From Beroe forskalii (lineage: Eukaryota; Ctenophora; Nuda; Beroida; Beroidae), in contig WFMF01000153.1 of NCBI GenBank assembly GCA_011033025.1, forward strand, positions 186,001 to 250,000: a stretch of DNA of 64,000 nucleotides. The letters are read 5' to 3'. The stretch's first letter is position 1, and every line of letters begins with the position of its first letter. Below, one piece after another: positions 1 through 64,000 of the stretch. The notes under the pieces are model-generated. The model did no database searches. It saw nothing but the letters and a program-made list of their open reading frames with translations, and was not told the DNA's origin. The translations under genes and the position numbers were made by a program.

Positions 1-600
1 CATGTTATATATTCAAAGTCTAGAAGCCTGTCTGGTGGAAAATAATGAAGTGCGGGTTGAGTACGTGAGTCAACACTTCGTTCAGCAGTCTGGGCTCTGC
101 CTTTGTCTTGCGATATATCTTTAATTTTGCACAAAGTATTAGAATATTCTGACAACTAATTCCAATACCGATATATAATAGGGCATAGCCGGGGTAAAAC
201 GCTGCGGCATATTGGGGGAATTAAGGTAGAGCAGTTAGGGCCCTGTATTCCATGCCTCGTGCGCTGAATATATCCCTAACTTTGCCCCGAATGTACCCAG
301 CGTTTTGCATCAGTTACGACCCAAGTATAGAAGAATGTGCCAACTACAATGCATCGACATTTGACCTAGTTCCCACTATCTCAGTATTTCATATTTAGTA
401 GACAGCATATGATTTTCGTGTGATTTAATAAGGATTTAGTCTGATCCTGTGAATGCCTATTCAATTGGCATGACATGTCGATTGACAAGGTTTTAGCAAG
501 GTATGTGAAGTGCTCAATCACGTATTTCATTGAGCATAATAATTGTGAGCAGCCCATTTGCATTTTTCTGGGTAAAGATAGTACGTACAATGTATATACT
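1..600. other. non-coding, nothing recognised
   Basis: A/T-rich sequence without a convincing coding region, splice-bounded exon or repeat. Short open frames here lack family features and are treated as chance. Confidence 0.5.
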
Positions 601-1088
601 ACCTTAGGAGGTCTATTTATAAAGGTTGTAATCTGGGGATTTTTCGAAAAAATCCCCATATTTTCAACCTACCAAAATTTTGCCCGCCACAATTTTACTC
701 CCCGATTTAATTCAACCCGCTTTCGAAATTTCTTAAGCTATCTGTACTAAAACAGTACAATTTCGTTTCAGAGATAATTTTCAGATAGTTACAGATCATT
801 TAGTCAAAGTCAAATGGTTAAAACAATTGAAATTCAAAAATTTAGAACAGTAATTAATGAAGCAGAGGCTCAGGAAGACGATCAAGAATTCGATTTGTAA
901 TATTAGAATTAATCTATTTTCCATTGTTTTCCGCAAAAAATCTTTTATTTGTCTGCAAAAGTTAAAAAATCACCCAATTTTATTTGGTGGGTGAAATTTG
1001 GGGATTTTTGAAAAAAATCCCCATATTTTCAACCTACCAAAATTTCAAACACCGCAATTTCGACCCATATAAATAGACCTCCTAAGGT
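601..1088. mobile_element. TIR-bounded MITE, 488 bp
   Basis: Perfect 21-bp terminal inverted repeats occupy 601-621 and 1068-1088, beginning ACCTTAGGAGG. Inside, a block of about 60 bp is repeated directly at 635-698 and 1000-1060; both copies start with a GGGGATTTTT...AATCCCC hairpin. There is no transposase ORF, so this is a non-autonomous DNA element. The flanks are TA-rich and no clean target-site duplication could be settled. Seen directly; superfamily unknown. Confidence 0.75.
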
Positions 1089-2889
1089 ATATAGTTTTCT
1101 AACTGTCAGTATCAGGTAGCATTCACTACTATTTCCACAGTTATCCATCAATGGAATGTCGATGGCATCGACATTCCATGATCGCTGTTTCCTTCTTTTC
1201 TTTTGTTCTGATTTTGTTAATTTTGCTTATACCAGATACCTTCAACAAAGCTACAAGAAATGTATCTTTTTTGAACTAAAGACGACACTTTTAAGGTTAT
1301 TTAACTGATGAATTATTGATCATGCCGGCCATAACCGAAGTTTGGCGGAGATTTATTCTGTTTGTTTCAAAGGTCAAATTTCCAATCATATTATCAATAA
1401 GTATTAGCGTGTAGCTTTGAAAAATAGAGCTCCCGTTTAAAAGCTGTAGTATAAGTCTCAAGAAGTATTCTATACGCTAACAACATGACATGAATGTTAC
1501 ATAGGAACTGGTTACTGCTTTACTGAGTTACCATGGTTACTGTAGGTACATGATATAGTACTCTCTAGGCGTTATATCTGATTATATCTGTAACTCTCAG
1601 CCAAATTTCTCAGCTACTTTGGTCTTTGGTCCTCTGTAAAGCGCAACTACGAATTCCGTCGAGTATCAATTCAAATAATCTATCAACAGGTTTTAGTCCT
1701 CAACCTGTGATTTAGCCAGTAACCTTAGGATCTGGCTAAGGCTAGGACTGTTGTCTAGATCTCACCTATGAGTTAATGAATACTGACATACAAGGTGATT
1801 GGCGCAGCATACTTCTGCCTACTCATTCCCATAACTTCATAGGAATTAATTAAGACTCCTATACCAACTTATTCACATGTAAGTACATAATATGCAATGA
1901 TATTTCAACAAATGTTCTCTAGTGATTGGAGGAAGTGTGAAAAGTTCTATTGACGTTTGATTTGAGTTCAGATTGCCCTGTTTCAAAGCGTACCATGTCA
2001 CAACAAGCGCATCTATTATATCTTTATAGGGGTTCTAAGTACCTACCTAATACCCCTGTTCTTCCTATTCAGTAACAACTGCCATCTGATAATCTTTCAT
2101 CTACCTCTCCCATCGTAAGACTGTTGGTTGCTATATTACTACATTGACGTTATCATCATGGTTGAGAATGTTGAATGGTTGCCCTGAAACCGCCAACTTC
2201 CCTGCACTCCCCTCACGACGCATTATTAAGTAATAATGGCCCGTTAATGCCTCCTCCAATCAGGCCTTGACGCTGTGACACACTTGAGGGCTAATGTGTC
2301 AAGTACGCTAAGTGTTTCCGGAGAAGATCACAGGAAATAGAGCCCTCATTTCGGTCTGAACGCGAGTCACACTACGAGCTGTGAGCGGTTGAGAGTGGCG
2401 TCATTGTCAGGGTTTAGAATGGTGAGTTGACGACGTGGGAGTGCCTATATTTTACAGAAGGTAACGAGGTGGGATTCCATAAAAGTAGCCGATTCTATAA
2501 AAAAGAGTCGTGTTTGAAGAGACGCCTCGTAATAATACGTTGGCCATTTGGTGTTTGTCACTTTGTCAACGACAAGCTGACAAGGAGGGAAATAGTTACA
2601 TTTCGTTCGTTGGCCGATTCGAGTCACTGACTCCCATAATTGAGAATTTTGTCCGTCAGAAGTTCTAGATCTTTCTATTTGGTATTTTATATTATTTTCT
2701 TGCAGCTCACAGACGTAGAGCTAACCAAGTCACATATTTAAATTGAATCAAGTTTCGTTCAAGATTATTCATTCCAGTAAATTATAAGTTTTTGATAGTC
2801 ACAGCAAAGCCAGGTTCTATTAGGTCTGAAACATTAGTGAACTGCCCCTGTTATGATGGTATTTAGTCAAATGTTAGGAACCAACTTAC
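1089..2889. other. non-coding, nothing recognised
   Basis: No exon with acceptable splice sites and no repeat array was recognised. Some short frames on both strands look like chance. Confidence 0.45.
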
Positions 2890-3099
2890 TTTTTCCTGGC
2901 CCCAGCTCAAAAGGTAATCAAATCCATTACTTTTTTTCAATTTATTCAACATAGGAACATTCTCCGATTCCATACCGTTCAGAAACCAGGACGAACTGTT
3001 CCAAATCATTTGCACACGGTACCAGTAAAGCTCAGTAAAGTTACTAGTCAGAGTAGCAGTTAGTAAACATGAGCTATGTAGAATAAAGGCGGCAGTCAT
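2890..3099 (-). CDS. possible exon, unknown protein
   Basis: An open minus-strand frame of about 70 codons begins with an ATG at 3099 and ends at a good 5' splice site (AAAAA|GTAAGT, exon edge 2890). Its composition (Trp, Tyr, Asn rich, mixed charge) looks like protein, but I recognise no family. It could be the first coding exon of a minus-strand gene whose remaining exons I cannot find to the left. Confidence 0.25.
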
Positions 3100-3675
3100 A
3101 CGTCACTAACTCACCACTCCAACCCCTGATAATGACGTCACTCTCAACCAAGCATTGTTTGGGATATCCTCTAATGTGTGGCAGTAAACACTATTAAATG
3201 GCTCATTAAAAGATAAAATAACCTGCTGATACCATGGTACCAGTCACAAACCACCTGTTACAGTGGCGTATGTCTGAACTCTATTATTCCATATCATATT
3301 ATCTGCTCTTAAAATAGAAATATAGCGACAATGTGCGCCGTTCTATTGATCTCATATCTCGTATTCTCGTTACAGTTTTTTCATTTATATAATATCTTTA
3401 GTCATTTGAATATTTCCACAATTTTAATTGTGTCCAGTTTTATTCCTTTCTTCTGAGCTTCAGCCAATATGATATTTACATCCTCATACTCCAATACGAA
3501 AAGGTGCAAAGGTATTCCTTTTGTTCATTATTATCTTTTGCCTACTCAAGAAAGAGACATGGATTGATCAGATTACAGCATTTTCGTACTGTGGTTTGTC
3601 GATAAAAATATTTCCCTAGGAACTTAAAATGCAGACTGATTATGAGATAATAGCATAACAAATTCAGTTCTGTAC

Positions 3676-3958
3676 CTACAGCTTCTGTTGGTATACTCTT
3701 TTATGATTTTTCACAGCCCTTACATCGTCATTCATAAATTTTCGCTTCACCCCCTGTTTCCCTAAACTCACCGATTTGGTAGTTTCTGGAGAGAGTGCTT
3801 TGAACACTGAAGTAAGAGCACTTATGTCGGAGCAACTCTCTCCGAAAGTGCCAGCGTTGGAGGAGAGAGGGTTGGAAGTCTGGGGCTGGGTGGATACAGC
3901 ACTTTGCTGCTGTGATATCCCTAACATTGCGGGAGACTTTGTGGCAATCAGGCGGATT
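3676..3958 (-). CDS. possible terminal exon, unknown Ser/Gln-rich protein
   Basis: Minus-strand frame entered through an acceptor-like site (ACCTAG| at 3959) and ending with TAG at 3676-3678. It encodes roughly 93 residues, first rich in Ser, Gln and Thr, then basic at the C terminus (KRKF, KNHKR), as in a short nuclear protein. No family recognised. Upstream exons were not found. Confidence 0.3.
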
Positions 3959-5446
3959 CTAGGTGAATATCAGGTGATTTTCAAGACGATCTATGTCTTT
4001 CGGTTGAGTCAGCGATCATTTGTCACGGGCACCCGTTCAAGTCTTCTTCATAATTCTCAATCAATGGTAGTGAAAGTTAATCATACGAGTGATAATCTAA
4101 TGATAAAGCAGCAGCATCTAGTTAGCTACCTATCCACTAATTTCTAATCATGCTCTTACGTTGACATCCATGTCACTAGCTAGGTAATCACTGTGCTTAA
4201 ACTTCGACCGTCTTTATTTCAGCTCATGAATGAAAAGCTCAACAGCAATTTCACTTGCCACACCTTCACAGGTTCAGCACAAATTTTCCATAATGCCAAT
4301 TATGCATGTTAAATATTCAATTCTGCCACGATATCTACTCAAGGAAAGTAATTTTATAAATTTATAGCTATGTTTATACTTACATACTTTTGATTTATAA
4401 TTTCCCTATCATACGGATTTACTTATACACTGTAGATACATTAAGTAAGCGCCTTCAGTTGCCGTATTAAAGTGGTGACACTATTTTGCCGCTTTCAGTT
4501 GAATTTGATATTACTCTAAGATGAATCACGTCAATAGATAGTTCCGTTTATAATCTTATAATCTTCCAACTTGCAATTTATTCCAGCTACTTCTCACGGC
4601 AACCTGCAACATTCACAGTGCTCACAGGATAATCAGATAATTCTGAAATGTTTAGTCTGAAATTTCTCTCGGCATCATACTTAATAGCTCACAGTTAATT
4701 CATAATCGGCAATCGGTTCAGGTTAATATGTCAGGTAAGATGGGCATATCAGTTTATCAGATTCATTTGATTTATTACTTGCAGACCATTGATTTGTAAC
4801 TTCTGCTTTGGAATGCTTCCCATTGTGTGCCCAGATCTCGTTTCAAACAATTGTTAAGTGTAGTTTTTCAGCAGCCAGGATAGTTGTGCATGGAAAAGGT
4901 AGCTTTTCAGGATCTCAATTCATCCAAATACTACTAACTTACTAAATGGAAGATCTAGGAGATATTCGGCCAGTCTCCAGAGTGGGAAAACATTATCCAA
5001 AATACAATTCAATCATCCATATAATAAGAATTTTTCGAAAATCAAATTAAGCAAGCAATTCATTATTTGGAATTATAATATATAAATTACAAGTCTTTAT
5101 ATACAGTTCAATACAAACTATGAAAATCAAAATTAATTGGAAAACTTCTGAATCATTACAAATCTATAACTACTTAGAGGCTTTGACAGTCTAATTTGTG
5201 TTCAAAACCATGAAAATACAGCTCAAAAATCTTATTGCTTAATATCAATGTATCACATAACATAAAGATATAACATAGGAACTGTCTGAAAAATCATGAT
5301 CTCATGGACTGTCAAAGGCTTTGAAGATATCAGAAGAACAAATACGCTGGATGGAGTATCTATACTAGGTGCAATAAATATGTGATATTCTGTTTTTGCA
5401 GGCTAAATCTAAATAAAATGAACATTCTCAAAATATGTCTGGAAAG
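3959..5446. other. non-coding, nothing recognised
   Basis: A/T-rich sequence with no repeat or exon I can defend. The right end is probably the 3' flank of the CCDC24 gene, whose stop is at 5447. Confidence 0.45.
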
Positions 5447-6424
5447 TTACTTCTTATCTGTTAATGATGAAGGATTCTTGAATGCATCTCGAGGTGGAGG
5501 TGGCTTTGGTCTCAGTCCCGTTTCATTACTGCTGGATGAAGGAGAGGCCACTCTTAAATCAAGACCTCTCAGAACATTATTTTGATCTCTGACTGGCATA
5601 TTTACTTTCTTCAAGGTTCTTTGTCTCCAGGAGAGTTGCTTTTGTGTTGCAGGAAGGGAAGGCAATTTCTTCACTTCAGAAAATTCCATTGGTGGTGGCC
5701 TTGGGAGGGATTTCAATTTTGGTGAGCTAGGTCTTTTATTTGAGACATCTGCAAATATTGGTTGGGATACATCCAAGACTTTCTTCTCTAATTCATCAGC
5801 AAACTTTCTCAACTCATTAAGAGTTGGCTCTTCTGAACTCTGTGAATGCTGATTCTGTATTGCATTTTGTAAAAACTCAATATCTTCTGTCAAAACTCTG
5901 TGCTCATCTCTAAATGCCCCCTGTATGTCAGCTACAATTCTATCAATCTCAAATGCAGACATGCTATCCCTGTATACAGACAAATCTGTAGTTGAGGTTG
6001 ATTTTCTCCCAGTTGAAGGTCGTGATGGAGTCATTCTACCATTTGAGGAACTTGTTACTTGTCTGTTATTTTGTGTAGCATAGTCATATAAACCTTTTCT
6101 TTCTGATATGAAACTTTGCAATAAATGATTTTTAGTTGCATCAAGATTAGAAATAAATTGCTGAATTTTTGAAACAACTTGTTCCCTCAGATAAGGTGAC
6201 TCTGGCAATCGATCATTTCTATTTATAGGCACTGGTTCAGTTGCTTCTGTTGACCATATGTCAAGAAGAAGATAAATTTCATCAAATAGTTCATGAGATT
6301 GTTCAATAAGGTCTTCCCCAATAATATGCTTTATCTCAGGTAATTCTACTGTAGGGGCATAAAGCTCAATGACTTGCCAGAGACTCTGAGGAACTTCATA
6401 TGGGGACCATTGTAGAAGTGCCAT
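5447..6424 (-). CDS. CCDC24: CCDC24-like coiled-coil protein
   Basis: A single uninterrupted minus-strand frame of 325 codons. The N terminus, with SLWQVIE, EIKHIIGED and a Glu/Leu-rich stretch, matches what I know of coiled-coil domain-containing protein 24 (about 300 residues in vertebrates), including the order SLW, then an RRE/PEIK-type helix, then IGE. A central helix around residues 155-225 (DRIVADIQGAF..., EHRVLTEDIEFLQ) fits the family coiled coil. The C terminus is Pro/Ser-rich. Molecular function of CCDC24 is poorly known. The ATG at 6424 is chosen because the conserved region starts within 15 residues of it. It faces the MICU-like gene head to head. Confidence 0.8.
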   Translation of the reverse strand: MALLQWSPYEVPQSLWQVIELYAPTVELPEIKHIIGEDLIEQSHELFDEIYLLLDIWSTEATEPVPINRNDRLPESPYLREQVVSKIQQFISNLDATKNHLLQSFISERKGLYDYATQNNRQVTSSSNGRMTPSRPSTGRKSTSTTDLSVYRDSMSAFEIDRIVADIQGAFRDEHRVLTEDIEFLQNAIQNQHSQSSEEPTLNELRKFADELEKKVLDVSQPIFADVSNKRPSSPKLKSLPRPPPMEFSEVKKLPSLPATQKQLSWRQRTLKKVNMPVRDQNNVLRGLDLRVASPSSSSNETGLRPKPPPPRDAFKNPSSLTDKK

Positions 6425-6572
6425 TGATCATCCTCAAATTATTTTGGTTATATTTCTCAATGACTAATTGACCCCCCCCCCCAACAATATGATTTTTAGA
6501 ATAATCAGAATTTATATTCATTCATAATTTATCACCTATTTCAAATTATTTGAGTAGCATGATACAAACTTC
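6425..6572. promoter_or_regulatory. shared divergent 5' region
   Basis: Only 148 bp separate the start codons of the CCDC24-like gene (minus) and the MICU-like gene (plus), so both promoters or 5' UTRs must lie here or overlap. It contains a run of about 12 C residues near 6473-6482. No specific factor site is claimed. Confidence 0.5.
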
Positions 6573-7790
6573 ATGATGAGGAGAACAATCAAAATTTTCA
6601 AGACCTTCTTTTGCACACAGATTTCACCACCCACAAAAACACTGCCACGGATTTCAGCCCTAAAAGTGATTGGTGGTACCTGTGTGGGAGCATCTACATT
6701 CATTTACGGCAAAAGTTATCATGCAAGTTGCAAGACAGCAACTCAAGATCATAAAACAGTGAATTCTGATGAAGGTATCAGTTATAAATCATCTATTTTA
6801 CGTGAATGCTTTTCAGCAAAAGCATCTGTAGAGTACAATGGAGAGTTTTTCATGACAGGTAGAGATTTCTTGGATGCATGGATATCAGATGAATTTTATG
6901 AAAAGCCTAAAATTGAGCTATATGATTCAGAATATCAAACAATGATCAATTCCATTAAAGTACCTTCTGAACCATGCTTCAATATGCTCTTTACATCAAC
7001 TTCTCTTATTTCTTATCCAGACTATGTGTTCCTCAGATCTATCCTAAATAGACCAGATGACTTGTCAGTGAAAAGCTTTAAAATGCTTGACCTAGATCAA
7101 AATGGGTTTATATCACTTGATGAATATTATTCATTATGTAAAATGTTTACCAGAAATGATGAAGGTGATCCAACTAAACACTTGAAGACAACATTAAGGG
7201 TTCTCCTCTTCAACCACGATGACAATGATAAGATAACATTGGATAAATTCAATTATCTTCTGAAAGATGTTCATACCAATTGCCTCAAAGCTGAATTCAA
7301 TAAATTCAGATACAAAACAAATAAACCAGACATGATATCAGTTCAGGGATTTATGAGGGCTATTTTAAGAAGGACAAAAGTGTCACAGATACAGAGGGCT
7401 AGATTTATTGATAAATCTGAGGTCTATAAGACTCTTGATGCAATAACATTTAATCAATTCAAATCCATAATTGTTCTGCTTCATAATTTCAGTGATTTTG
7501 AAGTGGCAGTAAGGATGTATCAAATTGCAAAAAAGCCTCTGGCCAGAGATGTCTTTAAGAGAGCAGCTCACATTTGCTCTGGAGAAGAATTAGATGATGA
7601 AATTGTTGATATTCTGTTTTACATATTTGATGAAGCAGGGGATGGACACTTGTCACATTCTGAATTTGTGAACATAATGAAAGAAATGGATACAAATGTT
7701 GCCACTCAGAAGACTGATGCCCAGTCACAAACAGCTGGCAGTTACTTTAGAAAATGTATTAGAAATGAAATGATACGATCTTATGCATGA
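6573..7790 (+). CDS. MICU2/3-type mitochondrial calcium uptake EF-hand protein, intronless
   Basis: An intact 405-codon frame. The N terminus is basic and hydroxylated (MMRRTIKIFK...), as expected for a mitochondrial presequence. Residues about 173-184 form a canonical EF-hand loop (DLDQNGFISLDE). A second loop at about 353-364 (DEAGDGHLSHSE) has Ala at position 3, where Asp is usual. Between them, FSDFEVAVRMY and DVFKRAA match the linker of MICU2/MICU3 rather than MICU1. Known role of the family: intermembrane-space gatekeeper of the mitochondrial calcium uniporter. The gene has no introns, while its neighbours are heavily split; that may mean intron loss or an old retrocopy, but no disabling change is visible. 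Confidence 0.85.
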   Translation: MMRRTIKIFKTFFCTQISPPTKTLPRISALKVIGGTCVGASTFIYGKSYHASCKTATQDHKTVNSDEGISYKSSILRECFSAKASVEYNGEFFMTGRDFLDAWISDEFYEKPKIELYDSEYQTMINSIKVPSEPCFNMLFTSTSLISYPDYVFLRSILNRPDDLSVKSFKMLDLDQNGFISLDEYYSLCKMFTRNDEGDPTKHLKTTLRVLLFNHDDNDKITLDKFNYLLKDVHTNCLKAEFNKFRYKTNKPDMISVQGFMRAILRRTKVSQIQRARFIDKSEVYKTLDAITFNQFKSIIVLLHNFSDFEVAVRMYQIAKKPLARDVFKRAAHICSGEELDDEIVDILFYIFDEAGDGHLSHSEFVNIMKEMDTNVATQKTDAQSQTAGSYFRKCIRNEMIRSYA

Positions 7791-8319
7791 TATCAAATTC
7801 CATAGACACCACTGTTCCCTGTCAAATTTGGCATAAAGAAGTAGGTATAGACAAGAAGATATTGAGAAGTAGGATTAGAGAAAAAGTTAGGTATATAATT
7901 TTTATCGAACTGTTCTCACAATATTATTCACAGTATATATACCAATACATTGATTTGAATCATGAATTTGGCTTCAGGCAAATTCGAATATGAAGTCTCT
8001 CTAATTGATATATGCCTATACAAAACTCAACAAATAACAATTGTGATTTGTGCAAATGTGAAATGTTCTTTACAGGTAGAAGTTATTTTTCACCACCATT
8101 ACATATGTTAAGTTGATATTTTAAATGTCTGTCTTAATTTTCATTCAATTCAAAAGCCCTTACGTTTTCAATTTTATGAGTCCCTGGAGCAACTACAAAC
8201 TATCGAAAAATGCTCAATATTCATCACTCAATCAAGATCAATGATATTTGTTGTATGCAATATAATTTTATGAAGAGAATCAATGTACACAACTCGTTTA
8301 TCCTTGTTCACATTTTCCT
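7791..8319. other. 3' flank of MICU-like gene
   Basis: A/T-rich sequence after the MICU stop codon. It probably holds the 3' UTR; no further gene recognised. Confidence 0.4.
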
Positions 8320-9600
8320 AAGCCCGCATAGGTGTGTGTACGCGCGCGGCGCTACCCTTCTGGGGAAGCGCGCCGCGCAATGCAGACAGGGATATACGTG
8401 TTTAGCAAGTTCACATTGCGTGACCCACTTCCCCGAAACAAGTAAAGAAAGGAAGCCCGCACACCGCAAGCGCTTCCTTGTCAGACGTTCCTAAGCCCGC
8501 ATAGGTGTGTGTACGCGCCGCGCGAGCCACACAGGGATATACGTGTTTAGCAATGTCAGACGTTGTCTGACCCCTTCGCCTTCGGCGGGCGCGCGCGCGA
8601 AGCGCGCGCGTCCGCCTGAAATAATGGTCAGACAACGTCTGACAAGCGCTTCCTAAGCCCGCATAGGTGTGTGTGTACGCGCCGCGCGAGCCACACAGGG
8701 ATATACGTGTTTAGCAACGCAAGCGCTGAAACTGTTTGTCAGGCGTTGCCAGACCCCCTCGCACACGCAAAGCGCGCGCGCCACGACTCTGACGACGTCA
8801 GACAAAAACTGTCGTTTCACGACGCCCGGCCCCTAGCTCGGGGAAATACTTCTTAAGCCTGAATAGGTGTATGTGTACGCGCCGCGCGCTTCCTTGATCC
8901 CGAGGAACTGGAAGCGCGTTGTCTGGCGTTGACAGACCCTCTCGAGAATCAGCGCCGTGCGCGCGGCGCTGACGCCAGCCGCGCCCGCTTCGCGGCTGGC
9001 GTCAGCGGCCCAGCGGGTCATACATCGTACGACAAGAAGCGCGCCGCGCAAACAGGTTAACAGTGCAGGGATAAACGTGTTGAGCAAGGTTGCTAAACAC
9101 GTATACCCTTGTTATCGTTCCTGTATCGTCGCGCTTCCTCAGAACTGTGTGTCCCGTAGGGAAGCGCGCGGCGCGTACACACACCTATGCGGGCTTAGGA
9201 ATCAGCAAGGGAAATCTATTCAAATGTATGCGCGAGCACCGCGCCAAATTGGTAGGTCTCCCATATCAACGGGAGCTCCTTCATTATCTATGACAATGAC
9301 GTGACTCAAAAAAATATAGTTAAGCGCACCTAGCGCTTTCCCCCTAACCAGGGGTGCTTGCCGCGCACTCTGTGCGCTTCCTAAGCCCGCATAGGTGTTG
9401 TCAGACGTTGTCAGACCATTATTTCAGTGAAATTATGGTCTTCGGCGGACGCGCGCGCGCCCGCCGAAGGCGTAGGGGTCAGACAACGTCTGACAACATA
9501 GGTGTGTGTACGCGCCGCGCGCTTCCCTACGCTGGGGAAGCGCGCCGCGCGAGCCACATGACACAGGGATATACGTGTTTAGCAATCTGTGCGCGTAACC
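8320..9600. repeat. nested cluster of G+C-rich foldback elements
   Basis: A strongly G+C-rich island in A/T-rich DNA. The modules CCTAAGCCCGCATAGGTGTG and GGATATACGTGTTTAGCAA recur near 8320, 8490, 8650, 8850, 9380 and 9500 on plus, and near 9060-9200 on minus. Between them are GTCAGACGTTGTCTGACC palindromes and GCGCGC stretches. The arrangement is that of foldback or MITE elements inserted into one another. No transposase is visible. Confidence 0.75.
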
Positions 9601-9619
9601 AGGGCCCTGGTTAGGGCAA

Positions 9620-9744
9620 CTAGCGCTTTAAGGACTAGGGTTAGGGTCAAGATTTGTTAGGGTTAGGATTAAGGTTAACCAAAACCCTAACCTTAATCCT
9701 AACCCTAACAAATCTTGACCCTAACCCTAGTACTTAAAGCGCTA
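9620..9744. repeat. long hairpin with TTAGGG-like arms
   Basis: Arms 9620-9676 and 9689-9744 are near-perfect inverted copies with a 12-bp centre. Each arm contains several TTAGGG/CCCTAA variants. The same flanking modules (AGCGCTTT, AAGCGCACCTAGC) occur at 9320-9345, so this belongs to the foldback cluster. Confidence 0.8.
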
Positions 9745-9769
9745 GGTGCGCTTAACTATATTTTTTTGA

Positions 9770-9952
9770 AATTTGACGGTATCTCTCCCATATAAACGGC
9801 TCTGAGTGACGTCACAGATCTAAATGTCAATTTTTCTGTATCCTAAACCTAACCGGTTATGGTTAGGTTTAGGATACAGAAAAATTGACGTTTAGATCTG
9901 TGACGTCACTCAGAGCCGTTTATATCAATATGGGAGAGATACCGCCAAATTT
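9770..9952. repeat. near-perfect 90-bp-arm palindrome
   Basis: Arms of about 85-90 bp pair around a short centre (CCGGTTATGG near 9853-9862). Each arm carries GTGACGTCAC and GGGAGAGATACCG-type ends. No coding potential. Such an intact palindrome implies a young foldback element. Confidence 0.85.
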
Positions 9953-9959
9953 TAATTAG

Positions 9960-10345
9960 GGCCCGGGCTTTGGCTAATTGGCCATGGGACTACACGGCCC
10001 CCCCTAAGGGGGGGCCAGGCCCCCCCTAGTTTTCAAAAGGCCCCCTCTAGAAAAATCTTAGGGGGGGGGCCTTGGCCCTACCTAAGATTTTCTCAAAAAT
10101 TTGACCATAGAAAGGAGGTGAAAATTTAGTTCATCAAGACGGAAATTTTCCTGAAATTTACCCTTTGTCAGGGTAAAATCAATGAATAAAACATGATTTT
10201 AGTACTTTTTTATGCAAAATAGTGAAAATTATGGCTATGAAAAATGAAAATTTGTATATGTAAATTTTGGCCCCCTGTAGTTTTCAAAAGGCCCCCCCTA
10301 GAAAAAATCTAGGGGGGTCCTCGGCCCCCCTAGCTCGAAAAAGTG
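9960..10345. repeat. C/G-tract element with internal direct repeat
   Basis: The block GGCCCCCCTAGTTTTCAAA followed by GGCCCCC and TAGAAAAATCT occurs at about 10016-10070 and again at about 10270-10325, with C- and G-runs that can pair. It lies between foldback elements and is probably another non-autonomous insertion. Confidence 0.55.
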
Positions 10346-10379
10346 TGTAATGGCATGTAATTGGCTCTGGTTCCCCTAA

Positions 10380-10920
10380 CCAGCCGCGCACTCCGTGCAC
10401 GAAACCAGGGTCCTGGTTAGGGCAAGGAACTGCGAGCCCGCTTACTTTTACTATACTGCTTGACACTGCACCTATAAGCGGGCTTAGGAATTTGCCAACA
10501 AGCCATATAGGAAAAAGCAAGGATTCCGTTAACGGTTAAAATTAAAAATAAACGAATTTGATGGTTATTATATTACTATTAGTATTACTCAATTTTAATT
10601 CATTTTGATAAAATTAAAAACAAATTTGATCATGAATTGTGAATGTGTTGTTGGTAGTAACCGCCCCCGTACTAAAATAGTACTAAATAGTACTAAAAAT
10701 AGTACTTGTGTGTACAGATCGCTCGAAAAGGAGTCCTCGAAAACCAATGACCATGACTTGAGCTAGTGATAGTAACATTGTCAGAAGTTGTCTGACCTTG
10801 GACCTCTTCGGCGTCAGCGGGTCATACATCGTACGCTACGACAATTTGTCGTACGATGTATGACCCGCTGACGCCGGCCGCGAAGCGGCTGGTGTCAGCG
10901 CCACGAGGGTCTGTCAACGG
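10380..10920. repeat. further foldback elements, inverted relative to 8940-9036
   Basis: GCGGGCTTAGG near 10485 repeats the module of the 8.3-9.6 kb cluster in inverse orientation. A 25-bp-arm hairpin lies at 10811-10835/10850-10874 (arms start GCGTCAGCGGGTC). Its flank (CGAAGCGGCTGG...GTCAGCG...GAGGGTCTGTCAAC, up to 10919) is an inverted copy of 8935-9036. Confidence 0.7.
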
Positions 10921-11544
10921 CCAACAATACAATCACAGTTCATGTTGTGAAGAAATAGTTAAAAGAAATAGTTTTATAAGAGTTGCGCACGCAATTGTAT
11001 TTAGTATCTAATTCTAAAAGATATTTTATATCTAATTCTAAATGCTAAAATATAACTATCGAGGACTCATTTTCAAGTGATCTACAAGTTCATACATGTG
11101 TGTTACTGTTACAACATACATTATTACAAACCAAAAACCAATTATACTTTAAGTTTAAGTTTATAGGAAAACCAAGCACAGCTTGGAATTGGATTACTGG
11201 CAAAAAATACAATAAAAAATATCATAAATGTCATTGATTGTCAAACGGCGAGGATTTCTGAACAACCTAGGAACCAGACGAACTTCAAGTTTAAGTTTAT
11301 GATCATGTTTATCGTTTTCACAGAGCCACCTCGACCGTCGAGATAATATAGGATTTAGAGCTAGAATTGTCGGATAGGGTCGATGTTCAGTCAACCGTCA
11401 AGGACTTGTCGAGAATTAAGCCAAGAATTAACCAAGTACCAAACTGTCATTTTCAGGCCGTGATAATACTTTTGTCTGGATTGATCAATTGTCGAGGTCG
11501 CTACCACTCAGATAATTCAAAAAATTGATTCCAATTTTAATCAA
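10921..11544. other. non-coding, downstream of ASCC1
   Basis: A/T-rich sequence between the foldback block and the ASCC1 stop codon. No feature beyond a probable 3' UTR at the right end. Confidence 0.4.
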
Positions 11545-12499
11545 TTAAACCAGGCTCACTGAACTAACGTTTCTATACTCCTTATTCCTATCCGTGCTCA
11601 TCTCATTCAAATCCAGCTTCTCCAAAACACAGTCCCCGAACTCCTGCATCTCAAACTCCTCCGAAAGGAGGCGAGTAGCGTCCACAGGGCCGTGACGCTG
11701 TGTGTCCGTGTTCCCCCACCGAGCATTGATCAACGTACAGTGGATCTTTATACTCGAACTGTTCCTGTTATTCTCCTCACTCATCAGACCCCGGTCCACA
11801 AAGAACTGAAAACACTGATCCGCCAGGTTCTGTAGCCTCTCTGATTTGTCCAGCAGAACCAGCTCGGAGAACAGCACTCGCACAGCTCCCGGTTCGTCGT
11901 TCATTATTTCCAGGTTTTTCAGCGATGCTCGCAGCGGTTTCCCGCATAAAATGTAGGGGAATCTGGGGTGCGAACTGCGCGAGGGCGTCCCGGGCTGCGC
12001 TCACTTCCTTCTCGCTGAAGAGCTTCAAAACGCCGATAGTGATGTGAAGTTTGGCAGGGATTTGGACTAACTGGGGTGATATTCCCTCGTCAGCACAGAG
12101 ATCCCTGAATTTCGCAAGATTCTCGGTAATATCCGGTGACTTCACCGGAATACACACGAAATGGGTGGGTCTCTCCCGCTTCTTGGCACTCTCCACAATG
12201 CTCTCAATCCTGAACGCAAGAGAAGACAGAGCCTCCTCCGACTGGTACTTCACCCGGACAAAATCCTTGTTCTCACGTGGCTTGGGGACATCGATCTGAG
12301 TGCCTGTTTCCTTCTCTAACCTACTCTTCACTGACCCACCCCTCCCCACGATGTACTTGTGGAAGTGTGACGGGGTGGAGATCTCCTTGGTTACCCACGT
12401 GGGGGACTCAGCTGCTGCAGCAGCTACTTTGCACGTGTTGGGTTCGTCCTCGTAGGGGTCTGCGCGCCAGGACTCCTCTCCTCGGCTTCTCTTCTGATT
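11545..12499 (-). CDS. ASCC1: ASCC1 main exon (KH + 2H phosphoesterase domains), frameshifted
   Basis: Minus-strand coding exon ending with TAA at 11545-11547, entered through CCCCTCAG| at 12500. The KH domain is clear (YIVGRGGSVKSRLEKETG, with a GRGG loop). It is followed by the AKAP7/2H phosphoesterase-like fold with HITIGVL and, in a second frame, IKIHCTLINARWG, the two H-x-T/S-type motifs of the family. The two halves are in different frames and meet at a C4 run (plus-strand GGGG 11956-11959). Reading it as three C joins them into a protein that aligns through GKPL...NLEIMNDEPG. ASCC1 is a subunit of the ASC-1 complex with the ASCC3 helicase, acting in transcription and alkylation-damage repair. 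The change is either a real mutation or a consensus error. Confidence 0.85.
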
Positions 12500-12704
12500 C
12501 TGAGGGGATCAGAATAAAAAGTAGTTCTCTCCTAAAACTCAGCTAATTTAAAAATAAAATCAGTCATTTTCTATGTTTTGTTTTTGAACATCGAGAGCTG
12601 GCAAAATAAGTTATCGAGAAATAAGCTCGTTAAAAATCAGTTATTTTTCAATTTTGAAAAATGGCTCGGGCGTAACGCTTATGTATTATTTTCCAATAAC
12701 ATCT

Positions 12705-12834
12705 GATTCTGATGATGCCTGGTGGTAGTGGTACTGATATTGGAACTGGGGACAGTGGGGACTGGGAGATGGTCAGGTCTGGGACACAGAACTCGGTAAA
12801 CACTGCCGTTCACTGTGCGGAGTTCCGGGGACAT
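12705..12834 (-). CDS. ASCC1: ASCC1 first coding exon (probable)
   Basis: Minus-strand frame starting at ATG 12834 (MSPELRTVNGSVYRV...), resembling the known ASCC1 N terminus (Met, hydrophobic, Pro, then an I/V-NGR/S-YR pattern). A longer start at 12861 is possible. The 3' edge is uncertain: AAT-CAG occurs on both sides of the intron, and the only GT nearby (GAT|GTTATT) requires a weak acceptor to keep frame. Confidence 0.55.
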
Positions 12835-13377
12835 TATGTCGATACCTTCGTCAATCTGCATCCTATTCCTACACGAAGAGGGGCGGTTAAAGGAACACTA
12901 ACACATGGAATTAGGTTGTGACATGAAAACACAAATAATGAATCAGGGATCCTTCACAGAGCCTGCATGCTACGCAATCATCAAATAGGACAGGGAGGGG
13001 GTTTCAAATAATGATCACCCTACACATTACACATTATCGTAACCAATTCAAGTTCAACTACTGATTTTGGGCGGTGGGGGCTTTAAAATCGACCAAAAAT
13101 TGATTGCGTAATATGAGATCAATTGTGAAAAGTACTTATTACTTAAGCAATCAGAAAATATTTTGGGAATAATAAAATATATCATTGAAGAGCATGTAAT
13201 TATTGAATTTCAAAGGAAGTGAAGAAGTCGTTTTGTAAAACAGTTAAAAATAAAATATGTGGAATTAACATAGAAATCCAAAATTTAAATTATAGGCACT
13301 CTTGACTCAATGGGTTTTGTTTCACTAAAAGTACCACACATGGAAGATTCTGCAAGAAAAGGCCCCGAACAGCACAA
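12835..13377. other. intergenic, 5' of ASCC1
   Basis: Probable ASCC1 5' flank, then A/T-rich sequence with nothing recognised. Confidence 0.4.
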
Positions 13378-13692
13378 ATTTGGAATTCTACTGCAATGAA
13401 CGTCTTGGAGTCCGAGCAAAAATTCTACCATTCAATTACAAGGCACAGCGCTCGGTGTCAACTGCATATGACAATTCATTTGGGGTAAAATCTGCTCGGC
13501 TCTGAAACTATTTTGAAGCAAGTCAACACGGTGAAGGAGCTAGAGGCATTCAAGATAGCCCTGGGAGAATTCAAAGCCCAATTGGATAAGCCACCGGTTC
13601 CGGGTAAAACAGTTAAAAATAAAATACTCGACTGGAGCTGTGAACGAGGAAATGAAAGTATGGACATCACTGATCCCAATGGGTTTCGCTAA
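13378..13692 (+). pseudogene. non-LTR retrotransposon reverse-transcriptase C-terminal relic
   Basis: Plus-strand translation in two frames gives the typical end of LINE polymerases: NLEFYCNERLGVRAK, then AYDNSFGVKSARL, a TGA stop, a frame change near 13510, and KQVNTVKELEAFKIALGEF with LDKPPVPG and LDWSC. The NSF/K-A-RLWN and LEAFK/LGEF spacing is characteristic of non-LTR elements. It is truncated at the 5' end and carries at least one stop and one frameshift, so it is inactive. Confidence 0.65.
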
Positions 13693-14550
13693 ACCCTTCA
13701 AAATGTATCAAAATGTATGTATGTAAGAAATCTGTGGTAGGAAAGTAAAAATAAAAAATAGAATATCCAACCTTCGACAATTCATTGAACTTTTCTGTGT
13801 TTGAATTAAGGGAGGGGGGATTAACTGCTGATATACTGGAAAGATTTTGGGATATGATCTAATCCTTGGCCAACTCTTACCCATATTCCAAAATCTGCAT
13901 TTTTAAAATATCAGGGGTGAACCCCCCCCCACCTTTTAAATTTTTATGAATATGAGTTCTTGTCTTATTCTAAACTAGGCCTCAGAAATGAACCATTATT
14001 GATCATCAAGCATATGATCGATATTATGGGCTTTAAATTTGATCAAAGATTTTAAATGAATAATTGAATAAATAATTTCTTTAATTACACAAAATATAAT
14101 TGATATAATTCCTTAAAAATTTAACAAATATGATAAAAGTGGTCCTACCTTTCGATGACTAAGTGAAAATCACACATTTAATCACACATATCATTCTTGG
14201 CGGTAAATTGGTAAAAATTGAATTGTTCACGAATATACCATAAAAAGCACTCTTCAATGAAATTCGTATTTTGTAAGCATTCGGTGCATTGAATATTAAT
14301 TACCGCACCAATTAGATTTAAATAAACAACCAGTTAAACAATATTCAAAACTTATGGATTGGATACATTTTGGTAGCTTTTGATATAAAATTTTCATCTG
14401 AACCGAGACGTTCGCTAAAAATAATGTTCGTAATCCAACTCAAACAATTAACCTACGCTAAGTTAAAAACCAGTCCGATACAGACCACACATTAACATAT
14501 CAGATCGCAGTGCAATATTATCAGATCACAGTGCATAAGATCTTAATGCA
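13693..14550. other. intergenic, A/T-rich
   Basis: No gene recognised. The direct repeat ACAGTTAAAAATAAAATA (13240s and 13610s) just left of this stretch may be linked to the LINE insertion. Confidence 0.4.
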
Positions 14551-15017
14551 TCAGATCGCAGTTTCGCAGAACATCCTATCCCCCTGCTCCCTGACCAACT
14601 CCCCTGACTTGGGGTATGTCTTAAAGAGTGCTGATCCGAGGACAAGGTCAGTGTGTGCCCCCCGACCTGGGAGTCTGATAAGCAGGGTACAGAGCCCCCC
14701 TGAACCCCCGGGGTGCCCTGTCAGATGGAGCTCGTGTACTGCTAGGGGCGTTACTCGGGGCAGGGGCTCGTGCGTGGGAAGTGCCGCGTAACCACGGCAA
14801 CTAGCACGTGTTGAGGAAGTAACGCGTGAGGTAACGCCTGCACTGCGTGAGGTAACGCGTGACGTCACCGTGCTGCGTGAGGTTAGGGAGGTGGGGGGTT
14901 GAGGAGTGAGGTGGTGGGAGGAGGTTTCACTGACGTCGATCTGGAAGCTGACCAGACGTTTGGGAGACTTTTCGAAGCGAGCGGCTCTTCTGACACGCTG
15001 CTGCCACAGGTAAAGAG
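14551..15017 (-). CDS. MEGF8: MEGF8 exon 42: cytoplasmic tail and stop
   Basis: LYLWQQRVRRAARFEKSPKR, a basic stretch after the membrane, then Ser/Thr-rich repeats (TSRVTSR) and a conserved-looking LLIRLPGRG ... TDLVLGSALFK. Stop at 14551. Acceptor CTCTCAG| at 15018. Confidence 0.65.
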
Positions 15018-18000
15018 CTGAGAGGGGTATATAGGTTAATGTGGTCAGGGCAAAAAATAATGAAGAAAAAGATAAAATAATAAAAAAGAAATGAAAGAGA
15101 GCTGGGGTAAAACTAATGTAAGAAACATATATAAGCATAGATTACAAAAAAGGATCCAAATCTATAACAGAACAAAGAAGTAAAGAAAATGGAACGAATG
15201 ACACTGCTCCTGGAATGCAACATCATAATACATTTCGGGATCATATTATTATGAATCATAATAATTAAAAACAATAAAATTGTAAAATTTAAGGTGCTAT
15301 AATATGAACTGCTGCCACAGGTAAAGAGCGAAGCTGATGAGTTTGGCCATGCAGCAGTACGCCATGATGAGGAGGATGAGACCGCTTAGGATCAGGTTGG
15401 AGGTCATGGGTAATGAAATTGGGTTTGAGAGGGGTGCCACTGTATTCGCATTAAACACCCTATAGGGGAAACAAGGGGGTTAAAAGAGGGGCTAACCAGG
15501 GGTTAAAACAGGAGTTCAAAATTAAATAGGGGTTAAAACATTGGTTAAACTTAAAAACAGGTACATAATCCGACCTGAGCATGAGTCTGGACCACTAGGA
15601 AAAGCCCGGAGGTGTTGGGATAGGGGCTGTATTTTAAGAGTCTCCTCTCACAACTAAACTTCCTCACCACGTCACTGTAGTGGTAGTCCACCTTGTCCAC
15701 ACCTGTGGAGTGAGTACTCGGAGAGAAGATTGTGTCACATCAGTGGCGCCACAGTTTATAGCATATTCATTGAGGGGTTCGAAAAATTGGTCGGAGAAAA
15801 TCTTTTTTTAATTCCGGACTTTGCACCATGCAGAACATTTAAGAAATTTCTGTCGTAAGCGATTTCAATAAATGAGTAGGGGGGGGGGGGTTGGAGCTCA
15901 TCTGGTATAATTTACCTGTCAGCCAGATCTGCATTGGTTTGAGTGGCATTTTATTCCCAGTGTTGTAGATAGTCTGCTTCTGAGACCTTATCTTGTGCAC
16001 CTACAGGAAAATGAAATGGGTTTAGGAACATAAAGAAATGACTTAAGGAACGCAAGTGGCCAAGCGATCGTCCACATATTACAGAATCATCATCAATGGG
16101 GCAGAAAAGAGGGGTTTTCAAGCTGTACAACCTCCTCAACTTCGTATCGATGGTATCTGAACTCAAAGTATAACTCATTACACTGCGTGCGGCACTGACC
16201 TCTATCAGAGACACGCCGTACTTCCTCGGGTTAGTCGTAGCATACACCACTCCAGACAAGTTAACCATCTCAATGTAGATCCAGTGTGTAGCCGTGTTCT
16301 CAGCCTTGATGAAGAACGGCCTGGCAGTAATAAACGACCGGATACCATTTCTCAATAAATCCGGTTACTGTTATACGGTTGACTAAAACGGCCCGGATCA
16401 CCGGTATTTTCGGTTTGGGTTCGGTTAACCGAACTTTTCCCTAAACCGAACGGTTAATTGTGAAATCTAAATATTCGGTTGCAGTTTCGGTTTGCTAAGA
16501 ACGCCCAGTTAACCAGTATTTCGGTTGGTTTCCTACCTGGCAGCGCTCACGTTCCCCGTGAAGTTGTAGAGTTTATCCCTCCTCAGGTTCTGATAGCAGA
16601 GGGACCCATTAGTTGGGTGTCCAGTGAACCCCTCCAGACACTTATCACACTGGTGGAGATGGCAGGATCCCGAGTGTGTGCACTTCACCGGGTCCGTCAG
16701 GTAGCTGCTCAGAGTGTTGTCCTCGCACGGGCACTCCAGCCCTGTGTCTCGGTTGCACGTGCGCGCATGCTTGTTGCACGTGCAGGGCGCGCAGCGCGCG
16801 GCCACCTTGTCGAGGAAGTAGAAGGGAGCCTGGCAACGCTCGCAGAGGTCTCCCTCTGTGTTGTTCCGGCAGTTCAAACACTTCACCTGGGAGGACACGT
16901 AGGACTTTACATGATTTTAAAATACCATGAAATGAGTTATATTATGCACTTCCCATGGTCCGATTTTCATGAAACTTAATAATATCGTGCACTTTGAGTT
17001 TGATGACCTTTCAAGTGAATAGCAAAAAAATAATCAAAAGCTCATTTCATCCCAATTTATGGCCAGTTCTAAACTCCAATTTTCGCAACTTAGTGTCTCC
17101 ACTAACCCGGTCGGTAGTGATATGCCCAGTGGTGGATCCCGTTTTGTCCACGCACGTATCGGAGTTGCCATGACACGTCTCCCGGCAGGAGACGCACTTC
17201 CCGCCAGCCCGCACGTAGCCCGCCACACACAGCTCACACTGCCTACCCGCAGTGTTGTTGCGGCACGCCGCGCACGTGCCCTCTGGCGTGCACGCGCTGT
17301 GCCCCATGCACGCGCACGCGGAGTTGCAGTCCACGCCGTAGAAACCAAATTTACACGTGCACGTGTCCACAGCCACGCATGTGCCGTGCACGCAGCCGAG
17401 CCGCGCACACGAGGGCACACACGAGTCCAGCTCCTCGGAGTTCTTCGTACCATTCCTGGAAAACAGGAAATGATTGAAATGCGATGAAATAAAAGTTTCT
17501 TTATCTTTATCATAATATGTTCGTTAGAATACTAAAAACTACATGAAGAAGTATGAAGAAGTTAAGGCATTTAAAAGATCAAAAGGGTGGTTTGACTTAA
17601 AAAGGGAACCGAATTCGCATCTAAAATATTTTCTTATTCTATTGCACCATTCCTTTTCTTTTTCCTTTTTTTCATTATGTGAAAATAATACGCGACAAAA
17701 TGATCCGATTGCAAAGAATGTCGCCCTCATTAATAGTTCTAAGTTCGGTTAATCGGTTTCATTATAGTAATAAAATCGTTGCGTGAGCGTTGCACAATTA
17801 AATTTCTTTGTCCATGCAACCCACGGGTTATAAAAACCATTGCAACTGTTAAGTGACCTACTCAGTTCACTTAAATCGGTATTTCTATTTTCTGGGGTTC
17901 TGAAAGTCCTCGGATATCAAACTTGTTTGTTGCCGTTTTGACCAGTATGATAGTGTTGATCATTCTCGTTTCACTTCCTCGCTGTTTACCCACTTCCGAT

Positions 18001-21000
18001 CTTGATGCCGATGAAGTCTGGGGAAAGGAAAGACCCACCAAATATTCACAAATCAGACGACATTCGGAGGCAGGGAATTCTGTAGGGAATAAGACAATCT
18101 CAGGGCATGAGTTAAAAAGTGAGGAGAAAGTTGCAGGTTTGGATGAGACAATCCAGACTGGTTTAGATGAGGCATTCAAGACTGGTTTAGGCGAGATAAT
18201 CCAGGCTGGTTTAGATGAGACAATCCAGGTTGAGAACACATTTGGTTTAGTTGAGACATTCCAAAGAAGAAGCGGAAGGAGAAAAAGATCCAAGGATATG
18301 GAATCTCCCCGCTCCCCTGATTTACGTAGTTTTGCTAATCCAGGTAATCAGCTATGCTTGAAGTTGATAACACGGCAGTAAACCATTTGCAGTCGTATGA
18401 AAGTGTAACAATGACCCCCTGTTTAACTCACTTAACTACTAAAGGGTCACCAACTCACCAAGGGGTCAGTTCACCAAGGGATCAGTAGGTGTCAGTAGGG
18501 GTTCACCAGGGGTCAGCAGGGGTTCACAAGGGGGTTATTAGGGGTTCACCACAGGTCGGTAGGGGTCAGCAGAGATTCAGTAGGGGTTCATTGGTATGCT
18601 TTCGTACCCATTTGGAAACGTTGCCTTGAGATGCTCCGCAGTTCATGAATCTATTCATTAAGAAAAGTTTACAGGAAAGGGTTAGGATAAAGTTTATTTT
18701 GTTTTAAAAATCGTTATTTTCAGCGAAAGGTCGAATTTCTTGTGAGCTGAGGGAATGGAATGGATTTTTAAAATACGTATGTCATGACGAAAACCACACC
18801 CAAACATTCTACAAATGCATCAAATCCAATCTATACTATGATGAAACTTTCAATACTATTTGCACTGGTGACCCGAAATTTTATCAGGTAAGAGTTTTAT
18901 ATCTCATTATAGTTCATAAAACCTGTTTAGAGAGTTATTTCTTTCGCAGGCACAATTCTTGTTCTTTAAGATTTTAGCAGGCAAGAGTAAAATAATTTTT
19001 CTTAATTGAGTAATTAACCTTGCAAATTCAGGATTCTATGCCAATTACACCAAGAAATTCAATAACCGTTAAAAATACTATTTTTTTTACACAGGTTTGT
19101 GGCATAGTCGAAATGCAGACGCAAAACTCTCCTCTGAAACTCCCTCCTTGCTCTGTGGGGAGTACATTTGCTCCATGGTGGTAACGGGTTACATAGGCCT
19201 GGGCAGCAAAATATCAGGTTACATGTGTGATGGAGTCTCCTTGTGCAGCAACACCAATGTGGATGAGGCTGATTGTGGGGATAATAATCAGAGAGAAGAA
19301 GAAGAAGAAGAAGAAGAAGAAGAAGAAAAGAAGAAGAAAAGAAGAAGAAGAAGAAGAAGAAGAAGAAGAAGAAGAAGAAGAAGAAGAAGAAGAAGAAGGA
19401 GAAGAAGAAAGAAGAAGAAGAAGAAGAAGAAGAAGAAGAAGAAGAAGAAGAAGAAGAAGAAGAAGAAGAAGAAGAAGAAGAAGAAGAAGAAGAAGAAGAA
19501 GAAGAAGAAAACATGCTCGTCACATTGAGAACTGGCAGGACTGTGGCGAGGGATAAGGTTTGCAATGGCGTGTGCAATGCGCTTGACAAAAGGTCGGCTA
19601 ATTGTGAGGACGAAGCCGAGTGCAATGGGTATCGGTATGGCGTGTTCTGTATGACACTTAATTCTCCTTTGTGGTATGTCAGGATGTCCGGAGTTTGTGA
19701 TGGTTTAAGGGACTGTCTCGATGGCGGGGATGAGAAGGGATGTGGGATAACTGAGGACAATATTCAAAGCACTTGCGCGGGAAATGGAAATAATTCCACT
19801 ATTTTTGGTCAGCGATTAGGTGGCCGGAGAATTGTGCTGTTTAATTTCACCAGGTGTTCAATCCAAAACTCGCCTTTAGAGGACGAATACGTGCATTGCG
19901 TAGATTTCATGGACCAGACGAACTGCTCTGATGCAACAAGGGTTGGCGTAACTTGCAATATAAACAACTTCGTTTCAACAGTATCTCAACAAATGATATG
20001 TGCAGGGAAGAGTCAACTATGCGATGACAACATGGAAAACCTGTGTTTCACAACCTCTGAAGGTTGCTTCCTCCACAAGCACAGGTTCTGTGATGGGTTT
20101 GAGGACTGTCCAGATGGCAGTGACGAGTCAGGCCCCAAGTGACCCCAAGTGTTTTCACCTAACCATAACAAAGTGTTTCAGGAAAGGGAACCCTGAGATG
20201 AAGCTCAGGCCACTACCACTGTCCTGGCTGGGGGATGGGGTAATGGACTGCTTGGATGGGAAGGATGAGGTGAGAACTGGGTGGCCAACTTGTGGAAGAG
20301 GCCTTACAGAACACATCGTTATTAGCAATGCTACATGCAGAGATGTGTTTATGTGTAAGGGAAGCAGTGTCAACTTTGTGGATTATGGTAGTTTGTGTGA
20401 TGGAGCTGAGAGTTGTGGGTCTGAGAACAGTGTCTGCAAGGTGTCAAGGAGCCTGCCAGAAGTCTTCACTTCCGTTTATCACTTCAAATATCACCAAACT
20501 AAGAACTTGCTTTATTGTCTACCGGGAATGGCAGGGCTTGTTGTGCTCAAAAAGGATTCTTGCCCCTTACATTCACCTTTTCGGTATCCGATCAGGCACA
20601 AAGTACTGGGTTTTGTGGATTCACAGCGACCGAAGCTAAAACTACCGGCAAACAAGCACAACCTGTGATAACATGTACGGAGAAACATACGTCTTCATGA
20701 GCTGTACCGGATCTTGTTATGATTCTCAGTGTCCTCTGACAGAGTCTCCGAATTTAGGTTTATGTCACAGTCAATTCCCTCAAACGCTCGCAAGAACATA
20801 CGCTAGTGATACCACAGGTAATGCATATCTGGCATATGTGATAAGATCACACAATTCCTACCACAATGACATCTTTGTTTGCGAGAAGACCAATAAATGC
20901 ATTCCTTATTCCAAGGTTTGTGATCTTGTGGATGATTGTGGTGACTTTGCCGATGAGGCTCGGTGCAACAACCACTTCCAGTGTGCGAATAAGATGCTCA

Positions 21001-24000
21001 TGATACCGAAACCTCACAAATGCGACGGTGTTTTCCATTGTCTGGATTTCTCCGATGAGTGTAATGACGAATGCTCTAAACAGCTGCTGGACGGGTGGTT
21101 TCTGAAGTTGGTGTCGTGGGTGTACGGGATTCTAGCTGTCCTACTCAATACGACAAACATATGTCGATGCATTTCGAAGATACCAAAATGTAGAAATACT
21201 CGAACCCTAAGCAACAAAGTATGGGTTTTACTCATCAGTTCTGGTGACATCGTGATTGGACTATATCTCTTAATCGTTGCAGTCAATGATTTCCATTATG
21301 GCGATACCTTTTGTCACATGCAAGCCACTTGGAGGACTGGGAACTTTTGCTCCTTTCTAGGAATCATTAGCACCCTAGGTTCCCTCATTTCCATGATCTC
21401 CATGACCTTAATGAGTGTTATAAGATTCCGTGAAATAACCAGAGCTTCCCATCTCATCCCCTCTACGACCGTTACAAAACTGTATTCACTGAAACTTGGG
21501 ATGGCCTGTTGGCTCGTTGCCAGCATATCTTTTTCGTGTCAACAGTTCCAATCTTCAGCTACTTTGAGGATTTCTTCATCAACGGGTTGAGTTATGACCC
21601 AGAACTGAAACTCTTCATTGGATTCCCGGATAAGAGCATGCATTTGGCTATAATAGATGCTTATAGCGGTCGCGTTAAAGCACGTCTTTTAAGCTGGGAT
21701 ACAATAAAGAGCTTGATACAGGAAATGTTCTCCAATGATTATGGCGGAATTTCACATCAGATGAGAACTGTCGAGTTTTACGGAAATAATGCGTGCTTTT
21801 TCAAATATTTTGTGACATCAAAAGATCCTCAGCGATTCTTCGTTTGGTGTTTCCAAGGGATTTATTTCATATGCCTTTTGATAATTGGAGTCAGTTACTT
21901 TTCAATTGCAGCAGTTGCAAAGGACATTGGTGCGAATGTGGCTGGAGCAAAGATTGTGAGCAGAAACCAAAAAACCCAACGAAAAATTCAAATCATGATC
22001 GCAACTGATTTTATCTGTTGGTTTCCTTCATCATAATATGTATCCTACATTCCTTCGAAGTAGTGGATGCAACAGATTGGTATTCCGTCATATCAATCGT
22101 TATCCTTCCCATAAACTCTGTTCTCAATCCATTATTTTACGATGATGTATATCTAAATATATTCGGGAGCTTCAAACGTAAATGGGTAGCAGCAGGCATC
22201 CAGTTTTTCCACAAAATATCATGCTCTACAAAGCTGCCATCTACCGATGAATCTGTGCAACTCCGGAATATTGAGACAATGATAACAGCTGACCCTAAGG
22301 TACCAGCAACTACACTTAGTGAGGAGATTGGGGGTGAGAAAGTTGCTGAAGCTAAATTACCAGCAATTACAGAGCCTCCTAATGAGCAAGCAGATAAGCA
22401 AGACCAAAGTGGATTAGGAACACCTACAATTGGCAGTGCTGTAAGCAAAGTAAGTTGTTTTGATGACCAAAATTTCTTTTAACTGCTCAAGAGCTGTTTG
22501 AAACCCCTAAAATTTCATAGTTTTGATGCAGGTAGATAAACAAGAATTGCGCCTGCCGGCGCATTTCTTGTGCCCTTTGTTCCGGTATGCAGGCGCTTAA
22601 TTTCCTGTTCCCCGGGGCTGGTATAAAACATGCTGTCATTTGATCGTTGACCATTGTCCGTCTCATTTACTGACATGATGAGTTGACGATAAAACACTGC
22701 TATCAAGTGTCACACTGTCACATCATAATACCAAAGTACCAATATCATTGAATCAATTTTATAAATATTCGTTCATAAGTATAGACTGAAAACAATAATT
22801 GTGCTCATTTTCTCTAACATCGGCGAGCGCTTAAATTTCAGGAAAGTTCGTACGTGATCACAAATCGCACGTGCATTTTATTGCGCGCGCAACACCTGCC
22901 ATGTTCTGTTTGCGCGCAACACCTGCCATGTTCTGTTTCCCGTTTACGCGCGTACCCATTCATTCTTGGTTGTTTCCTTTTGAGTTTTGTGTGATATCTC
23001 GTGCTCTTATTTATCAAGCGTTTCCATTTATGACAATGATTATATCATACGAAATCGCATTATTTTCTGTCCTTGCAAGTTTCTGCAGTTTGAGTTTATA
23101 TTGCTCAGCTATCACAGTCAGCTCACTTTAAAATAAAATAAAAAAATAAAAAAAACTTGATCAAGGATTTCTCATGGTGACTATTGATATTCAACCAAAT
23201 GCAATGTACTTCCTGGGCGTCGAAATATGTGATTTTAAGATCAACCTTGCCAACTTGAAGATAAAGAGAAGGATTACTAACCAAGATCGAAGGGTCGGAT
23301 ATCGTAAATTAATCAGGTACCGGGACAAAATTTCATCTCTCACTTTCCTCAGTACAATTGCTAAGGTCAATCATCATTGATCGAACTCAAATTGCTCATT
23401 GTCAATTGTCTCTTATTTAATAGAAAAAATGTTAATTTGATCGAAACCCAATCAAATTTGATGGAGTTTCCTAGAAAATCGTTAGACATTCGTGCACCTC
23501 TTGTCCTTGACAAATTTGGTAAAATATGATGAATATTATGAATATTATGAAAAAGAATCAATTTCCAAATTTTTACATTAGGATGGACAGAGGATCGAAC
23601 CGGAACACCAGTAACTCAGTAAGCTAGCTGCAGTGCACACCGTACCGGATGCCACTACACCAAGCTATATTGGCGCGAGTGATATTATAAAGGAGCAGTT
23701 GAATGTATGAAAATGGAGCATACATACACACATACACATTACATACCAAATTCCGTCGCACCACCTATTTCAGATTTAACAGTACGCGTAAAGGTAGTAT
23801 ACACACAACCCCAAAATACACGATCTCTGCTAACCTTTTCTCAATGCCTTTTTGTAAAACAAAAACGCGATTGGGAACAGGAAAAAATAAATCAAATTGA
23901 AATGACTTTGTGACCATTAACATTTTTGGGGTGATGTTGCAATGCTTCATGTTAAAAACACATCAATTATTGTTGTTTGAAAACCCTTTAATAACATATC

Positions 24001-27000
24001 CTTTCCTCAGGCAACAATACCAGGAGCCAACAGAATAACCTGTGAAATGGCAAAGACACCAGTGTAAGGGTCAACAGTCAACACTGCTACCAATGGCTGG
24101 AGAAAAATACTTATAACAAAACGACAGAACAATAAAATCCTTACAAATCAGTAAGGTTTCAAAAACTGTAACAAAAAATTTGCGAGTTTGATTGAAAATT
24201 TTGAACTTCTGAAGTAGACAATTTTGAGTAGTGACAATCTGGATTTTGGTAACATTTTCAGTGCACGATTTTAATAAGTTGTTTTTCTCAAAAGAAAGTT
24301 TTACAAACCTGCACGTGCAGGAGTAACCCTGCTCCAAATCCACGCACAACTGATCCTCTCTGCACGTGTGCACGTCCATCGCACACTCGTCCTCTGGGGG
24401 ACACGTGAAGAAGTGCCAAGCCGCGCACTCGTCACGTGATTCCGACATGTCACGTGGTGTGGTGTCACGTGGTGCCAACATCATGTCACTCGACCTTTTG
24501 TCACGTGATCTCGTGTCACGTGGTCCAGCCCAGTCACCGCGCATACACTCACCGGAACCGTTGCCTGGGGATATGGGTATTTATATTTAATATCTTATAA
24601 GAATATTAAATTACCAAAAAACCGTTTTTGTTGAAAAGGACCGTTTTTGGTCCGTTTTTTGTGAAAAGTGGCACCAAAATGGCTCTAAAAAGCTGGACGG
24701 GTAACAACGACCTAACAGTGAAATTATATACGGTAAATACACACTTGGGTGTGTAATTACCACATTAATTCCACGAGCTTGCGAGTGGAATTCATGCAAT
24801 AAATGCACGAGCTTGCGAGTGCATTTATTGGAGTAATTGCACGAGCTTGCGAGTGCAATTACGATGGTAATTTACACACTCAAGTGTGTATTTACTGTAT
24901 TATTACCCTGCCATATACGCATTAATCAAAGTAAGAAAGTAGACGGTTTGAAACTTAAGTATTCGAACTCAATGTTTTATGAATAATGAGTACACTATTT
25001 CATAATTGAAACAGGCGAGAATTTTGGACAAATTTGCCAGTGATTTGTAAAAGTCAGAATCACATCATCATCGTATCGGGGTCAATTCAGCGGATGAGTT
25101 CAAAAGTCTAAATGATAGAACCAGCGGCCAGCATAGATGCATACTGTTATTGTTTGACATTGTGTATGTATTTGTACAAATATTTTATTGTGATCTTTCA
25201 TTGCCATAAAAAACATGGATCATGAGAATTAAGTACTCAATCGAAAACAAAAAAATTCACACTACAACCATTAACAACTGACTCGAAAGCTACAATCTTA
25301 TTTGGATCTCGTATAGAATCTGCCTTAAAGAAAAACACGATCACATGTGAATGTAGTCAGCTAAATCTTTAGAGTGCATCAAAATGTATTATGTACTCCT
25401 CAGTTGAACAATAAGTTTTGTGCCATAATCATTATCTTCATCCCGATCTTAAATAAGTAACGAACACTGACAGATAGGAATGACGGCGCACAGAAATAAT
25501 GTAGTTGAATTTGATAAAACGGAACAATACACCCTATATATGGCGCCACAAGTCTGCGTTATATCTCTAAGACTAGATAAATAAACATTGAAACACAGAT
25601 GGAGTTATCAAGCCCGTCTGGGTGGCGAAATTTAGGTGTATACGATAGTGTTCCTTCTTAATCTATTTTATCTTCATCTTGTGTTGCCCTACAATATCGT
25701 TTAGATATATCGTATTTTATACATTGTGCTCATATTTACTTTATCTTATGCTACCGAATGTTCCATGAAGAATATAACATATATCGACATATCGTCCCGA
25801 ACATATTGTGCTCCTTATCGCTATTTTATCTTGTTTTACAGTATATATACGGTTAAGAATAGATCATATCGAATCGTTTTTAATATGAAAAGTGCGATAA
25901 CAGATATCATGGAAGCTTATTATTCTCCTATTTACATCCGCACAGAGATAGCAAATAGGTTAGAATCGTGCGACTGGCCGTTTCAGAAAATTGGTAGTAA
26001 TTCAACAGTAGTAATTCAACAGCTGGGAATAGTAATTCAACACTTGAATAGTAATTCAACAGTTGAGGTATAGTAATTACACACTTGACAGTAATTCAAC
26101 TGCTGGGTACGGTGATATTACATGATTAATATTGCTCAAAAATTCGAAAAGTAATTACACTGCAGGGTAATAATAGGTGATATGCTCGTACCCTTTTCGC
26201 ACCAGGCGCAGTGGTTGAACTCGTTGCAGACAGAACAGGTGATATGTTGGGAACAGGGCACGGGGCACTGTGCGGGGGACACCACCACATCACACCTGGG
26301 GGGGGGGTTAAAGTCTTTAGCAATCACGAGTTGAGGGGAAACCACGAGTTGAGGGGAAACCACGAGTTGAGGGTAAATAACGAGTGAAACTTGTAAAAAA
26401 TAGGATGATGTGTATTGGTCAAAATAGAAGAATGAGGACCAATTGAGTTTGTCATTCGTGGTGTAATCAGGTTATCAATCTCGTTTAAACTCGGCTTTCC
26501 ATCGAGCGATAAGAATCGGTTCACGATAACATTTCAATAACCTTAACGAGTGGTGAACCTACCTATTGAAGAGGCAGGACCAGTCGAGGTGTCTGTCAGA
26601 CAAGCAGCGGTCAAGGTAGATACTCCAACTACATCCCGTCTTAACAGTGCAGCTGTGAGAAATAAGAAGGTCAAAATATGGCCATATAGGTCCCATTCCA
26701 AGATTAATCTTCTTTGATTAACCCTTCAACTGTTTGTACTATAGTAGGCCTGTACATAACAGTGTACACAAGTCAACAGCTGCTGAAATGTATCGATTCT
26801 TACCTTGTACAATCCTGGATCTCAGAGCAGCCAATGGGACAAGTCCTCTGAATCCCATTCCTCACATTCCTAACACTCGCACAGGTGTCTTTGTACCAGA
26901 CACATCCCTCTACAGCATTGCACGTGGCACATGCGCGCGCACTACTGCACGTGCTGCGCGCGTCAATGCACGTGCGGCTCGCTGGTTGCTTGGCAGTGGG

Positions 27001-30000
27001 GACGGAACAGATCCCGTTGCCCCAGTGACACCGTGTTTCAGAGCACGAGTAACAGTCGGAGTAGAGGTGGCAGGGTGGTGTCAAGGGAGTGGAGACGTCA
27101 TAGGTACAACCGAAATGGTGGGAGAATTTTGGTAAATAAACAACTTAAGTTTAAACTTTACGATTCACAAATTCAGAATTAATTTCACAACTAAAACATT
27201 TCCTTGCGTTTGCAAATGGCACTGACCCGAGAACGGGAGTTGGGACGCAGGGTTTGGGGCTGTATCGGGCGCTGTCACACCACGCACACCCAAAGCTCGT
27301 GCACTGCTCTTTTTCTGAGGAAACAACACGATCAGAGGGGCCAGAATTAAAGTCCTCAGTTGATAGATGCTATCATATAGTGGAAGAAGTCCACATTGTT
27401 GATAAAAAACACGGCCAGCAAAATGATCTATTTGAGATAGTCAGATAGAACCCGCAGGTTTTAACAGGGGCAGTTCGAACTGCGCTTAAGCCGCGCACAC
27501 AAGAAACGCGAACACTGCAGTTCGAACTGTGACCGTTACAGTTTCCTGCAGACCTGACCAATGAGAAGCCCTTGGTGTAATATCCCCCAGTGTATTTCAT
27601 ATTTTATGATGTGAAATAGTGTGTCACATAATCATAATGGATTTTACATATGTATGTGATAAGATGGCAGTTTGTTATCTAGTAAGATAAGGATAATTGA
27701 GTGCCGATTAAATGTTATATTTTATTCTCATTTGCTTTTTAGCAACGTGGGGTTTGCGAGCCCTTGGCTCCCCTTTGACTTTTTCACTATAACCTGATGT
27801 CTCACTTGTCCTGATGTTTCCTAAGTCCTAAATTTGCTTCCTTGGTCCTACTACGCTTCCTATTTTCTACTTCACCTTCCTGCAAACCCCACACCACGCC
27901 CTTCTCACATTTTCACTATTTGGTGGCCTCGCCGAAGAACAGTGGTGGTTCCTGAAAGTTCAAGATGTTCCAGTGTTCCTGTGCTCAAGACCATCTGAAG
28001 TCCTCAGCTGTCTTCGCTACAGACACGTCACTGTTAGCTACTCCACACGCCCGCTCTCAAGAGCTGAGTTAGCGCAGTTTGACTACAATGGACTGAGTTT
28101 TGAGGATGGGGAAGAGATTTTGAAGATTATTTAGTGTTTTTTGAGGAAGATTGTTATTTTCCGACTTGTCAAATCTCGGGGAGATTTGAAAAGTCGATTA
28201 AAGTTTTGGGGGGTATATGGTGTAATATCCCCCAGTGTATTTCATATTTTATGATGTGAAATAGTGTGTCACATAATGAATGGATTTTACATATGTATGT
28301 GATAAGATGGCAGTTTGTTATCTAGTAAGATAAGGATAATTGAGTGCCGATTGAATGTGATATGATATTCTCATTTGCTTTTTAGCAACGTGGGGTTTGC
28401 GAGCCCTTGGCTCCCCTTTGACTTTTTCACTATAACCTGATGTCTCACTTGTCCTGATGTTTCCTAAGTCCTAAATTTGCTTCCTTGGTCCTACTACGCT
28501 TCCTACGTCCTACTTTACCTTCCTGCAAACCCCACACCACGCCCTTCTCAAATTTTTAACTCCCCGACCCCACGTGACCAATTAAAGACCAATAGATTCC
28601 TACCTGACCAATGAGAAGCCCCTATTACCTACAACTCCCCGACCCCACGTGACCAATTAAAGACCAATAGTGTCCTACCTGTTATGAGGAAGCAGGTGTG
28701 GTGTTTGGAGGTTACATCGTCTGACAGCACCGTGCTGTGTACGGACGTGTTATAACCCCCGACCAGGTAGATCCGGTCCTGTGATTGGACGAGCTGCGCG
28801 CCCAGCTGCGCTCCTGATTGGTCGCGCGTTAGCGTCACGTGACCTCCAGTCATCAAGTCCACTGCGTACACTTCCTGTGGTTAATATCAGTTCATATATT
28901 CTCCCTGCGTTATTTGAAAAGGAGCAGATCATACGGAAATAAGCATACGTAAACAGTGACACTTTTCACATGATAGGCAATGCCAAGACACTCCCTGTGT
29001 TTGAAATTTTTACAAAAATCTCAAAAGTGCAAAGAAGTTTTTGAATAAGGGCCAATAACATACCTGGTTTATGAAATGAGTTCCGGGACTCTTTCCTCCG
29101 ACCAGATACAGGATACCATCAACCTCTACTGCACTGTGGAACTGTAAACCTGACAACACTCCACTGTTGCTTAGCAGCCTTCCTTGGTTGCTAGACAACC
29201 CTCCCTGGTTGCTAGACGACTCTCCCAGGTTGCTAGGCATTCCTCCCTGGCTACTCTGCAACTCTCCCTCGTTGCTAGACAACCCTCTGCTGTTGCTCGG
29301 CAACCATCCTTGGTTGCTAGACAACCCTCCCTGGTTGCTAAGCAACCCTCCTTGGTTGCTAGGCAACCAAGTAGTCCAGGTGTGAGACTCGGTGTTGTAT
29401 TTGTAGAGGCCCTGGTCTCCCACCACGTACAGGTTCTTCTGGTACGCGATGATGGTGTGACCGAACAGCGCCGGAACAAACCCTGCGAGATACGTGTAAC
29501 TGTTCCATATGAGATACTGAGATAAGCAACATGGATGGTTGCTGATCATATTTAGGGGAGGAGACTTGCAATTTCTGACGAAAAGTTAGCCAATTATTAA
29601 GTAAAGGCCGATCAGTATACCTTTGGAGGTGGTTATTTCCTCCCAGAGGTAGGTGTCAGAGTCGTAGCTCCAGAGCGAATTGGTGGCTCCCTCCTCAGTC
29701 ATTCCGCCAAAAAGCATCCACTGAGTCGAGGACAGCTGAGTTATGGCACCCCCGCCTGAGATAAAGTAGATACGTAGCCAGAGGGTATGCAGACTATGCA
29801 TTTATAAAAGTGAAAAGTCCCTTGCATAGTCTCGAATTTTTAGAAAATATCTACCTGTACCACTGAGTGAAAAGAGAATAAAGCAAGAACTCTCTCATTG
29901 AAATCATGCGACTCTTATTCAATGATCCGATCCGTGAAATCAGTTTACCTAATATCAGAGGGAGACCACTGGCTGGGGAACTCGTCCAGAGAATGGAGGA

Positions 30001-33000
30001 ATTAGGGAACGATGGCAGTTAGGGAGCGAGGAAATTTAAGGGGATGGGGGAATAAAGGGATGGGATAATTAGGGAATAGGGATATTAGGGAATGGGGGAA
30101 CTAGGGAATGGGGGATTCATGGAATTGGAGAATTAGGTAGTGGGGTCAGTTTGTTACCTATTGGAGGGAGACCGCTGGCAGGGGACATAGTCCAGGTGAC
30201 GTGACCTGGTGTAGAGAGGTCAGCACACCACGTCTCATTAGTCAGACCCTCCTCAGTTAGCCCTCCTGAAGGATATGTGAATTAGGGAACGGGTGGATTA
30301 GGGAATGGGTGGATTAGGGAATGGGTGGATTAGGGAATGGGAGAATAAGGGATCAGGAAGGGGTAATTACGGGGAATTGTAGATTTAGGGAACGGGAGGA
30401 GGTTAGGTAGAGGGTGGAGGAATTAGGAACGGGAAGAGGTAGGGAACAAGCAATGGCACGCACCTACAACACAGAGAACTCCCGGAGCAGCTTGGAAGGA
30501 GCAGTGCCAGTATCTGGGGGAAGGGACCGTGTGACCAGAGTCTCTTCTTTGGTCAGTTTCTGATGTTTCCTCTTTCCAGCCCTCATCTACCTCCCTCCGC
30601 TCCCTCTTCTGATCTGACTCAGATTCTGATGTCTCCTCACTTCTTTTCCTCTTCTGATCTGACTCGGATTCTTCTCCCTCGGACGGGAGAGGGAGCAGTT
30701 CGGACCAAGTCAAAGTGTCCGGATCAAAAATCCATAGGTCCGAGAGTGGGGTTTGGAGGCTGAACCCACCAAATGTGATGAGCTGTTCCGTGCCGTTAAC
30801 TGGAGAAACATGCTTTGTAACCTTTGTGCGGTGTGTCTCGATCTATGAGGCGCGGCGCTTTACGCTGCTCCAGTTTTTTGCGGTGCGTGACAGTGCGCAA
30901 AGAACTTCCAATGCAACGCACCTTTAAAAAGCACTCGAGCGCGGCGTAATACGCTGCGCCTCAAAAGTCGGTACACCACGGTTAGATTGGAATAATCTAC
31001 CAATCAAAATAACCAACGAAAAAAGAATTTGACTGAATAATATGGCCAATAAAAAGTAGATCTAACTGGTAACGCGACTGGTAATGTGCAATAAAAAGTA
31101 GATCTTACTAGTAACGCGCGTGGTAGTGTGCCCCAGTCTAGGTGGCATGGTCTGGTACCCAGGGGTGTCCAATCGTAGCTCAGAACGGACCACGTGACTT
31201 GAGACGAGCTCCTCTCGCTGCACGCTGAGCCAGAGCTTGAGGTGTCACACCGACAAACACCCGTACTGACAACGCACGATCCCTGGTGGAATTTTAGATT
31301 CAGCTACGTGGCGAATTTTGCCCGAATTTAGAAAATGAGCCGAATTGGTGATTTTTTCCAGATTTAGGACGAATGTAACATCTATTTTCCCCAGTACACC
31401 TACCCTTCCACTGCAGTTGTTGGGACATATGGGGGTGTCACAGTTGGGTCCCATGAACCCTGCAGCACACTCACACCTCTTGTCTTCTCGACATGTCGTG
31501 TTGAACCTAGGGAGGAGAGAGGTGGAGAGAAGAGAACATTCGATAGTATTTATTTGATCATTTCACTTCAATGATTCTCCTAAATAAGATGATAATGCTA
31601 CTGATGCGCTACTGGTGTGATAATGGCGCGATAACGGCGTGAGGTAGGCCTGATACTGGCGATAATGGCATGCTACTGGCGTGAGACTGGCCTAGACGGA
31701 TCGCTCAATTAACCATTGATTCACTTTTTAATTGTATCGCGCTTTTAAATGTTGCATCTCAGCTTAACAATGCTATAAGTGCGATACAGATTAGCTCCAA
31801 AACCAGATAGAATTGATAATCTCGCATTTCACCAACATAAAGTGTTGCACTTGCAGCAAATACTTCGGGTCCGGGATTAGGGACTGAAGTTCGACACCCG
31901 AAAGTTGGACAACTCAGAAGTCAGAAGTTAGACAATCTCACTACTTGTCGAACTTCTGGGCGTCAACAGACTGAAGTTCGACAGTCCTAAAGCTCGACAG
32001 CAGGATCATCAAAGATGACATGACCACAAGACATAACATTATGGGCGCATACATAGTACATATCCCCAGCCCCCGCAGCCTCTAGGGCTGAATTTCATAT
32101 CCCACGCGCATGCGCGTGGGATATCCCTCGTGGGCGCTAGCCCGAGTGGGATATAAGTACTTTATCCGATACAAGTACTTTATCACACTAAATAAGTGCG
32201 AGTTTTAAATTGAAAAAACATTCGTATGAGAACACAATTTTAATGAGTGCGCACTTAAAGTGCGCACTTCTAAGTTAATCAAAAGTGTCGCAGTTCTTAA
32301 GTGTACCAAGGTAAACCAGTTATTGGCAGTTATTGGGAGGCAGTTAATAGTTATTGGGTGGCAGTTGTTGGGAACGTATTTTGCCAATGGATCAATGTTC
32401 CCAATGTAAGGTGAATAGTAGAGGCTCAAGGATCAACAGTCAACTTGTAGATTGAATACCTCTATTATATCAAAGCTCATGTCGGAATATTTCATCTTAT
32501 AAATATCAAATATCCCTGCCGACCCTTTCTCAATGCGATCTGGCATGACAAAAGATACGGTTTGCGATGGGAGGTTGGTACCTATGATGTCTCAACCTAT
32601 TTCTTATGCGGCGTGATGGTGCCACGATAACCTCATATAATAGTCTCACGCACATTTAACATAGCTCCTCTGCGAATTACATCCCTTGATATCTAGCGTC
32701 TCTCACATACACTTTATAAGGATGCTAAATGAAAAACCCATCTATTACATGAGCTCTATTTGATAAATCCGACACCGCATCAATGTTATATCTTCTACAT
32801 CAACATTATATAAAATAGATCTTTGCTAATTCACATGTCAAGTTATCATGCGTCTTCTTTGTATCCTCATGTAATTTATAGCCCCAAGATGAATATTATT
32901 CACAGTCCTCCCCAAACCACAGCTACATATAACCTACGTGTTACAAATATGCAGAACACGTTCGACTATACTTTAGCGAAAGCCATTCATAACATCTAAA

Positions 33001-36000
33001 TTTATCACGGCTCCACTCTTCGAGTGTCGCGTGATAAATTAGATATAAATATTTCGTAGCAAGCTACTCAATATTTATATCCTATTACATACTCATTTCA
33101 TTCGTATGTAATAGAGATATGTTAATTCCTGGTCTTTCGCTAAAGTACATTTACAACACCATGTAACAATATAACCCACCTAGGGCTGGTATCTGCGCAG
33201 TGGCTGGTACAGTTCCTCAAGTGGTAGGATATGTTGAACTTCAGGGCCTGAGTGCCCTCGTAGATAACCGTCACAGTGTCCCGAGCTTTGTACTGCATCA
33301 CGTGATCAGAGCGAGCGATGTGATTGGTCAGCTCGGCAGGAAGGACAGCCAATAGGAGGGACGGAGAGGTAGGAGTGAGGGTGGAGGTGGGGAGACCTTC
33401 CCATATGAACAGAGTCCCTGAGAAGACAGGGGTTGAATGCAGTGGAAACAGTGCTGGTTGTGTTGTTGAGACGTAGGAATTGAAACTAGTTGATCATATT
33501 ATAACACGACATACGTGCTATGTCCGATCTGATAAATTTATAAACTTATAAGTGGCACAAGGTTGATTTTTGGTGCAAAAATCCAACTGACCATCACATC
33601 CTCTTTCGGGGATGGAAAACATTAAAACAACTCTCAATTCCACAGAGAGTTCCACAAGGTTGCTTTATTGATAGCTTTCAAACCAGACACCACACCCCTC
33701 TCACCTGGTAGTGAAGGAGCAGTTGAAGTAAACCCATCTATCGTCAGTACCACCTCTGCCGAACTAACATCAGGCTCCACATACCACAGAACACTCTCGT
33801 AGCCTCCCCCTCCCTTGCCTCGTAGCCTTCTCTCCAACACCACGTTACCGAAGGAGACGTCCTCCGAACCAGACAGTCGGAGCCGGGACCTGGCCAAACG
33901 GTTACCATTTCTCAATCTGGTTACGGTTTTGGTTGGCTAAAAACGCCCGGTAACCGGTATTTTGGTTTCAGTTCGGTTAACTGACCGTTTCCCCTAAACG
34001 GTTAATTGCGAAATCGTAATATTCATTGACGGTTTCAGTAAGCTGAGAACGCCAGTTAACCGGTATATTGGTTTCCTACCTTGCGACCAGATAGCAGGTG
34101 CCACCCCCTACTGCGTCACCATAGTAACCCTCCCCGCAGTACTGACAACTATCTCCCCGGGTGTGTCCCGTGCAGTAGCAGTGACCCGTCACCTGCGGTA
34201 CAATGTGTTAGTTGGTACAGTCTCACTTGAAGAGTCTAAATTGTCCATTTTAATTAGCTTTGAAGGTGCAAAAGTGCATCTAAATTGGCAATAACAGTGA
34301 AAGTTGAACAGCTCAGTTTGTGCCTCTTTGGTGAGCGCGGCCTAAGTTTGCGCGGCGTGCAGACATGTTATTTATTCGCCGCGCAAACTTACGCCGCGCA
34401 CAGAAAATACGCGCAAAGCGCAGTTCAAACTGCCCATGAAATAAACTGTTTCATTGATGAATTGTCTATTGTCTAAGTGTCTCACTGACCCTATCGCAGT
34501 ATCCCAGCTCGGGGTTGTGGTGTCCGTTACACTGACAAGGCTCACACGCTGCGCGCGGGTGCGGGCCTCGTCGGAACGCTCCCGGTAGACAATGCTCGCA
34601 GTGCTCGCCTTCCGTCAAGTGTTGACAACTGTCACACTTTCCTAGACCCTGAGGGGGAATACACATAGTCACACTTTCCTATACCCTGAGGGGGAATACA
34701 CATAGTCACACTTTCCTAGAACCTGAGGTGGGGTATAAGTTACAATGTGTTGGCAACTGTCACACTTTCCTAGACCCTGAGGGGATACACATAGTCACAC
34801 TTTCCTAGACCCTGAGGTGGGGTATAAGTTACAAGGTGCTGACAACTGTCACACTTTCCTAATCCCTGAGGGGTATAAGTTACAATGTGCTGACAGCTGT
34901 CACACTTTCCTAGACCCTGAGGGATACTAGTTTCAAGGTGCTGACAACTGTCACACTTTCCTAGACCCTGGGGTGGGATACACATCATCACACTTTCCTA
35001 GACCCTGAGGTGGGGTATAAGTTACACTTTAACTTCCCCAAACTCTGAGGGGGATATTCAACTTTTGAGTTATACTTCCTTTAACCCTGCGGATATTCAG
35101 TCATCAGTGTGAGATATCTGCTTAAGCACGGGATTCAAATACATCGTGCGGAGTTTCATTGACCAATCAGCTTAGAGCTGACAAACTCATACGTGTGAAT
35201 GGGCGTCGATAGAAAGATGTGTCGAAAGAATAATTAGGAACACGCAAATATCCGCGTTCTTTCGACGGATCCAAGAACACGAATATACTTTGAACTATAG
35301 CTGCACCCATATGTCATTCCTAGACCCTGAGAGCACGTGGAATGGCCGTTACAGTTGCAGTCGGAGTCACAACTCAGTCCCGTGTAGCCCAGGTTACACT
35401 CGCAGAGGTTGTATGTGTTGCATGTGCCGTGCACGCACTTGTTCCCTGTCTCACACCTGGGGAGGAAAGGTTTCTTGCATGTGTACTAGCAAATGATTGG
35501 TTACCATTTCTCAATAAATCCGGTTTCGGTTGGCTGAAGACGCCTGGTTAACCGGTATTTCGGTTTCGGTCAACCCGTCGTTTCCTAACTTGTACCAGTG
35601 GTTGGAAAGTTGGGCCAAGAAGAGGAAATCACCAATCACCGTGAGGTGCAGCCAAAGATCAGCCAAGATGACCGCCCTGGCCAGGGGTGAACGCCCTGGC
35701 AAGGGGTTAACCCCTGGCCAGGGGGTGACGCCCTGACCAGTGACGCCCTGGCCAGGGGTTGACGCCCTGGCCAGGGGTTAACGCCCTGGCCAGGGGTTGA
35801 CGCCCTGACCAGGGGTTACCGCCCTGGCCAGGGGTTACCGCCCTGGCCAGGGGTTACCGCCCTGGCCAGGGGTTACCGCCCTGGCCAGGGGTTACCGCCC
35901 TGGCCAGGGGTTACCGCCCTGGCCAGGGGTGAACGCCCTGGCAAGGGGTTTAGCCCTGGCCAGGGGTTTACGCCCTGACCAGTGACGCCCTGGCCAGGGG

Positions 36001-39000
36001 TTTACGCCCTGACCAGTGACGCCCTGGCCAGGGGTTAACGCCCTCGCCAGGGGTTAACGCCCTGGCCAGGGGTTAACGCCCTGGCCAGGGGTTTACGCCC
36101 TGGCCAGGGGTTTACGCCCTGGCCAGGGGTTGACGCCCTGGCCAGGGGTTGACGCCCTGACCAGGGGTTAACGCCCTGGCCAGGGGTTACCGCCCTGGCC
36201 AGGGGTTACCGCCCTGGCCAGGGGTTAACGCCCTGGCCAGGGGTTAACGCCCTGGCCAGGGCGGGAAATCACCACTCATCGTGAGGTGCAGCCTGTCCGT
36301 CCCTCCATCTCCCAGCCGTCTCCCTGGAAACCCGTCTTACACTTGCACCAGTATCTGGCCGCATAATATGGTTTTAGTTCTCTTGCTCAACATATTCTCT
36401 ACTTAATACGGTGATGAGTAATAATGTCGAGCCCCGAACGGGCGAGCCATTATTAAGAACCGTAGTACGTATTAATACTGCAACCACTATAAGGACAAAC
36501 ATATTTTGATAAAATTTGTCTCGAAAATTATTCATTTTTTAGTAGCTTCGCAAAAAATATATATCAAATTTGTACCTAGCAGTTGCACTATTAATGTTCT
36601 TATTGCTTCTTTCAAGTATTCTCGCAGTTGCATGCGACCAAGTATGTGGTTTATTAAAGATAGAAATATATCATTGGAGAGAGACGATATTTACGAGTCG
36701 CATGATAAATTTAGATTTTAATATTTACCATTGTAAAATTGTAATTTCTGTGCAACATGAATAAATTCACAAGTGCACTTACCCGAGTGTGGTGTGATAG
36801 CAGTCCGCATGCGCGTGACAGGCGTGCAATTACCCTGGTCGGGTGTCAAAACAGTCTGCATGCGCGTGACAGGCGTGCACTTACCCGGGCGTGGTGTCAA
36901 AGCAGTCCGCATGCGCGTGACAGGTGTGCACTTACCCGAGTGTGGTGTCAAAGCAGTCCGCATGCGCGTGACAGGCGTGCACTTACCCCGGGGTGGTGTC
37001 AAAGCAGTCCGCATGCGCGTGACAGGCGTGCAAGTTCAGTGCGCACTCGTTCACAGCCGGACACTCCGCATAATGCCACACGTGGGGGCACCGACCCTCC
37101 TCGAAATTACCCTGGGAGATTTTGGGAATTCGAGAAATTACCCTGGGAGATTTGGGGAATTCTAGAAATTACCCTGGGAGATTTGGGGAATTCGAGAAAT
37201 TACCCTGGGAGTTTTGGGGAATTCGAGAAATTACCCTGGGAGATTTGGGGAATTCGAGAAATTACCCTGTGGGAGATTTGGGGAATTCTAGGATTGATCA
37301 ATTTGTAACAGTACAAATGCAAGTTGTTATAAATTCATTTTTTTAAATTCACACACACTCAGAGGCATTGAAAACTCAAAACATCACATTACACATTAAC
37401 TCGAAGCGTTACAGTACACCTTAACTAAAAGTGCAGATTGGAAATATCACTATTCCCTACCTGAGAGCAGGTTCCGTTGTGGGGCGCCGCCTCCGGGGCA
37501 CACCAGCCGCAACCCCGGGCTGCCAAACACTCGCTACACGAGGAATGAGTTTCACAGGTCCCGCAGAGAGCTTCCACCTTTCCTGGGGAGAAAGAGGGAT
37601 ATTAGATTTTACAGGGAAAATGGGGGCACTTTTTAGTGAATATCACTAAACATGCCTCTGTAAATGGAGCGTTTTTGACGGAGTGGCAGACAGCGAATAA
37701 AGAATGGATTAAACATCCTTAATAACCGTCACTGGCTTGATAAAACGTCTTAAATCCTTCGTTTCCTGTCATTGGCTGTAACAGCTGTTGGAATAGAAGT
37801 AAAACTTTCAAAATTTAAAAAAACTCGAAGGGAATATGTAATCTAAATGTTGAATTTTTCACATATTGTCATATTATTACGCAATAGTTCGGTCTGTTCA
37901 GATGCCCTCAGTTTCAATATTCAATGCATCATGCCCTATATTCTTGAAAATACTCCGAGGCGTGAGATCCTTTTTGTAGTTGCAACACTAATAATATTAA
38001 GATTTCACACGAATCGCAACCTTTTGTGAGGGGGTTTATTTTCATATTCCAATGCGCATCATTTTTCATATAGTCGCAGTAATTGTTGAACTTGACTATA
38101 ACTCTAGAAGGTCACTGCTTGGTGAATATTGAATATTTATTGTTGACCCTAGCTGTAGCCCTGATCATTTTCGGGTTTTTCAAGGCCTTAAATTATTTAT
38201 TAAGTCCGTCTAATCTATCATCTGTGCATGTTGCATGCTACATTTAGAAAATGATTTATTAGTATATCTTTATATTTGTACATCTTTCTCACTCTTCTCT
38301 TTTATGCTGTTTTTACAATAGATATACGACCCGTCACGTGACTGCAACTACTCTGTGTTTTGTAGATAAGAATATTCATTATCTTCTTGTTCGTGCAACA
38401 GATTTTGTGATCTCTAGACAAAATTTTCTCTCAGATTGCTCGACTTGTTTTGAGGATCATATGTTTATATTCTACTGAATTTATCTTCCTTTTGTCGTCG
38501 CTTGTCTTATCTTAGATAACCAAATATTCTGCGTTAGCCTTTTCTTAGAATCTCATTAGAATTGCAAATATGCCCTCGTATATGAATATTTGCAACGGAG
38601 AAGATTTTGCTTGTTTTACTTCTCTTTTGTTAGTTTGCGCTCGTGCTCCGACAATATAATAACACTATTTCTCTCGACTCTGGGTAGATTCCTCAGCTCT
38701 CTGGATAAGTAAAATGACGGTGTTAATCTCAAGTACCGCTGTGTGGAAAGCACTGATCATCCTGTGTACCAGTGTTGTTGTATCCACTGCCACAGGTCTG
38801 ACGATTTGTTACTGGTTCATGTCATTCCATGAACACATCATCCGAATTTTAAATAAAGAGTTTATCGGTTTAAATGATAATGACGATAATGAAATTGTCC
38901 TATATCCTATATCATTAATCGCTTGACGGCTGACATCTGCCGTTAGTGGGTTACGTTTTTAATCGACACTTGACATCTAAACTCTCTCTCCCACAGCTCC

Positions 39001-42000
39001 AGATCGGTGCCAAATCAGAGAACACAACGGGTTCCTGAAGTCTGTGTGTGACTTTGGAAGCAGACAGGAGTACACGGTCTTCAGGTGCGTTAACGACCGG
39101 TTACTATTTCTCAGTAAATCCGGTTACGGTTTGGGTTGGCTGAAAACACCCCGTCAACCGGTATTTCAGTTTTGGTTCGGTTAACCGACTGTTCCCTAAA
39201 CGGTTGAAACTACGAAATCAAAATATTCGGTTTTGGTTTCGGTTGACTAAAAACACCCGGTTAACCGGTATTTCGGTTCGGTTAATTGATTTTTCGGTTT
39301 CAGTTCGGTTAACCGGTCGATTCCTCAGGTGCGCAACCTCTGGAGAGTATTTCATGGATGTCCACTCCGGCATCGACATAGTCGGCATCTCTCCAACCGG
39401 TGGCTTCGTCAACGCCACCTGCGCCCACGACACCAAAGCGTACCAGTTCTGTGGCACTAAGAACTTCGAGAACGTTAACTTTGGGGAGGAAGATGAGTAT
39501 TTGTGCGGGTACAGATACTGTCTCTCTGAAGCGTACAGCTTGGTTCTCTACGCGTCCATCCCAGCCTCAAGCCTGGAGGAGGGACAGGGAAGCAACAGGG
39601 AGTGCGATGAGTCAACGAATCTCTACAAACTCTCCAACATAGGACACAGTTTGCTGTGTGATGGGAACTGTGATCTGATGTCCTGTAACGATGAGATATC
39701 CTGTAATGGGTACACTTACGGGCTGCAGTGCTCCTTTAAGTTGGTGACTATGGACGCAGGGGATGAAGGGGACTACGTGCAGCCCATGCAGGTCAGTCTT
39801 CACGCCAGTTACGTATTTTTAAACCTCTATCAAAATTTATCGTTTTCATAGTAATTCTCATATTTTGTAGAAAAATACGCGTTTTTTCTTCAGAAGCATT
39901 TACGTCGTATTTTGACGATTTTAGCACGTATTTACCGACCCTGCAGGTTTGTGACGGGACCATCCAGTGTCTAGAGTACGGACAAACGTACGGCGGGCCC
40001 TCCTCCGACGAACACTTCTGCGACATCGCCTGGCGGGCAGGATTCAGGTTCTGTCGGCGGTCTATAACCGGGCGAATAGTACCCATCTTCAACTTCACTC
40101 GGTGTGCGGCAATGAAATACCTAGCTGCCCGTGTAAACTCTTTCTACGGGCACTACGTTACCCAAAACGCAAAGAAATGCGGACAGCAGCACGTTTGTGT
40201 GCCGTATTGCACGGATTTCATGGACCAAACCAACTGCACGGACGCCAGTAGAGTTGCTGTACGGTGTAAGATCGGGGGCTTTGAATCGACTGTTTCCAAG
40301 GAGATGGTGTGCGAGAACGCCAACGTTAGATTAGGGATGTGTGATGATCTGATGGATGTGAAGTGTGTGATTAGCTCCCCCTCCTGCTCACTCCACAAAC
40401 ATCTCATGTGTGATGGGGTGCCGGACTGCAAGGACAAGTCCGACGAACACAACCCTATCTGTGAGTCCTTGTCCAACAAACTGTGTCACAGGAAGTATGT
40501 CCATGAGAGTGAGTTAGAGATACCGCTGTCCTGGGTTATGGATGAGGAGGTGGATTGTACTGATGGAATTGATGAGAATATTGACATCTGGAAGACGTGT
40601 GGGATTGCAGGAACTGCAGCATTTTGTAGGAGCTGAGCAGAAGGAGTGCTCTGATGTGTACATTTGTCAGAGTGGAGGACACACCAATTTTATCAAGTTC
40701 GAGGACCTTTGTGATGGGGTGGAAACGTGTGGCAATGAACAGCAGATATGTCAAACTACGAGGAAAAGACCAGTTCTTTATCAAAAGTTTCTGATTGATG
40801 GCACAGAAAATCGTGTTTCACGATTAGGCCTCTTCTGCATCAAAGGCATGAGAAATTACGGGCTTCTTGTGAACAAACCCTGCTCCAAGCAGCCCTCAGA
40901 CCTCTTCCTGGCCGTATTTTCGGTTATCCCTACCACGAACTGGTAATTCCTGATGATAAGTACGATTGTCGTTACATGTACGGCGAACTCTATGTGTTTC
41001 TGAGTTGCTTGGGCTATTGTAAGGTATCTGGTGCATGTCCTGTCCCTGAAACCCCCCTGAAACCTGATGCTTGTCCGGGTCAGTATACCCAGCGAGTCTA
41101 CACTCTGGCACAAGCCACTACTTCCCTTACCTTCCTGGTCAGGAAGGAGCGATCTTACACCAGTGAATTCTTCTCCTGTAACAACAGTCTCTGTATCGAG
41201 TTCAGCAAGGTGTGCGACCTGGTAGATGATTGTGGGGACAGAAGCGACGAAATGCGCTGTTCAAACCATTTCAAATGTGCTAACAATGAACACTTTCTGC
41301 CGATTAATCAGAAGTGTGACGGAGTCATTGATTGTGTCGACTTTTCAGATGAGTGCAATGAGGATTGCAACAAAAGAATCCTGCCAAACGCAATATATAA
41401 GAGTTTTGCTTGGTTGATAGGATCCTTGGCGACAGTTTGTAATTTGCATATATTGGTTAACATTGCTCTGGACGTTAAGAACTGCAAAAAGGCAGCACAG
41501 CTGTCAAACAAAGTTCAGATATTCCTCATCGCCCTTGGAGATTTCTGCACTGGACTTTATCTCATAGCAATCGCTTCCCTTGACTTCTTCATCTTCAGCG
41601 ACACTTACTGCTTCCATCAGTTCACCTGGCTTACCAATCACGGGTGCTCGGTACTGGGAAGCTTAAACACCTTCGGATCTCTGCTCTCAATAATTTCCAT
41701 GACGAATCTGAGCTACCAGCGAGCAATGGGCATTAAGAACCGCATGACTACCTCTGCAGATGGAGTCTCCACAAAACACAAAGTTAAGCTGATTTTCATG
41801 TCAAGTTTCCTGGTTCTCTTCTCACTTTCCATTGCTAACGTCCCTCTACTGCATAGCCTGGAGGACTACTTTGTGAACGGGTTGGTGTACGATCAGTCAG
41901 TCAGTCTTTTCATTGGGATCATTGATAAGAACATGCACTTCAATGCTCTGGCAGCGTACTATGGCAGGATGAGGAACGAGACTCTTAACTGGAAGTTGAT

Positions 42001-45000
42001 CCATGAAATGGTGCATAAGATGTTCTCCCACGACTACAATCTCGCGCTGGAATTCCAAAAAGATGTCAAATTCTACGGCAATGACGGTGTGTGTTTGTTC
42101 AAGTATTTCGTTACCAAAGACGACCCTCAACACGGGTTTTCCCTGTCTGTCCTCTCGTTCAATGTCGTGTGTTTCGTCTGCATCTCCATTGCCTACATCT
42201 ACATCGGTTTGGTGACAGTCAGAGGATCTAAGTTCCTGGCGAGGTCCCCTGGTCCCACAGGGCAGCAGGTTCGGGCGAGGAACAAGAAGATCCAGCGCCG
42301 CATCATTGCGCTGATCAGCACTGACTTCGTGTGTTGGGTGCCCTTTGTCGTGTTGTGTTTCCTACACTACTGCGATATCCATGATGCCAGTGACATGTAC
42401 ACCACCTTTTCCATGATAATCCTACCCATAAACGCGGTAATAAACCCACTGCTTTATGACAGAGATGCGAATAGCACCATTCAAACCATCACGGAAAAGG
42501 TTCTGAGCTATCCCAGGAAGATCTGGGAAAGGCTCCTGTCGAAACCAACCAGTGATCCTTGTGCAGCAGCTGAGGCGGATGAAACACGCCTGAAGGATTC
42601 AAATTTTCCTGCCCGCAAGTCGAAGGGGAGGTTGGGCCATGTGTTGATTTGCCGTTGTCGGTGGTGACAAGCAATATCATTGAGGCTTCTTTTGGGCAAA
42701 GGACGACGCCGTTTTAAATAAAACTTTGGAGTTACTCGCATCGATTGATGAAGGGATTGCTGAAGACGCGCATCTTATTTTCATAGAATTTCTATCGAAA
42801 GTACAGTATTTTTACACGTTTTCTTTATTGTACACATAAGGGTGACAAAAGCCTCATCAATGATAACAAAGAAAAAACTTTAAAGAAAAGAACCTTCTAT
42901 TATGATCACGGACTATTTAGACCACACTGAGACATGGGTAGATCGAATCACTGTAAATTTGTACTGTGTTTTGTAGATCGAAATAAAGTACAAATTGTTC
43001 ATGTTATCGATAAGCTTGTGACACATGAAAATAAGATGCAATATTTTCTCTGCTTTTCAAATAACACTTAAAAATGATGGACTGTTTATGGAGAGGATCA
43101 AAATTGTTGAAATGTAAGCCGTTGTTAGTTCAGTTATTACAAATCACCATCTTTTATTTTGTTAAAATTTCCAAGCTAATAAACTCAGTGCAATGTCAAT
43201 TCGTGGGGCAGATTTGATTATTTGGGACCATTTTGGTGACTGCTGTATCGAGTTTGGAAAAGCATTCTTATTTCCAAAATCCAAGTCGTACTACCAAATG
43301 AGCAACATTGGTTGAGATTGAAATAATTTAAGCAATCCATTGCCCGCGCGAAAATATATATGCGCGCAGCACATTTTGCGCGGATACACTTAAAATGTAA
43401 AACTTGCGCGTTCCATTTTCTAACTTCCGAAGACCCTATCAGTAGACGGCACCTCTTGAACCACTTCCATGACTGAAAGCTTCGCGCAGACTGTTCCAAA
43501 TTAGCACCTCATTTCATTTACTGATCATTTTAGCATGAATGAAATAAAATTACTGATAAAACAAATATTGGCGAACCAGGTCTTTGAGTCACACAGGCAC
43601 ACTACCCTTGAGTTGAAATAAAATTATCAGGAGACAGGAGAAGGGCTGTACAACTCGCCTCCTCGCCAAGCAGGTAATTCTATGTCTATACCAATAAAAT
43701 CATCCAATATTTAGCTTTTACAATTGTTGATGATGATTCAAAGCTTGAATCATCTTCTAATCAAGTTTAAATCATTCAAATTCAAAGATTCGATATTCGA
43801 TAATCTATTAAGCTATTATTCAGTGCCTTCAAGTTATTGAGTCTTTACTAATCATTAATAGACTATTACTGGAGTTCATGGTAGGAATCAATATACATAT
43901 TTAGAGTGGAATTAGTTCATGACTAGATCCCATGCACATTACGGGTAACAACTGTCGAACATACATTAACATATTAAAGTACGAGAAAACCCGTTGGGTT
44001 TTCTCTTTAATTGGACGTATATATTCAGTTGGACGTACAATAAATTGAACGAAGTCATTAATGCAATTTTTTGTTACTGGGGGTAGGGGTGCAACGTAAC
44101 GAAATTACGAAATATTTACATAGGATTTGAATATGAATCAAAATATATTGCAGATTTTACGATTTAATGTCAATTGTCAAGGACACATAACAGTAAATAA
44201 GAAGAACTCAAGAACAATGGTTTTATAATCCAAAGTTCTGATTCGGAGAAAAGATGGGCAACAAATTTGAATCAAAGCTCATTGAAATAAAAAATGTACG
44301 CATTTTCACCTGTTTATTACCCACTCTTAACTTCTTACTTCTAACTTTAATTGGACATCTAGTCAGTTAGAAGTACAATAAATTGAATGAAGTCACTGAA
44401 GCAATTTTTTGTTACCGGGGGTAGGGGTGCAACATAACGAAATTACAAAATATTAACATAGGATTTGAATATAAATGAAAAATATTGCAGATTTTGCGAT
44501 CGTTAATTAACGTCGAGGACACAACATTAAATAAGAAGAACTCAAGAACAATGGCCGTTTTCTAATCCAAAGTTCAGATTCGGAGAAAAGATGGGCAACA
44601 AATTTGAATCCAAGCTCACTGAAATCAAAGTTGTCCGCATTTTCATCTGTTTAGAACCCACTTCTAACTTGAGTAATTATAAATTCCTCCTTCTGTCGGA
44701 TCCTCACAGCCAACCATCGAAACTACAAATATCTTCATACGAAACAATTATCGCTGATTTTCACAATGGAACAAATTGTTCAACTCTTACCTTTTCTCCT
44801 ACAATAGTGATTAGAGTTGATATGCTTCTGTCGTAAACTTTTTACCAAACTCGAAAATTCCATTGAGAACGTAAATACGTAAATTATGACTTTAAACAGT
44901 TGAAACGTTTCCAAAGTACACAGTAACGAAATGGCAGATGCTTCGTTAAAATGCACGTGCAGTTTAGCGCGCGCAATCACCAATAACCATAGCAACGCGC

Positions 45001-48000
45001 GCAACTGGTGAATTTAACCTAGAACGCGATCTTCTTTTTAGGGTGAATTTTTCGGACTTTCGAAGTTATTTACGAAAAATCTAAAGCCTAAATCCTATTT
45101 TTGGCCATGCTATCTTTTAAGTTTAGCCATTTTCTACTGCCTTGCAAAAAATCGCGGCTTTTTAGCTCCATTTGTGTCAGTTATTCAAGAACAAACGTAG
45201 AAGTGCCTCTTTCCTTTATATTAAAGACTAGCAGGCCCGTTGGGCCTGCAAATTCACAGCTCACTCGGCGCTGCTACGCAGCACCTCGTTCGCAAATACC
45301 ATCATTCAATCTGATTGAATATTTTTTACCGCATCGAAAAATTCCAATCAGAAGAAAAGTTATTTGAGCAACAAAATCAAAACACATTAAACAGAAATGA
45401 ACGCGCGCGCAGTTAATCTGCACGTGCAATTTCCCCCATTGCGCGCGCGTTGCCATGGGGCGTGACGTACGGAGAACATACACAATCTGCGACTTTATAA
45501 GTAAGACTAGCAGGCCCGTTGGGCCTGCTAATACACAGCTCACTCGGCGCTGCTACGCAGTACCTCGTTCGCAAATTTCAGATCAGCTGAATGCTTTTTA
45601 CCGCATCAAAAAACTCCGATCCGTTCAAAAGTTACGCGAAGCAACGTAATCAAAACACCATTAACAGAAATGAGCGCGCGCACAATTCTCCGTGCACGTG
45701 TCACCATGGTTACCCGCACAAATCGTAATGCGCGCGCGTTCCGAAGATGTTTCCGCCGTTACGCACAAACAAAAAACAGAGGTTGCGAAATTATATTAGA
45801 GATTAACAAACATGACCTTCGGTTCGACTAGCTTGTTGGTCCAGGATTTACAGAGACCGTAAGGGAATATGGCAGTGTGGACGTTGATTGAGACACATCG
45901 GTTCAGCGCTCCACACCACATGCACTTGTCCATCCTGAAACAATGTTACTTCATATCAAACGCGCCCCCGAAGTCCTGGTGGACTTTTTGGCAATGTGCT
46001 TGGTTACTTGGTTATGGAATACTCTCCTTGTATTGTCAAACGTTGTTTCCCCCGCGAGGGGGTCAGACAGCGTCTGACAATCTTTGTACCCCCTTTTATT
46101 TCCCAATTTGTTTCCCTATTCCCCCGTTGGCCAGGTTCCCCCATATTTAAATAGTTGTGTTGCAATGGTATATCATATTCATTGAAATATTACATAAAAA
46201 CACGACGTCTTAGTTGTTGTGGTGAAAGAATTATCGTCAACACTCTTCTTGTCCTATTCCTGAAGTGTACAATTGAAATCCGTCGAGTATAAACTAACTG
46301 ACATAATCTATGTCAACTCACTGGGTAATATGCTTAATCATTTTAAGTAAATATGTAGGAAGGGCGAGAGATGGTCCCGTGATACAAGCCTGCCTATGCT
46401 GTTTCTCAAGTTAACTACAGACTAACCAGCTAACTAAGGCTTTTACTGTTTAACTCACTGCGTGCACTCCGCGCAGGATTTCCTCTCCCCGCAGCCCGCC
46501 GGACACTCCCGCGGCAGTGCGGGTCCCGTGTACCGCTCCCGCCGCGTGCACCCGATACTGACCCACGCGCACTCTGCGCGCGCGTTGCACGTGCTGCAGA
46601 ACACGTGGTCAGAGCACGTGGGGCAGGTGGAGACGTCAGTGAGGAGGAAACTACTGGAGGAGGAGGGACTGCTGTGCGCCTGGGAAGGGTGAGGGAATTA
46701 GGTGGTAACTACCGGAGGAGGAGGGACTGCTGTGCGCCTGGGAAGGGTGAGGGAATTAGGTGGAAACTACTGGAGGAGGAGGAGGGACTGCTGTGCGCCT
46801 GGGAAGGGTGAGGGAATTAGGAGGAAACTACTGGAGGAGGAGGGACTGCTGTGCGCCTGGGAAGGGTGAGGGAATTAGGTGGTAACTACCGGAGGAGGAG
46901 GGACTGCTGTGTGCCTGGGAAGGGTGAGGGAATTAGGTGGAAACTACTGGAGGAGGAGGGACTGCTGTGCGCCTGGGAAGGGTGAGGGAATTAGGTGGAA
47001 TTTAATGGAGGAGGAGGGACTGCTGTGCTCCTGGGAAGGGTGAGGGAATTAGGTGGTAACTACCGGAGGAGGAGGGACTGCTGTGTGCCTGGGAAGGGTG
47101 AGGGAATTAGGTGGAAACTACTGGAGGAGGAGGGACTGCTGTGCGCCTGGGAAGGGTGAGGGAATTAGGTGGAAACTACTGGAGGAGGAAGGGCTGCTGT
47201 GCGCCTGGGAAGGGTGAGGGAATTAGGTGGAAACTACTGGAGGAGGGACTGCTGTGCGCCTGGGAAGGGTGAGGGAATTAGGTGGAAACTACTGGAGAGA
47301 GGGACTGCTGTGCGCCTGGGAAGGGTGAGGGAATTAGGTGGAAACTACTGGAGGAGGGGGACTGCTGTGCGCCTGGGAAGGGTGAGGGAATTAGGTGGAA
47401 ACTACTGGAGGAGGAGGGACTGCTGTGCGCCTGGGAAGGGTGAGGGAATTAGGTGGAAACTAATGGAGGAGGAGGGACTGCTGTGCTCCAGGGAAGGGTG
47501 AGGGAATTAGGTGGTAACTACTGGAGGAGGGGGGACTGCTGTGCGCCTGGGAAGGGTGAGGGAATTAGGAGGAAACTACTGTAGGAGGAGGGGGGACTGC
47601 TGTGCGCCTGGGAAGGGTGAGGGAATTAGGTGGAAACTACTGGAGGAGGAGGGACTGCTGTGCGCCTGGGAAGGGTTAGGGAATTAGGAGGAAACTACTG
47701 GAGGAGGGACTGCTGTGCGCCTGGGAAGGGTGAGGGAATTAGGTGGAAACTACTGGAGGAGGGGGGACTGCTGTGCGCCTGGGAAGGGTGAGGGAATTAG
47801 GTGGAAACTAATGGAGGAGGAGGAGGGACTGCTGTGCGCCTGGGAAGGGTGAGGGAATTAGGTGGAAACTACTGGGGGAGGAGGGACTGCTGTGCGCCTG
47901 GGAAGGGTGAGGGAATTAGGAGGAAACTACTGGAGGGGGGACTGCTGTGCGCCTGGGAAGGGTGAGGGAATTAGGTGGAAACTACTGGAGGGGGAGGGAC

Positions 48001-51000
48001 TGCTGTGCGCCTGGGATGGGTGAGGGAATTAGGTGGAAACTACTGGAGGAGGAGGGACTGCTGTGCGCCTGGGAAGGGTGAGGGAATTAGGTGGAAACTA
48101 CTGGAGGAGGAGGGACTGCTGTGCGCCTGGGAAGGGTGAGGGAATTAGGTGGAAACTAAGACTGCTGTGCGCCTGGGAAGGGTGAGGGAACATGGAGGAG
48201 GGACTGGAGGAGGTGAAACTACTGGAGGAGGAGGGACTGTGCCTGGGAAGGGTGAGGGAATTAGGTGGAAACTACTGGAGGAGGAGGGACTGCTGTGCGC
48301 CTGGGAAGGGTGAGGGAATTAGGTGGAAACTACTGGAGGAGGAGGGACTGCTGTGCGCCTGGGAAGGGTGAGGGAATTAGGTGGAAACTACTGGAGGAGG
48401 GGGACTACTGTGCCTGGGAAGGGTGAGGGAATTAGGTGGCGCCTGGAGGGAGGACTGCTGTGGAAACGTGGGAAGGGTGAGGGAATTAGGTGGAAACTAC
48501 TGGAGGAGGAGGGACTGCTGTGCGCCTGGGAAGGGTGAGGGAATTAGGTGGAAACTACTGGAGGAGGAGGGACTGCTGTGCGCCTGGGAAGGGTGAGGGA
48601 ATTAGGTGGAAACTACTGGAGGAGGAGGGACTGCTGTGCGCCTGGGAAGGGTGAGGGAATTAGGTGGAAACTACTGGAGGAGGAGGGACTGCCTGGAAGG
48701 GTGAGGTAGGTGGGAATTAGGTGGAAACTACTGGAGGAGGAGGGACTGCTGTGCGCCTGGGAAGGGTGAGGGAATTAGGTGGAAACTACTGGAGGAGGAG
48801 GGACTGCTGTGCGCCTGGGAAGGGTGAGGGAATTAGGTGGAAACTACTGGAGGAGGGGGACTGCTGTGCGCCTGGGAAGGGTGAGGGAATTAGGTGGAAA
48901 CTACTGGAGGAGGGACTGCTGTGCGCCTGGGAAGGGTGAGGGAATTAGGTGGAAACTACTGGAGGAGGAGGGACTGCTGTGCGCCTGGGAAGGGTGAGGT
49001 GGAAACTACTGGAGGAGGAGGGACTGCTGTGCGCCTGGGAAGGGTGAGGGAATTAGGTGGAAACTACTGGAGGAGGAGGGACTGCTGTGCGCCTGGGAAG
49101 GGTGAGGGAATTAGGTGGAAACTACTGGAGGAGGAGGGACTGCTGTGCGCCTGGGAAGGGTGAGGGAATTAGGTGGAAACTACTGGAGGAGGAGGGACTG
49201 CTGTGCGCCTGGGAAGGGTGAGGGAATTAGGTGGAAACTACTGGAGGAGGGGGACTGCTGTGCGCCTGGGAAGGGTGAGGGAATTAGGTGGAAACTACTG
49301 GAGGAGGAGGGACTGCTGTGCGCCTGGGAAGGGTGAGGGAATTAGGTGGAAACTACTGGAGGAGGAGGGACTGCTGTGCGCCTGGGAAGGGTGAGGGAAT
49401 TAGGTGGAAACTACTGGAGGAGGGACTGCTGTGCGCCTGGGAAGGGTGAGGGAATTAGGTGGAAACTACTGGAGGAGGAGGGACTGCTGTGCGCCTGGGA
49501 ATTAGGTGGAAACTACTGGAGGAGGAGGGGGGACTGCTGTGCGCCTGGGAAGGGTGAGGGAATTAGGTGGAAACTACTGGAGGAGGAGGGACTGCTGTGC
49601 GCCTGGGAAGGGTGAGGGAATTAGGTGGAAACTACTGGAGGAGGAGGGACTGCTGTGCGCCTGGGAAGGGTGAGGGAATTAGGTGGAAACTACTGGAGGA
49701 GGAGGGACTGCTGTGCGCCTGGGAAGGGTGAGGAATTAGGTGGAAACTACTGGAGGAGGAGGGACTGCTGTGCGCCTGGGAAGGGTGAGGGAATTAGGTG
49801 GAAACTACTGGAGGAGGAGGGACTGCTGTGCGCCTGGGAAGGGTGAGGGAATTAGGTGGAAACTACTGGAGGAGGAGGAGGGACTGCTGTGCGCCTGGGA
49901 AGGGTGAGGGAATTAGGTGGAAACTACTGGAGGAGGAGGGACTGCTGTGCGCCTGGGAAGGGTGAGGGAATTAGGTGGAAACTACTGGAGGAGGAGGGAC
50001 TGCTGTGCGCCTGGGAAGGGTGAGGAATTAGGTGGAAACTACTGGAGGAGGAGGGACTGCTGTGCGCCTGGGAAGGGTGAGGAATTAGGTGGAAACTAAT
50101 GGAGGAGGAGGAGGGACTGCTGTGCGCCTGGGAAGGGTGAGGAATTAGGTGGAAACTACTGGAGGAGGAGGGACTGCTGTGCGCCTGGGAAGGGTGAGGG
50201 AATTAGGTGGAAACACTGGAGGAGGAGGGACTGCTGTGCGCCTGGGAAGGGTAAGGGTGAAACTACTGAGGAGGAGGGACTGCTGTGCGCCTGGGAAGGG
50301 TGAGGAATTAGGTGGAAACTACTGGAGGAGGAGGGACTGCTGTGCGCCTGGGAAGGGTGAGGGAATTAGGTGGAAACTACTGGAGGAGAGGGACTGCTGT
50401 GCGCCTGGGAAGGGTGAGGAATTAGGTGGAAACTACTGGAGGAGGAGGGACTGCTGTGCCTGGGAAGGGTGAGGGAATTAGGTGGAAACTACTGGAGGAG
50501 GAGGACTGCTGTGCGCCTGGGAAGGGTGAGGAATTAGGTGGAAACACTGGAGGAGGAGGGGACTGCTGTGCCTGGGAAGGGTGAGGGAATTAGGTGGAAA
50601 CTACTGGAGGAGGGACTGCTGCTGTGCGCCTGGGAAGGGTGAGGGAATTAGGTGGAAACTACTGGAGGAGGAGGGACTGCTGTGCGCCTGGGAAGGGTGA
50701 GGGAATTAGGTGGAAACTACTGGAGGAGGAGGACTGCTGTGCGCCTGGGAAGGGTGAGGAATTAGGTGGAAACTACTGGAGGAGGGAGGGACTGCTGTGC
50801 GCCTGGGAAGGGTGAGGGAATTAGGTGGAAACTACTGGAGTAGGAGGGACTGCTGTGCGCCTGGGAAGGGTGAGGGAATTAGGTGGAAACTACTGGAGGA
50901 GGAGGGACTGCTGTGCGCCTGGGAAGGGTGAGGGAATTAGGTGGAAACTACTGGAGGAGGAGGAGGGACTGCTGTGCGCCTGGAAGGGTGGAGGAATTAG

Positions 51001-54000
51001 GTGGAAACTACTGGAGGAGGAGGGACTGCTGCGCCTGGGAAGGGTGAGGGAATTAGGTGGAAAACTACTGGAGGAGGAGGAGGGACTGCTGTGCCTGGGA
51101 AGGGTGAGGGAATTAGGTGGAAACTACTGGAGGAGGAGGGACTGCTGTGCGCCTGGGAAGGGTGAGGGAATTAGGTGGAAACTACTGGAGGAGGAGGGAC
51201 TACGTGCGCCTGGGAAGGGTGAGGGAATTAGGTGGAAACTACTGGAGGAGGAGGGACTGCTGTGCGCCTGGGAAGGGTGAGGGAATTAGGTGGAAACTAC
51301 TGGAGGAGGGGAGGGACTGCTGTGCGCCTGGGAAGGGTGAGGGAATTAGGGTGGAAACCACTGGAGGAGGAGGACTGCTGTGCGCCTGGGAAGGGTGAGG
51401 GAATTAGGTGGAAACTACTGAGTGAGGAGGGGACTCAAAGCCTGGGAAGGTGAGGGAATTAGGTGGAAACTACTGAGGAGGGACTGCTGTGCGCCTGGGA
51501 AGGTGAGGGAATTAGGTGGAAACTACTGAGGAGGAGGGGACTGCTGTGCGCCTGGGAAGGGTGAGGGAATTAGGGTGGAAACTACTGGAGTAGGAGGGAC
51601 TATGTGCCTGGGAAGGGTGAGGAGGGTGGAAACTACCGGAGGAGGGACTGCTGTGCGCCTGGGGTGAGGGAATTAGGTGGAAACTACTGGAGGAGGAGGG
51701 ACATGCGCCTGGGAAGGGTGAAGGAATTAGGTGGGAAACTACTGGAGGAGGAGGGACTACAAAGTGCCTGGGAAGGGTGAGGGAATAGGGTGGAAACTAC
51801 TGAGGAAGGGTGCCTGGGAAGGGTTATTTAGAAAAACTACTGGAGGAGGAGGGACTGCTGTGCCTGGGAAGGGTGAGGGAATTAGGTGGAAACTACTGGA
51901 GGAGGGACTGCTGTGCTCCCGGGGAAGGGTGAGGGAATTAGGTGGAAACTAATGGAGGAGTAGGGACTGCTGTGCCTGGGAAGGGTGAGGGAATTAGGTG
52001 GAAACTAATGGAGGAGTGAGGGACTGCTGTGCGCCTGGGAAGGTGAGGAATTAGGTGGAAAACTACTGGAGGAGGAGGGACTGCTGGGTGCCTGGGAAGG
52101 TGAGGGAATTTTTTGGAAACCACTGGAGGAAAAGGGGATGCCAGTGGCCCTGGGAAGGGTGAGGCCTGGGAAGGGTGACTAGGGGTGGAAACTACTGAGA
52201 GTGGGGGACCACAGCGCCTGGGAAGGGGTGGGGAATTAGGTGGAAACTACTGAGTATGAGGGACTGCCGTGCGCCTGGGAAGGGTGAGGGAATTAGGTGG
52301 AAACTACTGGAGGAGGACTGCTGTGCGCCTGGGAAGGGTGAGGAATTAGGATGGAAACTACTGAGGAGGAGGATGCCTGTGCGCCTGGGAAGGGTGTGAG
52401 GAATTAGGTGAAAACTACTGAGGAGGGGGACTGCTGTGCGCCTGGGAAGGGTGAGGGAATTAGGTGGAAAAGGAAGTGGGACTACTGAGGAGTGAGGATG
52501 GCCTGCGGGAAGGTGAGGAATTAGGTGGAAACCAATGGAGGAGGAGGACTGCCGTGCGCCTGGGAAGGGTGAGGAATTAGGTGGAAACTACTGGAGGGGA
52601 GGGACTGTGCTGTGTGCCTGGGAAGGGTGAGGAATTAGGTGGAAACTACTGGAGGAGGTAACTGCGCTGGGAAGGTGAGGAATTAGTGGAAACTACTGAG
52701 TAGGAGGGACTGCTGTGCGCCTGGGAAGGGTGAGGAATTAGGTGGAAACTACCTGGGAAGTGAGGGAATTGAAACCACTGAAGAGGGAGGGCGCCTGGGA
52801 AGGGTGAGGGAATTAGTGGAAACTACGGAGGGAGGGACTGCTGTGTGCCTGGGAAGGTGAGGGAATTAGTGGAAACTACTGGAGGGGAGGACTGCTGTGC
52901 GCCTGGGAAGGGTGAGGAATTAGGTGGAAACTACTGGAGGAGGAGGGACTGCTGTGCGCCTGGGAAGGGTGAGGGAATTAGGTGGAAACTACTGGGAGGA
53001 GGGGACTGCTGTGCGCCTGGGAAGGGTGAGGGAATTAGGTGGAAACTACTGGAGGAGGGGGACTGCTGTGCGCCTGGGAAGGGTGAGGGAATTAGGTGGA
53101 AACTACTGAAGGAGGGACTGCTGTGCGCCTGGGAAGGGTGAGGGAATTGGGGTGGAAACTACTGGAGGAGGGGGGACTGCTGTGCGCCTGGGAAGGGTGA
53201 GGGAATTAGGTGGAAACTACTGGAGGAGGGGGACTGCTGTGCGCCTGGGAAGGGTGAATTAGGTGGAAACTACTGGAGGAGGGGACTGCTGTGCGCCTGG
53301 GAAGGGTGAGGAATGGGGTGGAAACCACTGGAGGAGGAGGGGACTGTGCCTGGGAGGAGGAGGAACTAGTGTGAAACGCCTGGGAAGGGTGCTGTGTGCC
53401 TGGGGGGTGAGGGTGGAAACTACTGGAGGAGGAGGGACTGCTGTGCGCCTGGGAAGGTGAGGGAATTAGGTGGAAACTACTGAGGAGGAGGACTGGGCCT
53501 GGGAAAGGTGAGGAATTAGGGTGAAACTACTGAGGAGGAGGACTGCTGCGCCTGGGAAGGGTGAGGAATTAGGTGGAAACTACTGGAGGAGGGGGACTGC
53601 TGTGCGCCTGGGAAGGGTGAGGGAATTAGGTGGAAACTACTGGAGGAGGAGGGACTGCTGTGCGCCTGGGAAGGGTGAGGGAGTTAGGTGGAAACTACTG
53701 GAGAGAGGGACTGCTGTGCGCCTGGGAAGGGTGAGGAATTAGGTGGAAACTACTGAGGAGAGGGACTGCTGTGCTCCTGGGAAGGAACGAAACTACTGGA
53801 GGGGGAGGGACTGCTGTGCCTGGGAAGGGTGAGGGAAATTAGGAAACTACTGGAGGAGGAGGGACTGCTGTGCGCCTGGGAAGGGTGAAACTTTGGAGGA
53901 GGAGGGACTGCTGGCCTGGCTCCTGGGAAGGAGGAGGGACTGCTGGGAAGCCTGGGAGGGAAGGGTGGTGGAAACTGGAGGAGGGGACTGCTGTGCGCCT

Positions 54001-57000
54001 GGGAAGGTGAGGGAATTAGGTGGAAACTACTGGAGGAGGAGGGACTGCTGTGCGCCTGGGAAGGGTGAGGGCTGTGAAACTACTGGAGGAGGAGGACTGC
54101 TGTGCGCCTAGGAATGAGGAATCAGGTGGAAACTACTGGAGGAGGAGGGACTGCTGTGCGCCTGGGAAGGGTGGGGAATTAGGTGGAAACTACTGGAGGA
54201 GGGGGACTGCCTGCGCCTGGGGAGGGTGAGGAATTAGGTGGAAACTACTGGAGGAGGAGGGACTGCTGTGCGCCTGGGAAGGGTGAGGGGTAGGTGGAAA
54301 CCTGGAGGAGGGGGACTGCTGTGCGCCTGGGAAGGTGAGGGAATTAGGTGGAAACTACTGGAGTAGGAGGGGGACTGCCTGGGAAGGGTGCGGAAACCTG
54401 GAGGAAGGGACTGCTGTGCGCCTGGGAGGGTGAGGGAATTAGGTGGAAACTACTGCAGGAGGAGGGGGTACTGCGCCTGGGAAGGGTGAGAGGAATTCCT
54501 GGGGAAGGAGGAGGGACTGCTGTGCTCCTGGGAAGGGTGAGGGAATTAGGTGGAAACTACTGGAGGAGGGGGGACTGCTGTGCTCCTGGGAAGGGTGAGG
54601 GTAGGTGGAAACTACTGGAGGAGGAGGGACTGCTGTGCGCCTGGGAAGGGTGAGGGAGTGGGGTGGAAACTACTGGGTGGGAGGGACTGCTGTGCTCCTG
54701 GGAAGGGTGAGGGAATTAGGTGGAAACTACTGGAGGGAGGGTGTGCCTGGGAAGGGTGAGGGAATTAGGTGGAAACTACTAGAGGAGGGACTGCTGTGCG
54801 CCTGGGAAGGGTGAGGAAGGGGAAACTATTTTAGTGGAGGGGACTGCAAAAGTGCCTGGGAAGGGTGAGGAATTAGTGTGGAGTGGAGGAGGGGGACTGC
54901 TGTGCGCCTGGGGAAGGGTGAGGGAATTAGGTGGAAACTACTGGTGGGAGGGACTGCTGTGCGCCTCCTGGGAAGGAACCACTGAGGGACTGCTGTTAGG
55001 TGGAAACTACTGGAGAGAGGGACTGCTGTGCGCCTGGGAAGGGTGAGGGAATTAGGTGGAAACTAATGGAGGAGGAGGAGGGACTGCTGTGCGCCTGGGA
55101 AGGGTGAGGGAATTAGGTGGTGTGATGAATAATTAAAACATAATACATCATTTAATGTTAAATTAAAACATAATAATATGATAATGTGTCCTACTAAGGA
55201 GCCCTAACATTCCTGTTTGGACAAGAAAATTTCAAATATAAATTATCAATCTCAATTGAACTGAAGCTACCTGATCGGGCTCTGGTCGTCTGTGACATGA
55301 GGACTGCGTGACATTCCAGCCACAGAGCTGATCAGTGAGACAACCCAAACACGTGACCTGATGGGTGCAGGTTCCTTCTCTGTAGGGCACCAATACACCT
55401 TCAGATAGCACCTAAAGGGGGATATTAGAAAGTTAGAATAGCACCAAAACACCTTCAGATAGTACCTAAAGGAGGGATATTATAGAATAGCACCAAAACA
55501 CCTTCAGATAGCACCTAAAGGGGGGATATTAGAATAGCACCAAATCACCTTCAGATAGCACCTAAAGGAGGGATATTATAGAATAGCACCAAAACACCTT
55601 CAGATAGCACCTGAAGGGAGGATATTAGAATAGCACAAAAACACCTTCAGATAGCACCTGAAGGGAGGATATTAGAATAGCACCAAAACACTTTCAGATA
55701 GCACCTAAAGGGGGGATATTAGAATAGCACCAATACACCTTCAGATAGTACCTAAAGGGGGAAAAAATCAACACTATGGGTGCAAGACGCAAGAAAAGGG
55801 AAGGCAACCGATGTAATGAGTGGAATTTTTGGTAACTGTAGGGATAAATATAGATGTAATGGGCGCTTAAACGCTAGTGTATCGTAATAGAACACACTCT
55901 TAGACCAGCAAATGTTCTTCAATTAAGAAACCTGAATTATGAAGTATTTCAATATGGGGGAACCAACGGCGGAATGGGGAAACAAATTGGGAAATAAAAG
56001 GGGGTGCAAAGATTGTCCGACGTTGTCTGACCGCCTCGCGGGGGAAACAAACGTTTGTCAATTCAAGGAGAGTATTCCATAACCAAGCACATTGCCAAAA
56101 AGTCCACCAGGACTTCGGGCGCGCTTGCTTCCCCGAAAAAGAAAAAAAACCTAAAGGGGGATATTATAGAATAGCGAGATAAGATATACCAATTCAAAAA
56201 GATGAGACAGGGAGTAGGGACAATTGGAATAACGGTGAATAGCACAAAATACTTCAGGAATCAGGAATCAAGAATGGGGTACTAAGCGGTTACATGTCAA
56301 AGTGGTGACCGTATACCACAACTTACATGGTCGAGGCGACAGCCAAGACTATGTAAGTTGGATAATGGACTCGAGGTGTGCCAAGTTCATTATCTTAGGT
56401 ATACGGTCACAGCTGAGATCATGGAACCGGATTATACCTCGACCGAAAACAGCTGGGACCGACTATTCTCTGACCAAACAACAGTAATTTCTTCCTACTC
56501 GGGTCTGACGACCCTCGTCCGTATTCAAGGCTTAAGTGGATTTTTGAGTCCTCCTTTATAAAGTCAAATTTCATTGAGTAGTCAGTACGCTATTTTGGGA
56601 AAAAATCATTTGACTTATTACCTATACCTTACTGTAATCACCTGATCAGGTCTATAAGTCTGCGATCTGTCCCAGAAGATCTTCAGATTAGAAGGTTTCT
56701 GCACGTTCTCCGTGACGTACTGTGTGAGTTCCGCCTTCAGGTAGTTAACTTTCCGATCCGGCAGACTGTAGCGCCATTCTTTGCTCACCCACATCACCTT
56801 CCCTGAGGGTATATGGGATCGTTCACATATTACGTCATCACCTGGGGGGTTTCGGAATGATTACGTTACATGTTATTGTAACAAATACAACTACTGTAAA
56901 CTTGATTACGAGGGGGAGAGGGGTTAAAATCGGCCAAAAATTGATTACGTAATATGGGAACGATCCCTATGGAGGGTAGAATAGCAGTGCAAAGTAGCAG

Positions 57001-60000
57001 TCCACTGACCGCTCCTCGGCGACTCTCCCTGTTCATTAACAGCGGACCAGGGTGCCAAGCTAATCTTAAAGACCCCAGCTAGAAGCTTAATAGAATTATG
57101 CTACAGAGCACATTTTACCAGGTTTTCACATCCAAGGAAACTATTTGATTGTGAGATAAGAAGTTAGGAATATGTTACCAATATACCAAATTCAAAAGTG
57201 GAGAAATACAGTAACCGAAATCGCACAAAATCCTATCAATTGAACTAAATTACGTGGCCTTTAATTTAAGCGGCCCAACTTTAAAGCGGCATTTTGGACA
57301 AAAATTGCAAACTCTCCTTTGTCAAATGTCAACTGTCCTTGAGAGCCGGCTGAATAATATACATACATTGACATTAGCGATCATCAAACATAATTGAAAT
57401 ATGAGTTGGCAAAACTGTAAAACCTTCAATAAGTCCACTGGCCTAGAGCTTCTCTAATTAGATTCAATTACCATGTACAACTCCATGTATTTTATTTAAA
57501 TTTTCCAATAAAAAAGGAGTCAAGCGCTCACCTGTCATAACTCGAGTAGCGTTGTAGCGTGACACTCCAGTGTACAGCGTCACTATCCCATTGATGTAGC
57601 TGACTCTGATCACCTCGTAATGATCCGGCACCCCACTAGGCCCCAGGTTGTAAGGGGTTGTAGGGGCTTTCCCTCCCCCCTCAGGGGTTGTCACGTTTAT
57701 AAACCCCTGCAGATGAGGTTTTTTGTTTAGAAGATGGTGCAGACCCAACCTAAAATGCTGGTTTTTCTTAGTTTATCAAAATTTGAATAGTCTCCAGTTT
57801 TCGTCTTATCAGAAACATCCGAGAATCATGAAAATATTACAGAATTGAAAGCAAGGAACTAAGAAAGCCAGCACCTCCAAAGAAACCATACCTGGAGATA
57901 GCCCCTATTAATTGTACTTTACTCCCACCTAAATCAGTAAATCACAATATATCACAATACCTGGAGATAGCCCCTAGAATAAAGTACTTCTCCCACCTAA
58001 ATCAGTAAATCACAATATCGCAATACCTGGAGATAGCCCTATTAATTGCCTTTACTCCCACCTAAATCAGTAAATCACAATATATCACAATACCTGGAGA
58101 TGGCCCTATTAATTGTACTTTCCCACCTAAATCAGTAAATCACAATATCACAATACCTGGAGATAGCCCCTATTAATTGTGCCTCCCACCTAAATCAGTA
58201 TAAATCACAATATATCACATACCTGGAGAATAACTATTGCTGGAGACCTAAATCAGTAAATCACAATATATCACAATACCTGGAGATAGCCCCTATTAAT
58301 TGTACTTTACTCCCACCTAAATCAGTAAATCACAATATATCACAATACCTGGAGATAGCCCCTGTACCGCACATCCTTGTCCCCCTGGGGCAGCGACCAG
58401 TCCCGCGCGTAGAGCAGGTGCACGTCAGCTTTCCGCACAATGGTCACGTGATCAGGATGCGTCATGTTGATTGGGTCGTGGTGCGTGATCCAGTGCAGGC
58501 CGGGGGGCGTGTCGCGGGCCTCGCACTGCGCGGGCTCCAGGAGGAGGGTGCCCGCGGAGCCCCACCACGGGGCCGGGGACTGGACTCCGCACAGGTTACC
58601 GCTATTCCGCGCCCTGCAATGACCCGAATGATTGAATGAATAACAACGTTTTGGAGAGAAAAATAGCAGATTTAGAATTATTCCTTCATTTTCTATGTGT
58701 GAATTTAATATTAAAACGTCATCAATTGCTGGAGTTAAATACTAATAGTATTACCTGCAGCTGGCGTCCTCGACACACCACTCGCAGCCCCAGAGGGTAC
58801 ACTCCGTACAGTGTCTCAGTCTGTAGCACACCCCGCACTGACTCATCCGGTGCCGGCACTTTTCAACCGGCTTACACCGCTTACCGCACCTGACGATTAT
58901 ATTTTTCATAGACACGCGCCTATCGGGTCAATTTTGGGATACTTCCCGAGGGCGTAAGCCCAAGAGATGTATCCAGCTTTGGCCCGAGCCCGCAAGGCGA
59001 GGGTCTAACCAATATGGATCAGGCAAGTGTCTTTATAAGTTTATATTATAGACCCGCATGAAAACGTCAGAGGGTTGTATAATGAAGGGTTTAGTAACGA
59101 GTAAAAATTGCTAACCTTGATATAACACACGAGGGCCGCAGGCCCGAGTGTGTTATATCGCATTAAGAACCGAGGCCGAAGGCCGAGGTTTTTATTGCAT
59201 AGGTTTGCAATTTTTACGAGTTATTAAACTGAATTATGCACCGCAATTACTCGTGAAAAAGGGGATAATTTCAAACACAAGGAAATGTTTTAGTTTATGA
59301 TATGAAGGTACAACTGGGTCGACTGTGCGAAATAAACTATTATGCACCTTCCAGGCATGTTTATGCTATGTATTCAAAAACCCTATAGGCACCAGGGTAC
59401 CGTGCGCAATAAATTATTACGCACTGTAGTGCCGAAATCCGGATTTATTACGCACTGTAGGTCATAATAATTTATTATGGTGCAGTAGAACAGTGCGTAA
59501 CAATTTATTTCACACAGTTGAGCAAACAGTACCTTCAAATCTTGATTTAGAACATTTCCTTGTGTTTGAAAATATTGTCATTTTTCGAGTAATTACGGTG
59601 CATAATTCAGTTTAATAACTCGTAAAGTTACTAAACTCAGCATTAAAAAACCTCGGCCTTCGGCCTCGGTTTTTCAATGCCATATTACACACTCGGGCCT
59701 CCGGCCCTCGTGTGTAATATTACGTTTAGTAACTTTTACTCGTTACTAAACCCTTCATTACGCACTGTTCTACTGCAACATAATAAATTATTATGACCTA
59801 CAGTGCGTAATAAATCCCGATTTTGGCACTCCAGTGCGTAATAATTTATTGCACACGGTATCCTGGTGCCTATAGGGTTTTTGAATACATAGCAAAAACA
59901 TGCCTGGAAGGTGCATAATTCTACGATACGGCACCTCATAATATTACTCTAGGATAATTCTGATTATGCTTGAATTGTCAAATATCAACAGACCTGACAA

Positions 60001-63000
60001 TAGTCTACGATCGATTCTACGCATTATATGTGTGCAGATAGCTCAATTGACAGATAAAGACGGGCAAAATTTTTCACGCTTCACGGTTCAAAATGAATTT
60101 TCAACTGGTTGTGCGTTATCTGTACTTTCATAGAAATATCCCCCACCTGACGCAATGTTGGAAATCCTCGCAGCTGCGTCGTGGGGTGGTGGCACAGTCC
60201 TCGCCCGGGGGCGAGTAAAGCAGTACGTCACTCAGACTCCGACCGTTGAAACCTCCCACTACCAGCAGTGTGCCGTGGTACACCGCCACGGCGTGACCGT
60301 ACCTGATGGATACGAGTACGGTGAAAATTCCTGTTTAGTTATCCCTTAAACACAACCCCAGATTTGTGTATGAGTTGGTATTTCACCTTCTTTAAAGAAG
60401 TATCTCACAAACTCCCCAAACTTGGCATTACAGCGTGCATTTTGCGCTTTCTTTGGCGAATAAAGATTCAATATGAGACCCTCTTGTAAATTGACAATTA
60501 TTGAGATGGGTCTCAACAGTTTAATTTTAAGATCTGTACACCTGTACCTTGGGGTCGCTAACTGGTCTTGCTTCGCAGACGGCAGAGCAGTCCACTCCAT
60601 GCAACCCATGTCAAACACAAACATCTCCCCACTGAAACACTTCCCGTGCTCTTCGTCATCCTGGAGACTCCCCCCGAACACGACCATGTAGCGGCCCAAA
60701 GACGCCGCCTTGTGGAACACCACACCCGGCATCACCCGGGTTGTCTTCACCAGAGACCAGACGTTCTGTGCGATGTTATACACCCACACCTGAGAATTAA
60801 TAGCAATTGAAAGACGTGATGAATAATTTTGCCAAAATGTCAACACAATAAAGAGTTGCAAATGTGTTTAATACGATGTGTGCGATGTCAAGTATAAAGT
60901 TGATTTTCTGATTTTAATAATACCGGGTGGCCCAAAAAACATGTAACATTTTTAAACTTTGATAACTTTTTCTGTTTAAGGAGTTTCTCCATGAAATTTT
61001 GAGATGTCATAGGTATGGGTTGTAAGTTTTTGCACCAAAAATTTGAAGTGTCTAGCTCAAAAAATGCCCGAGTTATAAAATAAAAACCGCTAAAACCAGT
61101 TTTTCGGTCACATTTCTGCTTAGACTCGGGATAAAAATGAATTTCATCTCCAGTTCCACGATGCTCTGGAAATGCCTGAATAAGCGAAATTTTAATTAAA
61201 ATACACGAAACAATGCAAAATAAACACAATCTGTGAACCATTGGTTAACAAACATCATGTTTATCTCTACATCATGGAATGTGACCTGCATATGGTCACT
61301 TTTTTGTGTTGCAAAATTGCACATATCTCCTAAGTTTTTTGAGCAAACTGAATGAAATTTTCAGAATATGTCAGGCAAACGTTGCACAACATTAGTCCAA
61401 ATTTTGGTAAATTTTGGAGCTTTAGAATTTGAAAAAAACAGTTTTTTGTGTCTCAAAAATCGGAAAACCCCAGTTTTACGTTCATAACTCGGACATTTTT
61501 TGAGATAGAAATTTCAAATTTTTTGTCCAAAAACTTACAACCCATTTCTTTTACATCCCAGAATTTCAGTAAGAAACCCCCAACACAGAAAAAGTTATAA
61601 AGTTTTTAAAATGTTACATGTTTTTTGGGCCACCCGGTATTTTTAGAAGCCCATTGCGGTTTCGGGGTTTTCAATCATCACATGACGTGAGGTTGAAATT
61701 ATTATTATTTTTCATTCCAATAAACATAATGACGAGGTTTTACACCCACACCTCACTACTCTTCTCCTTCTGAATGCGAGGCAGAGGTACAATACCCCCG
61801 AAGACAACGAGACTGCGTGAGGCGGAGTCGAGGACGGTGGTGTGTCCGTATCTCCGGAGGTGGTTGGAGTGGGGGATGATGGGCGTGGTCAGTTCCCAGG
61901 GCGTGGCAGTGTGGTTCTCAAGGAGGTAGAGGGTGTACAGGCGGTCGGAGTAGTTCTCAGTGTCAACGCCAGTAAGTCCTGTGGGGGAGTGAGATGAGAA
62001 ATGTAAGGGGAACTCTAAAACTGCATAGGCCATAGAGTGATGTTCTTCTTGTCAACTATAAACAAGGATATGTATCAAAGTGGAATATAGGCACCCAAGA
62101 GATTAGCCCGAAGCAAGGGTCGAGTCTAATCTCTCAGCCAATATATATAATCGATAACGCAAGTGTCTCTGTCGAAAGCACACAATTTTGCGCGTCTTTA
62201 ACGAGCCCTCCGTCAATTGAGCGATCTACACACACAAATGGGTTACCTCCGAAAAGTAGCACCCTGTTAGGTGGAGCTAGTGTGAGGGTGTGTCCTGCTA
62301 CTGCTTCCACCAGAGAAGGGTATTGAGTCCAGCAGGAGGAGGTAGTGTTGAAGAGCCAACATTCGTCACTTAGAGCTCCACCAGCCTGTGGGTTTCAAGA
62401 GGGGTTTAGGAACTTATCGAGTATAACACTCATAGCTCCACCGGCCTAGTGGTTTAGGAACTTGGGAATACTTTCTGATTCTCTGATTTTGGAGGTCAGA
62501 AGGGGGGGGGGGGAAGTAGTATGTGGCTGAAGTCTGTATCACTGTCAATCAAGACTCAAGGTTTTTGAATTTACCTTTTTTAAACCTGTTAGCTTATAAG
62601 CTTTCGAAACTCAAGCAAAAAAGACTCATATATTACATTTACATTAACATGCTAAACACATGAAAGTACCTGCACCATTCCGCCGCAATACAGAATACTG
62701 TCCTGGTAGACCACTGAGCTGTGCTTGTACCTCCCTGATAAAAGATAGAGTTTAGCATTGGAAGTGGATTTAACAGGAAATATGTGCACACATGGATCAA
62801 TCGATGAAGGGTAAAAACGCATTTAAAGTGCCCGCAATTTACTTTTCATCGAATTTCTATCAAAAGTACAGTATTTTTACACGTTTTTATCGATCAATCC
62901 ATGTGTTCACATTTGGGTAAACTCGTCGAGTAACCAGCGGAGAATTTCCAAACAGCATTGACTATTCCATTTCACTTAAAGCACTTATTAATGCCATTTC

Positions 63001-63859
63001 ACTTACAGCACTATCGATCTATCAACGCATAGCATGGGGGAGGGGGTCTGAAAATCAAGAAAAAATGCGCAAAATCAAGAAATATGCGAAAATCAAGGAA
63101 AAATGAGACAGCAAAAATCAATAAAAAATGAGGATCTGAGTATCCTCCGTACCCACCTGTGGGTGAGGCAGGGCAGCCCAATGCCACCTCACTCCACTGC
63201 CCCGTCAGGATGTCCAGTTTGGAGAAGTGAGCGAGCACGTGGTTTAGATCAAAGCCTCCGAACACAAACAGGGAGTCTCCGATAACGTCAGCCGTGTGTC
63301 CTTGCCTCGGTAACAGCTCCTGCGGTATACAGAACTCTGACGTTTTCTTGGGTGTCTATAGACACTAGCCATATCGGGTCCGTATACATTGGTTAAGATC
63401 CTCACCCTTCCGGCTGCGGGTCAAAACCGGATACATCCCTCAGGCTGTGCCCTTGGGAAGTATCCAAAAATGGTGTCTTTATAAATTATTTAAGCCTTTG
63501 ATATCAGCACTTTCTCAACAGGTCTGTCTGACAACCAATCAATTGCACTACGCGAGTTGACATTTAAAACTTGCGCACTGATTGTTCCATGTTATGAAAG
63601 TTTACTAGAAATTATCTAGGACGAAGAGGTAATTTAAGAATCAGAGGATCAATTATTGATACCTAATTGATAAATTATCCTATGATAAGATATTCCCAAT
63701 TAAAGAATTACCAATCCAGCTACCTTCAAGTGATGCCAGGACTCGTAGTAAGGACTGATGTTGGTAGTGAGAGTGTACCACTGGTGGCGTGGAAGCTGGA
63801 AGGGGTAGATGCCAGGGGACGTGATGTCACACTGCACTCCTACATAGCCAACCTTGCAT
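14551..63859 (-). CDS. MEGF8: MEGF8/attractin-family transmembrane receptor, gene span (5' incomplete)
   Basis: Forty-two minus-strand exons were located by reading conserved cysteine-rich and kelch segments and their splice sites. All but a handful of junctions (1/2 to 40/41 apart from 17/18, 31/32 and 40/41, plus 41/42) have GT-AG sites and compatible phase. Two kelch regions separated by PSI, EGF, laminin-EGF and CUB-like modules, ending in one TM helix and a short tail, are the MEGF8 layout (about 2,800 residues in human) rather than attractin, which has one kelch set. The signal peptide and first CUB must lie beyond 64000. Known role in vertebrates: with MOSMO and MGRN1 it forms a membrane ubiquitin-ligase complex that lowers Smoothened and tunes Hedgehog signalling. 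Exons below are numbered in transcription order from the right edge. Confidence 0.88.
15309..15460 (-). CDS. MEGF8: MEGF8 exon 41: transmembrane helix
   Basis: LILSGLILLIMAYCC is the membrane helix, then LISFALYLWQQ. Acceptor CTATAG| at 15461. The 3' edge is uncertain: its last 21 bp are repeated at the start of exon 42, and reading on gives a TAG stop after three residues. Confidence 0.75.
15575..15702 (-). CDS. MEGF8: MEGF8 exon 40: juxtamembrane region
   Basis: VDKVDYHYSDVVRKFSC ... GLFLVVQTHAQ. Sites CCACAG| and TCAG|GTCGGA. Its phase does not fit exon 41 as read. Confidence 0.78.
15916..16000 (-). CDS. MEGF8: MEGF8 exon 39: juxtamembrane region
   Basis: VHKIRSQKQTIYNTGNK ... MQIWLT. 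Sites CTGTAG| and ACAG|GTAAAT. Confidence 0.8.
16200..16320 (-). CDS. MEGF8: MEGF8 exon 38: juxtamembrane region
   Basis: RPFFIKAENTATHWIYIEM ... GVVYATTNPRKYG. Matches the region between the last laminin EGF and TM helix in attractin/MEGF8. Sites TGCCAG| and GAG|GTCAGT. Confidence 0.83.
16321..16536 (-). mobile_element. introner-like element forming a whole intron (copy 1)
   Basis: The 216-bp intron is the element end to end: (TAATAAA)CGACCGGATACCATT ... GGTTTCCTA. The 8-bp sequence CCTGGCAG is at 16320-16327 and 16536-16543. On the minus strand it supplies CTGCCAG|G at both splice edges. Confidence 0.88.
16537..16886 (-). CDS. MEGF8: MEGF8 exon 37: laminin EGF
   Basis: CLNCRNNTEGDLCERC, CAPCTCNKHARTC, CHLHQCDKCLEGFTGHPTNG, ending NFTGNVSAA. 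Acceptor TCCCAG|; the donor (CCAG|GTAGGA) is made jointly by the target and the introner. Confidence 0.88.
17107..17455 (-). CDS. MEGF8: MEGF8 exon 36: EGF and laminin EGF
   Basis: CARLGCVHGTC, DTCTCKFGFYGVDC, CACMGHSACTPEGTCAACRN, RQCELCVAGYVRAGGKC. Sites TTTCCAG| and CGG|GTTAGT. Confidence 0.87.
17923..18343 (+). pseudogene. LDLa-7TM receptor A exon 1 (signal peptide and repeats)
   Basis: ATG 17923 opens a hydrophobic leader (LTSMIVLIILVSL), then an acidic stretch with about five degenerate nine-residue repeats of the type GLDETIQ, and a multibasic RRSGRRKRSK. Donor CCAG|GTAATC. Nested in the MEGF8 intron 17456-24308, opposite strand. The exon is intact; the gene is broken downstream. Confidence 0.55.
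18440..18592. repeat. degenerate GGGGTTCACC/GGGGTCAG minisatellite
   Basis: About ten irregular copies of GGGGTCAGTAGGGGTTCACC in the first intron of receptor A. Confidence 0.65.
18724..18887 (+). pseudogene. LDLa-7TM receptor A exon 2
   Basis: RISCELREWNGFLKYVC ... FYKC ... TICTGDPKFYQ. Acceptor TTTTCAG|, donor CAG|GTAAGA. It covers without interruption the position where receptor B has the introner intron. Confidence 0.7.
19095..22479 (+). pseudogene. LDLa-7TM receptor A, exon 3 with LDLa and 7TM core, multiply frameshifted
   Basis: Colinear with receptor B: CGEYIC, CDGVSLC, CNGYRYGVFC, HKHRFCDGFEDCPDGSDE, CDLVDDCGDFADE, CDGVFHCLDFSDEC, then 7TM helices and VILPINSVLNPLFY (NPxxY). Breaks: a frame change between about 19120 and 19150, a 220-bp GAA tract at 19291-19510, a 10-bp tandem duplication at 20133-20152 (CCCCAAGTGA), a frame change near 20640, T-run 21530-21534, and GG 22020-22021. 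The last two could be consensus errors; the duplication and GAA tract are not. The stop is at about 22480. Likely pseudogene, or a gene needing re-sequencing. Confidence 0.7.
19291..19510. repeat. (GAA)n microsatellite, 220 bp
   Basis: Almost pure GAA/AGA with a few A or G interruptions that change frame. It lies between two conserved Cys-rich segments of receptor A, where receptor B has ordinary coding sequence. Confidence 0.95.
22483..23580. other. MEGF8 intron downstream of nested receptor A
   Basis: Apart from the 27-bp duplication, no gene or long repeat recognised. Confidence 0.4.
22881..22936. repeat. 27-bp tandem duplication
   Basis: GCGCGCAACACCTGCCATGT followed by TCTGTTT, twice in tandem. 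Confidence 0.8.
23581..23680 (-). repeat. tRNA-like sequence, probably SINE
   Basis: Minus strand has TGGTGTAGTGGCATC, an A-box-like stretch, and GGTTCGATCC, a consensus B box, about 60 bp apart. Stems are not good enough for a functional tRNA. Fits a tRNA-derived SINE head. Confidence 0.45.
24309..24564 (-). CDS. MEGF8: MEGF8 exon 35: calcium-binding EGF with Arg/Asp-rich insertion
   Basis: GECMRGDW, then about 35 residues of repeated RD (RDTRSRDKR..., PRDTTPRDM), then CAAWHFFTCPPEDEC and EDQLCVDLEQGYSCTC, an EGF-Ca module. The insertion is encoded by CACGTG-containing repeats. Sites CCCCAG| and GCAG|GTTTGT. Confidence 0.85.
24730..24899. mobile_element. foldback element with three same-loop hairpins
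   Basis: Ends ACGGTAAATACACACTTG and its near-complement pair. Inside lie three hairpins with different stems (AATTCC, AAATGC, AATTGC) but the same 14-nt loop ACGAGCTTGCGAGT. In MEGF8 intron 34/35. Confidence 0.8.
24900..25990. other. MEGF8 intron, nothing recognised
   Basis: A/T-rich sequence between the foldback element and the AGTAATTCAAC repeat. No exon found. Confidence 0.4.
25991..26180. repeat. degenerate AGTAATTCAAC minisatellite
   Basis: AGTAATTCAACAG and AGTAATTACAC variants, about eight copies, intronic. Confidence 0.65.
26192..26295 (-). CDS. MEGF8: MEGF8 exon 34: PSI
   Basis: CDVVVSPAQCPVPCSQH and CSVCNEFNHCAWCEK. Acceptor with a C10-11 tract before AG, donor AAGG|GTACGA. Confidence 0.83.
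26315..26380. repeat. 19-bp tandem repeat x3
   Basis: CACGAGTTGAGGGGAAAC repeated three times in the intron upstream of exon 34. Confidence 0.8.
26563..26652 (-). CDS. MEGF8: MEGF8 exon 33: PSI
   Basis: CTVKTGCSWSIYLDRCLSD ... WSCLFN. Sites CTCACAG| and ATAG|GTAGGT. Confidence 0.82.
26804..27107 (-). CDS. MEGF8: MEGF8 exon 32: PSI repeats
   Basis: CTYDVSTPLTPPCHLYSDC, SETRCHWGNGIC, CATCNAVEGCVWYKDTC and CPIGCSEIQDC. Donor ACAAG|GTAAGA. The 5' edge is unresolved: no AG lies where the phase of exon 31 requires it (the sequence there reads CATTTCGG). Confidence 0.8.
27227..27314 (-). CDS. MEGF8: MEGF8 exon 31: PSI
   Basis: KEQCTSFGCAWCDSARYSPK. Sites CCTCAG| and CGG|GTCAGT. Confidence 0.82.
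27574..28550. mobile_element. TRIM-like element: two 335-bp direct repeats around 310 bp
   Basis: 27574-27908 and 28219-28550 are nearly identical direct repeats starting (GG)TGTAATATCCCCC and ending CCCTTCTCA, i.e. TG...CA termini. Just inside the left copy is TGGTGGCCTCGCCGAAG (possible primer site); just before the right copy is AAAGTTTTGGGGGG (possible polypurine tract). No protein frame. No clear target duplication. In MEGF8 intron 30/31. Confidence 0.65.
28679..28874 (-). CDS. MEGF8: MEGF8 exon 30: last kelch of set 2
   Basis: VYAVDLMTGG, QLVQSQDRIYLVGGYN and VLSDDV, ending HHTCFLIT. Sites CCACAG| and ACAG|GTAGGA. Confidence 0.86.
29064..29482 (-). CDS. MEGF8: MEGF8 exon 29: kelch with in-frame 7-residue repeats
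   Basis: PALFGHTIIAYQKNLYVVG and LYKYNTESHTWTTW, then ten degenerate heptads of the type SNQGGLx encoded by a 21-bp tandem repeat (29165-29372), then FHSAVEVDGILYLVGGK. The insertion falls between blades. Sites TCGCAG| and CAG|GTATGT. Confidence 0.87.
29621..29755 (-). CDS. MEGF8: MEGF8 exon 28: kelch
   Basis: GGGAITQLSSTQWMLFGGMT and NSLWSYDSDTYLWEEI. Sites TCTCAG| and AAAG|GTATAC. Confidence 0.85.
29949..29993 (-). pseudogene. decayed copy of exon 27 donor edge
   Basis: CAGAGGGAGACCACTGGCTG ... GTCCAG resembles the last 40 bp of exon 27 (30158-30200) and keeps a donor (TTAG|GTAAAC). No matching acceptor half. Confidence 0.5.
30000..30157. repeat. degenerate ATTAGGGAATGGG repeats
   Basis: Loose repeats of (A)ATTAGGGAATGGG and variants, continuing at 30280-30440 on the other side of exon 27. 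Intronic. Confidence 0.6.
30158..30265 (-). CDS. MEGF8: MEGF8 exon 27: kelch
   Basis: GGLTEEGLTNETWCADLSTP and VTWTMSPASGLPP. Sites CTTCAG| and ATAG|GTAACA. Confidence 0.83.
30464..30799 (-). CDS. MEGF8: MEGF8 exon 26: kelch with long charged insertion
   Basis: NGTEQLITFGGFSLQTPLSD and LWIFDPDTLTWSELLPLPS, then about 45 residues almost entirely E, S, D, Q, K and R (repeating SESDQKR), then RYWHCSFQAAPGVLCVV. The insertion sits in a kelch loop. Sites TCTCCAG| and TAG|GTGCGT. Confidence 0.85.
31159..31282 (-). CDS. MEGF8: MEGF8 exon 25: EGF end and kelch entry
   Basis: GSCVVSTGVCRCDTSSSG ... WSVLSYDWTPL. Joins exon 24 as CSGR-GSC, a complete EGF, and exon 26 as TPL-VNGTEQL. Acceptor CACCAG|, donor CTGG|GTACCA. 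Confidence 0.82.
31404..31506 (-). CDS. MEGF8: MEGF8 exon 24: EGF
   Basis: TTCREDKRCECAAGFMGPNC and CPNNCSGR. Acceptor CCCTAG|, donor AGG|GTAGGT. Confidence 0.85.
31507..33179. repeat. intron with several foldback stretches
   Basis: 31880-31990 pairs GAAGTTCGACA with TGTCGAACTTC. 32098-32155 has CACGCGCATGCGCGTG and related stems. 32955-33140 pairs ACTTTAGCGAAAG with CTTTCGCTAAAGT, with further nested hairpins (GATAAATT...AATTTATC, ATTACATACTC...) inside. No coding sequence. Confidence 0.65.
33180..33417 (-). CDS. MEGF8: MEGF8 exon 23: CUB-like region
   Basis: TLFIWEGLPTS ... VIYEGTQALKFNISYHL, then NCTSHCADTSP opening the next EGF. Sites TTCTCAG| and CTAG|GTGGGT. Confidence 0.8.
33705..33889 (-). 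CDS. MEGF8: MEGF8 exon 22: CUB-like region
   Basis: SRLRLSGSEDVSFGNVVLE ... YESVLWYVEPDVSSAEVVLT. Follows a laminin EGF as in the attractin/MEGF8 juxtamembrane pattern. Sites GGCCAG| and CAG|GTGAGA. Confidence 0.75.
33890..34079 (-). mobile_element. introner-like element forming a whole intron (copy 2)
   Basis: The 190-bp intron is the dispersed element throughout: TTACCATTTCTCAA near 33902 to GGTTTCCTA at 34078. Flanking 8-mers CCTGGCCA (33889) and CCTTGCGA (34079) match at 6 of 8 positions, a decayed target duplication. Confidence 0.8.
34080..34192 (-). CDS. MEGF8: MEGF8 exon 21: laminin EGF
   Basis: GHCYCTGHTRGDSCQYCGEG and GGGTCYLVA. Acceptor CCGCAG|, donor GCAAG|GTAGGA, the latter contributed by the adjacent introner. 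Confidence 0.87.
34490..34641 (-). CDS. MEGF8: MEGF8 exon 20: laminin EGF
   Basis: KCDSCQHLTEGEHCEHCLPG and CEPCQCNGHHNPELGYCD, a laminin-type EGF. Acceptor GTCTAG|, donor AGG|GTCAGT. Confidence 0.87.
34642..35045. repeat. tandem array of exon 20 acceptor edge, about 35-55-bp units, about 9 copies
   Basis: CACACTTTCCTAGACCCTGA recurs near 34634, 34672, 34707, 34760, 34796, 34849, 34901, 34953 and 34987. On the minus strand each is CTCAGGGTCTAG|GAAAGTGTG, the acceptor plus first exon 20 bases, in many copies with the next Cys codons. Confidence 0.85.
35326..35456 (-). CDS. MEGF8: MEGF8 exon 19: EGF / laminin EGF
   Basis: CETGNKCVHGTC, LCECNLGYTGLSCDSDC and CNGHSTCSQ. Acceptor CCCCAG|, donor CAGG|GTCTAG. 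Confidence 0.85.
35457..35589 (-). mobile_element. intron with short introner-like copy (copy 3)
   Basis: TTGGTTACCATTTCTCAATA at 35498 begins an element that ends in GTTTCCTA at 35588, the shared right terminus of the family. It supplies the minus-strand donor (GTTAGGAAAC). About 45 bp of unrelated intron precede it. The flanking 8-mers (ACTAGCAA, ACTTGTAC) match only partly. Confidence 0.7.
35590..35676 (-). CDS. MEGF8: MEGF8 exon 18
   Basis: LADLWLHLTVIGDFLFLAQL ending HWYK, joining exon 19 as WYK-CETGNKC. Donor ACAA|GTTAGG. Its junction with exon 17 is not phase-compatible as read. Confidence 0.6.
35677..36262. repeat. tandem array, 19-20-bp unit, about 30 copies, at exon 18 acceptor edge
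   Basis: GCCCTGGCCAGGGGTTAAC variants. On the minus strand each gives CCCTGGCCAG|GGCG, the acceptor of exon 18, and in many units GCG|GTAACC. A 30-bp exon segment (GGAAATCACC...GTGAGGTGCAGCC) lies on both sides, at 35625-35654 and 36263-36292. Confidence 0.88.
36270..36354 (-). CDS. MEGF8: MEGF8 exon 17: calcium-binding EGF, second part
   Basis: YWCKCKTGFQGDGWEMEGRTGC completes the EGF of exon 16. Acceptor GGCCAG| at 36355. The 3' end is unresolved: a TGA follows four codons after the last Cys, and a copy of exon 18 sequence in another frame sits there. Confidence 0.6.
36776..36986. repeat. tandem array of exon 16 donor edge, 51 bp x 5
   Basis: GCATGCGCGTGACAGGCGTG starts at 36807, 36858, 36909, 36960 and 37011, an exact 51-bp period (17 codons). 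Every unit carries a good minus-strand donor (GG|GTAAGTGCA or close), and the exon frame stays open through all copies, so any of five donors could be used. The repeat unit extends into exon 16. Confidence 0.88.
36987..37111 (-). CDS. MEGF8: MEGF8 exon 16: calcium-binding EGF, first part
   Basis: GRCPHVWHYAEC, then AVNECALNLHACHAHADC, an EGF-Ca start with N/D-x-C. Continues in exon 17 as TTPG-YWCKC. Both edges are amplified into arrays. Confidence 0.85.
37112..37290. repeat. tandem array of exon 16 acceptor edge, about 30 bp x 6
   Basis: GAAATTACCCTGGGAGATTT followed by GGGGAATTC, repeated. On the minus strand each unit carries TCTCCCAG|GGTAATTTC: the exon 16 acceptor, and also AGG|GTAATT as a possible donor. 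Confidence 0.85.
37461..37577 (-). CDS. MEGF8: MEGF8 exon 15: PSI-type
   Basis: VEALCGTCETHSSCSEC and CGWCAPEAAPHNGTCSQ. Acceptor GGAAAG| (phase 0 with exon 14), donor CTCAG|GTAGGG. Confidence 0.82.
37578..38713. other. MEGF8 intron, upstream region of nested receptor B
   Basis: A/T-rich. Probably contains the promoter of the nested plus-strand receptor near its right end; no specific site identified. Confidence 0.4.
38714..38815 (+). CDS. LDLa-7TM receptor B exon 1 (signal peptide)
   Basis: Start of a plus-strand gene nested in the MEGF8 intron 37578-45816. ATG 38714 opens a hydrophobic leader (ALIILCTSVVVSTATG). Donor ACAG|GTCTGA at 38815. Confidence 0.65.
38997..39084 (+). CDS. LDLa-7TM receptor B exon 2
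   Basis: DRCQIREHNGFLKSVC...TVF, aligned with exon 2 of the first nested receptor (CELREWNGFLKYVC). Acceptor CCACAG| at 38996, donor TTCAG|GTGCG at 39084, formed inside the target duplication of the introner. Confidence 0.75.
39085..39328 (+). mobile_element. introner-like element forming a whole intron (copy 4)
   Basis: The intron consists of the dispersed CGGTTTNGGTT-type element. CAGGTGCG lies at both ends (39082-39089 and 39326-39333), so both splice sites (CAG|GTGCG and CAG|GTGCG) are in the duplicated target. The paralogue at 18724-18887 has no intron here. Confidence 0.85.
39329..39791 (+). CDS. LDLa-7TM receptor B exon 3
   Basis: Extracellular Cys-rich segment: CATSGEYFMDV, FVNATCAHD, YLCGYRYC, LLCDGNCD, CNGYTYGLQC. 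Donor CAG|GTCAGT at 39791; next acceptor CTGCAG| at 39946. Confidence 0.75.
39947..42667 (+). CDS. LDLa-7TM receptor B exon 4 (LDLa repeats and 7TM core), two apparent frameshifts
   Basis: Ectodomain with LDL-receptor class A signatures (CDGVPDCKDKSDE, CDLVDDCGDRSDE, CDGVIDCVDFSDEC), then seven hydrophobic helices from about 41395 to 42450 and a short tail. NKVQIFLIALGDF, STDFVCWVPF and ILPINAVINPLLY (NPxxY) match rhodopsin-class receptors of the relaxin-receptor/GRL101 type; the DRY site reads SYQR. No leucine-rich repeats are present. The frame changes at TTTT 40622-40625 and again at TTTT 40917-40920; the rest is open and well conserved. Ligand unknown. Either two consensus errors or an early pseudogene. 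Confidence 0.8.
42668..44012. other. 3' flank of nested receptor / MEGF8 intron
   Basis: Probable 3' UTR of the nested receptor (AATAAA at 42717-42722) then A/T-rich intron. 43979-44007 is a short hairpin (GAGAAAACCCGTTGGGTTTTCTC). No gene seen. Confidence 0.45.
44013..44650. repeat. 336-bp-period tandem duplication
   Basis: AATTGGAC...GTACAATAAATTGAA at 44013 recurs at 44349, with GGGGGTAGGGGTGCAAC, GAAAAGATGGGCAAC and the rest in the same order. Two copies, moderately diverged. Confidence 0.75.
45229..45740. repeat. 278-bp-period duplication
   Basis: Block starting ACTAGCAGGCCCGTTGGGCC (45229) recurs at 45507, with the following GCTCACTCGGCGCTGCTACG and a GCGCGC/GCACGTG segment. Two diverged copies; no coding. 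Confidence 0.7.
45817..45934 (-). CDS. MEGF8: MEGF8 exon 14: PSI-type
   Basis: MDKCMWCGALNRCVS ... GLCKSW. Joins exon 13 as CTQ-MDKC and exon 15 as EPK-VEALC. Sites GTTTCAG| and AAG|GTCATG. Confidence 0.8.
45961..46147. repeat. dispersed element, left inverted copy
   Basis: CGCGCCCCCGAAGTCCTGG ... GGGGTCAGACAGCGTCTGAC ... CCCCCGTTGG. The inverse copy is at 55953-56124, on the other side of the minisatellite. Confidence 0.8.
46459..46679 (-). CDS. MEGF8: MEGF8 exon 13: PSI-type
   Basis: Ser-rich start, then TCPTCSDHVFCSTC, AECAWVSIGC and CGERKSCAECTQ. Donor CA|GTGAGT. Which of the many identical acceptors in the array is used cannot be told from sequence; 46679 is the nearest. Confidence 0.75.
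46625..55124. repeat. 8.5-kb minisatellite, 58-bp unit, about 146 copies
   Basis: Unit includes GGAAACTACTGGAGGAGGAG, GGACTGCTGTGCGCC and TGGGAAGGGTGAGGGAATTA. The plus strand is almost pure purine/G in half of it and has G-quadruplex potential. Copies from 46.7 to 51.3 kb are nearly identical; from 51.4 to 55.1 kb they are degenerate, with many indels. The left edge grades into MEGF8 exon 13, and each unit carries that exon's minus-strand acceptor (CCCTTCCCAG|GCGCACAGC). Confidence 0.95.
55271..55411 (-). CDS. MEGF8: MEGF8 exon 12: PSI-type
   Basis: YREGTCTHQVTCLGC and DQLCGWNVTQSSC, a PSI module. Acceptor TTTAG|, donor CAG|GTAGCT. Confidence 0.8.
55396..55770. repeat. tandem array of exon 12 acceptor edge, about 46 bp x 8
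   Basis: CACCTTCAGATAGCACCTAAA recurs about eight times. On the minus strand each unit reads TTTAG|GTGCTATCTGAAG|GT, i.e. the acceptor, the first 12 nt of exon 12, and a potential donor. Confidence 0.85.
55953..56124. repeat. dispersed element, right inverted copy
   Basis: About 170 bp, the inverse complement of 45961-46147 with a few mismatches. Contains GTCCGACGTTGTCTGACC, the motif of the 8.3-10.9 kb foldback cluster. Confidence 0.8.
56633..56812 (-). CDS. MEGF8: MEGF8 exon 11: spacer region
   Basis: VMWVSKEWRYSLPDRK ... ELTQYVTENVQK ... YRPDQVIT. Sites CCCTCAG| and ACA|GTAAGG; phase matches exons 10 and 12. Confidence 0.78.
56813..57531. other. intron, nothing recognised
   Basis: A/T-rich intron. 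Small stretches such as GGCCAAAAATTGATTACGTAA (56928-56950) resemble 13084-13110, a dispersed low-level repeat. Confidence 0.4.
57532..57716 (-). CDS. MEGF8: MEGF8 exon 10: spacer region
   Basis: GFINVTTPEGGGK ... YEVIRVSYINGIVTLYTGVS. CTGCAG| and GACAG|GTGAGC. No named domain recognised. Confidence 0.75.
57889..58365. repeat. tandem array of exon 9 donor edge, about 66 bp x 8
   Basis: CCTGGAGATAGCCCC recurs at roughly 57891, 57960, 58026, 58092, 58157, 58223 (degenerate), 58280 and 58348. On the minus strand each copy is the last 14 nt of exon 9 plus CCAG|GTATTG and about 50 bp of intron. Most copies also have an AG just before GGGCTATC, so each looks like a micro-exon. Confidence 0.85.
58349..58613 (-). 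CDS. MEGF8: MEGF8 exon 9: spacer region
   Basis: ARNSGNLCGVQ ... PAQCEARDTPPGLHW ... YLQ. Both edges are canonical (TTGCAG|, CCAG|GTATTG). Its donor edge is tandemly amplified at 57889-58365. Confidence 0.8.
58755..58889 (-). CDS. MEGF8: MEGF8 exon 8: PSI-type
   Basis: Cysteine-rich: CGKRCKPVEKC, QCGVCYRLRHCTEC, WGCEWCVEDASC. The C-x2-C...W-C pattern is that of MEGF8 PSI modules. Confidence 0.82.
58890..60146. repeat. intron with interleaved foldback elements (59080-59930)
   Basis: A (59080 to about 59310) is inverted at about 59530-59760, and B (about 59320-59515) is inverted at about 59760-59925, giving the order A-B-A'-B'. Within A are palindromic stems such as CCGAGGCCGAAGGCCGAGG and GAGGGCCGCAGGCCCGAG. 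58915-59040 is a related multi-stem stretch. No coding sequence. Confidence 0.8.
60147..60302 (-). CDS. MEGF8: MEGF8 exon 7: last kelch of set 1
   Basis: YGHAVAVYHGTLLVVGGFNG and LSDVLLYSPP, then the first cysteines of the following module (CEDFQHCV). Joins exon 6 as PRYGHA, the usual kelch start. Confidence 0.85.
60548..60789 (-). CDS. MEGF8: MEGF8 exon 6: kelch
   Basis: VWVYNIAQNVW, FHKAASLGRYMVVFGGS and EMFVFDMGCMEW, two kelch strands sets, ending LATPR. Sites TTCTCAG| and CCAAG|GTACAG. Confidence 0.85.
60790..61751. mobile_element. intron with mariner-type MITE (60921-61638)
   Basis: A 718-bp element has inverted ends of about 40 bp beginning CCGGGTGGCCCAAAA and is flanked by the TA target duplication of Tc1/mariner elements. 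There is no transposase frame. The intron itself is bordered by the direct repeat TACACCCACACCT at 60779-60791 and 61741-61753. Confidence 0.8.
61752..61978 (-). CDS. MEGF8: MEGF8 exon 5: kelch
   Basis: RRYGHTTVLDSASRSLVVFGG followed by a variable loop ending SSE. Acceptor CCCACAG|, donor GAG|GTGTGG. The first 13 bp of the intron repeat the start of exon 6. Confidence 0.82.
62247..62395 (-). CDS. MEGF8: MEGF8 exon 4: kelch
   Basis: AGGALSDECWLFN and AGHTLTLAPPNRVLLFGG, one kelch repeat. Sites CCCACAG| and GGAG|GTAACC. Confidence 0.8.
62378..62460. repeat. two-copy duplication of an exon acceptor edge
   Basis: AGCTCCACCAGCCTGTGGGTTT (acceptor edge of exon 4) recurs as AGCTCCACCGGCCTAGTGGTTT at about 62432-62455, including an AG acceptor on the minus strand. 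Confidence 0.65.
62670..62734 (-). CDS. MEGF8: MEGF8 exon 3: kelch
   Basis: RYKHSSVVYQDSILYCGG, a kelch strand pair. Sites TATCAG| and CAG|GTACTT; phases match both neighbours. Confidence 0.78.
62735..63156. other. intron, A/T-rich
   Basis: Holds an inverted repeat (ATCGATGAAGG region 62805-62890) and a low-complexity AAAATCAAG tract at 63050-63120. No exon seen. Confidence 0.4.
63157..63319 (-). CDS. MEGF8: MEGF8 exon 2: kelch
   Basis: Contains RQGHTADVIGDSLFVFGGFD, a kelch blade with the diagnostic Gly-Gly. Sites CCGCAG| and ACAG|GTGGGT. Confidence 0.8.
63320..63723. repeat. intron with multi-hairpin element
   Basis: 63350-63490 contains GTGTCTATAGACAC and several short stems (CACCCTTCCGGCTGCGGGT, CAGGCTGTGCCCTTG), resembling the elements at 58915-59040 and 62095-62200. 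No coding sequence. Confidence 0.5.
63724..63859 (-). CDS. MEGF8: MEGF8 exon 1 of window: EGF end and kelch entry
   Basis: CKVGYVGVQCD closes an EGF module; the rest (FQLPRHQWYTL) leads into the first kelch region. Flanked by TTCCAG| and AAG|GTAGCT. Confidence 0.75.
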
Positions 63860-64000
63860 CTGGAAAATGATTTCATGGGCTCATCATCATAGAAATACAT
63901 CATATGACACTAGATGAGTCAGACTGACACTAGATGAGTCAGACATAATTTTAAGATATAATCATAATGCCCCGACTTATTAAGTTGAATATCCATTTTC
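63860..64000. other. MEGF8 intron, window edge
   Basis: Contains a 20-bp direct repeat (ACACTAGATGAGTCAGACT, 63905-63945). The MEGF8 gene continues past the window. Confidence 0.5.

Follow-up and report, generated by a model that had tools for sequence, protein, structure and literature searches.

Tandem arrays that contain the edge of an exon raise the question of whether they record the birth of an intron or its growth. Such arrays occur in one gene of the window (the whole stretch of 64,000 nucleotides that was analyzed), and the first-pass annotation of this DNA had concluded from them that introns arise or expand by repeated local duplication of AG-GT-bearing exon edges. We find that the arrays show intron growth, not intron birth. 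The gene, which we call MEGF8-like, is modeled with 13 + 9 exons that give uninterrupted reading frames, and its Pfam matches (attractin beta-propeller/kelch and EGF_LMN_ATRN) are attractin-like.

31404..63859, minus strand: MEGF8/attractin-like gene, partial, 22 exons modeled
63859 down to 46459, minus strand: exons E1-E13, 746 aa joined, without a stop
37582 down to 31404, minus strand: exons E15-E23, 414 aa joined, without a stop

E14 was not located in the modeling of 31404..63859, and the E13/E15 intron is therefore omitted from the 20-intron counts. The E17 donor reads AT and was modeled so and retained. The reading frame is intact if the copies nearest to the exons are used.

Eight arrays had been described, each beginning inside an exon and carrying its AG or GT in every unit. 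The features at these loci are the following.

62378..62460, minus strand: E4 acceptor duplication, from the sequence; two copies, local alignment score of 15 to the upstream copy
57888..58363, minus strand: E9 donor array (TRF); unit of ~69 bp made of 15 nt of exon end, the donor, and 54 nt; 7 junction copies
55387..55762, minus strand: E12 acceptor array (TRF); 47-bp unit made of 22 nt of 3' splice site and 25 nt of exon start; 9 junction copies by scan
46642..55120, minus strand: E13 acceptor array (TRF), 8.5 kb; 58-bp unit made of 24 nt of 3' splice site and 34-38 nt of exon start; about 132 junction copies
37103..37288, minus strand: E16 acceptor array (TRF); 31-bp unit made of 9-13 nt of exon start and 18 nt of 3' splice site; 6 copies
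36773..37032, minus strand: E16 donor array (TRF); 51-bp unit made of about 44-46 nt of exon end and GTAAGTG; 5 copies
35673..36261, minus strand: intron 17 array (TRF); 19-bp unit, about 30 copies; no exon edge inside
34631..35026, minus strand: E19 acceptor array (TRF; exon 20 of the first-pass annotation); mixed 37/51-bp units with CTCAG-GGTCTAGG, including 11 nt of exon

At six of the eight loci, the repeated unit of the tandem array crosses a true exon edge (with 9-46 exonic nt) and contains the splice site, and the junction is present in most of these units. The remaining two depart from the initial description. At the E4 acceptor, there are two copies only, and the duplication is absent from the TRF output. 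The 19-mer array, formerly assigned to the acceptor of exon 18, sits within intron 17, 18 nt past the E17 donor and 216 nt ahead of the E18 acceptor; it has no exon edge. After this 19-mer array, the E17 edge occurs a second time. By reading, part of a further E12 unit is seen upstream of an insertion at about 55785-56140.

What decides between birth and growth is a second copy of the gene on contig C914, whose exon edges are identical to those of the array-bearing copy on contig C196 at 386 of 402 aligned bases. At all eight loci, the C914 stretch that was read shows the identical splice junction without an array; herein, six introns were read whole, and E4 and E19 only near the acceptor. All six whole-read introns are shorter than their counterparts, with intron 9 measuring 146 nt as opposed to 642 nt and intron 12 measuring 580-648 nt as opposed to 8591 nt. 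The numbers of junction 20-mers in the array-bearing copy and in C914 are 7/1 (E9), 9/1 (E12), 132/1 (E13), 6/1 (E16 acceptor), 5/1 (E16 donor), and 2/1 for one further 20-mer, and the 19-mer of intron 17 occurs 30 times as opposed to once. The E4 edge occurs once within the 154 nt of upstream sequence that were read (L072), and a second copy of the E19 edge was not found in the 88 nt read upstream (L075). The intronic part of the E9 unit is, by reading, mostly absent from the C914 intron. Because the C914 junctions exist without arrays, the comparison supports the view that the arrays are probably later growths at the edges of introns already there, with C914 being an allele or a paralogue that differs in the copy number of units. 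Expansion of introns by repeated edge duplication is borne out by this comparison, whereas their origin by the same route is not supported for these arrays. One gene in two copies with eight loci hence offers a clean with/without view of intron lengthening at exon edges.

We consider it probable that the arrays are splice-junction minisatellites ("mirages") grown from chance duplications at existing junctions. Tandem duplications some 30-90 bp long would arise anywhere in a gene. Where one of them crosses an existing exon-intron junction, the protein would stay the same if the copy beside the exon body is spliced, meaning the first donor or the last acceptor, and with the protein unchanged the duplication would survive. 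Exchange or slippage between the copies could then multiply the unit into the intron, sometimes over thousands of bases. The spliced copy, the neutrality, and the mechanism of joining and amplification are herein what we infer. By eye, the unit joints appear to share just a few bases; few shared bases would fit end joining or template slippage. Ordinary intronic minisatellites (VNTRs) have a local origin, tandem amplification, and copy-number differences between gene copies; the MEGF8-like units show the same features and differ by including the exon edge and the splice site.

Mirages are known from amphioxus Adh3, the globins BflGb6 and BflGb9, TnC, and PGBD5 and are described, in PMC3087553 and PMC3902484, as minisatellite-like tandem duplications of exon-intron boundaries on the donor or acceptor side, with units of 10-160 bp, AG/GT in many copies, and a copy number that varies between haplotypes. 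These papers report them from cephalochordates, which is a point of host range and not of mechanism. A like anatomy is found in the six arrays of the MEGF8-like gene and in kinesin, myosin, CCT, and dynein examples, but probably in another lineage. The MEGF8-like gene adds eight loci compared with an array-free copy and a frequency test against random births. Its arrays reach about 132 copies, and near-copies of exon edges in such numbers can lead gene prediction and the mapping of cDNA astray. For amphioxus, RT-PCR suggests normal splicing, whereas the MEGF8-like gene was analyzed at the level of DNA. On the mitochondrial contig, cox1 has AGA/AGG at conserved Arg and ATA at conserved Ile positions, and no mt tRNA was found; neither is suggestive of amphioxus, which is an unlikely host. 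The mitochondrial contig points to a non-bilaterian, perhaps a ctenophore. This suggests that splice-junction minisatellites also exist in what looks like a non-bilaterian animal, in conserved genes.

The pattern is general in the sense that the same anatomy recurs in unrelated genes. An independent sample comprises 116 introns from genes for CCT, myosin, kinesin, and dynein, 5 of them dynein introns. For its construction, 318 of 329 family matches entered and 11 were dropped (8 that ran without a break through the whole domain or most of it and 3 that stood isolated), sequence was retrieved for 60 of the 78 regions planned, and introns were called for 116 of 125 candidates, with 9 failing. 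The sample introns are short, with a median of 247 nt. Exon-edge arrays of like anatomy are present in kinesin (L031, L034, L035), myosin (L022, L030), and CCT (L005) genes and, outside the counted sample, in two dynein loci (L064, L065). Three of the six sample junction arrays lie exactly where an array-free paralogue has its intron.

Myosin 378.00: array in L022, array-free paralogue L013
Kinesin 84.33: array in L034, array-free paralogues L043 and L045
CCT 257.33: array in L005, array-free paralogue L004

Two others (kinesin L031 and L035) lie near a paralogue's intron, and one (myosin L030, position 51) is without a counterpart intron. The array-bearing copy of the MEGF8-like gene has many more junction arrays than the sample. 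Among the best-scoring candidates of genome searches, the E12 and E13 units occur at their own array and in one single C914 copy each, and the E9 unit was found nowhere beyond its own locus; dispersal of the introner or transposon type is not seen for these units among those candidates, and a dispersed element was rejected as their source.

The first-pass annotation had argued that random minisatellites would not begin at splice sites so often and had proposed comparing the overlap of arrays and exon boundaries with chance. Most trusted herein is the equal-detection birth test, which applies one rule to junction and interior duplications and assumes random births. Depending on the threshold (≤2, 3, and 4 mismatches), 5, 7, or 10 junction-spanning duplications are found in the 116 sample introns, that is, 5/79, 7/116, and 10/127 events, versus 8.4, 11.0, and 11.0 expected. 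Junction-spanning duplications are not enriched in the sample by this test. The argument from randomness fails: introns are short, arrays are common, and the number of junction arrays that random births predict for the sample is no lower than the number seen there. A striking "exon-edge" repeat can thus be the leftover of random duplication and protein constraint where introns are short and minisatellites many.

If transcription-linked breaks, R-loops, or the like directed duplications to splice junctions, junction arrays would be over-produced. Neither the equal-detection counts nor the overlap of TRF arrays with junctions in the sample (5/64 versus 9.1 expected) points to such an excess, and targeting is unlikely, although other figures speak for it. 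Array 3' ends cluster at sample acceptors, with 7/64 lying ≤10 nt away versus 2.0-2.9 under uniform placement (p 0.0035-0.025), whereas no clustering of array ends was seen at donors in the same TRF placement. A cruder version of the birth test, in which detection was unequal, was set at 6, 10, and 14 exonic nt and gives 3, 9, and 6 sample junctions versus 3.4, 2.5, and 2.0 (P 0.70, <0.001, and 0.007), an excess at two of the three settings, and 6, 8, and 7 versus 1.1, 0.9, and 0.7 in the MEGF8-like gene. For this gene, which was picked for its striking look, the equal-detection test yields 6/22, 6/26, and 7/32 versus 2.0, 3.0, and 4.5 (P 0.005, 0.049, and 0.13), with the strictest threshold giving the clearest excess. 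TRF placement and the cruder model give mixed answers, and a local preference, above all for acceptors, may act at some level. Window-based scores of junctions against interior intron windows (matches at 6/232 junctions versus 222/1944 interior points in the sample and 7/40 versus 116/476 in the MEGF8-like gene) were dropped as a chance test, since points within one array are not independent.

Selection for spare splice sites that improve or regulate splicing would explain why, in 8 of the 9 arrays examined, nearly every copy still has its AG or GT (94/95 in E13, 41/42 in L035, 13/14 in L034, and 6/7 in L022). Other positions of the unit are kept about equally, however (rank fractions 0.18-0.90), the GT of L031 is kept in just 2/8 copies with the unit as defined here, and the C914 gene copy manages without arrays, all of which makes selection highly improbable. 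We give still less credence to an assembly artefact that inflated the repeats in one contig. The copy numbers of long arrays come from the assembly and may be wrong, but the copies differ among themselves (75-95% matches in the main TRF rows), like arrays lie on several other contigs, and copy numbers differ between the two related dynein loci.

A further rival reading takes the arrays to be the origin of their introns. In the Rogers model, duplication of an AG-GT-bearing exon segment creates donor and acceptor at once, and more copies lengthen the intron. Cases of duplication-type intron gain are ATP2A1, potato RdRp, and Drosophila (PMC2891723). There, duplication creates a new intron, whereas in the MEGF8-like gene existing introns are lengthened, and only a minority of introns, those with direct repeats at both ends, fits a gain. 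That minority argues for the model: in-register direct repeats of ≥10 nt are present at both ends of 3/116 sample introns versus 0.02 expected, and the E5/E6 intron of the MEGF8-like gene also has such a repeat. One CCT gene (L011) has its repeat at position 58, where the matches of L004, L005, L007, and L009 are unbroken. CCT L006, however, is interrupted at a point of its own, roughly three codons away from position 58, where it has a direct repeat of 11 nt but lacks an in-register GT donor. The presence of an intron thereabouts is therefore not simply unique to L011. Against an origin of the eight loci by this route stand the C914 junctions, where the intron is present without the duplication, and the reported units, which copy one intron edge instead of providing donor and acceptor in two copies of one segment. 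As a source of the arrays, the model is hence improbable, and we retain chance duplication at existing junctions.

Apart from a secondary exception at E18/E19, compatibility with the Rogers model is confined to the three sample introns and the following feature.

60775..61751, minus strand: intron 5 and the first bases of E6, with the direct repeat GTGTGGGTGTA in register at the donor and at the E6 start

The repeat of intron 5 has a run of 13 matches and is present in a shorter form in C914 (L073), which makes this intron a candidate for an older gain. Together, the direct-repeat introns could reflect intron gain, since AG-GT duplication would be expected to leave such a footprint. It is conceivable, if doubtful, that local tandem duplication still makes introns in this genome and that junction minisatellites act as a reservoir of spare splice sites for new exon edges. 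At the E18/E19 intron, both ends resemble the array unit; this likeness is secondary because the C914 donor there is ordinary. The donor region resembling the unit seems to be a case of the recruitment of a new edge.

The genome that holds the window comprises 216 Mb in 1134 contigs. The minus strand of the window carries an attractin-like gene, which we take to be MEGF8-like, with matches to the attractin/LZTR1 β-propeller, kelch, and EGF_LMN_ATRN families (Pfam; six of nine fragments scanned). Its exons were set by splice sites and reading frame: E1–E13 joined give 746 codons and E15–E23 joined 414 codons, both without a stop. Two sites are unusual, namely the AT donor of E17 and the weak donor GTCTAG, on which the E18|E19 junction depends.

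E17 (36280–36354) is 75 nt long with phase 2 on both sides, and a second copy of the gene, on contig C914, shows GG instead of AG at the expected E17 acceptor (stretches L070 and L071). Since a different splice site of E17 is lost in each copy, the exon may be skippable. The window sequence around the E18 donor (35300–35330) resembles a unit of the E19 array, whereas the donor on C914 is ordinary (CAG|GTTAGA); the splice may have moved by 6 nt in the window copy.

TRF finds arrays at seven of the eight exon-edge sites named in the first-pass annotation, whereas the E4 site is a single duplication. The accompanying statement that the units straddle exon junctions holds for six arrays, each with a unit that corresponds to one edge of one intron, but not for a 19-bp array that is purely intronic.

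Repeats at exon edges of the attractin-like gene
E12 acceptor, minus strand: unit of 22 nt 3′ splice site and 25 nt exon start
E13 acceptor, minus strand: unit of 24 nt 3′ splice site and 34 nt exon start
E16 acceptor, minus strand: unit of 18 nt 3′ splice site and 9 to 13 nt exon start
E19 acceptor, minus strand: unit of 3′ splice site and exon start
E16 donor, minus strand: unit of 44 nt exon end and 7 nt donor side
E9 donor, minus strand: unit of 15 nt exon end and 54 nt donor side
35673–36261: 19-bp array, intronic, merely flanked by a duplicated E17 edge
E4 acceptor: single duplication, not an array

For the "exon 13" array, the best exon start (46679) lies within the unit and keeps the frame with E12. 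In eight of the nine arrays examined, nearly every copy has its splice dinucleotide unchanged. These positions do not stand apart from the rest of the unit, a pattern that fits young or homogenised minisatellites.

Among the best candidates scored, genome matches of the E12 and E13 units are confined to their own arrays and a single copy of each on C914. Protein searches place matches to E4–E13 and E15–E20 at 416–532 kb of that contig, to E1–E3 on contig C458, and to parts of later exons elsewhere on C196, the contig of the window. At C196:288526–376563, matches to the later exons occur (33–92% identity), which suggests additional copies or relatives of the gene. Short stretches around the C914 junctions were read, and the exon edges of both copies agree in 386 of 402 aligned bases.

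Copies of junction sequences in the window and on C914
E9 donor 20-mer: window 7, C914 1
E12 acceptor 20-mer: window 9, C914 1
E13 acceptor 20-mer: window 132, C914 1
E16 acceptor 20-mer: window 6, C914 1
E16 donor 20-mer: window 5, C914 1
E17 donor 20-mer: window 2, C914 1
19-mer of the intronic array: window 30, C914 1

No second copy was seen of the E4 acceptor in 154 nt, or of the E19 acceptor in 88 nt, of C914 intron read near the respective acceptor. Six C914 introns measure 146, 232, 580 or 648 (two possible donors), 215, 422, and 269 nt, versus 642, 1230, 8591, 349, 632, and 823 nt in the window, in the same order. By match coordinates, other C914 introns are far longer (∼22 kb after E10, ∼21 kb after E18); hence, the copies differ in their arrays and not in overall length. 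A single junction copy is the simpler assumption for the ancestral state; C914 has, by reading, its own two-copy duplication at the E12 donor.

Exons of CCT, myosin, kinesin, and dynein (AAA_6) genes were found independently of repeats via Pfam matches; 60 of 78 planned regions yielded a sample of 116 introns with a median of 247 nt. TRF arrays occupy 14.6% of intron bases in the sample versus 52.5% in the attractin-like gene. Exon-edge arrays do recur beyond one gene, with clear cases in kinesin, myosin, and CCT genes and similar repeats at two dynein loci.

Junction arrays in other genes
Kinesin L035: 56-bp unit with 41 nt exon, 42 ungapped copies
Kinesin L034: junction array
Kinesin L031: junction array at donor
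Myosin L022: junction array
Myosin L030: junction array, two copies
CCT L005: junction array at donor
Two dynein loci, contig C441: ∼79 nt exon end and GTAAGTT repeated, differing in copy number, outside the counted sample

The 41 exonic nt of L035 translate to the conserved motif ...DLAGSERAA. Three of the six sample arrays lie exactly at an intron of an array-free paralogue (myosin 378.00, kinesin 84.33, and CCT 257.33), two lie near one, and myosin L030 (51.00) has no counterpart intron in the sample.

Whether junctions are enriched varies with the null model. (a) If TRF arrays are placed uniformly (score ≥50, ≤60 nt exon allowed, ≥5 nt exon overlap counted as a hit), 5 of 64 sample arrays overlap an exon versus 9.1 expected (P 0.97), and 5 of 13 in the attractin-like gene versus 2.2 (P 0.043). 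(b) The 3′ array end lies ≤10 nt from an acceptor in 7 of 64 sample arrays (2.0–2.9 expected, p 0.0035–0.025) and in 1 of 13 in this gene; array starts at donors are not in excess in the sample (1 of 64). (c) Under a birth model in which detection is unequal and a junction case must include 6, 10, or 14 exonic nt, there are 3, 9, and 6 in the sample versus 3.4, 2.5, and 2.0 (P 0.70, <0.001, and 0.007), and 6, 8, and 7 in this gene versus 1.1, 0.9, and 0.7 (each P <0.001). (d) With equal detection and at most 2, 3, or 4 mismatches, junction-spanning events number 5/79, 7/116, and 10/127 in the sample versus 8.4, 11.0, and 11.0 expected (P 0.95, 0.95, and 0.69), and 6/22, 6/26, and 7/32 in this gene versus 2.0, 3.0, and 4.5 (P 0.005, 0.049, and 0.13). 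Shuffled introns <3 kb give 0, 3, and 14 events (sample) and 0, 0, and 8 (this gene) under (d), none of them at junctions. Array placement at exon edges had been considered non-random; (d), the model relied on among the four, shows no general enrichment. There may be an acceptor preference, and there may be a burst in this gene copy.

In-register repeats of at least 10 nt shared by both ends of an intron occur in 3 of the 116 sample introns (0.02 expected), namely CCT L011 at 58 and at 164 and myosin L022 at 582, and in 1 of 20 introns of the attractin-like gene (0.00 expected), namely E5|E6, where C914 holds the repeat in a shorter form. These introns are candidates for Rogers-type gain by AG|GT-bearing duplication. 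The matches of CCT loci L004, L005, L007, and L009 cross position 58 unbroken. By reading, the coding match of CCT L006 (contig C602, about 84302–84833) is broken about three codons from that position; an 11-nt direct repeat (CACAGGATGAC) lies on both flanks, and a GT donor in register is absent. This interruption, possibly an unusual intron or allele, is not counted among the 116. Passages of PMC4974935 and PMC2891723 describe intron gain through tandem duplication, and passages of PMC3087553 and PMC3902484 the "mirages" of amphioxus, minisatellite-like tandem duplications of exon–intron boundaries; our literature searches, judged mostly from listings, brought up no recognised report of boundary minisatellites beyond cephalochordates.

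Several further features were observed. On the plus strand, long open frames at 18700–22480 and 38660–42700, inside the region spanned by the minus-strand gene, appear LDLR-A/receptor-like by eye. A minisatellite of 21-nt units, a multiple of three, at 29152–29368 lies inside an open frame that matches kelch weakly, and it is probably coding. An insertion at 55785–56140, which cuts an incomplete E12 acceptor unit off from the rest, and one at 45940–46150 look alike by eye and are possibly a short mobile element. Intron 5 contains, by eye, an element with inverted ends (ATACCGGGTGGCCC...) at 60920–61640; none was seen in the C914 intron read (L073). At C291:171201–174881, kinesin matches 221–264 and 266–300 alternate several times, ∼0.8–1.2 kb apart, as repeated exon pairs or fragments would. 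CCT/Cpn60 matches at C691:744893–746362 and C277:205785–207269 are unbroken over nearly the whole domain, unlike the multi-exon genes.

The features of the mitochondrial contig (13.3 kb, 17.5% GC) suggest a non-bilaterian animal, perhaps a ctenophore. The contig gave no Rfam match, and no tRNA was found when looked for. Its recognised genes all lie on one strand; Pfam matches cover cox1, and six of ten additional frames match cox2, cox3, cob, nad1, or one of two proton-antiporter proteins. In cox1, AGA/AGG presumably coincide with conserved Arg positions and some ATA with Ile positions.
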